DNA of 38,532 bases, from NCBI GenBank assembly GCA_022703335.1, contig JAKLDV010000009.1, positions 1 through 38,532 of the forward strand. Direction: 5' to 3'. A model generated the notes under the pieces. That model did not search any database. It saw only the letters and a list, made by a program, of their open reading frames with translations, and was not told where the DNA came from. Source of the stretch: Elusimicrobiota bacterium (GTDB lineage: Bacteria; Elusimicrobiota; Elusimicrobia; FEN-1173). Below are positions 1 to 38,532 of this stretch, one piece after another; position 1 is the stretch's first letter, and the number at the start of each line of letters is the position of its first letter. Both the position numbers and the translations under genes were made by a program.

Positions 1-393
1 TACCCGGAGCGACTGCGGCGTTACGAAGAATTTTGCCGGCTCGCCCTCGAATTGGGGGTGCCGGAGACGTCGGGCGTGTTGTCCGTCAAGCCGGACAAGT
101 GGTTCCTTTTGGGGGACTATTACAGGCACAGAAAACAGTTCGTCCGCGCGGCGGCATGCTATCTGCGGTCTTGGCGGAGGGAGTCGCGCAACAAGGAGGT
201 GCTGGTCAAGGCGGCGGAGTGCTGCCGGGAACTCGGCGATGCGGCGCGGGCGCGGCGCTATTATGAAAAGGCCCTCGCCATCAACGCTTCGGTTGCCGGA
301 TTCGGCGAGGACCCGTACGACGCGGTCATCCGGAAGGCGTTGGAATCCCTCGGGCCGGCCGCGAAATCTTCTTCCCCGCTGGTGAGGGCGTGA
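1..393 (+). CDS. C-terminal part of a B12-binding radical SAM protein (5' end outside window)
   Basis: The reading frame is open from base 1 and stops at 391-393. The first residues (YPERLRRYEEFCRLALELGV) align with the region just after the catalytic core of the five complete group-A proteins downstream, for example YPVRLDRYARFRRTCRELGL in the 13491 gene. The rest is a clear TPR-like helical repeat (LGDYYRHRKQFVRAAACYL, then a second helix pair around residues 78-98), so the tail is probably a protein-interaction module. The catalytic part lies upstream of the window, which shows that the radical-SAM array extends beyond it. The stop overlaps the GTG start of the next gene by 4 bases. Family assignment rests on paralogy only, because no cluster motif is present in this fragment. 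Confidence 0.8.
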   Translation, partial: YPERLRRYEEFCRLALELGVPETSGVLSVKPDKWFLLGDYYRHRKQFVRAAACYLRSWRRESRNKEVLVKAAECCRELGDAARARRYYEKALAINASVAGFGEDPYDAVIRKALESLGPAAKSSSPLVRA

Positions 394-1853
394 GCACGGG
401 AACCGTTTCTCCAAAGGTGGTCGACGCCCTGCGAAAACTCGATGCGGACCGTCGTTCCGCCGCGGAGCGGAGGTTCGTCCGCCCGGTTCTGGGGTTTCTG
501 GGGAAACTGCGGAGAAGATATCTGCCGGAACTGGACGAAAATATCGTACGCCTCCTCTGGGCCCGCCGGGCCTGGCGCAAGTTGGCGAATTTTCTTCTGG
601 TGGAATTGCAGGCGGAGAACATGGGGACGCGCGTGACCGGGAAACCCTATTGGCTGACCATCGACCCGACCAATTTCTGCCAATTGCGGTGCCCGTTCTG
701 CCCCACCGGCGGGGAACGCCACATCCGTTCCAAGGCGGTGCTGAAACTGGAGGATTTCAAACGGCTCATGGACGAGCTGGGGCCGACGCTCCTGCACGTG
801 GATTTCATGAACTGGGGGGAACCCCTCCTCAACAGATATATTTTCGAGATGGTCTCCTACGCGAAGAAATTCGACATCGACACGAAAATGGACACCAACC
901 TCAACGAGTTCAGCGAGGAGATGGCGGAAAAGATGGTGCGGTCCGGGTTGGACTGCGTCAGTCTTTCCATCGACGGCTTGACGCAAGAGACCTATTCCAA
1001 ATACCGCGTTCGCGGGGATTTCGACAAGGTGATGCGGAACCTGGAAACGCTCATTCGAAAGAAGAAAGAGCTGGGAAGTTCCCGGCCGTACGTCATATGG
1101 CAGTTCCTGGTGTTCAAACACAACGAACACGAAGTGGAACGGGTGAGGCAGCTGGGAAAGGAGATGGGGGTGGATGTGGTGGGGGTGACCCCGGCGTTCC
1201 TCCCGTTCCGGCCCGGCATCAAGGACGAGTGGCTGCCGCTCAAACCGGAACATCGCCATTACGATCCCGAGACGTTCCCGGACCGGCCTCCCTGGGAGTG
1301 GGAGTCGGCGCCGAAAACGGAGGCCCCGTCCCTGCCCGATCCGGCCCCGGTCGCGCCTCTGCCGGAGGAGAAACTATCGGCGGCCGCGGTTCCGCACGTG
1401 GAGGTTCTGCCCCCGCGCGGCGGGGTCCGGTCGATAATAGAACGGTTCTTCGGCCGGAAAAGGGGGGGAGCGGGAAAAGAAGAGACCCCCGTCATCAACG
1501 TGCAGGTCTACAAGGAACCCGAGAAGCGGCCCCGGTGCAACTGGCCCTGGGCGGGCATCGCCGTCAATCCGAACGGTTCCGTCTCCCCGTGCTGTTCGGT
1601 GGAGGAAGAGATCTACGATTTCGGGAACATTTTCACCGAGGGATTTTCCGGAATATGGAACGGGCCCAACTACCGTCGTGCCCGGCGCCACATCCGGGAT
1701 TATGTGAAACATCGGCAGGACGTCAAGACGCGTTCGGAACACGCGTGTGAGCGCTGTTTCAGCATCGGCCGGGCGAATTTCACGTTCCAGCCCTGGTGGC
1801 GGTTCAGTCAGTTCGATTGGTGGTGGGGGCTGCGGGAGAAAGACCCCCGTTGA
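390..1853 (+). CDS. Radical SAM protein with SPASM-type C-terminus and Pro-rich insertion
   Basis: A 487-residue protein starting at GTG, with a 4-base GTGA overlap with the previous stop. The radical-SAM cluster motif CxxxCxxC is at C97, C101 and C104, followed by a GEPLL strand (MNWGEPLL) and a typical partial TIM-barrel (SLSIDGLTQETYSKYR). The C-terminal quarter has the SPASM signature CNWPW, then NPNGSVSPCC, then a final CERC, so one or two auxiliary Fe-S clusters are expected. Between core and SPASM, about residues 285-385, lies an unusual Pro/Glu/Ala-rich stretch ending in a basic patch (RFFGRKRGG), which is absent from the other SPASM members of the array. The first 85 residues are a helical, Arg-rich extension. 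SPASM family members modify peptides, sugars or other small substrates; the substrate here is unknown. Confidence 0.88.
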   Translation: MSTGTVSPKVVDALRKLDADRRSAAERRFVRPVLGFLGKLRRRYLPELDENIVRLLWARRAWRKLANFLLVELQAENMGTRVTGKPYWLTIDPTNFCQLRCPFCPTGGERHIRSKAVLKLEDFKRLMDELGPTLLHVDFMNWGEPLLNRYIFEMVSYAKKFDIDTKMDTNLNEFSEEMAEKMVRSGLDCVSLSIDGLTQETYSKYRVRGDFDKVMRNLETLIRKKKELGSSRPYVIWQFLVFKHNEHEVERVRQLGKEMGVDVVGVTPAFLPFRPGIKDEWLPLKPEHRHYDPETFPDRPPWEWESAPKTEAPSLPDPAPVAPLPEEKLSAAAVPHVEVLPPRGGVRSIIERFFGRKRGGAGKEETPVINVQVYKEPEKRPRCNWPWAGIAVNPNGSVSPCCSVEEEIYDFGNIFTEGFSGIWNGPNYRRARRHIRDYVKHRQDVKTRSEHACERCFSIGRANFTFQPWWRFSQFDWWWGLREKDPR

Positions 1854-1874
1854 AACGGAGGGAAAGGAAAGGTC

Positions 1875-3032
1875 ATGCAGGATAACGCGTTGCTTATGAC
1901 GGACGAACACGTTCAGCGGAAATTGAACATCGCGCTGAACCGGCTCGAATTCGAACAGAAGAGGGCGGTGGTGTCGTCGACGCCGGAGGTGATCACCATC
2001 GGCGCGCACAACCACTGCAATGCCCATTGCATCTGGTGTCTGGAGGGGGACATCAGCGTCTTCGACCTCGACCGGTACAAGGAATTTTTCGAGAAGTCCC
2101 TCGGGCACGTCATTCGGAAGGCGCGCCACGTGTCTTTTGTGGGGTTCGGCGAGCTCCTCTGGCTGCCGCGGGTGGAACAGTTCCTCGACCATCTCAACGA
2201 GACCATCCCGGACGTCGTCAAGCAGTTCACCACCAACGGCACCCCGCTGCGGCCCGACAAGATCGTCGAGAAGCTTCTGGTGGGGCGGTATTCCATCCGG
2301 ATCTCCCTCCACGCCTCCACGCCGGAACTGCACGCGAAGATCACCCGCATCCGAGAGTTGGACAGGATATTGGAGAATCTGCGGTATCTGGTCAAATTGC
2401 GGGAGCATTTCCAGCGGCGAAAATATCTCCACGTGGAGCTTTTCAACGTGCTGACGAAGGACAACATCGACAACCTGCCGGACTTCGTCCGTCTGGCGGC
2501 GGAGCTCGATCTGCCGCAGGTGGTGTGCAGCTACATGACCATTTTTTCCAAGGAGCACATCGAGATGTCCCTCTTCTTCGACCAACAGCGGGCCAACGAC
2601 CGCCTGGCCGAGGCGGAAGAGGTGGCGAAAAAATTGGGCGTCATGGTCCAGCTCCCGCCGCGCTTCGGACAGGGGGGGCGCGACCGGGAGCGGCCGGCCG
2701 GCGAATGCAGCGACCCGTGGCAATATTTTTACGCCGAAACACAGGGGTCCGTCCTCCCCTGTTGCTACGCGGGCGGCCACGTGGGTTATCTCGATAAACA
2801 ATCTTTCGAGGAATTGTGGAACGGCGAGTTCTATCAAAACCTGCGGAAGGGGCTGGCCGGCGAGATGCCCGCGCACGAGTGGTGCAAGAACTGCGTGAAG
2901 TTCAAGGGGCATTACACCGTCAACAACGTGCTCTGTCATATCACCAACCGTCCTGAGACGCAAAAGATGATCGTGGAGGAAATGGAGCGGCGGGGTTTGC
3001 TCAAGCCGACGGCCGCCGGAGGAGAGGTCTAA
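1875..3032 (+). CDS. Radical SAM/SPASM protein
   Basis: A 385-residue protein with a strong ribosome-binding site (GGAGGGAAAGG) just before the ATG. The cluster motif CNAHCIWC uses C48, C52 and C55. The C-terminus carries the SPASM pattern CSDPW, QGSVLPCC, FEELWNGEF and CKNC, so auxiliary Fe-S ligands are present. It is a close paralogue of the 15471 gene: both share a 45-residue helical lead-in ending SSTP/ASTP, the block NIDNLPDF/NIDDLPDF, and a Q(R/E)KANxRLEEA helix before the SPASM region. Both copies are directly followed by a short group-C radical SAM gene, which suggests a duplicated two-gene module. The stop codon shares one base with the next start (TAATG). Reaction and substrate cannot be inferred. 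Confidence 0.88.
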   Translation: MQDNALLMTDEHVQRKLNIALNRLEFEQKRAVVSSTPEVITIGAHNHCNAHCIWCLEGDISVFDLDRYKEFFEKSLGHVIRKARHVSFVGFGELLWLPRVEQFLDHLNETIPDVVKQFTTNGTPLRPDKIVEKLLVGRYSIRISLHASTPELHAKITRIRELDRILENLRYLVKLREHFQRRKYLHVELFNVLTKDNIDNLPDFVRLAAELDLPQVVCSYMTIFSKEHIEMSLFFDQQRANDRLAEAEEVAKKLGVMVQLPPRFGQGGRDRERPAGECSDPWQYFYAETQGSVLPCCYAGGHVGYLDKQSFEELWNGEFYQNLRKGLAGEMPAHEWCKNCVKFKGHYTVNNVLCHITNRPETQKMIVEEMERRGLLKPTAAGGEV

Positions 3033-3943
3033 TGGAAACAACGCCGCCCACCAGCCTTGAACGCCCCCAACGCCAGGTCGTTTTCGCCTGGGACATGCAC
3101 TACAGCTGCAATTTCCGCTGCCCTTACTGTTTCTATACGCTGACCGGATGGCATGAGCTGGCCAAGAAGAGCACCTATAAATCCGCCGAGGAATGGAAGC
3201 GGGTTTGGCACCGCCTGTACGAAAAATACGGCAGCTGCCACATCCGTATCACCGCCGGAGAGCCGTTCACGTATCCCGGGTTCGTCGACGTCCTCGCCGC
3301 CCTTTCGCAGGAACATTGGGTGCAGGTGACCAGCAACCTGTCCCTGCGGCCCCTGCTGGAGGATTTCGTCCGGCGGGCCAACAACCGGCGGGTGGAGTTG
3401 GACTGCACCTTCCATCCCTTCGAGGCGAAATTCGAGGACTTCCTTCAGAACGTGCTTTTGCTGCGCGGTCGCGGCTTCATCGCCAACGTGTGCTATCTGG
3501 CTTACCCGCCGCAGATGGCCCGCATGGAGGAGTTCAAGAGGCGTTTCAAGGAGAACGGCATCCACATGAACATGGCGGTGTTGTGGGGCCGCTACGCCGG
3601 GAAGGAATATCCGCACGCGTACACTCCCGAAGAGAAACGTTGGATCAAAGAGGTGATCGGCTATGAGATCGGGCCGGAGACCGTCGGCCTGGAACCCATC
3701 CCCACCAAAGGGAAGATCTGCGGCGCCGGCCAGCGCTACGCGGTGATTCATGCCGACGGCCGGGCCGTCCGGTGCGGCCAGCTGGGAGAAGAGACCATCG
3801 GCAACATCCTTGACGAGAACTTCGAACTTTTTCAAACGGGCCGGCCCTGCCCGTCCGACTACTGCCGTTGCAAGGAGTTCCAGATGGCGTGGGAGGAGGA
3901 GGAGAAGCAGGCCTTGCTCCAACGAGGAGAGGTGAAGGTTTGA
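3032..3943 (+). CDS. Short radical SAM protein (group C, RCGQ subtype)
   Basis: A 303-residue protein. After VFAWDMHYS comes the cluster motif CNFRCPYC (C26, C30, C33); the SAM-contact strand reads ITAGEPFTYPGF, with Ala in place of the first Gly of the usual GGEP. The last 75 residues hold a Cys-rich module shared by all group-C proteins: C(G)AGQRYAVIHADG, VRCGQ, a GNILDENFELF block and a terminal PCPSDYCRCKE, which looks like a SPASM/twitch-type auxiliary cluster site. The start overlaps the previous stop by one base and only 25 bases separate it from the next gene, so it is operonic. The function is unknown; the conserved FxW(D/N)xH lead-in before the first Cys appears in all eight group-C members. 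Confidence 0.86.
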   Translation: METTPPTSLERPQRQVVFAWDMHYSCNFRCPYCFYTLTGWHELAKKSTYKSAEEWKRVWHRLYEKYGSCHIRITAGEPFTYPGFVDVLAALSQEHWVQVTSNLSLRPLLEDFVRRANNRRVELDCTFHPFEAKFEDFLQNVLLLRGRGFIANVCYLAYPPQMARMEEFKRRFKENGIHMNMAVLWGRYAGKEYPHAYTPEEKRWIKEVIGYEIGPETVGLEPIPTKGKICGAGQRYAVIHADGRAVRCGQLGEETIGNILDENFELFQTGRPCPSDYCRCKEFQMAWEEEEKQALLQRGEVKV

Positions 3944-3968
3944 GGACTGTCCGGGAGATGGGGATCGT

Positions 3969-5624
3969 ATGAAAATCGCTTTGGTGCAGTGCCCCGTCTG
4001 GGGGGTCGCTGATCCGCCGCTGGGGCCGGCCCAGTTGGCCGGCTGCCTCAAAGCGGCGGGGCACGAGGTTCGCGTGTTCGATTTGAACGTGACTCTCTGG
4101 AGGAAGGCGCCGCCCCGGCATGCCAATCTGTGGCTTTGGGAGATGTCCCGGTTCTGGAATTCTCCGGAGATCGTCGACCGTTTTTTCGCGGACAACCGCC
4201 GCCTCATCGAATCTTCGGTGCAGGCGATATTGCGTTCGGGGGCGCGGGTCGTGGCTTTCTCCGTCAACGACGGGTCCCAGTGGGCCTCCCTCAAGGTGTC
4301 CCAATGGATCAAGGAGGCAGACGCTTCCCGGGTCGTCGTCTTCGGCGGCCAATATTTTTTCAAGGGGACCGCGGCGGAGGAGATTTTAAAGGTTTCGGGA
4401 GTGGATGCGGTACTTCGGGGTCCGGCGGAAGAATCCTTGCCCGCGCTGGCGGGCGATGTGGAGACGTTCGGCCGACCGCGTCGGCGGCCGGGCCTCCTTT
4501 TCCGGGAGAACGGCTCGTTGGTCGACGGCGGCCCGGCGTCCGTCCCCGCTCTTCTGGACAAGTTGCCTTTCGCCGATTTCACCGGGTTTCCGTTGAAACT
4601 CTACGCCGAACAGGGACGGATCCCGCTGAGCGCCTCGCGGGGATGCGTTTGGGCGTGCCATTTTTGCAGCGCCGGCCGTTTCTGGCCGAACTACTCGTAC
4701 ATGAGCGGGGACCGGATCTTTGCGGAAGTGAAACATCAGAGGTCGCTTTTCCCCTCTCGCCGGCACGTGGAGTTCTACGACATCACCGCCAACGGCCGGC
4801 CGGAGGCCCTGCGCCGGTTTTCCGAGTTGATGATCGAGGAGCGGTTGGCCGGCCGTCCCGCCGGCCACACCGGGTGGAAGATCAACGCCATCGTCCGGCC
4901 GGAGATGACGCCCGACCTCCTGCGCAAAATGAAAGCCGCCGGATGCCTCTCCGTCATCTATGGGATCGAGAGCGGTTCGCCGGGCGTTTTGAAACGGATG
5001 AACAAACATTACTCCCTTCCGTTGGCCGAGCGGGTGCTGGCCGACACGCACGCGGCGGGGATTCACACCACCGCCAATTTTATGGTGGGTTTCCCCGGAG
5101 AAACGGAGGAGGATTTTCAGCGGACGCTCGATTTTTTGAAACGGAACAAGCGTTCCCTCGACCGGGCCTATCCCAGCGCCACCTTCACCAGCTTGGAGGA
5201 ACACAGTCCTCTGGCGGAGAATTACGCCGCTTTCGGGATCGAAAGCGAGAACGGCCGGCGACCGCACAACCTCTATTGGAAGATGCCGGAAGGGAACGAC
5301 TATCCGGTTCGGCTGGAGCGGTACAAAAAATTCCGGGCGCTGGCGCTCCGGCTGGGGATCGACCGCGCCAAGGGGCTGCACGGCGATCTGGCGTCCCATG
5401 CGGCGAGGGACCTCGCCGCCTATCATCGATACGCCGGCGCCCCGCTCCGCGCCCTGGCGTTGTACCGGGCCTATTTGCGGCGGGACCCCGGGAACGGACC
5501 GGTGCGGCATGAAATGGAGGAGTTGTTGATGGAAATTTCCGGCAAGAAAGCGTCCGCCGCGGTGCCGCGGGGCTGTAAGAAACGACGGACGACGTCCCGT
5601 CCCATCGCGAGGACGGTGGCATGA
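3969..5624 (+). CDS. B12-binding radical SAM protein, short form
   Basis: A 551-residue group-A protein. Residues 1-160 form the cobalamin-binding-type Rossmann domain (MKIALVQCPVWG, GHEVRVFDLN, VVVFGGQYFF). No DxHxxG motif is visible, so if cobalamin binds it is probably base-off without a His lower ligand. The radical-SAM motif CVWACHFC is at C226, C230 and C233, followed by DITANGRPE, KINAIVRPEMT and YGIESGSP, all shared with its neighbours. A TPR-like helix pair follows at about residues 475-515. Unlike the 5621, 7588 and 13491 genes, it lacks the roughly 100-residue C-terminal module and ends in a basic tail. Its stop overlaps the next ATG by 4 bases. Such enzymes often catalyse methyl transfer or ring rearrangements; the substrate is unknown. 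Confidence 0.88.
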   Translation: MKIALVQCPVWGVADPPLGPAQLAGCLKAAGHEVRVFDLNVTLWRKAPPRHANLWLWEMSRFWNSPEIVDRFFADNRRLIESSVQAILRSGARVVAFSVNDGSQWASLKVSQWIKEADASRVVVFGGQYFFKGTAAEEILKVSGVDAVLRGPAEESLPALAGDVETFGRPRRRPGLLFRENGSLVDGGPASVPALLDKLPFADFTGFPLKLYAEQGRIPLSASRGCVWACHFCSAGRFWPNYSYMSGDRIFAEVKHQRSLFPSRRHVEFYDITANGRPEALRRFSELMIEERLAGRPAGHTGWKINAIVRPEMTPDLLRKMKAAGCLSVIYGIESGSPGVLKRMNKHYSLPLAERVLADTHAAGIHTTANFMVGFPGETEEDFQRTLDFLKRNKRSLDRAYPSATFTSLEEHSPLAENYAAFGIESENGRRPHNLYWKMPEGNDYPVRLERYKKFRALALRLGIDRAKGLHGDLASHAARDLAAYHRYAGAPLRALALYRAYLRRDPGNGPVRHEMEELLMEISGKKASAAVPRGCKKRRTTSRPIARTVA

Positions 5625-7591
5625 AGGTCGCCCTGGTACAGATGCCGGTGTGGTGGACCCTCGACCCTCCTCTCGGGTTGGCCCAGATGGCGGGATGTCT
5701 GCGCGCCGCCGGCCACGAGGTCTCCGTTTTCGATTTGAACATACAGCTTTGGCGTCGACGCTCGCCGCAAAGCCATGCTCTGTGGTCGTGGGAGCAGTTC
5801 CATTTCTGGAATTACGAGGAGCGGGTGGACAAGTTCTTCAAGGAGAACCGGGCGGCGTTGGAATCGTTCCTCGAGTCGATCCTTAAGACCGACGCGCGCG
5901 TCATCGGTTTTTCGGTCAACATCGGGTCGCAGATCCCGTCCCTTCGGATGGCCGAAATGATCAAGAAGGCCGATCCGTCCCGGTTGGTGGTTTTCGGCGG
6001 ACAGTATTTTTTCCTGGGAGACAAGACCGCCGAGATGTTGAAAAACCCTCCGGTGGACGTGGTGTTTCAGGGCGCCGCCGACGAATCGTTCCCGCTTTTT
6101 CTGACGGACTACGCCCGGACCGGCCGGGCCGTCCTTCGGCCGGGCGTGGGCCTGCGGCAGGGGGAGAAGATCGTCCTGGGCGGGGCCGTTTCCCCTGTCC
6201 CCCAGCTCGACAAGGTCCCGTTCGCCGACTTCTCGCTTTTCCCCATGGACCTCTACGAGGACCAGGGGCGCATCCCGTTCGCCGCGTCGCGCGGTTGCGT
6301 CTGGGCGTGTCACTATTGCAGCACGCATCGTTTCTGGAACGGATACAGTTGCATGAGCGGCGATCGGATGTTCGCTGAGATACTCCACCATCGGCGGTTG
6401 TTCCCGCAACGGACCCACGTGGATTTTTACGACATCACCGCCAACGGCCGGCCGGAAAACCTGTTTCGGTTCGCGCAGCTGGTGCGCGACCACCACCAGC
6501 GTTCGACCCTGATGACCATCGGATGGAAGATCAACGCCATCGTCCGGCCCGAGATGACGCCCGAACTGTTGTCCGCGCTGTACGAGGCGGGGTGCATGGA
6601 GATCATCTACGGGATCGAGAGCGGTTCTCCGCGGGTTTTGAAGCGCATGAACAAGAATTACAGCCCGTCGGTGGCGGAACGCGTGTTGCGCGACACGCAC
6701 GCCGCCCGCATCACCACCACCGCGAATTTCATGCTGGGCTATCCCGGCGAGACGGAGGAGGAGTTCGGGATGACCCTGGATTTCCTTCGAGGGAACGCGG
6801 CCTCCCTCGACAAGGCTTACGCCAGCGCCACGTTCACCAGCTTGGAGGAAAACAGTTACCTCACCGAACATCGCGCGGAGTTCGGCATCCGGGACCCGGG
6901 CCTGAAGGTGGGGCATTCCCTTTATTGGGAAACGGAGGACGGCCTGAACTCCTATTTGGTGCGGATGGACCGTTACGTGCGTTTCCGCGCCCTGGCCGAA
7001 CAACTGGGATTAGAGGCCTATAAGGGGATCAACGGCGAGGTGGAGCTGGAACGGCTCTCGAAACTGGCCCAGTATTTTTTGTATACGGACAATCGTCTCC
7101 GGGCAACGGAGATGTACCTTCAATACGCCCAGAGGGCCGCCGACAGCGAGACGGCGCGGGGAGACCTTCGGGAGTTCCAGAGGGAACTTGAAGCGTTCCC
7201 GCAGGCGCTCCGGCGGTTTGAACGCTGGCGCAACGGTCATTCGGAAGTCCCCGCGTCGGCGCAGGAGACGATCTGGGAGAAGGCGAACGCCTGGTTGACC
7301 GACGACAAACCGTTTCGGCTGGAGGAGTGCCCTCAATTGGCCGAATGGCTTCGGGAGAACGGCCGCTACAAAGACTACGTCGATGACATGCTGGAGACCC
7401 ACGCGTTTTTGCAGGGATTGAAATGCCATGCTTTTCTGCGCTGGGACAAGGGGTTCCGGCTTTTTTGGGGCCGGGACGTCGTGGAGGGGCCCGGCCGGGT
7501 CGCGGGCCTCCTTGAAGAGGTTTCCGCCGCGCTGGGACAGGATGCCTCCGGCGGGAAAGTGAAGGACGAACGGATGGTGAACAGCCGATGA
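5621..7591 (+). CDS. B12-binding radical SAM protein
   Basis: A 656-residue group-A paralogue. The B12-type domain starts MKVALVQMPVWWTLDPPLGL; the cluster motif CVWACHYC sits at C226, C230 and C233, exactly as in the preceding gene. The downstream core motifs DITANGRPE, KINAIVRPEMT, YGIESGSP and FTSLEE are intact, so it should be catalytically competent. After the core comes a TPR-like helical region (LRATEMYLQYAQRA) and a C-terminal module of about 110 residues ending in a beta hairpin (RLFWGRDVV), also seen in the 7588 gene. Both ends overlap neighbours by ATGA, so translation is probably coupled along the 5621-7588-9546 series. Reaction and substrate are not inferable from sequence alone. 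Confidence 0.88.
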   Translation: MKVALVQMPVWWTLDPPLGLAQMAGCLRAAGHEVSVFDLNIQLWRRRSPQSHALWSWEQFHFWNYEERVDKFFKENRAALESFLESILKTDARVIGFSVNIGSQIPSLRMAEMIKKADPSRLVVFGGQYFFLGDKTAEMLKNPPVDVVFQGAADESFPLFLTDYARTGRAVLRPGVGLRQGEKIVLGGAVSPVPQLDKVPFADFSLFPMDLYEDQGRIPFAASRGCVWACHYCSTHRFWNGYSCMSGDRMFAEILHHRRLFPQRTHVDFYDITANGRPENLFRFAQLVRDHHQRSTLMTIGWKINAIVRPEMTPELLSALYEAGCMEIIYGIESGSPRVLKRMNKNYSPSVAERVLRDTHAARITTTANFMLGYPGETEEEFGMTLDFLRGNAASLDKAYASATFTSLEENSYLTEHRAEFGIRDPGLKVGHSLYWETEDGLNSYLVRMDRYVRFRALAEQLGLEAYKGINGEVELERLSKLAQYFLYTDNRLRATEMYLQYAQRAADSETARGDLREFQRELEAFPQALRRFERWRNGHSEVPASAQETIWEKANAWLTDDKPFRLEECPQLAEWLRENGRYKDYVDDMLETHAFLQGLKCHAFLRWDKGFRLFWGRDVVEGPGRVAGLLEEVSAALGQDASGGKVKDERMVNSR

Positions 7592-9549
7592 AAGTGGCGT
7601 TGGTTCAGGCGCCCGTGTGGTGGACGATCGACCCGCCGTTGGGGTTGGCGCAGATGGCCGGTTGCGCCATGCAGTACGGGCACGACGTGAGCGTGTTCGA
7701 CCTGAACATCCTTCTCTGGAAGGACCGTCTGCCGAAATATCAGAACATGTGGCTGTGGGAACAGTTTCATTTCTGGAACAACCCGCAGGTGGTCGCCGAT
7801 TTTTTCAACGACAACCGCCGGGCCATCGAAGGCCACGTGCAGTCCATCCTGCGGACGGACGCCAAGGCCGTTTGTTTTTCGGTGGCGCTGGGCAATCAGC
7901 TGGCCAGCAGCATGATCGCCCGCATGGTCAAAAAGGAGGCTCCCAAAAAATGGGTCGTCTTCGGGGGACAATATTTTTTCAGGGACAACCAAAAGGCGAA
8001 GGAGGTCATTCTCCTCGATAAAAACGTGGACATCGTCGTCCGGGGGGCCTCCGACCACCTTTTTCCGAAACTGTTGAGCGTTCTGGAAACGCGGGGCGAG
8101 CCGCGCCCGATCCGGGGTCTGTTGTATAAGCAGGGGAGGGTGGTCACGGACACCGGATTCATCGAACCGCTCCGGCAGCTGGACAGCGTCCCGTTCGCCG
8201 ATTTCACCAAGTTCCCCATGGAAGTCTACGAGGACCAAAACCGCATCCCCATCGCGGCGTCGCGCGGCTGCGTCTGGGCCTGCCGGTTCTGCAGCTCCTG
8301 CAATTTCTGGCCGGGGTATTCCTACATGAGCGGCGAGCGCATCTATGCGGAGATCCTGTTCCATCGCCGGCTTTTCCCCCAGCGGTTCCATGTGGAGTTC
8401 TACGACATCACCGCCAACGGCCGTCCGGAGAGCCTTTCGAAGCTGTGCGACCTGATCATCGAGCATGAATCGCGCACCGGCTGGAAACATTTCAAGTGGA
8501 AGATCAACGCCATCATCCGGCCGGAGATGACGCCGGAGTTGCTCATGAAAATGGCCCTGGCCAACTGTCAGGACATCATTTACGGGATCGAATCGGGCTC
8601 GCCGCGCGTGCTCAAGCTGATGAATAAACACTACAACGTCGACGTCGCCGAGCGGGTACTGCACGACACGCACGCGGCGGGGATCAAGGCGGTGGGGAAT
8701 TTCATGTTCGGGTTCCCGGGGGAAACGGAACAGGATTTCCAGATGACTCTGGATTTTCTGCGCAAGAACCAGAAATCTTTCGACCGGGTCTATGCCAGCG
8801 CCACGTTCACCAGCCTGGAGGAGCACAGCTATCTGACGGAACATCAGGAGTCCTTCGGGGTCGTCAAAAGCGAAGACAAACACAACAGTCTTTACTGGCA
8901 GAACAAGGACGGTTCGAACAACTACCTCGTCCGCCTGGACAGGTACAAACGGTTCCGGGATCTGGCCATCGAGTTGGGCATCGACGCTTACAAGGGGCTG
9001 GCCGGCAGCGTCGAGCTGGATCATGTCCTGAACCGGGCCAATTATTACGAATACATGGATCACCGGTATCAGGCCGTGAGCGCCTACTCCGACTACCTGG
9101 CGATGGATCCCATGAACGAACCCATCCGGCACCGTCTGCGGGAGTTCCAGAAAGAATTGGCGGGTCTCGCGCGCGGGTTCGAGCTGTTGCGGCGGTGGGA
9201 GCGGGAACAGGGAGTTTCGAACCCGCTCGGCCGCGAGGCGTGGCGGGCGCTGTCTCCGCACCTCCTGAAGGAACGGCCGATACGGGCCTTCGTCCTCGGC
9301 CGGAAGGCGGGGGCCGCCGTGCGAAGTTCCCGGGGCAGGAAATACCTCAAGGCGTTGCTGGCGTTGCATAACGCGCTCCAAAAACTGAAATGCCGGGCGA
9401 CGCTCCGGCGTTCCGGGAGCCGGGTCCGGTTGTTTTACGGGACGGACCTTTTGGAGAACGAGGAACAGGTCGCGGGCCTGACGAAAAGAGTGGATCGGAT
9501 CGTCGTCGCCGCGCCGGGCGTTTCGGGGAAGGGGGGCGTTCCCGGATGA
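7588..9549 (+). CDS. B12-binding radical SAM protein
   Basis: A 653-residue group-A paralogue. The cobalamin-type domain starts MKVALVQAPVWWTIDPPLGL. The cluster motif CVWACRFC is at C228, C232 and C235, with an extra nearby Cys pair (CSSC). The conserved blocks DITANGRPE, KINAIIRPEMT, YGIESGSP and FTSLEE are present. The tail contains the TPR-like stretch YQAVSAYSDYLAMDP and a C-terminal hairpin RVRLFYGTDLLE. It is linked to both neighbours by 4-base ATGA overlaps. Of the complete group-A genes it is the last with an intact Fe-S motif before the two degenerate copies, so it is the nearest template for judging what those two have lost. Confidence 0.88.
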   Translation: MKVALVQAPVWWTIDPPLGLAQMAGCAMQYGHDVSVFDLNILLWKDRLPKYQNMWLWEQFHFWNNPQVVADFFNDNRRAIEGHVQSILRTDAKAVCFSVALGNQLASSMIARMVKKEAPKKWVVFGGQYFFRDNQKAKEVILLDKNVDIVVRGASDHLFPKLLSVLETRGEPRPIRGLLYKQGRVVTDTGFIEPLRQLDSVPFADFTKFPMEVYEDQNRIPIAASRGCVWACRFCSSCNFWPGYSYMSGERIYAEILFHRRLFPQRFHVEFYDITANGRPESLSKLCDLIIEHESRTGWKHFKWKINAIIRPEMTPELLMKMALANCQDIIYGIESGSPRVLKLMNKHYNVDVAERVLHDTHAAGIKAVGNFMFGFPGETEQDFQMTLDFLRKNQKSFDRVYASATFTSLEEHSYLTEHQESFGVVKSEDKHNSLYWQNKDGSNNYLVRLDRYKRFRDLAIELGIDAYKGLAGSVELDHVLNRANYYEYMDHRYQAVSAYSDYLAMDPMNEPIRHRLREFQKELAGLARGFELLRRWEREQGVSNPLGREAWRALSPHLLKERPIRAFVLGRKAGAAVRSSRGRKYLKALLALHNALQKLKCRATLRRSGSRVRLFYGTDLLENEEQVAGLTKRVDRIVVAAPGVSGKGGVPG

Positions 9550-11585
9550 GAGTCGCCGTCGTTCAGGCCCCCGTGGATTGGGCGGACGTTCCGCCCAGCC
9601 GGCTGTCTCAAATCGCCGGTTGCGCCAGGCAGTACGGCTGCGAAGTCGTCTGGTGCGACTTGAACGCGATTTTTCGAAAACGGGCGCCGGAGTCCGCGCG
9701 GCCCGGCTGGGGATGGAGTCATTTTTTGTTTTGGGAAAACTCGGACGTTGTGGCCCGGCGCTTTCGGGAAATGCGGGATGTGGTCCGGGAGCAGGTCGAA
9801 CGCCTGAAGGAGGCGGACGTCGTCTATTTTTCAGTGACGAAATTTTCACTTCGGGCGAGCCTGCTCTTCGCGCGGCGGCTGAAGGAATCGGCCCCGAAAG
9901 GCCTGATCGTTTTCGGAGGGCCGTTCTTTACCGTCGGCAACCTGAGGATGCACGAGTTCATCACCAATGAGCCGGACGTGGACGTCGTGCTCCAAGGGCC
10001 CGGTGAGTTTTTATTCGCGAAATTGCTCCGCGATATGAAGGTCTTCGGAAGACCGAATCTTCAGCCCGGCCTGCATTACCGGCACGGGAAGGAGCTGGTG
10101 ATGGGGGATCCCGTCGAGGGGTTCGGGGACATGGACGCGCTGCCGTTTGCGGATTTTTCGGGCCACGCGCCGGAATTATACGATGACGGGGAGAGCATTC
10201 CGATCCGCTTGAGCCGCGGTCAGTCCTTCCGGTGCCCCGCGTGCGGGGCCGAGGAGCCCCGCCTGCGGCCCCGCTGGATGCGCGGGGAGCGGCTCTACGC
10301 GGAGGTCTTGTTCCACCGGAGGAATATGCCCCGGCATACGAAGCTTTTGTTTGAAGACGTTGTCGACGAGGAGGGGGCTCGCACGTTGGATTCGTTTTCG
10401 GAGCTCATGTGCCAGGACGCCGCGAAGGCCCTGTCTCCGGCGGCGTGGGGCGCGGAATTGGACCTGGCCGCGACCGCGGGGCGGGGATCGTTGGCGACAT
10501 GGGCGCGCTCCGGGTGCCGCCGGGTGACGGTGCGGTTTCAGGAACGCCCCCTCACCGACGCTGAAAAGCGGGCCCTCTTGGAATTTTTCGAACACGGCCG
10601 CGCTTGCGGCATGAAGATGGTGCCGAAACTTTTTTTTGCGGCCCCGGGACAGGAGCCGCGGGATGTTCGGGACCAGGCCGAGTTCGTCGCGGGAAATGCG
10701 CGGTTTTTCCAGGACGGGTTCGAGATGGGCTCGCTTTTCTACGATGCGCTGGCGGTGGACGTCCAGCTTCAGCACGAAATGGAAAAAACGGCGGTCGGTC
10801 GGTCGGACCCGAGCCCCTGTCATTTCGGTTTCGGAGACCGATGGACACGCTCGGGCGATGATTTGAGGTCGGACCCAGCCGCCCGCTGTCTGGAGCTGAA
10901 GAGCGTCCTCCGGCGGGCGGACCTGTCCCTGCTGGAAAACCGTCGGGAGACGGTGGAGAACGACTACGCGCTGATGCGGAACCAAATTTGGCGATGGCAC
11001 GGTCATCCGATACGGCAATTGGAAGGGTTGTTGGCGTTTTTTGAAAGAGAGTCGGAGGACTCGATATACCACCAGGCCGTGATCAAGGAGAATGCTTTTC
11101 TGGGGAGGATATGGGAGCGTTTGTCGGCGGCGGCCCGGCTGGCGTCGGCGGCGCAATTCTACATCGCGAAGGCGTTCAACAGCCCGGATTGGGACCCGTC
11201 CGATTGGGAGATCCCGGAAGACATCGGGCGCGTTTTGCGGGAGGGGTTGCGGCGGGATTGCCTGGAACGCCTTCGGAGAAGAGGGATCCGGCGGGGAAAC
11301 CGGGTGCAGACGATTCATCGCTACCTGCTCCTGATTCGAGCCCTCCTTGGCCGCTCGAATGCCCTGGGAGACGTGAAGTTCGACTTCGATGTGCCGGCCA
11401 ACCGGTTCCGGATCGTGTGGGAGAACGACGACAGCGACATGGCGTATGCCGGCGATCTCGGCCGGAAGCTTCTCTCGATATTGCGAAAGACAAAAAAACT
11501 CGCCCCGGCGACACGGCCCGGCGTTCCGGCAATCCTCTCTCCGAAAGGGGCGCCCGGTCGGCTTAACGTGCCGGGCGACCATTAG
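9546..11585 (+). CDS. Degenerate B12-binding radical SAM paralogue (probable pseudoenzyme)
   Basis: A 679-residue protein. The ATG at 9546 is chosen because it overlaps the previous stop (ATGA) and gives the family N-terminus MRVAVVQAPVDWADVPPSRL; the frame is open further upstream but that part reads as low-complexity. The B12-type domain is recognisable (VFGGPFF at about 122-128). At the cluster site the sequence is SRGQSFRCPAC: Q226 replaces the first Cys while C230 and C233 remain, so a [4Fe-4S] radical-SAM cluster with three Cys ligands cannot form in the standard way. DITANGRPE, KINAIVRPEMT, YGIESGSP and FTSLEE are all lost, yet the frame is uninterrupted over 2 kb and the C-terminal hairpin (RFRIVWENDD) is kept. 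This argues for retention as a partner or scaffold rather than decay. Confidence 0.82.
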   Translation: MRVAVVQAPVDWADVPPSRLSQIAGCARQYGCEVVWCDLNAIFRKRAPESARPGWGWSHFLFWENSDVVARRFREMRDVVREQVERLKEADVVYFSVTKFSLRASLLFARRLKESAPKGLIVFGGPFFTVGNLRMHEFITNEPDVDVVLQGPGEFLFAKLLRDMKVFGRPNLQPGLHYRHGKELVMGDPVEGFGDMDALPFADFSGHAPELYDDGESIPIRLSRGQSFRCPACGAEEPRLRPRWMRGERLYAEVLFHRRNMPRHTKLLFEDVVDEEGARTLDSFSELMCQDAAKALSPAAWGAELDLAATAGRGSLATWARSGCRRVTVRFQERPLTDAEKRALLEFFEHGRACGMKMVPKLFFAAPGQEPRDVRDQAEFVAGNARFFQDGFEMGSLFYDALAVDVQLQHEMEKTAVGRSDPSPCHFGFGDRWTRSGDDLRSDPAARCLELKSVLRRADLSLLENRRETVENDYALMRNQIWRWHGHPIRQLEGLLAFFERESEDSIYHQAVIKENAFLGRIWERLSAAARLASAAQFYIAKAFNSPDWDPSDWEIPEDIGRVLREGLRRDCLERLRRRGIRRGNRVQTIHRYLLLIRALLGRSNALGDVKFDFDVPANRFRIVWENDDSDMAYAGDLGRKLLSILRKTKKLAPATRPGVPAILSPKGAPGRLNVPGDH

Positions 11586-11601
11586 CGGCCCGGGAGATGC
11601 C

Positions 11602-13494
11602 ATGAGCCTGGCGTTCGTATCGCTGCCGTTTCAGGATACCGGCCTCCCCGACGTGCGGCTGGCCCAGTTGATCGGCATCGCGCGTCAAATGGGGCAGGAC
11701 GTTTCGGTCCACGACTTCAACGTGCGATGGCGCCGCCGGCTGAGGAAAACCGAAAAAAAATTCTGGCTCCCGGATTCGCGCGTCTGTTGGCTGGAAAAAG
11801 TGCTGGCCCGGCGGTTCTGGGAGGATTTGAAGGGCGAGTTTCAGGCGGACGTCGACGGACTCCTGGACGGGAATCCGTCGCGCGTCTTTTTTTGGATCAC
11901 CGCCTCCAGCCTTCAGTTGAGCCTGCTCCTGGCCGCGGAGATCAAGAAAAGGGCTCGTCGCCCCAAAATCATTTTCCTCAACCCCCATTTGTTCTTGGGG
12001 GCGTTTATGGACGAGGATCACCGGGCGATTTCGGATTTTCTCCAGACGGAGCCGGTCGACGGAATCCTCCAGGGGCCGCTCTACAACGATTTCGCCCGGA
12101 TTTTGACGCAGAGGGAGGAATTGCTGGGGAGCGCCTCCGGATTCCATTGCGTCAAAGACGGCATGGTGCATCTGGGAAAAAAACCCACCGTTGAAAAAGG
12201 CTTCGACAGCCTGCCGTTTTCGGATTATTCCCTTTTCCCGCTTCACCTGTACGATGACAAAGACGGGTTCCCGATGCAGGTTTCGGACGGTTGCGCTTGC
12301 GACGCTTGCCGTCGGGCCGGTTTCGGGCCGGATGCCATCCTCGCTTCCGGGATGCGGATTTTTTCCGAAGCGGCCTACCACCGGCGGATGCTGCCCGGCC
12401 GCCATCAGATGAAGATCGTCCGGCCGGCGGGAGAAAAGGTTTTTCCTTCCCTGCAAAAGTTCGCCGAGCTCCTTTCGGCCGACATGGAAGCGGTGGGGAA
12501 AAAATATTTGGAGTGGGAGTTCCTGACGCGCGAGCCGGAGAAAATGACGTCGGAACAGTTGGGTTGGATGATCGGGGCGGGCTGTAAAAGGATCGGCGTC
12601 GTTCATCGGACAGGGAGGGGGCTCCCTCCCTGTCCGCCGGAGCCGCCGCGCGGCCGGCGGATCATCGCCGAACTGCATCATTACCTCGTGGAAGAGGACG
12701 ACGGGACGCGGGACAGTGTCCCCGCCGACATGGGCCCTTCGGGAGGATATAAGAAGATTATTCGGCATGTCGTCGAACAGGACGGATTGGACGCGCACTA
12801 TTTGCGGAATCTCTCCCGGATGGATTACGAATTGAAATCTGGCCGACCCGGCGGGGACGGGGAATTGCCCCAAGAGATCTCCTCGTGCGCGCGCGGGCCG
12901 GAGGGGCGGGAAGAGGGGCTGTCGCGCTCGGCGTTGGCGATGGCTTCTTTCCTGAATGCGCGCAAAATACTCTTCGACCGGCGCCATCCGTTCGACGCGT
13001 TCGAGTTTTTCCGGTCGCTCTCGCCGGAACTCCGCGGTGGCCGGCTGATGCGTCTTTTTTATCGCCACCTGGCCACCGACGCGCGGAGGATGATGTCCAT
13101 GGCGGACCGCCTTCAGGCGGCCGAACAGATTTTCAATCTGCTGCCTCAGGAGTCCCGCCGAAAGGCGTGGATGGGTTCCCCGACGTTCCATCAGGAGGGC
13201 GATCACAGCACCTATTGCCGGCATCGGATGGGGATGAAGGTATTCAAAGATTACATGCCCCAACGGGGGGAACGCCTGCTGATCGCGGCCCTTGCCCGGG
13301 CGACGCAGATAAGAATGTTGCGCGCCGCCGTCGTCTTGGACGAGGACCGCAACGAATTCCTCATCCGTTGGGGGGAAAGTATTCTTCCGGCGTCCCGGGT
13401 GCGCCTTCTTTGCCGGGACTTCCTCTCTTTGGGGCTCGGCGTTGCCGCCGAGCGCGCGTCCGCCGGCCCCTCGCCGGCCGGAGTCCCGGCGTGA
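11602..13494 (+). CDS. Degenerate B12-binding radical SAM paralogue, second copy
   Basis: A 630-residue protein. The ATG at 11602 has GGGAG five bases upstream and gives the family-like start MSLAFVSLPFQD. The B12-type domain is diverged (VSVHDFN; NPHLFLG in place of GGQYFF). The cluster site reads SDGCACDACRRA with C231, C233 and C236, i.e. CxCxxC rather than CxxxCxxC. The core motifs found in catalytic paralogues are missing; the place expected for YGIESGSP is a Gly/Pro-rich segment (about residues 335-350) whose DNA forms a 13-bp perfect hairpin. The frame is otherwise intact and the C-terminal beta element (NEFLIRWGE) is conserved. It lies 16 bases after the other degenerate copy, so the two may act together. 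Its stop overlaps the next GTG by 4 bases. Confidence 0.8.
   Translation: MSLAFVSLPFQDTGLPDVRLAQLIGIARQMGQDVSVHDFNVRWRRRLRKTEKKFWLPDSRVCWLEKVLARRFWEDLKGEFQADVDGLLDGNPSRVFFWITASSLQLSLLLAAEIKKRARRPKIIFLNPHLFLGAFMDEDHRAISDFLQTEPVDGILQGPLYNDFARILTQREELLGSASGFHCVKDGMVHLGKKPTVEKGFDSLPFSDYSLFPLHLYDDKDGFPMQVSDGCACDACRRAGFGPDAILASGMRIFSEAAYHRRMLPGRHQMKIVRPAGEKVFPSLQKFAELLSADMEAVGKKYLEWEFLTREPEKMTSEQLGWMIGAGCKRIGVVHRTGRGLPPCPPEPPRGRRIIAELHHYLVEEDDGTRDSVPADMGPSGGYKKIIRHVVEQDGLDAHYLRNLSRMDYELKSGRPGGDGELPQEISSCARGPEGREEGLSRSALAMASFLNARKILFDRRHPFDAFEFFRSLSPELRGGRLMRLFYRHLATDARRMMSMADRLQAAEQIFNLLPQESRRKAWMGSPTFHQEGDHSTYCRHRMGMKVFKDYMPQRGERLLIAALARATQIRMLRAAVVLDEDRNEFLIRWGESILPASRVRLLCRDFLSLGLGVAAERASAGPSPAGVPA
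12607..12636. repeat. 13-bp perfect inverted repeat inside a degenerate radical SAM gene
   Basis: CGGACAGGGAGGG (12607-12619) and CCCTCCCTGTCCG (12624-12636) pair perfectly around a 4-base loop GGCT. It encodes part of a Gly/Pro segment at the place where active paralogues have the YGIESGSP motif. No T-run follows, so it is unlikely to be an intrinsic terminator. Confidence 0.85.
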
Positions 13495-15446
13495 AGGTGG
13501 GGCTCGTCCAGTCGCCGGTGTGGTGGACCATCGACCCTCCGTTGGGGCTCGCCCAGGTGGCGGGATGTCTGCGCGCCGCCGGACACGAGGTCGCTGTGTG
13601 GGATTTGAATATTCTTCTCTGGAAGAACCGGCTTCCGCAGTATGAGAACATGTGGCTTTGGGAGCAATATCAGTTCTGGAACCACCCCGACATCGTCGAC
13701 CGGTTTTTCGAGGATAACCGGGAGTTCATCGACAAGACGTTGGAGGGGATGCTTTCCAGCGACTGCCGCCTCTTCGGGTTTTCGATTTATGCCGGCACCC
13801 AGCGGGCGGCCCTCCGGTTGGCGCAGCGTCTCAAGGAGGCGGACTCCCGCCGCCGGGTCGTGTTCGGCGGACAGTATTTCTTCCGCGGGCCGCATGCCGA
13901 GGAGATGCTCCGGACGGGTTTTGTGGACGCCGTGGTGCGTGGGGCGGGGGATGAACTTTTTCCTCAGTTGGCGGCGGACCTGGAACGGACCGGCCTGCCC
14001 CGGAAACGCGCCGGCCTTCTGTTCCGCGACGGGGCCGACATCGTCGACGGCGGCCCGGCGGAGTCGCCGAAAAATCTGGACGCCTTGCCGTTCCCTGATT
14101 TTTCCGGGTTCCCAATGGACCTCTACACGGACAAGACGCGCATCCCCGTCGCCGCCAGCCGCGGCTGCGTGTTGGGGTGCCGTTTCTGCAGTTCACGGGA
14201 ATTCTGGCCGCATTACAGCGGCATGAGCGGCGAACGGATCTTTGCGGAATTGAAACATCAAAAGGCGATGTTCCCCCAACGGGCGCACTTTGAGTTCTAT
14301 GACCTCACCGCCAACGGCCGGCCGGAGAATCTGTACCGGTTCGCCCTGCTGGCCGCCGATTTCATGATCCAGCATCGGCCGGAGCGGAATTTTCGTTGGA
14401 AGATAAACGCCATCGTTCGTCCGGAAATGACCCGCGACTATCTGGCTGTCCTAAAGGCGGGGGGATGCCAGGATATCATCTATGGGATCGAGAGCGGCTC
14501 CCCGGACGTTTTGTGGCGGATGAACAAAAATTACGACCCGGCGGTGGCCGATCGGGTGCTCCAGGCCACCCATGAGGTGGGCATCCGCACCGTGGCCAAC
14601 TTCATGTTCGGTTTTCCCGGAGAGACCGAGGAGGATTTCCAACTGACCCTCGATTTCCTCCGTCGGAACCGCCCCTGGCTCGACATGGCCTACGGCAGCG
14701 CCACGTTCACGAGCCTGGAAGAGTACAGCTATCTGGCCGAACATCCGCGGGAGTTCGACATCCGCCAGGAGACGGCCCATACGGCGCACAACCTCTACTG
14801 GGACAGCCTTGACGGGAAGAACACCTATCCGGTCCGCCTCGACCGATACGCCCGGTTCCGGAGGACGTGCCGTGAACTCGGCCTGGACGCCTATAAGGGG
14901 CTGGACGGCGCCTTGGAGCTGGACCGCCTTGCCAATCTGGCGCACTATTACCAATACCGCGATCGACGCCTGGAGGCGATCGGCGCCTACGTGGACTATC
15001 TGGAGCGCGACCGGGCCAGCCGCCCGATGCGCGAGCAACTCAGACGATACCAGGGCGACCTGCGTTTGCTGGTGAAGGCCCTCCGTCTCGTGGAGAGGGC
15101 CAACCGCTTGCTCTTGTCCGCCAACGGCGCCCTTCGGGAAGGGCAGGAACTTTTGCGGAGGACGCTGGAGAGCGGAGAGCTTTTGGCGATGCCCGGTTCT
15201 TCGCGAGGCGAGATCGACCGGGTCCGCCTTTATGTCGCGCGCGCCCAGAGATTCCTGCGGCGGTTGACGCACGGCGGCGGGTTGCGTTGGGGAGACCGGG
15301 GACTCGTCGTCTGTTGGGAAAAGGAACCGGCGCCGCCGCTGGAAGAGCTGCGGGCGCTGCGGTCGAAGGTGGACAGGCTCATCGAACTTTCCGAGTCGGA
15401 AGAGGCCCGGACCTCGCCCGCGGCGGTTGTTCCGGGCGCGCGCTGA
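13491..15446 (+). CDS. B12-binding radical SAM protein
   Basis: A 651-residue protein starting at GTG 13491, chosen because it overlaps the previous stop and gives the family N-terminus (MKVGLVQSPVWWTIDPPLGL); the frame is open upstream but overlaps the preceding gene. The cobalamin-type domain has VVFGGQYFF. The cluster motif CVLGCRFC is at C226, C230 and C233, and DLTANGRPE, KINAIVRPEMT, YGIESGSP and FTSLEE are intact. The tail has a TPR-like segment (LEAIGAYVDYLERD), a long charged helix region and the C-terminal hairpin (LRWGDRGLVVCWE). It is probably active. It closes the run of six group-A genes and is followed after 24 bases by a SPASM gene. Confidence 0.88.
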   Translation: MKVGLVQSPVWWTIDPPLGLAQVAGCLRAAGHEVAVWDLNILLWKNRLPQYENMWLWEQYQFWNHPDIVDRFFEDNREFIDKTLEGMLSSDCRLFGFSIYAGTQRAALRLAQRLKEADSRRRVVFGGQYFFRGPHAEEMLRTGFVDAVVRGAGDELFPQLAADLERTGLPRKRAGLLFRDGADIVDGGPAESPKNLDALPFPDFSGFPMDLYTDKTRIPVAASRGCVLGCRFCSSREFWPHYSGMSGERIFAELKHQKAMFPQRAHFEFYDLTANGRPENLYRFALLAADFMIQHRPERNFRWKINAIVRPEMTRDYLAVLKAGGCQDIIYGIESGSPDVLWRMNKNYDPAVADRVLQATHEVGIRTVANFMFGFPGETEEDFQLTLDFLRRNRPWLDMAYGSATFTSLEEYSYLAEHPREFDIRQETAHTAHNLYWDSLDGKNTYPVRLDRYARFRRTCRELGLDAYKGLDGALELDRLANLAHYYQYRDRRLEAIGAYVDYLERDRASRPMREQLRRYQGDLRLLVKALRLVERANRLLLSANGALREGQELLRRTLESGELLAMPGSSRGEIDRVRLYVARAQRFLRRLTHGGGLRWGDRGLVVCWEKEPAPPLEELRALRSKVDRLIELSESEEARTSPAAVVPGAR

Positions 15447-15470
15447 GGCCGCGAAAAAATGGGGGAAACA

Positions 15471-16619
15471 ATGAACGTTCCGAACACGACGGTGGAGCCG
15501 GGGAGTCCCCGGGACCTCCGTTTGAAATTATTGGCCGAGAAGGCCGAAGACAACATCCGGCGCAACAACGAGGAATATGCCCAGCGCCGGGTCGTCTTGG
15601 CCAGCACGCCGCAGAACATCTTCGTCCAGATCAACGCCGTCTGCAACGCCAACTGCGTTTTTTGTTCCAAGGGATACGATTACCCGCTTTTCCGCCTGGA
15701 CGATTGGCTCAAACATTACGGCGACAAGATCACGCCCGCCCTGGCGCAGGCCCGGCAGGTGATCCTGACGGGCTCCGGGGAATTCCTCGGCCTTCCGGAC
15801 GCCCAGCGTATCTTGGAATATTTCAATTCGGAGTTCCCGCACGTCGAAAAATACGTGGCCACCAACGCCACCTACCTGACCCCGAAGATCGTCGACCTCA
15901 TCTGCTCGGGGTCGAGCAAATACGTCGTGCAGCTTTCCCTGCACGCCAGCCGCCCGGAAATCCAGCGCGTGATGATGCGCTACGGGGCCTATGACCGCGT
16001 GCAGAAGAACATCCGGGCGCTGATGGAGGCCCGCGATAAGAAGAACGTGAACGTGCTCTTCATGTTCATCATGACCACGCTCAACATCGACGACCTGCCG
16101 GATTTCATCCGTTACGCCTCCCGCATGGGGGCCGACAAGGTCGTCTGCGGATATTTTTATATCTACGAATCGAACCAGAAATACCTGTCGCTGTATTTCA
16201 TGCAGGAGAAGGCCAACCAGCGGCTGGAGGAGGCCCGGCGGGTGGCGGACGAACTGGGGATCACCCTGCAGGCTCCGCCGAAGTTCGGTTTGACGCCGGA
16301 AGTCTATAAAGCGTTCGACGTCTGCCAGGAACCGTGGTACCAGTTCATGATGAGCAACGACGGCTACGTGCTCCCGTGCGACGCCTACGGGAGTTTCCCC
16401 AGGGAAGAAAACCTGAACGTCATGTCGTTCTCCGAACTATGGAACGGCCCGACCTACCGGAAAATAAGGACGGACATCGTCGACGGGAAAGGATGTCTCC
16501 TCACCTGTTCCCGGCATAACCCCAAGAGCGTCAACGATTGGAATTCCCACGTCATCCACCGGTTCAAGGAAGACAGGCAGATCATCAAGGAACACCATGA
16601 ATCGCTTCGAAGGCCGTAA
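15471..16619 (+). CDS. Radical SAM/SPASM protein, paralogue of the 1875 gene
   Basis: A 382-residue protein if started at ATG 15471, which has GGGGGAA just upstream; an in-frame ATG at 15459 would add four residues. The cluster motif CNANCVFC uses C58, C62 and C65. The C-terminal SPASM region reads CQEPW, NDGYVLPCD, FSELWNGPTY and a late CLLTC; the usual CC pair after the hairpin is CD here, so the auxiliary-cluster ligation may differ from its paralogue. Shared blocks with the 1875 gene are ASTP before the core, NIDDLPDF, and the EKANQRLEEARRVADELG helix. It sits directly before a group-C gene, as the 1875 copy does. Function unknown. Confidence 0.87.
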   Translation: MNVPNTTVEPGSPRDLRLKLLAEKAEDNIRRNNEEYAQRRVVLASTPQNIFVQINAVCNANCVFCSKGYDYPLFRLDDWLKHYGDKITPALAQARQVILTGSGEFLGLPDAQRILEYFNSEFPHVEKYVATNATYLTPKIVDLICSGSSKYVVQLSLHASRPEIQRVMMRYGAYDRVQKNIRALMEARDKKNVNVLFMFIMTTLNIDDLPDFIRYASRMGADKVVCGYFYIYESNQKYLSLYFMQEKANQRLEEARRVADELGITLQAPPKFGLTPEVYKAFDVCQEPWYQFMMSNDGYVLPCDAYGSFPREENLNVMSFSELWNGPTYRKIRTDIVDGKGCLLTCSRHNPKSVNDWNSHVIHRFKEDRQIIKEHHESLRRP

Positions 16620-16622
16620 TCG

Positions 16623-17705
16623 ATGGCAGAGACCGAGACCCGAAAAATGATGACAGACCCACCGTCCGCGCCGCTTTATCCGCGGCGGCATGCCCCGTTT
16701 CGCGTTCATTGGAACTGGTATCTGCTGCAGCAGTGCAATTACGGGTGCAGCTATTGTCCGGAGGTGGAGTATAAGAGAACGAAAACCGCCCCCTTGCCGA
16801 TCCTCAACGTGAGCCTGGACGATTGGACGCGGATATGGGATCGCCTGTTCGGGCTTTACGGATCGGCCCTCATCCGTTTCGCCGGCGGGGAACCGTTCAT
16901 CTTCCCCCATTTCATCGATTTTTTGGCCATGCTGACGGAACACAACGCCATCGATGTGACCACCAATCTGAGTTTCGATGTGGACGAGTTTCTGAGGAAG
17001 GTGACGCCTGACGCGCTGGCCATTTCCGCCAGCTACCATCCGGAACACGTCTCTTTGGGGGAGTTCCTGGGAAAACTGGAAAGACTGAAGCGCGAAGGGT
17101 TCTGCGTTTCGGCCGCGTTGGTGGCCTATCCGACGTTCCTCGGCTCCCTAAAAAAGACGATTGAGGGTTTTGACCGGGCCGATATCCAGCTGAAGCTCAT
17201 CCCGTTCCGCGGGAAGTATCAGGGGCGCGACTATCCGCTCGCCTACACGCAGGATGAAAAGGACGTCATGCGGCTTGCCACGCAGACCCGGAACACCGAC
17301 GGAAACGTCATCAACGCGCAGTGGTTCCGCGAGATGGTGGAAAAAGAGGAGAAACGCCAGGAGGAGATCCGGGCCTACAACGAGCGCCGTCCCGATCCGT
17401 CCCCGCCGCCGGCGCCCGTTCCGGAGAGCGGGAACGGAAAGTCGGCCCCGCCGCTTTGCCGCATGGGGGAGAATTACGCCAAGATCTATGCCGACGGGAC
17501 GGTACGCCGGTGCTGTTGTCCCGGCGTCCCCGTCATGGGCCGCATCATGGACAAAGATTTCCGATTGCTCGACGCCGCCGGCCCATGCGATGTCCCCTGT
17601 CTGTGCTGGAAACCCATGAAGCTCGGGGAGTATGAATCCCGGTGGGAGACGCTGTGGCAGGGACTGGTGCATCGGAAACATCCGTTAAAAACCGAGGGGG
17701 ATTAG
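16623..17705 (+). CDS. Short radical SAM protein (group C, RCC subtype)
   Basis: A 360-residue protein. Lead-in FRVHWNWYLLQQ, then CNYGCSYC (C38, C42, C45) and the SAM-contact strand RFAGGEPFIFPHF. It carries an insertion of about 60 residues before the C-terminal Cys module, first a charged helix (EKEEKRQEEIR) and then a Pro-rich linker. The module reads LCRMGENYAKIYADG, VRRCCCPG, a MGRIMDKDFRLLD block and CDVPCLCWK, ending with a WxTLW motif shared with the 17718 and 24653 proteins (WRHRW in the former). The triple Cys is unusual. It starts 3 bases after the previous stop, with only a weak Shine-Dalgarno sequence (GAAGG). Substrate unknown. Confidence 0.86.
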   Translation: MAETETRKMMTDPPSAPLYPRRHAPFRVHWNWYLLQQCNYGCSYCPEVEYKRTKTAPLPILNVSLDDWTRIWDRLFGLYGSALIRFAGGEPFIFPHFIDFLAMLTEHNAIDVTTNLSFDVDEFLRKVTPDALAISASYHPEHVSLGEFLGKLERLKREGFCVSAALVAYPTFLGSLKKTIEGFDRADIQLKLIPFRGKYQGRDYPLAYTQDEKDVMRLATQTRNTDGNVINAQWFREMVEKEEKRQEEIRAYNERRPDPSPPPAPVPESGNGKSAPPLCRMGENYAKIYADGTVRRCCCPGVPVMGRIMDKDFRLLDAAGPCDVPCLCWKPMKLGEYESRWETLWQGLVHRKHPLKTEGD

Positions 17706-17717
17706 AGGGCGCGCACG

Positions 17718-18833
17718 ATGACGGACGGAACGGCGGCTTCCCAAAGCGGAGTATCGGAAAACGGCGGCGCGGCGACGATGCCGTCCGCCGGACCGAGACT
17801 GTCCGAATTTCATCGCACCATGCCCGTTTTTTACAACTGGGAGATCCATTATTCCTGCAATTACCGTTGTTCCTATTGCCCCTTCACCGTTTCCGGTTGG
17901 CATACCTTTTCCTCCAAAAACGCCTACCCGCCCCTGTCGCGTTTGGAATCGGCGTGGCGGCGGCTTTACGAGCGTTACGGCAAGGGACATATCGCGATCT
18001 CCGGCGGCGAACCGTGCACGTATCCGGAGTTCGTCCCGCTGGTGCAGACGTTGACCCGCATGCATTCGGTGGAGCTCAACACGAACCTGAGCTTCGACGA
18101 GGAGAAGTTCGCGGCCGCGGTCGACCTGAAACGCATTCGGTTGGCCGCCAGTTTCCATCCTCAATTCGCCGCGTTCGAGGATTTTTTCAAGAGGACCGTG
18201 TATTTCAAGGAGCGCGGGGTGGATATTTTCGTGAATTACGTCTCCTTTCCGGAGCAGCTGGAGGAGATGTGGCGGTATAAAAAGGAGTTCCAGGCGGCCG
18301 GCGTTCCGTTTTACATCATGCCCTTCAACGGCAAATACGAGGAACGCGTCTATCCCCAGGGCGCCACGGAACGGGAAAAGGCGTGTTACGACGCGGCCAT
18401 GAACGGGGTGGACCCGGAAACGTGGATCAATCGTCAGCGGCGCGAATGGCCCGGCCATCCGGGGCAGTATTTTCCAAACGGGGTGACGCCCAGCGAGGCC
18501 GCCCGGTTGGAACGGCAAGGCGAAAAAAGGGTGGTTCCCCCGGTGGTCGCGCCCGAACTTGCGGCCGCCGCGAAACGGGCCCCGGTCCTTTGCCTGATGG
18601 GATACCGGTACTGCAAGATCCGTCCGAACGGGGAAACGTATCGCTGCTGCGCCTGGTTGGCCGGCAACACGGACCTGCCGAAACCCATCTACCTGGGAAA
18701 CCTCTACGAGGATGAAAAATTTTCTTTATTGGAGGAGCCGGCGATGTGCGATTACACGCCCTGCCCCTGCGAACGATGCATGGTGGTGGGGGAGGAGGAC
18801 CGATGGAGACATCGCTGGGTGACGACGGAGTGA
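17718..18833 (+). CDS. Short radical SAM protein (group C, RCC subtype)
   Basis: A 371-residue protein with a good ribosome-binding site (AGAGGG, about 8 bases before the ATG). The first 35 residues are low-complexity, then PVFYNWEIHYS leads to CNYRCSYC (C47, C51, C54) and ISGGEPCTYPEF, which has an additional Cys in the GGEP strand. The C-terminal Cys module reads LCLMGYRYCKIRPNG, YRCCAW, a LGNLYEDEKFSLL block and CDYTPCPCERC. This is the most Cys-rich version in the array, with at least eight Cys in the module, so more than one auxiliary cluster is possible. An Arg/Pro-rich linker (about residues 235-285) precedes it, comparable to the linker in the 16623 protein. Operonic. Confidence 0.86.
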   Translation: MTDGTAASQSGVSENGGAATMPSAGPRLSEFHRTMPVFYNWEIHYSCNYRCSYCPFTVSGWHTFSSKNAYPPLSRLESAWRRLYERYGKGHIAISGGEPCTYPEFVPLVQTLTRMHSVELNTNLSFDEEKFAAAVDLKRIRLAASFHPQFAAFEDFFKRTVYFKERGVDIFVNYVSFPEQLEEMWRYKKEFQAAGVPFYIMPFNGKYEERVYPQGATEREKACYDAAMNGVDPETWINRQRREWPGHPGQYFPNGVTPSEAARLERQGEKRVVPPVVAPELAAAAKRAPVLCLMGYRYCKIRPNGETYRCCAWLAGNTDLPKPIYLGNLYEDEKFSLLEEPAMCDYTPCPCERCMVVGEEDRWRHRWVTTE

Positions 18834-18846
18834 GGGGACGTTGAGC

Positions 18847-19713
18847 ATGGAAAAGGCCGCCCAAAACAGACACCCCCAGGTGCGGTTCACCTGGAACATC
18901 CATTGGAGCTGCAATTATCGCTGCAGCTACTGTTTCTTTGAGACGCACTGGGAGGAATATGGGAAACGGAACGTCTATAAATCCGTCGATGAATGGATGG
19001 GTTATTGGGAAAGGGCCGCCGAGCTCTACGGCCGCTGTTTCATCACCATCAACGGCGGGGAGCCGTTCACGTATCCCGGATTCGTCGACCTCATCGCCCG
19101 GCTCTCGCGGGTCCATTGGCCCATCAACATCACCACCAACACCTCGCTGCATCTCAAAGAGTTCGTGAAAAAAGTGGACCCCGAACGGGTTTCGTTGTCC
19201 GTCAGCTATCACCCCGAATACCACCGGGTGGACGATTTCCTGGAAAAGGTTTTTTTCCTGCGGCAGTCCGGTTTTGTGGGGGGGTGCGTCAATTTTGTCG
19301 CCCACCCGAACCACATCGGAACCCTGCCGGCCCTGTTGGAAAAATTCGTCGGCATCGGGGAGAGCCTGAAAGTGAACCCGTTCATCGGGGAGCACGCCGG
19401 CCGGCGGTACCCCGACGGGTACACCCCGGAACAGAAGGAGATTTTGGGGATGCGCGATTCGTGGATGGACGACAAGCGGCACAAGGGGATGCTGTGCCGG
19501 GCCGGGAACCTCTCCGGACTGCTCTTGCCCAACGGCAACGTGGCCCGCTGCGGACAGATCGGCGACCGGCACATCGTCGGCAGTTTTTTCGATCCGAAGT
19601 TCCGTCTCTTGCCGGAACCGCTTCCTTGCGACGTGGAGTTTTGCCCGTGCGACGAGTGGAAAGTGGTGCCGGACGAAAAAGAGCCGGAAAACGCGGGGGC
19701 GTGGCTTCCCTGA
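18847..19713 (+). CDS. Short radical SAM protein (group C, RCGQ subtype)
   Basis: A 288-residue protein from ATG 18847; a TTG at 18841 is in frame, but the GAGGGG at 18832-18837 is better spaced for the ATG. VRFTWNIHWS leads to CNYRCSYC (C22, C26, C29) and then INGGEPFTYPGF. The C-terminal module reads LCRAGNLSGLLLPNG, ARCGQIGDRH, a GSFFDPKFRLL block and CDVEFCPCDEW. It is most similar to the 3032 protein, sharing the KSxxEW helix after the core start, the FTYPGF strand and the RCGQ signature. There is no linker insertion, so it represents the minimal group-C architecture. Function unknown. Confidence 0.86.
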   Translation: MEKAAQNRHPQVRFTWNIHWSCNYRCSYCFFETHWEEYGKRNVYKSVDEWMGYWERAAELYGRCFITINGGEPFTYPGFVDLIARLSRVHWPINITTNTSLHLKEFVKKVDPERVSLSVSYHPEYHRVDDFLEKVFFLRQSGFVGGCVNFVAHPNHIGTLPALLEKFVGIGESLKVNPFIGEHAGRRYPDGYTPEQKEILGMRDSWMDDKRHKGMLCRAGNLSGLLLPNGNVARCGQIGDRHIVGSFFDPKFRLLPEPLPCDVEFCPCDEWKVVPDEKEPENAGAWLP

Positions 19714-19744
19714 CGACGGGGGAGGCGATGCCGAAAGGAGGGAT

Positions 19745-20635
19745 ATGCGCTCGCGGTTGAGTTTTACGTGGGACCTGCTCTATCACTGCAACTACCGGTG
19801 TTCCTATTGCTGGTGGGACCCGCATTGGCTCAAGTTCGCGGAGAAATACGCCGGATACCCGTCAGCCCGACAGTGGATCCGGGCTTGGGAGAACGTCCGA
19901 CGTCTTTCCGGAGAGGCCGACATCTCCGTTTTGGGAGGGGAACCCCTGATGTACGCGGGGTTTTCCGACATGGTGCGCGCCCTGACGACGGCGCAGGGGC
20001 ATCATGTCTGCATCACGACGAATTTATACACCGGCTCCCGGCAGCTGGCGGATTTCGTGAAGGGGATTTCGCCAGAAAAGCTCGATCTGTCGTGCAGCTA
20101 CCATCCGCATTTCGCCTCGCTGACAGAGGTCCTCGAAAAAGTGAAGGCCCTGAAGGAACTGGGTTTCCATGTTCCCGTCTATCTGATCTCCTTCCCCCCG
20201 TTCCTGGAGGAGTTGCCGTCGTACGAGGAGACGGTGCGGCGGGCCGGCGGGGATTTCCGATTGCGTATTTTCTGCGGCGAGTACAACGGGAAGACGTATC
20301 CTCGGGATTACACGGACCCGGAGCGGGCCCTCCTTTCAAAGATGCTCGGCAATCCGGTGCAGGTGGACTACCAAATCGATCAGAAGACGACGTTGGGTGA
20401 ACGGTGCTATTCCGGGGCGGTCTACGGCAACGTGAAGCCGACCGGCGACGTGTACCGTTGCGGACAATCCGCTATCGACGGAAAACCCATGGGCAACATC
20501 TTCGACGAGGATTTCCACATGTTGCCGGGGCCGACGCCGTGCCCGTTCACGCACTGTTCCTGTCAGGAATACGAATACGTGGCCAAGGAATACGAACGGA
20601 AACGCGCCCTCCGGGCCGGGATGTCGGTCGCATGA
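19745..20635 (+). CDS. Short radical SAM protein (group C, RCGQ subtype)
   Basis: A 296-residue protein; AAAGGAGGG directly precedes the ATG. LSFTWDLLYH leads to CNYRCSYC (C15, C19, C22), then a Trp-rich loop (WWDPHW) and VLGGEPLMYAGF. The C-terminal module reads RCYSGAVYGNVKPTG, YRCGQ, MGNIFDEDFHMLP and CPFTHCSCQE, so the Cys pattern is complete. The protein has a very short N-terminus, with the motif starting at residue 15. It sits between the similar 18847 gene and a SPASM gene. Reaction unknown. Confidence 0.86.
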   Translation: MRSRLSFTWDLLYHCNYRCSYCWWDPHWLKFAEKYAGYPSARQWIRAWENVRRLSGEADISVLGGEPLMYAGFSDMVRALTTAQGHHVCITTNLYTGSRQLADFVKGISPEKLDLSCSYHPHFASLTEVLEKVKALKELGFHVPVYLISFPPFLEELPSYEETVRRAGGDFRLRIFCGEYNGKTYPRDYTDPERALLSKMLGNPVQVDYQIDQKTTLGERCYSGAVYGNVKPTGDVYRCGQSAIDGKPMGNIFDEDFHMLPGPTPCPFTHCSCQEYEYVAKEYERKRALRAGMSVA

Positions 20636-20671
20636 GGAGCTCCCGGGGACGCGGGGTCCTTTCGGAACGCC

Positions 20672-21811
20672 ATGAGTGATCAAGAGAGGGCGGCCCACGT
20701 CCGGGCGTGGTTCGAGGGGGAGCCGGCGGGTCCGTTTACCATTCAATTGAACCCCACGATGGCCTGCAATCTGAATTGTCTTTTTTGCCGTCGACAAAAC
20801 CAGCTGGAAGCCTTCTATCGGGATCATCGGGAACTCCCGGACCAGAAATACATGGAAATCGTGGAGGAGGCCGTGGCGCTGGGCGTGAAAGCCATCAACA
20901 TCAAGGGGGGCGGCGAACCGCTGATCCGGCGGGCCCTGATGCGGGAGCTCGTTCCGCTGATCCGCCGGAACAAGGTGCACGGATCGCTCATCACCAACGG
21001 GACCCTGTTGGACGAACCGTTGGCGGAGTTGATGGTGCGGTGGGAGTGGAACGAGCTTTCGGTGAGTTTGGACTCCCCGGAGGCGGCCACGCACGATTAT
21101 TTGCGGGACAAGCCGGGGACGTTCGACCGGTTGATGGCCGGACAGAGGTGGATCAACGAATTTAAACGCCGGCATAAGGCCGCTTTGCCGCACGTCAAGT
21201 GGCACTCCGTGTTGACGAATCGGAACCATCGCCGGGTGGCCGATATGCTCCGCCTGGCGGCGGAGAACGGGGCGGCGGAGGTGGAGTTCGACTCGCTGGA
21301 TTTGAGCGAACCGTCGTCGGCCGTTTTGAAACTGGACGAAGGGGATGTAAGGGAGTTTCAGGAGGGGCTTCCTCCGGTCCTGGCTCTCGCCGAGCGTTTG
21401 GGGATACGCCACAACCTCCAGAATTTCGATCGCCGCGATTACGCGGTGCGGGGAGGGGCCAACGGCGTCAAGACCGGCGATAAAACATCGCCCGCCCCCG
21501 GCGGTTCGCCGTATGAGCGGATCCCCTGTTTCTTCCCCTGGTTCCACTGCGACATCACTCCGGACGGCAGCCTCGTGCCGTGTTGCTACGGGGAAGGATA
21601 CGAGTCCCGGGAAAACCTCCATCGGATGTCTTTCCGGGAGGCCTGGCGGGGACGGGGGATGAAAGAATACCGCGACAGCATGCGGGACGGGACCATGAAG
21701 CCGTTTTGTCGGAATTGCACCGCCTGTTACCGGGACCAGAACGACCGCATCCGGGAAGCTCTCCGGTGCGGCCCGGCGGGCGATGCTCCGCGCCGGGAGA
21801 AAGTTTTTTGA
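20672..21811 (+). CDS. Radical SAM/SPASM protein
   Basis: A 379-residue protein. The cluster motif CNLNCLFC is at C32, C36 and C39, followed by NIKGGGEPLIRRAL and a classic core (LSVSLDSPEAATHDYLR). The SPASM region has CFFPW, TPDGSLVPCCYG, FREAWRG and a final CRNCTAC. Its overall layout is closer to general SPASM oxidoreductases than to the 1875/15471 pair. The Shine-Dalgarno sequence is weak (CGGAAC), so translation may depend on upstream genes. A 22-base inverted repeat spans its stop codon and the gap to the next gene. Confidence 0.87.
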   Translation: MSDQERAAHVRAWFEGEPAGPFTIQLNPTMACNLNCLFCRRQNQLEAFYRDHRELPDQKYMEIVEEAVALGVKAINIKGGGEPLIRRALMRELVPLIRRNKVHGSLITNGTLLDEPLAELMVRWEWNELSVSLDSPEAATHDYLRDKPGTFDRLMAGQRWINEFKRRHKAALPHVKWHSVLTNRNHRRVADMLRLAAENGAAEVEFDSLDLSEPSSAVLKLDEGDVREFQEGLPPVLALAERLGIRHNLQNFDRRDYAVRGGANGVKTGDKTSPAPGGSPYERIPCFFPWFHCDITPDGSLVPCCYGEGYESRENLHRMSFREAWRGRGMKEYRDSMRDGTMKPFCRNCTACYRDQNDRIREALRCGPAGDAPRREKVF

Positions 21812-21831
21812 AGAACGACATGTTGTTCTTC
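21810..21831 (+). repeat. Inverted repeat across an operon gap
   Basis: The left arm GAAGAACGACA (21810-21820) pairs with the right arm TGTTGTTCTTC (21821-21831) over all 11 positions, with one G-T pair. It overlaps the stop codon of the 20672 gene and lies about a dozen bases before the next start. No T-run follows, so it is not a typical intrinsic terminator; an RNA processing or stability element, or a protein-binding palindrome, is possible. Confidence 0.5.
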
Positions 21832-21843
21832 CGAGGTTGAAGG

Positions 21844-22785
21844 ATGCCGGGAATGTCGCCGAACCGTCCTATGGATTACTTCTGGGTCGTCATGACCCAA
21901 TGTGATTGCCGGTGCCCCTACTGTATCTACGGTCTGTACCCGTTGGACCGGAGGAAGGTGGGCTATTTTTATACCGCGGAAGAATGGCTGGCCGGGTGGG
22001 AGCGGATGTATAAAAAATACGGCGAAGGCCGCATCGTCCTTACCGGCGGGGAACCGACCCTTTATCCCGGTTTTACGGACCTGGCGGTCCAGCTGAGCCG
22101 ATGGTACCAGATCAACATCGACACGAATTTCCAACTTCCCTCCGCGGAGCTGGAGCTCCTTCTGAAAAGACTGTCTCCCCGGCGGGTGGATTTCAGCACC
22201 AGTTTCCACCCGTTCATGGCCAAGACGGACGAATTCATTGCCAAGATCCATCTGCTCAAACGAAACGGGTTCAACTACCTGTGCCGTCTCGTGGCCTTTC
22301 CGCCGCTGGTCGAAAAAATCCCAGCGTGGCGGAAGACGTTCGGGGACGAAGATATCATTCTTTTCGTCAACCCGTTTTCGGGCGAGTGGAATGGCAGGAA
22401 ATATCCCGAATCCTACACGCCGGCGGAAAAGGAGATCATCTTCGGCCAGAAGAACAGCCGGGAGAGCGCCCGCATCCATCCCGCCGACAAGGAATTCGTC
22501 CGGCAAATGTTGAACATGGAATCTCCTCGCGGTCGACCATGCCGTACCGGCAGCGAACACGTGCGGGTGGAGGACAACGGATGGGTCTATCGCTGCGTTT
22601 CCTACGCCGCCATGGAACGGGAACCGCTGGGGAATTTCATCAAGGACGACATCGTTTTGTGGGATCGGCCGCGCGTCTGCGAGGCGGACGCGTGCGAATG
22701 GGAATACCGCTATCTCGTCGACGAAACGGACCGATTCAAGAGCGATAAGGTCCTGCGGGACGCCACGACCCGCGGGGGCGTGTGA
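21844..22785 (+). CDS. Short radical SAM protein (group C, altered C-terminal Cys set)
   Basis: A 313-residue protein. The cluster site is CDCRCPYC (C20, C24, C27, with an extra Cys at 22), followed by LTGGEPTLYPGF. The C-terminal module begins normally (PCRTGSEHVRVEDNG, YRC) but ends VCEADACEWEY: the CxC pair found in most group-C proteins is replaced by a lone Cys, so the auxiliary cluster probably has one ligand fewer or another ligand type. The residue before the first Cys is Gln instead of the usual Ser/His, and the lead-in is FWVVMTQ rather than FxWxxH, making this the most divergent short member. Its stop overlaps or abuts the next start. Confidence 0.84.
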   Translation: MPGMSPNRPMDYFWVVMTQCDCRCPYCIYGLYPLDRRKVGYFYTAEEWLAGWERMYKKYGEGRIVLTGGEPTLYPGFTDLAVQLSRWYQINIDTNFQLPSAELELLLKRLSPRRVDFSTSFHPFMAKTDEFIAKIHLLKRNGFNYLCRLVAFPPLVEKIPAWRKTFGDEDIILFVNPFSGEWNGRKYPESYTPAEKEIIFGQKNSRESARIHPADKEFVRQMLNMESPRGRPCRTGSEHVRVEDNGWVYRCVSYAAMEREPLGNFIKDDIVLWDRPRVCEADACEWEYRYLVDETDRFKSDKVLRDATTRGGV

Positions 22786-22787
22786 CC

Positions 22788-23633
22788 ATGGGACAGGGAC
22801 CCGAAAACCGAACCACGTTCGGCTGGGACCTGACCTACGTGTGCAATTATCGCTGCCCGTATTGCACCGTCTGGGACCAACCCACGCCGATCAAAGACAT
22901 GGACGTGGCCGCCTGGCGGAAGATATGGGACCGGTTCTACGAACTTTACGGGGAATGTTACATCTACATGTCCGGCGGGGAGCCGTCCGCCCATCGCTGT
23001 TTTTTCGAGCTGGTGGACATGCTGTCGAAAAAACACATCGTGGACATATGCACCAACCTGTCGTGGGACGTCGGACGGCTGGCGGACGCCATCCCTCCCG
23101 GCCGTCTGCGCATCGCGGCCACCTTTCATCCGTCGCAGGTCCTTTTTCGGGAATATGTGGAGAAGGCGGTGCGCATCAAGGAGTATCTTCCGTTGAGGCC
23201 GGAGGGGCCCACGGTCTATTATGTCGCCTATCCGGCGCAGATCCCGGAGATGGAGGAACATGCCCGGCTTTTCCGGGAGAGGGGGCTCGCGCTGGTCCCC
23301 CTGCCGTACGTGGGGCATGAGAACGCCCTGGGGAATTCCGCGGACGAAAAAGAAAAAATCCGGGCCATCTCCCCCAACAAGGGAGACCCCCTGAAGAAAT
23401 TGGAGTTCCAGCTGAAAGAGCTGTCCCCGAAGGGCCGGTTATGCCGCGCCGGTCAGAAATACGCCATGATCCGCGGCGACGGATCCGTGGACCGGTGCAG
23501 CCAGTATCGGGCGCATCAGATGGGGGACATCCGGGACGCCAACTTTCAACTGTGGGATTCACCCCGTCCCTGCACGCTGGCGTGGTGTCCCTACGAGTCG
23601 CAATGGCTCGTCCGAGAGGAGACCCGTTCGTGA
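22788..23633 (+). CDS. Short radical SAM protein (group C, altered C-terminal Cys set)
   Basis: A 281-residue protein from ATG 22788, which has GGGGG nine bases upstream. A GTG at 22782 would give a GTGA overlap with the previous stop, as at several other junctions, and two more residues. TTFGWDLTYV leads to CNYRCPYC (C19, C23, C26), then MSGGEPSAHRCF. The C-terminal module reads LCRAGQKYAMIRGDG, DRCSQ, MGDIRDANFQLW and CTLAWCPYE: the last Cys of the CxC pair is Tyr. With the preceding gene it forms a pair of variants with a reduced Cys set. The stop overlaps the next GTG by 4 bases. Confidence 0.85.
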   Translation: MGQGPENRTTFGWDLTYVCNYRCPYCTVWDQPTPIKDMDVAAWRKIWDRFYELYGECYIYMSGGEPSAHRCFFELVDMLSKKHIVDICTNLSWDVGRLADAIPPGRLRIAATFHPSQVLFREYVEKAVRIKEYLPLRPEGPTVYYVAYPAQIPEMEEHARLFRERGLALVPLPYVGHENALGNSADEKEKIRAISPNKGDPLKKLEFQLKELSPKGRLCRAGQKYAMIRGDGSVDRCSQYRAHQMGDIRDANFQLWDSPRPCTLAWCPYESQWLVREETRS

Positions 23634-24640
23634 AGGGAAGACGGAGATTTTGGGGCGGCCGTTTTTTGTTGGTGGCGGCCGGAGGGCTTCTCCCCTTGCT
23701 TGTGGCGGGAATCGCCGAGTGGAATTTGCGGCGCGACGGGTTCCAGTTTGAGCCCTGGCGGTATTATCGTCGGTTCGGAGCCAATTTCGAGGCGGAGGAG
23801 ATCGAGTCCTACGCCAAAGACCCCGACCTCTTCTGGCGGTTCCGGCCGTCGCAAACCCTCCGGACCTGGTGGGTGGAGGAGGCGACGATAAACCGATACG
23901 GCTTCAGGGGAGAAGATTTTCCGGAAAAGAAAGAACCCGGGGTTTTGCGCGTGTTGTGCGCGGGCGATTCCGGCACTTTCGGCTGGGGGGTCAGAGACAA
24001 CGAGTCGTTTTCCGTCTATTTGCAGGAGTTCCTGGGGCGGCGCTGGGGGGAAGGGAAAGTCCAGGTCGTCAACGCGGGGGTTCCCGGTTATTCTTCTCAT
24101 CAGGGGCTCCATGTCCTGAAGAAATGGGGGCCCCGGCTTCGTCCGGACATCGTTATTTTTTCGTTCGGCAGGAACGATCATAATCCCACGGCCTGGCTGA
24201 CCGACCGCCAAAGGAAAAAGATCCCGCGCCCGCTGGTGGAACTGCAGAACGTGTTGCTGCGGACCCGGCTGTATCAGTGGTTCTACATGCGCACCACGCT
24301 CTATATGTACATCGAACACCGGGAAAAATTTCTGGGGAGCCGGCGGGAGACGGTGCGGGTAACGTTGTCGGAATATGAGGAAAATCTGCGTCGGGCCGCG
24401 GCGCTTTGTCGCGACGGAGGGGCTGACATCGTTTTTGTTCCACGGAGTCAGCAGATGGCCTATATCGACGTGATGAAGCGGGTGGCAAAGGAGACCGGGT
24501 CCCGCTATGTGGATTTGGAAAAATTTTCCTCCGATCGAGGGATCAAGGACTACTCGTTGGGGGAACATCCGGGCTGGCCCGCCTATAAACGCCTGGCGGA
24601 GATCGTCGGCGAGGAAGTTGCGCGCTTAAAGACTCCGTGA
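23630..24640 (+). CDS. Membrane-anchored SGNH/GDSL-type hydrolase or acyltransferase
   Basis: A 336-residue protein. The GTG at 23630 is chosen because it overlaps the previous stop and starts a basic n-region (KGRRR) followed by one hydrophobic segment (residues 11-29), so the protein is probably anchored in or exported across the inner membrane. SGNH blocks are visible: block I CAGDSGTFGWG with nucleophile S114, block II NAGVPGYSS, block III FSFGRND with N182, and a C-terminal Asp/His region (D307, H313). Family members hydrolyse or transfer acyl groups on lipids or glycans. It is the only gene in the array that is not a radical SAM protein, which hints that the pathway product is acylated, deacylated or lipid/glycan-linked; that link is inference. 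Confidence 0.8.
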   Translation: MKGRRRFWGGRFLLVAAGGLLPLLVAGIAEWNLRRDGFQFEPWRYYRRFGANFEAEEIESYAKDPDLFWRFRPSQTLRTWWVEEATINRYGFRGEDFPEKKEPGVLRVLCAGDSGTFGWGVRDNESFSVYLQEFLGRRWGEGKVQVVNAGVPGYSSHQGLHVLKKWGPRLRPDIVIFSFGRNDHNPTAWLTDRQRKKIPRPLVELQNVLLRTRLYQWFYMRTTLYMYIEHREKFLGSRRETVRVTLSEYEENLRRAAALCRDGGADIVFVPRSQQMAYIDVMKRVAKETGSRYVDLEKFSSDRGIKDYSLGEHPGWPAYKRLAEIVGEEVARLKTP

Positions 24641-24652
24641 CGGAGCCCCCGC

Positions 24653-26332
24653 ATGAAACCTGAGATGGCGGAAGAACTCATAAAGAAACTGTATCGCGTG
24701 GGGCCCGCGGGCGTGTTGGTCGACGGAAAGCGGGTCTTGTATTTTTCCCCGGCCGGTCTTCCGGCCGGCGCGCCGCCGGCCGACGTGATCTTCATCCCCG
24801 GCGAGTCGTCCCGGCACCGCTCATTCCCCGACATCAAAAAAATCGCGACGGCCCAGACCATCGTCGTTGGCCGTCCGTCCCATATCAGCCGCTTTCCCTG
24901 CAATCTGTTGTCGGTGGAAGCGGAAAAGAAAGGGGCCGTGCTGGGAATGCCGATCGTTTCCCGAAAGAATCCGGCGGCGCCGGGAGAAACGGATTTTCTG
25001 GTCACGGTGGACGGGCTGCGTCTCGCTTACGTGGCCTCCCTTTCGGGAGGATCGTCCGCTTTTGGGGAGGCGGACGTCGTTTTTTCGTCCGCTCCCGAAA
25101 AGGAGGTTTCTTTTCAACAGGCGATTTCCGCCATGAAACGAATGAGGGTTCGGTTCTTTGTTCCGCTGGGCGATTCCCGCCTGCCGGACGCGTTCGTTCA
25201 AAGACTGGAGGCGGAGAAGATAGGGGTATTGCAGCTGCCGGGGCTGAACGGCAAAAACCGGCCGGCGGGGATATCGAAAGAAAAAACAAGCCGTCCGGCG
25301 GGCCCCTCGACGACAGCGGTCGGGACATTGTATCGTCCGAAAACGGCGGCCGATCGGATCACGTTCACCTGGAACATACACCACAGCTGCAATTACCGGT
25401 GCCCCTATTGTTTCATGGCGACCGACCCCATCCACACGTTTCGAAAGAACAGCTATCCCGCGCTGGACCAGCTTGTGGGGGTGTGGGAAAGGATGTATCG
25501 CCTTTACGGGAGCTGTGTCCTGAAAATTTCCGGCGGGGAGCCGTTCATCTATCCGCACTTCGTCGAACTGTTGGAGGGACTTTCCGCCCATCACTTCCTG
25601 GATTTCTCCTCCAACCTCTCTTGGGACGTCCGCGGGCTGATCGGCCGGTTGCCTCCGCGCTCCGTCCACATCGATCCGAGTTTTCATCCGGGTTTTTATA
25701 AGGACATTGAGGAATTCGCTGAAAAATGTCTCCTCCTTAAAAAACAGGATTCCCTCGGGTCCGTGCATATCGTCGCCTACCCCCCGTTTCTTCAAAAGAT
25801 GAGGGGATACAAGGAGGTCCTCCAAAGGAAAGGACTGGACATCGTTTTCTTACCGTTCCGGGGGCGCTATCGGGACAAACAATATCCCGAATCCTACTCG
25901 CCGGCCGAAAAAGAATTGCTCCGGGATCTGGCCCGGTCGAACCGGGACGAAACGAAAAACCCGCCGGCCGCCTCTGCCCCGCCCGCGGCCGCCAAGCCGT
26001 TCATTGAGAAGGTCAACGAACAATATTTCTCCTGGTTCGTGGAGAACAAGAACGCGCCGGGGCCGCAGGGGGGGCGTCTCTGTTGGCAGGGGGCGCGTTA
26101 TGGGAAGATCTATTCTAATTTGGATGTTTACCGGTGCTGCACCCGGGAGGATTCGCCGGAACTGTACGTGGGGAATTTGTTGGACCCCGAGTTCCGTCTC
26201 TTGGACGGTCCTCGTCCCTGCCCAATGACGGACTGCGCCTGCTGGAAGGCGATGTTGTGCGGGCAGGAGAACACATGGAAAACGCTTTGGAACACGGAGA
26301 ATTTTCCCATGCCGGCGCGCCTGAAGACATGA
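24653..26332 (+). CDS. Fusion: degenerate metallo-beta-lactamase-like domain + group-C radical SAM
   Basis: A 559-residue protein. Residues 1-200 follow the order of a UlaG-like metallo-beta-lactamase fold: [58 protein letters not shown] and a final [10 protein letters not shown]. The metal motif HxHxDH is reduced to GESSRH and other His ligands are missing, so the domain should not bind two metals or hydrolyse. Residues 230-559 are a complete group-C radical SAM protein: [16 protein letters not shown] (C246, C250, C253), [12 protein letters not shown], then [29 protein letters not shown] and WKTLW. The MBL-like call rests on motif order read by eye. It is the last radical SAM gene in the array; its stop overlaps the next small ORF by ATGA. 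Confidence 0.8.
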
Positions 26333-26499
26333 ACGGCGCCGGGGCTTGGGACAACGAAAAGATGTGGGAATACGGGAAACGGGGAATGCTCCGGGACATC
26401 AAGGACTGGTGCACCGTCGATGGCGCTCTCGGGCGCCTTGGCCCGAAACAGTTTTCGGAGGGTCTCATTGCCGGTCAGGGCGACGCGGTGGAAAATTGA
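26329..26499 (+). CDS. Small 56-residue ORF translationally coupled to the last radical SAM gene
   Basis: The ATG at 26329 overlaps the previous stop (ATGA), the same coupling used by confirmed genes in the array, and the frame runs 56 codons. The product has three Trp, one Cys and a charged helix-like centre ([19 protein letters not shown]), then a Gly-rich tail. I do not recognise a family. It could be a small accessory protein, a substrate peptide for the radical SAM enzymes, the truncated start of a lost gene, or chance. Coupling and position are the only support. Confidence 0.4.
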
Positions 26500-26516
26500 T
26501 TGGAAAGGGCCTTGGG

Positions 26517-26708
26517 ATGAATTGCGACAAAGCGAAGAACATGAAGTCGTGCAACTGCACGTATCCGTGCGCCCGTAAGGGGAGATGTTGCGAGTGCTTG
26601 GAGTATCACCGGCGTTCCGGCGAATTGCCGGCGTGTTATTTTACGGCCGCCGCGGAGCGCACGTACGACCGCTCCGTCGAAAATTATCTCCGCTCCCGCG
26701 GCGGGTAG
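26517..26708 (+). CDS. Small Cys-rich DUF6485-like protein
   Basis: A 63-residue protein with GGAAAGG eight bases before the ATG. The Cys-rich block [20 protein letters not shown] followed by [12 protein letters not shown] is what I recall of the DUF6485 family, small proteins of unknown function common in anaerobes. Seven Cys within 30 residues suggest a metal- or Fe-S-binding fold. The C-terminus is a short charged helix. It may be cotranscribed with the radical SAM array because no terminator intervenes. The family name is from memory. Confidence 0.75.
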
Positions 26709-26728
26709 GAAGGGCGGAACGATAAATC

Positions 26729-28261
26729 ATGCTGGCGAAAATCTCAAGCGCGACGGTTCAGGGGATCGACGGGTTTCTCGTGCACGTGGAGGTGGACCTT
26801 TCCGCGGGGCTTCCGAGTTTTTCCACCGTGGGACTGCCGGACGCCGCGGTGCGCGAATCGAAAGACCGCGTGGTGGCCGCCGTTCGCAATTCCGGCTTCG
26901 ATTTTCCCATCCGGAAGATCACCGTCAACCTTTCTCCCGCCGACATTAAAAAGGAAGGCACCGCGTTCGATCTGCCGACGGCCGTCGGCGTTTTGGCGGC
27001 CCAGGAGGCCGTGCCCTCGGCGCGGCTGAACGGATACGTTTTGGTGGGGGAACTCGCGCTGGACGGCCAGGTGCGCCCGGTGCGCGGGATGTTGCCGATC
27101 GCGTTGGCGGCCCGGGATGCGAAATGCGCCGGAGTGATTTTCCCGGCCAACAATTGGGACGAGGCGTCGGTGGTGGACGGCGTTGATCTGGTGCCGGTCT
27201 CCACGCTCACGGAGACGGTCCGGTTTTTGCGGGGGGATTGGCGCCCCGCCTTGCCGACTCGTGTGCCGTCGGCCGGGGGAGGCAACGGTTTTTGCGGCGC
27301 GGACTTCGCCGACGTAAAGGGCCAGATTTTCGCCAAACGCGCGCTGGAGGTGGCGGCGGCCGGGGGGCATAATGTGCTCATGGTCGGGCCGCCCGGTTCC
27401 GGAAAGACGATGCTGGCCAAACGGATGCCCGGCATCCTGCCCGCCATGGGTTTTGAGGAATCTCTCCAGACCAGCAAGATCCATTCCGTGGCCGGCCTGT
27501 TGGGGCGGGGACATGCGCTCTTGTCGGCGCGGCCGTTCCGAAGTCCGCATCACACCATCTCGAACGTGGCGCTGGTCGGCGGCGGCAATTTCCCCCGTCC
27601 CGGGGAAGTCTCGCTGGCGCATCACGGGGTCCTTTTTCTGGACGAACTGCCGGAGTTCAACCGGAACGTGTTGGAGGTCCTGCGGCAGCCGCTGGAGGAC
27701 GGTTGCGTGACGGTTTCTCGGGCGGCCAGTTCGCTGACATTCCCGGCGCGGTTCATGTTGATCGCCGCCATGAACCCGTGCCCTTGCGGATATTACGGAC
27801 ATCCGGAACGTCATTGTGTGTGCACCCCGTTCCAGGTGCAGAAATACCGCGCCAAGGTTTCCGGGCCGCTGTTGGACCGCATCGACCTGCACATCGAGGT
27901 CCCGGCGTTGCGCGTTTCCGAGTTGACGGAGGGCGCGCCGGCGGGGGAGAGCACGGAAGTGCTCCGGGAGCGAGTGATGGCGGCGCGCGCCCGTCAGGGC
28001 GCGCGCTTGTCCGCCGCGGGGTTGTTCTGCAACGCCCAGATGAACGCGCGGCAGGTGAAGGAGTTCTGCGCCGTGGACGCCGCCTGCCGCGAACTCCTGA
28101 AGATGGCGGTGTCCCGGCTGGGCCTTTCGGCCCGCTCGTTCGACCGGATATTGAAAGTGGCCCGCACCCTGGCCGATCTGGCCGGGGTGGAAAACATCGC
28201 CCAGGAACACGTGGCCGAGGCCATCGGGTACCGGTCTTTCGACCGTCCGCCGGAGTATTGA
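26729..28261 (+). CDS. comM: YifB/ComM family AAA+ ATPase (Mg-chelatase-like)
   Basis: A 510-residue protein of normal length for the family. The N-terminal ribosomal S5/Lon-like domain begins MLAKISSATVQGIDGFLVHV; the AAA+ core has Walker A GPPGSGKT (residues 220-227), Walker B VLFLDELPEF and the family motif MNPCPCGYYG; a C-terminal Mg-chelatase helical domain ends the protein. ComM is a hexameric helicase that promotes branch migration during natural transformation and recombination in the cytoplasm. This fits the dprA gene 4 kb downstream, although the two are not in the same operon. It follows the array by 20 bases and may be read through from it. Confidence 0.95.
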   Translation: MLAKISSATVQGIDGFLVHVEVDLSAGLPSFSTVGLPDAAVRESKDRVVAAVRNSGFDFPIRKITVNLSPADIKKEGTAFDLPTAVGVLAAQEAVPSARLNGYVLVGELALDGQVRPVRGMLPIALAARDAKCAGVIFPANNWDEASVVDGVDLVPVSTLTETVRFLRGDWRPALPTRVPSAGGGNGFCGADFADVKGQIFAKRALEVAAAGGHNVLMVGPPGSGKTMLAKRMPGILPAMGFEESLQTSKIHSVAGLLGRGHALLSARPFRSPHHTISNVALVGGGNFPRPGEVSLAHHGVLFLDELPEFNRNVLEVLRQPLEDGCVTVSRAASSLTFPARFMLIAAMNPCPCGYYGHPERHCVCTPFQVQKYRAKVSGPLLDRIDLHIEVPALRVSELTEGAPAGESTEVLRERVMAARARQGARLSAAGLFCNAQMNARQVKEFCAVDAACRELLKMAVSRLGLSARSFDRILKVARTLADLAGVENIAQEHVAEAIGYRSFDRPPEY

Positions 28262-28266
28262 CCGTC

Positions 28267-28614
28267 GTGTGGCCCCCGCGTCGGAACGAGTTCCTCGAAA
28301 GGACCAAAGGCGTGATGGCCTTTGGCGGGTTGTTGGTGTTCTTCGGTGGGCTGGGGGTCGTCGGCCATCAGTTGTGGTATTGGCTGCAATTCGGGAAATG
28401 GAAAAAGGTCCCCATTTGGTGGGCTTTGGAGAAAATAGGACCGCCGGAGACTTCGCTGGGGGGATGGTTGGCTCACCCGAATTCCTGGTATGGCCTGCAC
28501 AAGACGCTCGCCGTCTTCTCGAAGACGACACCGTTGTCCGTGACGCTTCTCGTCGTCGGCGGGCTGATCTTCGTTGTTTTTATTTCAAGCATGGATTCGA
28601 AGAGGTTGGAATAA
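28267..28614 (+). CDS. Small two-helix membrane protein
   Basis: A 115-residue protein from GTG 28267, chosen because GGAG lies ten bases upstream; it starts 5 bases after the comM stop. A basic n-region (PPRRNEFLERTK) precedes a first hydrophobic helix (about residues 17-37, MAFGGLLVFFGGLGVV). A Trp/Tyr-rich loop (HQLWYWLQFGKWKKVPIWW) and a helical stretch follow, then a second hydrophobic helix (about 92-109). Both ends would face the cytoplasm. No family is recognised. A strong intrinsic terminator 85 bases after the stop probably ends its transcription unit. Confidence 0.65.
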   Translation: MWPPRRNEFLERTKGVMAFGGLLVFFGGLGVVGHQLWYWLQFGKWKKVPIWWALEKIGPPETSLGGWLAHPNSWYGLHKTLAVFSKTTPLSVTLLVVGGLIFVVFISSMDSKRLE

Positions 28615-28639
28615 CGACATTTTTTCGAGGGATGACGGC

Positions 28640-29830
28640 ATGACTTTCGACAGGGGCAGTCAAGGAAATACATTAAAGCCAAGCCTCCCTTCTCTTCGCC
28701 GGACAGCGATGTCCGGTTTTTTTTGTTTCGCGCATCTCGTTGTGTTTGCTGCGATGTCCCCGGATTTTGAAAATTCCTGGAATTTCTACAAAAAAAGGGT
28801 GGCCCAAGGGGTCAGCCACGAAGAGAAGATATACATGCTCGAAAAAATGGAGAGGTCCTATGGGGACAAGGGGATCGATCTGAGCGATCTGCGGAAGGAA
28901 AAATCGCGGGTGGTGCACGACGTTCGGACGCAGATATCGGCCTCGTGGGCGTTCTATCTCCGGCGGGTAAAAGAGGGGGCCAGCAACCGCGAGCGGTCGT
29001 ATATCCTGGAAAAGATGCAGAAAAGATACGGCGAAAGCGGCGCCAACGTGGGTTTCGTGAGGGAAGAGATGGAACGGGTGGAGGCCCTGGAGAGAGAGAA
29101 GAACGTTTTCGGAGAGACTGTGGATGCGGAGTCGGTCGCCGCCCCCGCGCCGCCGCCGGAGAAGACAAAAACAGTACGGACTCAGTTGAGGGATGTCCTT
29201 TTTCTGCAGATCGAATATCTCCCGGACGAGGACGTTCTGGTGAGGAACAAACAGGACGCTCAGGGGATGTTGCCGGGCCTGCTGGCCGCCGGGTACGACT
29301 TTGCCGACGCGGGGACCCACGTGGCCGACGGTATCGGCTGTCGGCTCGGTTTGATGTGGCCGGTGATGAAATATTTCGGATGGGGCGGCAGCGGTGAGTA
29401 TATCATCGGGCCGAAGGAGGAGACGGCGGTGAACGGCGTGAGCCGCGTGGCGTTGGACGGCCGTCTTCACCGGACGACGGAAACGAATTTTTTCCGGTTC
29501 CTGGCGCAAGGGGAGTTCCGGGTGCCGCTGTACGGGAGATTTTCCGGAAGATTCGGGGCGGGGGCGGGATATGCCACCTGCAAGTTGAGCGAGAACACCG
29601 GCAACTCGGGGACCTTCGTTTCGGCGTTGGGGGCCCCCATCCACTCCAAGATTTCGGAGCGGTGGGACGGCTGGACGTGGGAATTCTCTCCAGGACTGGT
29701 TTGGCGGGGAGACAACGTCGTCTTGGAGGCCGGGATCGTCTCCGTATTTCTTCCGACGATGAAACAGCGGGAGGATCTGAACGAGTTTAAATGGAACCCG
29801 ACCGGGATAAGATTACGGTTACAGTTTTAA
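28640..29830 (+). CDS. Outer-membrane beta-barrel-like protein with duplicated N-terminal motif
   Basis: A 396-residue protein from ATG 28640, which has GAGGGA eight bases upstream. The long basic n-region (SLRR) then precedes a hydrophobic h-region (GFFCFAHLVVFAA, 26-38), consistent with a signal peptide. An ATG at 28709 would begin at this h-region but lacks a ribosome-binding site and lies in a terminator stem. Residues 47-86 and 103-142 are two copies of a FYxxRVxxGxSxxEKxYxLEKM-type unit. After a Pro-rich linker, the C-terminal 200 residues show alternating strands (GEFRVPLYGRFSGRFGAGAG, NVVLEAGIVSVFLP) and end RLRLQF with the terminal Phe typical of outer-membrane barrels. No family is recognised. 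Confidence 0.7.
   Translation: MTFDRGSQGNTLKPSLPSLRRTAMSGFFCFAHLVVFAAMSPDFENSWNFYKKRVAQGVSHEEKIYMLEKMERSYGDKGIDLSDLRKEKSRVVHDVRTQISASWAFYLRRVKEGASNRERSYILEKMQKRYGESGANVGFVREEMERVEALEREKNVFGETVDAESVAAPAPPPEKTKTVRTQLRDVLFLQIEYLPDEDVLVRNKQDAQGMLPGLLAAGYDFADAGTHVADGIGCRLGLMWPVMKYFGWGGSGEYIIGPKEETAVNGVSRVALDGRLHRTTETNFFRFLAQGEFRVPLYGRFSGRFGAGAGYATCKLSENTGNSGTFVSALGAPIHSKISERWDGWTWEFSPGLVWRGDNVVLEAGIVSVFLPTMKQREDLNEFKWNPTGIRLRLQF
28699..28724 (+). terminator. Strong intrinsic terminator, overlapping the OMP signal-peptide codons
   Basis: The stem CCGGACA (28699-28705) and TGTCCGG (28710-28716) pair perfectly around the loop GCGA, followed by eight T residues (28717-28724). This is a textbook Rho-independent terminator on the plus strand. 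It would end the long upstream operon after the small membrane protein. It also lies within the reading frame of the outer-membrane protein if that starts at 28640. Confidence 0.85.
28778..29065 (+). repeat. Two-copy coding repeat of about 40 residues in the OMP N-terminus
   Basis: Unit 1 (28778-28897) and unit 2 (28946-29065) encode WNFYKKRVAQG and WAFYLRRVKEG followed by S(H/N)xE(K/R)xYxLEKMxxxYGxxG and an R(K/E)E helix. A 16-residue spacer separates them. The pattern looks like a periplasmic helical repeat duplicated in tandem; I do not recognise it as a named repeat. Confidence 0.7.
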
Positions 29831-29849
29831 GGAAAGATTTCCCGAAGAT

Positions 29850-30286
29850 TCAGTGAGGTAAAACCGGCGCGACCGCGTTTCGGCGGGACCAGCCTTTCAG
29901 CCCCTTCTCGGGGACCCCGATCTCCGCCCGCTCCCCGCGTGTTTCCAACAACAACACCTTCTGCGCCTGGGGCACCACGAAGCCCACTCGATATTCGTCC
30001 CCGGCCCCGTCCGCGCCTCGAGGCGCGGGTCCAACACGATGCCGTAATTTTCTCCCGGACCGTTTTTGCGGCGACCGAAACCGCCGAGGGCCAGAAGGCC
30101 GAGGAGGGCGCCCCGCCGCAGGAGGATTTTCAGGAAACTCAGGAGAGGCCCCCGTCGTTTTCCATGGAGGGCCTGTTCCCGGCCTTGTTTTTCCGCTTCG
30201 ACGTGGGACTGTGAGGGGATCGGTCCGGTCGGGCGATTGCCAATCGTCCTGTAAATATTTAGTATATCTCTACGGTCGGAAAAAAG
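29850..30286 (-). pseudogene. Decayed BatE-like TM-SH3 gene remnant with a frameshift
   Basis: On the minus strand the frame is open from about 30286 and gives a basic stretch, one hydrophobic helix (ILLRRGALLGLLALGGFG) and the start of an SH3-type domain (YGIVLDPRLEARTGPG). At the CCCC run 29999-30002 (GGGG on the coding strand) it must shift one base to continue as DEYRVGFVVPQAQKVLLLET and on through GVPEKGLKGWSRRNAV to a stop at 29850-29852. The joined product matches the TM plus SH3 end of BatE-like TPR proteins. The TPR part and a start codon are absent, so this is a truncated remnant; a missing G in the run could be real or a sequencing error. It occupies most of the 528-base gap between the OMP and LysM genes. 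Confidence 0.6.
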
Positions 30287-30302
30287 TCAATTTTTCAGAC
30301 GG

Positions 30303-30328
30303 ACGCCCCTTGACAGAAGGGCGTTTTT
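30303..30328 (+). terminator. Possible intrinsic terminator overlapping a promoter
   Basis: ACGCCC (30303-30308) pairs with GGGCGT (30319-30324), with an inner TT/AA extension around the loop GACAG and a bulged C, followed by a T-run ending at 30328. It could stop plus-strand read-through from the OMP gene. The -35 box of the LysM promoter lies in its loop side. Confidence 0.5.
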
Positions 30329-30338
30329 CCATTATAAA
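30310..30338 (+). promoter_or_regulatory. Sigma-70-type promoter of the LysM gene
   Basis: A perfect -35 TTGACA (30310-30315) is separated by 17 bases from the -10 TATAAA (30333-30338). Transcription should start near 30345, giving a leader of about 15 bases that contains the AGGAGGG ribosome-binding site (30349-30355). It is the clearest promoter in the window and lies in an AT-rich island. Confidence 0.85.
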
Positions 30339-30358
30339 AGGGTCGAATAGGAGGGAAC

Positions 30359-31240
30359 ATGAGATTTTCACCTTTATTTATCGCGGTTTTTTCAATAGCA
30401 GTGGGTGTCGGCGCCCAGGATTGGGTGGACACAAAGTCCACAGAATCCGAAACACCTTTGCCGGCCGGGGAATCTTCCACGGAAGTTCCCTCCGCCCCGG
30501 CCGACCTGCCGGGTGTCCCTCCGGCCACCTCCCCCGCGGTGGAACCCCTCGGGAGCTCCCTGCGGTCCCCGGACGTTCCCAGCGGTTCCTATGAAGTCCA
30601 AAAAGGGGACACCCTTTGGGATTTGGCGAGCCGATTTTATCAGAACCCCTTCGATTGGAAACGCATTTGGGAGGGGAACAGGGAATTGATCCAGAACCCC
30701 GATTTAATTTACCCGTCGCAAAGGTTCCATATTCCGGGAAGGGAGATGGCCCGGCCTCTCCCGCCGGTTCCGCCGCCGGCCGAGCCCGCGACCGCCGAAG
30801 TTTTACCGGAAGAACCTGCCCCGGCCGAGCCCGAACCCGAACCTGAGGAGAAACCCGAACCGGCGCCGGAGAAAGTGCCGGTCCCGAGTCCGTACGGCGC
30901 GAAAACGATGACCAGCAACACGATGATGGCCGATGCGAAATGGAAAGGCGACGGCCAGATCATTTCGGATGTGGCCAAAAAGGCCTTGATCAGCCAATAC
31001 GATATGGTCTACCTCAATATCGGCAGCGAAGGGGGGGCCGTCCCGCGCCGCCGCGGCGACATTTACCGGAAGGCCCAGAAGGTCCGGGCCCCCCAGTCCG
31101 GCCGCCCGCTCGGCGTGGTATACCGTCGGGTGGGGGTGATTGAGATCACTCAGGACGTGCAGAAGAAGAGCTCGGCGGCGGTCGTCGTCACCAGCCACGA
31201 ACCGGTTAAAATCGGGGACATCATTAAGCTCCGGGATTGA
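30359..31240 (+). CDS. Secreted LysM-domain protein
   Basis: A 293-residue protein. A signal peptide (MRFSPLFIAVFSIAVGVGAQ) is followed by a Pro/Ser-rich spacer and a LysM domain at about residues 77-126 (GSYEVQKGDTLWDLASRFYQ, then an NPDLIYPSQ turn), which binds peptidoglycan. A Pro/Glu/Ala-rich linker follows (about 131-175), then an unrecognised C-terminal domain of about 100 residues with a basic patch (PRRRGDIYRKAQ) and a beta-rich end (VVYRRVGVIEITQDV). It is probably a periplasmic cell-wall protein. It is driven by its own strong promoter and is followed without a gap by a TPR gene. Confidence 0.88.
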   Translation: MRFSPLFIAVFSIAVGVGAQDWVDTKSTESETPLPAGESSTEVPSAPADLPGVPPATSPAVEPLGSSLRSPDVPSGSYEVQKGDTLWDLASRFYQNPFDWKRIWEGNRELIQNPDLIYPSQRFHIPGREMARPLPPVPPPAEPATAEVLPEEPAPAEPEPEPEEKPEPAPEKVPVPSPYGAKTMTSNTMMADAKWKGDGQIISDVAKKALISQYDMVYLNIGSEGGAVPRRRGDIYRKAQKVRAPQSGRPLGVVYRRVGVIEITQDVQKKSSAAVVVTSHEPVKIGDIIKLRD

Positions 31241-31638
31241 GGCGGTCCGCCGCCGTGGGTCGCGCCCTCGCCCTCGCTGTTTGTTGCCTGGCCGCCGTTT
31301 TTTGGTGGCATAATTTCGTTTCGAGCGGGCGTTGTCTGGCCCAGCTGGACGCCCATCCCCATCGGCGGGGCACCGCCACGGCGCTGTTCTATTTCGCGCG
31401 CTATTACGAGATTTTCAACAAGAACGACGTGGCGCTGGAACATTACAAACGGATCGTCGAGCGGTATCCGCGCTCCCGCTATGGGATGGAGGCGCAATAC
31501 GGCGTGGCCGCTTCCTACGAAAAGATGAAGCGGTTCCACGACGCCATCGTGGAATATGAAAAATTTCTGGAAGACTATCCGGACAACAAATACACGGTGT
31601 CCGTCCGCAACAACGTTGAAATATTGAAGTCTCGCTGA
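31237..31638 (+). CDS. Exported TPR protein
   Basis: A 133-residue protein from TTG 31237, which overlaps the LysM stop as TTGA; GTG 31255 is an alternative start. The n-region is basic (RRSAAVGR) and precedes a hydrophobic segment (ALALAVCCLAAVFWW), a signal peptide or anchor. Two tetratricopeptide units follow: FYFARYYEIFNKNDVALEHY then RYPRSRYGMEAQYGVAASYE, ending with FEDYP-like FLEDYPDNKYTVSVRNN. The pattern resembles BamD/YbgF-type periplasmic TPR proteins, but it is shorter than BamD. It probably cooperates with the LysM protein in the envelope. Confidence 0.78.
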   Translation: MRRSAAVGRALALAVCCLAAVFWWHNFVSSGRCLAQLDAHPHRRGTATALFYFARYYEIFNKNDVALEHYKRIVERYPRSRYGMEAQYGVAASYEKMKRFHDAIVEYEKFLEDYPDNKYTVSVRNNVEILKSR

Positions 31639-31646
31639 AGTCCGTC

Positions 31647-31664
31647 GGCCCGGCGCGCCGGGCC
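31647..31664. repeat. 18-bp perfect GC palindrome
   Basis: GGCCCGGCGCGCCGGGCC is a perfect palindrome nine bases after the TPR stop. No T-run follows, so it would be a weak or factor-assisted terminator, or a protein-binding site. The rest of the 31639-31780 gap holds an AT-rich patch (TATAAGTATTTTACTAGG near 31706) that may carry a promoter for the next operon, without a convincing -35. Confidence 0.45.
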
Positions 31665-31741
31665 ACGACGGCGGCCTGTCCGCCCCGCAGCAGAAAGTCC
31701 CGGCGATATAAGTATTTTACTAGGACGAATGTTTCTGTCCT

Positions 31742-31761
31742 CGGGGAGAGGTCTTTCCCCG
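31742..31761 (+). promoter_or_regulatory. Leader hairpin just upstream of the HTH gene ribosome-binding site
   Basis: CGGGGAGA (31742-31749) pairs with TCTTTCCCCG-side bases (31754-31761) in an 8-bp stem, with one G-T pair and loop GGTC. It ends where the strong Shine-Dalgarno sequence GGAGGGAAGG begins, so it could modulate translation of the HTH-dprA operon. Low certainty. Confidence 0.35.
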
Positions 31762-31780
31762 GAGGGAAGGAGCCGGTTTG

Positions 31781-32203
31781 GTGAGTTTCGTTCGGTTGGT
31801 CCGCGAGCAGATGAAGGAAAAAGGGCTGTCCATCCGCCAAATATGTCGTTCGGCGGACATCGACCCGTCGTTCTTCGCCAAAGTCCTCCGGGGGGAACGC
31901 CGGCCGCCGGACGATGAACCGGTGCTCCGCCGGCTGGCCCAGGCGCTTTCCGTCGATCTTGTGCGGCTGATGGTTTCCGTCGGCCGCCTCCCGGAGTCCT
32001 GGCGGGCCCAATGCGAACGGCCGGACGTCATGGCCGCCCTGAACGGACTTTTCAGTCCGGAGAGGGCGCTTTCCCATCCGCCTCGGCCCGCCGCCGAGAG
32101 GACGAAGAAAGTTTCGGTCCCGTCGGCCGTCCGGAAAGCCCCGCCGCCGGAACGGGTTCCGGTGCGCCTCCCCGCCTCGGCGTTGTCGGAGGATCTGCTG
32201 TGA
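31781..32203 (+). CDS. Cro/CI-type helix-turn-helix protein
   Basis: A 140-residue protein from GTG 31781; an adjacent TTG at 31778 is also possible. A strong Shine-Dalgarno sequence (GGAGGGAAGGAG) lies 9 bases upstream. Residues 4-65 form an HTH_3/Xre-like DNA-binding domain (VREQMKEKGLSIRQICRSAD then FFAKVLRGERRPP). The C-terminal half is Pro/Arg-rich and probably disordered. Such genes often precede dprA or cell-cycle genes; it may autoregulate the operon. The stop overlaps the dprA GTG by 4 bases, so the two are translationally coupled. Confidence 0.8.
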   Translation: MSFVRLVREQMKEKGLSIRQICRSADIDPSFFAKVLRGERRPPDDEPVLRRLAQALSVDLVRLMVSVGRLPESWRAQCERPDVMAALNGLFSPERALSHPPRPAAERTKKVSVPSAVRKAPPPERVPVRLPASALSEDLL

Positions 32204-33336
32204 GCGTGAATTTGGACGAGCGCCGGGCGCGCGTCTTGTTCAATCTGGCCGACAACATGACGCCGGTCCGGTTTCGAAAAATTTTGGAGAGGTTCGGTTC
32301 CGCCTTGGCGGCCTACGAGGCGGACGCGGAGGAGTGGGACGGGCTGGAGGACGTGTCGTCGGCGCAGGCCCGCAAACTCCACCGCCATTGCCGCGAAGCC
32401 GCTTCCCGCCTGCCGGACGAGTTGGCTTTGCTCGAAAAGCATCGCGCCCGCGCCCTCATTGAAACGGACGAGGAGTTTCCCGTGGGCGTCCGGGCCCTGT
32501 CCGACGCCCCCATCGTCCTTTACGTGAAGGGGGATTATCGTCCGGCGGATTCGCTCGCCGTGGCGATGGTGGGGACGCGCCAGTCCACGCCGTACGGCCG
32601 GGCGGCGTGTGAAAAACTGGCGCGGGAACTGGCCCAGGCGGGCGTCACCGTGGTCAGCGGTCTGGCGCGCGGGATCGACGCCGTCGCCCACGCCACGGTC
32701 CTTAAATTTGACGGACGCACCATCGGTGTTCTGGGGAGCGGTCTGGCCCGGTTTTATCCGCCCGAGAACAAGCCGTTGGCCACCCGGATGGTCGAGCGGG
32801 GGGCCGTGATGAGCGAATTTCCGCTTGCCACCCCGCCGGATCGGGGGAACTTTCCCCGGCGGAACCGCCTCATCTCCGGGCTGGCGTTGGCGGTTGTGGT
32901 GGTGGAGGCCGATGAGACGAGCGGCTCCCTCATCACGGCGCGGCTGGCGGGAGAGCAGGGCAAGGATGTTTTTGCCGTCCCCGGGTCCATCTTTTCCAAA
33001 TACAGCCGCGGCCCGCACCGCCTGTTGAAGCAAGGGGCGCATGCCGTGGAAGGGGTCGAGGATATTCTGGAAGCCATCGAGGTTTTCAAGAACCTCTCCC
33101 GTCCCGTGAAGAGACCCGCGCCCGTTCAAACGAATTTGACCGCCGCTGAAACCGCCCTGATGGAGTGCATTCGCCTCGACCCCGTCGGGATGGACGAGCT
33201 GTCGGTAAAAGCGCACCTGCCCGCGTCGGCGCTGTCATCGGCGCTGTTGGGGCTAGAACTGAAAGGAATGATCAAGGCGTTGCCGGGGCCGGCCTACGTA
33301 AGGTCGGAACATTCCCTCTCGTCTCCGCCTGTCTGA
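32200..33336 (+). CDS. dprA: DNA-processing protein DprA
   Basis: A 378-residue protein from GTG 32200 (GTGA overlap); the frame upstream belongs to the HTH gene region. An N-terminal helical SAM-like part (LDERRARVLFNLADNM) is followed by the Rossmann DNA-binding domain with VAMVGTRQSTPYGR, VVSGLARGIDAVAH, GVLGSGLARFYPPEN, SEFPLATPPDRGNFPRRNR and VVVEADETSGSLITAR, then a C-terminal winged-helix domain (AETALMECIRLDPVGMDELS). DprA binds single-stranded DNA and loads RecA during natural transformation. It matches ComM upstream as a sign of transformation capacity. Confidence 0.95.
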   Translation: MSVNLDERRARVLFNLADNMTPVRFRKILERFGSALAAYEADAEEWDGLEDVSSAQARKLHRHCREAASRLPDELALLEKHRARALIETDEEFPVGVRALSDAPIVLYVKGDYRPADSLAVAMVGTRQSTPYGRAACEKLARELAQAGVTVVSGLARGIDAVAHATVLKFDGRTIGVLGSGLARFYPPENKPLATRMVERGAVMSEFPLATPPDRGNFPRRNRLISGLALAVVVVEADETSGSLITARLAGEQGKDVFAVPGSIFSKYSRGPHRLLKQGAHAVEGVEDILEAIEVFKNLSRPVKRPAPVQTNLTAAETALMECIRLDPVGMDELSVKAHLPASALSSALLGLELKGMIKALPGPAYVRSEHSLSSPPV

Positions 33337-33341
33337 CAACC

Positions 33342-35492
33342 ATGGCCAAATCGCTTCTCATCGTTGAGTCTCCAACAAAAGAAAAAACCATCGGAAAAAT
33401 CCTGGGGAAGAACTTCGTCATCAAGAGCTCCTACGGACACGTTCGGGATCTGCCCACCAAGGAGTTCGGGGTGGACGTGGAGAAGGGTTTTGCGCCGCAC
33501 TACGTCGTTTTGCCCAAAGCCAAGAAGATCATTCCCGAGCTGACCCGTCTGGCCAAGGACGCCGAAACGGTGTATCTGGCCACGGACTATGACCGGGAGG
33601 GCGAGTCCATCGCCTGGCACCTCAGCGAGATACTGAAACTGGGGAAGACCAAAGGCCGGCGCATCACCTTCCATGAGATCACGCCCTCCGCCATCAAGGA
33701 GGCCATGAAACATCCGCGGGCCATTGATCAGGCGCTGGTCAACGCCCAGGTGGCGCGCCGCGTGCTCGACCGGGTGGTGGGTTATCGGCTTTCGCCGCTT
33801 CTTTGGAAAAAAGTGCGCCGCGGCCTTTCCGCCGGAAGGGTGCAGTCGGTGGCGGTGCGCCTGCTCTGCATCCGGGAGGAGGAGATCGCGCGGTTCGTGG
33901 CGGAGGAATACTGGACACTCACCGCTTTTTTGGAGAAGTCCGGCCAAGTTTTTTCGGCGGCGCTCTACGGGGAGGGCGGGAAGAAATTCGACAAGTTCGC
34001 CTTCCGCCACCGCGAGCCGCTGGACGAGGCCGTAAAGAAACTGAACGGCGCGGCGTTCACGGTGTCTTCCGTGGAGCCGCAGGAGCGGCGCCGTTCCCCC
34101 GCCCCGCCCTTCACCACCGCCAGCCTGCAGCAGGACGCCTCCCGCCGGCTTCATTTCTCCACGTCCCGCACCATGATCGTGGCGCAACAGCTCTACGAAG
34201 GCATCGAGCTGGGGGCCGAAGGGGCGGTGGGGTTGATCACTTACATGAGGACGGACTCCGTCCAGGTGGCCAAGGAGGCCCAGGCGGAGGCGCGGCAGTG
34301 GATCGAGAAAAAATTCGGGAAAGAGCACGTGCCGCCCAAGCCGCGCGTCTACAAGACGAAGAACAAGGTGGCGCAGGAGGCCCATGAGGCGATCCGGCCC
34401 ACCAAACCGTCGCGGACGCCCGACGAGGTCCGGGACTTTTTGACCGATGAGCAGTTCAAGCTCTATCAGCTCATTTGGCAGAGGTTCATGGCCGGCCAGA
34501 TGGCGGACGCCGTATACGACACGCTCACCGTGGACATCGGCGCCGCCGGATACGTTTTCCGCGCCGCCGGCCGGACCCTCCGGTTCGCCGGGTTCCTGGC
34601 CGTCTACGGGGAGTCGGAGGACGAGAAGAGCCAGGAAGAGACCCCGCCGTTGCCGCCTTTGGCCGCCGGCGACAACCTGGCGCTGAAGGAACTGAAGCCG
34701 GAACAGCATTTCACCGAACCGCCGCCGCGCTACAACGAGGCCAGCCTCGTCAAGACCTTGGAGGAACACGGCATCGGGCGCCCGTCCACCTACGCCCCCA
34801 TCATCCAGACCATCCTCGACCGCGGCTATGTGCGCCTGGAAGACCGGCGTTTCTATCCCACGGACCTGGGGAAGATGGTGGATAAACAGTTGACGGACCA
34901 TTTCCCGGACGTCGTCGACGTGGGGTTCACCGCCAAGATCGAGGACAGCCTCGACCGGATCGCCTCCGCCGAAGAAGACTGGAAAAAAGTGATCAACGAC
35001 TTCTACGCCCCGTTCGTGAAGGACCTGGAGCGGGCCGAGAAGAAAATGGAAAGGGTGCAGATCAAGCCCGTTGAAACGGAGGAGAAATGTCCCCGTTGCT
35101 CCGAGCTCATGGTCATCCGGGAGAACCGGTACGGCCGCTATCTGGCCTGCCGGAACTATCCGACCTGCCGCACCACCATCGCGCTCGATCGCGACGGAAA
35201 AAAGATATTGCCGGAACCCACCTCCGAGTTGTGCCCCAACTGCGGCAAAGCGATGCTCATGCGGACCCGCGGCCGGCTGCGGTTCCTGGCCTGCAGCGGT
35301 TATCCGGAATGCCGCACCACGTTTTCCGTGGACAAGGACGGGAACAAGATCATCCGGCCGAAGCCCGAGATGACCGACCAGAAGTGCGAAAAATGCGGGA
35401 AACCGATGCTCAAACGCGTGGGCAAACGCGGGCCGTTCCTGGCCTGCTCCGGATTCCCAAGATGCCGCAACATTAAAAAGATCCCCGCTTGA
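33342..35492 (+). CDS. topA: DNA topoisomerase I
   Basis: A 716-residue protein from ATG 33342, six bases after dprA. It begins MAKSLLIVESPTKEKTIGKI (Toprim domain), with the acidic DYDREGE motif for Mg2+ and the catalytic Tyr301 in the TYMRTDS motif of the type IA active site. Three C-terminal zinc-ribbon modules with CPxC/CxKC and CRxYPxC/CSGxPxC pairs end the protein. It relaxes negative supercoils and is essential. The dprA-topA-xerC order is common in bacteria. Confidence 0.97.
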   Translation: MAKSLLIVESPTKEKTIGKILGKNFVIKSSYGHVRDLPTKEFGVDVEKGFAPHYVVLPKAKKIIPELTRLAKDAETVYLATDYDREGESIAWHLSEILKLGKTKGRRITFHEITPSAIKEAMKHPRAIDQALVNAQVARRVLDRVVGYRLSPLLWKKVRRGLSAGRVQSVAVRLLCIREEEIARFVAEEYWTLTAFLEKSGQVFSAALYGEGGKKFDKFAFRHREPLDEAVKKLNGAAFTVSSVEPQERRRSPAPPFTTASLQQDASRRLHFSTSRTMIVAQQLYEGIELGAEGAVGLITYMRTDSVQVAKEAQAEARQWIEKKFGKEHVPPKPRVYKTKNKVAQEAHEAIRPTKPSRTPDEVRDFLTDEQFKLYQLIWQRFMAGQMADAVYDTLTVDIGAAGYVFRAAGRTLRFAGFLAVYGESEDEKSQEETPPLPPLAAGDNLALKELKPEQHFTEPPPRYNEASLVKTLEEHGIGRPSTYAPIIQTILDRGYVRLEDRRFYPTDLGKMVDKQLTDHFPDVVDVGFTAKIEDSLDRIASAEEDWKKVINDFYAPFVKDLERAEKKMERVQIKPVETEEKCPRCSELMVIRENRYGRYLACRNYPTCRTTIALDRDGKKILPEPTSELCPNCGKAMLMRTRGRLRFLACSGYPECRTTFSVDKDGNKIIRPKPEMTDQKCEKCGKPMLKRVGKRGPFLACSGFPRCRNIKKIPA

Positions 35493-35528
35493 CCGCGCGT
35501 TTTCGCCGCGCGCGGCGGCCGGGCGCTT

Positions 35529-36440
35529 ATGGAGCTTAAAGAAGGCATTCAACGTTTTCTGGTCTATCTGCGGGGGGAGCGCAACGCTTCCCGCGCCACG
35601 CTCCGGGCCTATGAGGCGGATCTCTCCGCCTTCGTCTCTTTCGTGGCCGCCCGATACAAGTCCGTCCGGTTGCTCGACTGCGACCGGTCCCTGTTGCGGT
35701 CCTACCTGGCGGAGTTGCAGTCGAAGGCCGCCAAACGGAACACCCTCCTTCGAAAGCACGCCTCCCTGCGATCCCTTTTCCGCTTTTTGCAGAGGGAGAA
35801 CTACATCGCCCAAAACCCCATGTTGGCGTTGAAGACGCCGAAACGGGAGCGGCGCATTCCCGGGTTCTTGAGTGAAAAGGAGGTCTCCTCCCTCCTGGAG
35901 ATGCTCCCGCCGCGGCCGCAGGCGCTGGCCACGCTGCGCGACAGGGCCCTCTTGGAGTTCCTGTACTCCACCGGGCTGCGTGTGGAGGAAGCCGCCGCGC
36001 TCAACGTGGAGGACGTGGACATGTGGGGGGCCTCGGCGCGGGCCCTGGGAAAAGGCGCGAAGGAACGGATCGTCCCCGTCGGGGAAACGGCCCTGAGGAT
36101 TTTACGGGAATACCTGAAGATGCGGAAGATAGACCCGCTGGAGAGTTCCCGTGTCGCCCCGGCCCGGCCGCTTTTCACCAATCCCCGGGGCGGGCGGCTC
36201 AGTTCCCGAAGCATCCGCAGCGTGGTGGACCGATGGGCGCGCCACGCGGGGCTCCGCCAGCACGTGCACCCGCACATGTTGAGGCATTCTTTCGCCACGC
36301 ACCTGCTGGACCACGGATGCGACCTGCGCGCCGTTCAGGAGATGTTGGGACATAAAAATCTCTCGACCACGCAGATTTACACGCACATGACCAAGGAACG
36401 TCTTCGTAAAATCTACGACAAGGCCCATCCCCGTGCCTAA
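35529..36440 (+). CDS. xerC: Tyrosine recombinase XerC/XerD
   Basis: A 303-residue protein of standard Xer length. An N-terminal SAM-like DNA-binding domain (FLVYLRGERNASRATLRAY) is followed by the catalytic domain with the full set R151, K175, H249, R252, H275 and Y284 (LRHSFATHL and GHKNLSTTQIYTH motifs). It resolves chromosome dimers at dif with FtsK. XerC or XerD cannot be told apart from one copy; the symbol follows the topA-xerC gene order. The end overlaps the next gene by 8 bases. Confidence 0.93.
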   Translation: MELKEGIQRFLVYLRGERNASRATLRAYEADLSAFVSFVAARYKSVRLLDCDRSLLRSYLAELQSKAAKRNTLLRKHASLRSLFRFLQRENYIAQNPMLALKTPKRERRIPGFLSEKEVSSLLEMLPPRPQALATLRDRALLEFLYSTGLRVEEAAALNVEDVDMWGASARALGKGAKERIVPVGETALRILREYLKMRKIDPLESSRVAPARPLFTNPRGGRLSSRSIRSVVDRWARHAGLRQHVHPHMLRHSFATHLLDHGCDLRAVQEMLGHKNLSTTQIYTHMTKERLRKIYDKAHPRA

Positions 36441-37389
36441 GGGACCGTTGCATCAGGACAAGATCAGCCTCCTCATGGAGGAAACCGGATGTGACCAAAA
36501 ACAGGCCGAGTTGGCCATGACGTCGGTCGGCTACAATCTGGAAAAGGCCATCCGCACCATCGGCACGCTGCTGAAGAACATCGTGGTCGTCCGGGTCAAG
36601 TTCCACGTCCCCAGCCAGCATCTCTACGGGCTGGTGATCCTCCTCGCCGACGTCCGCCGTCGCAGTTTGTTCCGTATCCGAGCCGTCGTTTCCTACAACC
36701 CCGCCCTTTATGAGACCCCGTTGGCGGGCGACTGGTATGATTTCGAAAAGACCATCTACGCCTTCCGCCTGCACGACGGCACGCTGCAGCAGGTGACCCA
36801 AAATCTGGAGAAAACGCTGCAGGAGTGGTTCGAAAAGAACTCCCAGGAGGGGTTGTACGACGTCCTGACCGTCGAGCGGATCGAGGGGTTGCGGGAGATT
36901 TTCCAAAAATCGCTTTTCGGGTATTTCACCGACAACGCCCTCGAGATGCAACTGTCCAGCGACGAACTCAATCTGGAGCAGTTCCGGCGCTTCAAGCTGG
37001 AAGAGGAAACCGTACCGTCCCGGCCGGAGGGGGGGCCGGACGACCATTCGGGGAGCAAGTTGGTCTTGAACATCGATCTGCAGCAGGACGCGGACGGCAT
37101 CCCCGCGCGCGAGGTGAAGGCGGGAGATTTCGTCTATGCCCTGTTGACCGACGGCCGCGACATCGCGCAGTACCTCTCGAAATTACTGGGCGGCAGCGGG
37201 GAGCACGGGCTCAAGCCGCTGCCCGCGCCGGTGGAATCCTCCCGGCGCGACGGTGAGACCATCAGTTTTCAGATACGTCTGTCGGGGACGATCGTGGGCG
37301 TGGCGGAGGTCGGGGCGGACAGCCTGGTGCGGTTGCAGAAGCGGACGGCGATGTCGTGGTGGAGGCGGCTGGTCCCTTTTTGGGAATAG
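36433..37389 (+). CDS. UBA/TS-N-like domain protein of unknown function
   Basis: A 318-residue protein starting at GTG 36433 inside the end of xerC. Residues 6-46 (ISLLMEETGCDQKQAELAMT, then YNLEKAIRTIG) have the helical pattern of UBA/TS-N domains, as in EF-Ts. The remainder has a conserved-looking alpha/beta region (VVVRVKFHVPSQHLYGLVIL, DWYDFEKTIYAFR) and a C-terminal part containing the beta segment ETISFQIRLSGTIVGVAEVG and an aromatic end (SWWRRLVPFWE). It is cytoplasmic. No family is recognised for the main part; association with xerC may reflect only operon placement. Confidence 0.8.
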   Translation: MPKGPLHQDKISLLMEETGCDQKQAELAMTSVGYNLEKAIRTIGTLLKNIVVVRVKFHVPSQHLYGLVILLADVRRRSLFRIRAVVSYNPALYETPLAGDWYDFEKTIYAFRLHDGTLQQVTQNLEKTLQEWFEKNSQEGLYDVLTVERIEGLREIFQKSLFGYFTDNALEMQLSSDELNLEQFRRFKLEEETVPSRPEGGPDDHSGSKLVLNIDLQQDADGIPAREVKAGDFVYALLTDGRDIAQYLSKLLGGSGEHGLKPLPAPVESSRRDGETISFQIRLSGTIVGVAEVGADSLVRLQKRTAMSWWRRLVPFWE

Positions 37390-37419
37390 AAAAGAGGACT
37401 GGGCGCGGAGTCGCCGCGG

Positions 37420-38208
37420 TCAGTTTGCGGTCTGTTGTCGGATCCAGTCCAGAATACGTTTTTCCAATTTCCCGTCGAAAAGCTGAACCCCGTGAGCTCC
37501 CTGGGGCCCCCCCTGTTCAAGAAGCATCTTCCTTAAGTTCGGGTTGTTGCCCGTCGAAGACAAGAGGCGCAGGACGCTCGAATAGGCGTAGGCGTCCGGT
37601 TTGGCGGCCAGCAGCAGGGCCGGCCGGGACAATCCTTTGACGGCCGGCTCGGCGGCGATGCCGGCGTATTCCATCCCCGGGGAGAGCAGTACGGCGGCGG
37701 GGATGTCGGCTTGCAAGGCCGCGACGTTCAGGGAGACGTTGGCGCCCAGGCTGGCGCCGACGAGGATCATGCGTTTTTTTGAGAGTTTTTTTTGTTCATT
37801 AAGGGCGGTGACGGCATCGGTCAGGTCCGAGACCATCTTGCGCCAGAAGAGGGGGTTTTGGCCGAAGGACGGGTCGCGGTAATCCACCGTTGATCCGCGG
37901 CGGGTCAACCGGCTGGCGCCGTGGCCCCGGGCGTCGTAGGCAAAGGTTCCCCAGCCGCGTCCGGCCGCCTGGGCCACGAGGGGGGCCCATTCGCCCCGGG
38001 TGCTCCCCAAGCCGTGCAAGAGGATGAGGAAAGGGGCCTTGTCGGTTTGGGGCGGTTCGAAATCGCCGACGATCAGAACGGGATCGTCGCCGTCCGACGA
38101 TGTGAGGTAACGGAAGATTTCTCCCTGGGCGGGGGTCGTCCCCGCCAGACCCAGGAGGAGCGCGAGGACGATTTTCGCGGCCGAAAGGGAGTTCGGCGTT
38201 CTGGTCAC
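37420..38208 (-). CDS. Secreted alpha/beta hydrolase
   Basis: A 262-residue protein on the minus strand from GTG 38208, which overlaps the stop of the upstream minus-strand gene (GTGA) and has GAGGAA about 9 bases upstream. A signal peptide (AKIVLALLLGLAGTTPAQG) precedes the fold: oxyanion HGLGS, the YDARGHGAS strand, nucleophile S153 in GASLGA, then D205 (AAKPDAYA) and H239 (GAHGVQLF), a complete catalytic triad. It is probably a periplasmic esterase or dienelactone-hydrolase-like enzyme; the substrate is unknown. It runs toward the 36433 gene, and the 30-base gap between the two stops has only a weak GC hairpin. Confidence 0.87.
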   Translation of the reverse strand: MTRTPNSLSAAKIVLALLLGLAGTTPAQGEIFRYLTSSDGDDPVLIVGDFEPPQTDKAPFLILLHGLGSTRGEWAPLVAQAAGRGWGTFAYDARGHGASRLTRRGSTVDYRDPSFGQNPLFWRKMVSDLTDAVTALNEQKKLSKKRMILVGASLGANVSLNVAALQADIPAAVLLSPGMEYAGIAAEPAVKGLSRPALLLAAKPDAYAYSSVLRLLSSTGNNPNLRKMLLEQGGPQGAHGVQLFDGKLEKRILDWIRQQTAN

Positions 38209-38532
38209 CGGTAAAAATTCCTCGGCCAGGAGTGGGCTTTGAGTTTTTCCAGGAGGTCGGAAGAGAACGGAGGAAGGTCGCTCGCCCGGACGTTGGCTTC
38301 CACGTGCGGAGGTTTTCGCATCCCGGGAATGACGGTGCTCACCGCCGGATGGCTGAGACAGAATTTGAGGGCCGCCGTTGCCATGTCGGGCGCCGACTCG
38401 GCGAGGAGGGGGCGGAGACGGTCGATCCGTGCCACGACCTCCCTCAGCCGGCCTTTGAAGTAGTCGCCGCGGAAATCCCCGTCCTCGAAGACGGTGTTTT
38501 CCGTGAACGCGCCGGTGAGGGATCCCTCGTCG
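38205..38532 (-). CDS. Aldo/keto reductase, C-terminal part (5' end outside window)
   Basis: The minus-strand frame is open to the window edge and gives about 108 residues: GSLTGAFTENTVFEDGDFRG, then KFCLSHPAVSTVIPGMRKPP and HVEANVRASDLPPFSSDLLE. These match the C-terminal NADPH-binding part of aldo/keto reductases, including the VIPG and R(K)PxHVxxN signature for the cofactor's 2'-phosphate. The catalytic Tyr/Lys region is outside. It is coupled by a 4-base overlap to the hydrolase gene. Confidence 0.9.
   Translation of the reverse strand, partial: DEGSLTGAFTENTVFEDGDFRGDYFKGRLREVVARIDRLRPLLAESAPDMATAALKFCLSHPAVSTVIPGMRKPPHVEANVRASDLPPFSSDLLEKLKAHSWPRNFYR

Follow-up and report, generated by a model that had tools for sequence, protein, structure and literature searches.

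An operon-like array of about 20 radical SAM genes with a core conserved in two classes of Elusimicrobiota

The window, i.e., the whole stretch of DNA that was analysed, spans 38,532 bases and is the entire contig C258 of genome G000. It carries an operon-like multi-enzyme array of about 20 radical SAM genes. As the preliminary description had stated, 19 radical-SAM-related open reading frames and a single other enzyme gene occupy positions 1–26332, all on the plus strand; that one other gene encodes a GDSL/SGNH hydrolase. Phylogenetic trees and synteny reveal a core that is ancient, counts at least eight components, and keeps a similar order in two Elusimicrobiota classes. Together with its neighbours, this core suggests a heavily modified product for export, not a nitrogenase-linked cofactor. 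A literature search found nothing on this array, and the system appears to be undescribed, though it is made of known enzyme families. To our knowledge, natural pathways rarely employ more than a few radical SAM enzymes.

The array genes fall into the three paralogous types proposed earlier: B12-binding enzymes (six and one fragment), SPASM enzymes (four), and short enzymes with a C-terminal Cys cluster (eight). The CX3CX2C radical SAM domain (PF04055) was detected by Pfam in 16 of the 19 genes. The original count of nineteen radical SAM genes holds for these 16; gene 1 is a fragment, and two B12-type genes lack the CX3CX2C motif. The G000 genome (2.66 Mb) contains 78 PF04055 matches, and the probability of a run with 17 radical SAM genes in 19 is about 4e-24 when 2,500 genes are assumed, i.e., the chance of such a run is negligible. 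Adjacent array genes are separated by −4 to +36 bases, except at the start of the SGNH gene, which overlaps its predecessor by 31 bases if ATG 23603 is the start and by 4 if GTG 23630 is used.

Gene 1 (1–393) encodes the C-terminal TPR tail of the B12-type enzyme B12A, cut by the contig edge. It is followed by the core SPASM enzymes SP1 (390–1853; PF04055, 5.8e-19; PF13186, 3.8e-14), with orthologues in at least seven genomes, and SP2 (1875–3032), which is fused to B12A in G061 and G088, and by the core short enzyme Sh1 (3032–3943). Next come copies 1 to 3 of the B12-binding enzyme B12B (3969–5624, 5621–7591, and 7588–9549), two degenerate B12B paralogues (9546–11585 and 11602–13494), and B12B copy 4 (13491–15446), a core member nearest to the G005 copies. 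The core SPASM enzyme SP3 (15459–16619) precedes Sh4 (16623–17705), whose PF04055 match straddles the 29.5-bit threshold (hmmscan, 28.4 bits; six-frame search, 29.6 bits). The remaining genes encode Sh5 (17718–18833), the core and most conserved short enzyme Sh2 (18847–19713), Sh6 (19745–20635), the SPASM enzyme SP4 (20672–21811), Sh7 (21844–22785), Sh3 (22788–23633, with a possible GTG start at 22782), the SGNH hydrolase (23603–24640; PF13472, 1.8e-16), and Sh8 (24653–26332). Sh8 alone among the eight short-type proteins bears an N-terminal extension, of about 230 residues, for which no PDB match was found. The first good terminator candidate 3′ of the array is a strong hairpin at 28698–28717 on the plus strand, identified as a consensus match. 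A further match at 25053 and many weak ones fall within genes, which leaves a single transcript for the whole array conjectural. Neither a precursor peptide within the array nor a PqqD gene was found in the window. A 63-residue Cys-rich open reading frame at 26517, which we take to resemble a common small family, lies 3′ of the array and was set aside.

The array was also said to extend past the window edge. The N-terminal 454 residues of B12A, with the radical SAM domain belonging to gene 1, are encoded on contig C192 (3–1364, minus strand), and the match of the joined protein to its G005 orthologue, which is supported by the tree, spans the C192/C258 junction. The array therefore almost certainly carries on from C258 onto C192 across a 4-nt assembly gap. 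C192 contributes the missing part of gene 1 as well as genes for a right-handed β-helix protein and a further radical SAM/SPASM enzyme, giving an array of about 31 kb and 22 genes with about 18 intact radical SAM genes.

B12B has an N-terminal B12-binding domain followed by a radical SAM domain, the arrangement of class B. PF02310 scores above the cut-off in three B12B copies and below it in one, copy 3. The AlphaFold model of copy 4 (pLDDT 82.9) has TsrM, CysS, OxsB, and TokK as its nearest folds. By domains and fold, B12B is predicted to be a class B B12-dependent radical SAM methyltransferase. The degenerate paralogues, putative pseudoenzymes, are intact frames of 679 and 630 codons that match the B12B profile with 241 and 143 bits, respectively. 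Neither yields a Pfam hit to the radical SAM domain; the former retains a B12-binding match below the cut-off, and the latter has no Pfam hit of any kind. The non-methylating enzymes AprD4 and OxsB are also among the matches of B12B.

For the short type, the best curated model is the STM4011 family (NF038073, 6e-24), yet the top score of 84.8 bits is below the curated cut-off of 200. The AlphaFold model of Sh2 (pLDDT 73.3) is nearest to BlsE, MoaA, SkfB, PqqE, and anSME. A viperin-type antiviral role (pVip) was rejected: the best short-type score is 45.6 bits against an NF038283 cut-off of 180, and the PADLOC matches are weak and cover only about 100 residues. Sulfatase maturation, which the anSME-like Sh2 and a sulfatase-fold protein on C192 might bring to mind, seems unlikely given so many enzymes per target.

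Every core position has its own orthologue clade in the trees. Homologues are syntenic in related genomes; the preliminary description had named singly scattered homologues as grounds for rejecting its own proposal, and this is not what was observed. Fifteen named loci were found with the Sh2 alignment (A5), of which 13 are labelled Elusimicrobia and two just “bacterium”, in agreement with the assigned host. The alignment of diverse short-type proteins (A1) yielded no conserved stretch for a long-range search of named genomes, and the scan of 84,980 genomes used two peptide patterns, by which distant relatives would be missed. Short-type copy number varies widely among the arrays. SGNH genes recur in or near the arrays of relatives, whose loci also hold DegT and carbamoyltransferase genes. 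Most of this phylum is uncultured; the fact that two of its classes keep about eight core types in order implies that the product is valuable.

Just upstream on C192, in the same orientation, lie genes for a GT2 glycosyltransferase, a P-loop protein, a GT1 glycosyltransferase, PqqD, a phosphodiesterase, a sulfatase-fold protein, a Wzm/Wzt-like pair, and another GT1. This last GT1 matches TIGR03087 (4e-63), and the exporter is of the polysaccharide type (Wzt/TagH, 1e-49; Wzm, 1e-11). As in Wzm/Wzt loci, a paired ABC2_membrane permease and ATPase stand beside glycosyltransferases on C192 and in G156 and G046. Members of this module occur in or beside the arrays of at least 14 other genomes; in G119 (contig C21), Wzm, Wzt, Sh1, B12A, rA, GT2, and the P-loop gene form one run. 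Across the phylum, the P-loop protein is present in 21 of 24 array genomes versus 24 of 271 others (Fisher 8e-17, with shared ancestry ignored).

From these data, we infer that the array enzymes act as tailoring enzymes on an exported glycan or a conjugate of peptide and glycan, their putative substrate. Our tentative reading, to which we give somewhat less than an even chance, is of a two-module system for building and exporting a conjugate that is displayed on the surface or secreted, with the array as its tailoring half. The companion module contains the glycosyltransferases, the Wzm/Wzt-like ABC exporter, the P-loop protein, and a putative nucleotidyltransferase; the last two are named HPr-kinase-like and nucleotidyltransferase-like from motifs only. 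In one class, it also includes a PqqD chaperone of the lasso-B1 type and short peptides with leaders, and the PqqD and peptide findings given below for the RiPP alternative count in favour of this reading too, as do the core synteny and the TsrM-like fold of B12B. Assembly of the substrate, which may be a lipid-linked glycan, a short ribosomal peptide presented by PqqD, or both, would take place in the cytoplasm. B12-type enzymes may place methyl groups onto unactivated carbons or carry out related B12 radical chemistry, and the SPASM and short, twitch-like enzymes may perform other hydrogen-abstraction steps (dehydrogenation, epimerisation, deoxygenation, or cross-linking). A scaffold or substrate holder could be provided by the unsecreted β-helix protein and the TPR tails, and the finished product would leave through the ABC exporter. 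Against this reading, the window has neither precursor peptide nor PqqD, the peptide part is not universal (see below), in G005 some 350 kb of the same contig separate the module from the array, 24 genomes have the P-loop protein but no array, and co-location is no proof of one pathway. The further claim that the phylum has an assembly line of its own, with about 18 radical SAM enzymes and two pseudoenzyme partners held on an unsecreted β-helix scaffold, that makes a new chemical class of surface-exported, radical-modified peptide-glycan conjugate is doubtful.

A secreted RiPP is rather unlikely, yet it is the leading alternative: the enzymes would modify lasso-leader-like peptides delivered by PqqD, with the glycan genes as neighbours or minor tailoring functions. 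Among curated models, those nearest to the B12 type are indeed the RiPP C-methyltransferases TIGR03975 (1e-37) and ApyD (3e-37), both below cut-off (for TIGR03975, at best 129.7 bits against 281.85). The PqqD of C192 matches the lasso RRE TbiB1 (2.5e-10), and such PqqD-like RREs occur on C192 and on the array contigs of 7 of the 20 genomes examined. In the module of one class, this lasso-B1-like chaperone is accompanied by short YxKPx[LI]xxHG peptides. Two such peptides adjoin B12-type radical SAM and GT2 genes on G000 contigs C236 and C252, and others lie near the P-loop gene in G287, G063, G047, and G069, genomes outside the set used to build the peptide model. However, the array itself has no precursor or PqqD, the exporter is of the polysaccharide type, and the peptides match lasso leader models below the cut-off only. 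Moreover, the peptide part is not universal, because G117 has an array and no PF05402 match in its genome, and G111 and G119 have none near the array.

That the genes form no single pathway, being a loose set of paralogues, each with its own role, held together by duplication, is decidedly improbable. B12B has six copies in G000 (two degenerate) versus one or two elsewhere, which, like the variable short-type numbers, fits this idea, whereas the core consists of old, separate orthologue groups in similar order across classes. It is very unlikely that the β-helix protein is the substrate, with the enzymes modifying its repeated rungs. Its gene, of variable length, adjoins B12A in G000 and G005 and is in or near most other arrays, and it is the sole PF13229 protein of G000. 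Yet the protein can be as short as 212–248 residues in G088, G061, G046, G020, and G086, a ladder of modified residues is not obvious, and G020 and G046 have a second, longer β-helix that starts with a domain like a 203-residue signal-peptidase-like protein. Equally slim is the prospect of membrane-lipid remodelling, as in tetraether, hopanoid, or ladderane pathways. The B12-type enzymes match HpnJ, HpnR, and ladderane models, far below cut-off, and GDGT-MAS is among the weak sequence and structural matches, but the scores of RiPP and RimO/MiaB-type models are equal or higher, and no lipid-biosynthesis genes were found in or beside the arrays examined.

Groundwater Elusimicrobiota reportedly carry large radical SAM suites near divergent nitrogenase-like genes, which had raised the possibility of the same system here. 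A nitrogenase-paralogue or tetrapyrrole-type cofactor pathway is scarcely credible and largely refuted: some array-bearing relatives have many nitrogenase-like genes and SPASM members weakly match NirJ and AhbC/D models, but PF00148 has no match in G000 or in at least four other array carriers (G005, G050, G086, and G088), and the nitrogenase-like genes of G020, G037, G046, and G097 lie on contigs other than that of the array, with neighbours scoring at most 51 bits against array family profiles versus hundreds for true members. The link is not supported because G000 lacks the genes and those of relatives lie elsewhere without close kin of the array enzymes, which sets the array apart from those radical SAM genes of the phylum that are linked to nitrogenase.

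Of the systems already described, RRE-dependent radical SAM RiPP clusters (PqqD/PqqE, sactipeptide/ranthipeptide, TIGR03975) share the B12-type and SPASM enzymes and, in the companion loci, the PqqD-like RRE and short peptides. They differ from the present system, which has a conserved order of about 18 intact radical SAM genes, a β-helix protein, a polysaccharide-type exporter, and glycosyltransferases, and no precursor or PqqD inside the array. Lasso peptide systems (PqqD-like B1, YxxPxL leader) share the TbiB1-like RRE and the YxKPx[LI] leader-like motif; here, in contrast, radical SAM enzymes are present, and the array-adjacent genes scanned gave no Pfam match to an asparagine-synthetase-like cyclase or a B2 protease. 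The Wzm/Wzt-like pair, GT1 (TIGR03087), and GT2 are common to Wzm/Wzt polysaccharide loci with PEP-CTERM/XrtA-type glycosyltransferases, but we know of no such locus with a comparable radical SAM array or an unsecreted β-helix protein. Peptide, RRE, and glycan exporter provide a testable entry point, and the core profiles can find the system elsewhere. Finally, the SPASM proteins match ScmE/ScmF of the SynChlorMet cassette (75 bits against a cut-off of 400), which has just two radical SAM genes and also pairs HprK-like and PqqD-like proteins.

The contig that makes up the window (C258, 38,532 bases) belongs to a genome of 2.66 Mb in 268 contigs that is 96% complete. Twenty closely spaced genes, all on the + strand, occupy its first 26.3 kb: nineteen are radical-SAM-related, as the preliminary description had it, and its one other enzyme gene encodes an SGNH hydrolase. 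The radical SAM domain has Pfam support in sixteen of the nineteen, and gene 1 (1–393) is a fragment of 130 aa. Sh8, a short-type protein, carries an N-terminal extension of ~230 aa (window 24653–25340) that is missing in the orthologue from a relative, G020; a PDB sequence search gave no match to this extension, which by eye recalls a degenerate metallo-β-lactamase fold. Downstream of the array (26517–37389), translations read by eye suggest ordinary housekeeping genes, namely a 63-aa Cys-rich ORF at 26517 followed by ComM-like, LysM-type, DprA-like, TopA-like, and XerC-like genes.

The array had also been said to run past the window edge, which is supported by a protein split between two contigs. 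Contig C192 ends within a B12-type radical SAM gene oriented so as to lead into the window, and its 454 aa plus the 130 aa of gene 1 align, through the junction, to a contiguous 575-aa orthologue in the related genome G005, with ~four bases missing between the two contigs. As no sequence overlap was seen between the end of C192 and the window start, the join is one that we infer, strongly, from this alignment. With the C192 part included, the array would comprise 22 genes over ~30.9 kb. Upstream of the cut gene lie rA, a radical SAM/SPASM gene (382 aa), and the sole PF13229 locus of the genome, encoding a 675-aa right-handed β-helix protein (3e-44) whose sequence, inspected by eye, showed no evident signal peptide. 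Long β-helix proteins of 701 and 754 aa occur in G020 (C45, G020x 2157) and G046 (C33, G046x 48151), and their initial domain matches a 203-aa signal-peptidase-like protein of C192.

The core of the array recurs in related genomes, in similar order across two classes. The short-type profile has members in 15 of 98 relatives, many as arrays, and the Sh2 profile is present, at E ≤ 1e-60, in 24 of 295 genomes sampled phylum-wide; the named loci matched with Sh2 comprise 13 labelled Elusimicrobia and two labelled just "bacterium". Recent duplication does not account for most window genes in trees of the B12, SPASM, and short types; SP1, SP2, SP3, Sh1, Sh2, and B12A each have a supported clade of their own that spans orthologues in five to eleven genomes, and SP2 is also found fused to B12A elsewhere. 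The order rA–β-helix–B12A–SP1/SP2–Sh1–B12B–SP3–Sh2 occurs, with local swaps or fusions, in G005, G037, G061, G086, G088, and G097, and is more rearranged in G020 and G046. The second class (G111, G117, G119, G141, and G156) retains the run SP2–SP1–SP3–B12B–Sh2, with Sh1–B12A–rA close by or at a separate locus. Expansion in the source genome is limited to B12B, with four intact and two degenerate copies versus one or two elsewhere. The adjacent genes at 9546 and 11602 (9546–13494) are B12-type paralogues that have lost CX3CX2C, have codon usage of the coding type, and have no close counterparts recognised in relatives. Since their long branches in the B12-type tree, combined with long unbroken frames, point to selection at the protein level, they are read as putative pseudoenzymes.

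Upstream of the array, C192 carries, in the array's orientation, genes for GT2, a P-loop protein, GT1, PqqD, a type I phosphodiesterase, a sulfatase-fold protein, Wzm-like and Wzt-like proteins, the 203-aa protein, and a GT1 of the TIGR03087 family; a 531-aa gene beyond the latter is the sole exception in orientation. This companion module is syntenic in G005, ~350 kb from the array there, and its members stand in or beside the arrays of many genomes. The P-loop protein occurs in 21 of 24 array genomes versus 24 of 271 others (Fisher 8e-17, inflated by shared ancestry). The names HPr-kinase-like and nucleotidyltransferase-like, used for proteins of the module, are our own reading of motifs, and a PDB search gave them no support. 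A conserved single-membrane-span protein of 50–59 aa adjoins the Wzm/Wzt genes in the array loci of G156 (L111, 11748–11912, −), G117 (L109, 11795–11974, −), and G119 (L115, 10670–10822, +).

Models of B12B (pLDDT 82.9) match TsrM, CysS, OxsB, and TokK, and the curated models closest to the B12 type are RiPP C-methyltransferases, below cut-off. Carbon methylation by B12B is likely but not certain, because AprD4 and OxsB share the fold but carry out other chemistry. The Sh2 model (pLDDT 73.3) resembles BlsE, MoaA, SkfB, PqqE, and anSME with modest TM-scores, a predicted likeness that points to the kind of enzyme but not to what it acts on. Companion genes shared by the two classes are those for glycosyltransferases and export, whereas PqqD and the peptides belong to one class; hence an exported glycan or peptide–glycan conjugate is ranked first as the product, tentatively, and a purely peptidic product, rated rather unlikely, second.

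Among peptide-related features, the PqqD encoded on C192 has a match to the lasso RRE TbiB1 (2.5e-10), and a small-ORF search across genomes, run without any target motif, yielded short basic peptides with YxKPx[LI]xxHG, some matching lasso leader models below cut-off. A profile built from six peptides found further copies; among 12 hits that had not gone into the profile, 4 are no more than 10 kb away from the P-loop gene (~1e-6 by chance). Two copies in the source genome stand outside the array, each with GT2 and B12-type radical SAM genes as neighbours: one on C236 (L002, 19675–19800, −), in a row with GT2 and two B12-type enzymes, and one on C252 (L054, 2830–2937, +), between a B12-type enzyme and GT2 and preceded by an AAGGAG ribosome-binding-like site. 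As the relationship of these B12-type enzymes to those of the array is distant (~25% identity), the two loci are a parallel case and do not tie the peptides to the array directly. A general role for peptides is disfavoured by the array carrier G117, which has no PF05402 match, and by G111 and G119, where the match is not near the array. All domains of the system are known. To our knowledge this gene combination has not been described, and no description of it was found in the literature searched; the array system is rated a variant of known multi-enzyme tailoring clusters, a new class being less probable.

The preliminary description had pointed to large radical SAM gene suites reported near divergent nitrogenase-like genes in groundwater Elusimicrobiota, as possibly the same system, but PF00148 has no match in the source genome or in G005, G050, G086, and G088, and in the array-bearing G020, G037, G046, and G097 it lies on separate contigs, whose genes reach at most 51 bits with array profiles; that system is therefore distinct from the array, and the link was rejected. 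In G037, ~fifteen PF00148 nitrogenase-like matches, many in D/K-like pairs, lie within ~57 kb (C16:46776–104119, L126–L129), with smaller similar sets in G020 (C64), G097 (C9), and G046 (C98). G003, a same-family genome without the array, has NifD/K-like genes with strong PF00148 matches (E ~1e-118) on C276 and C4.
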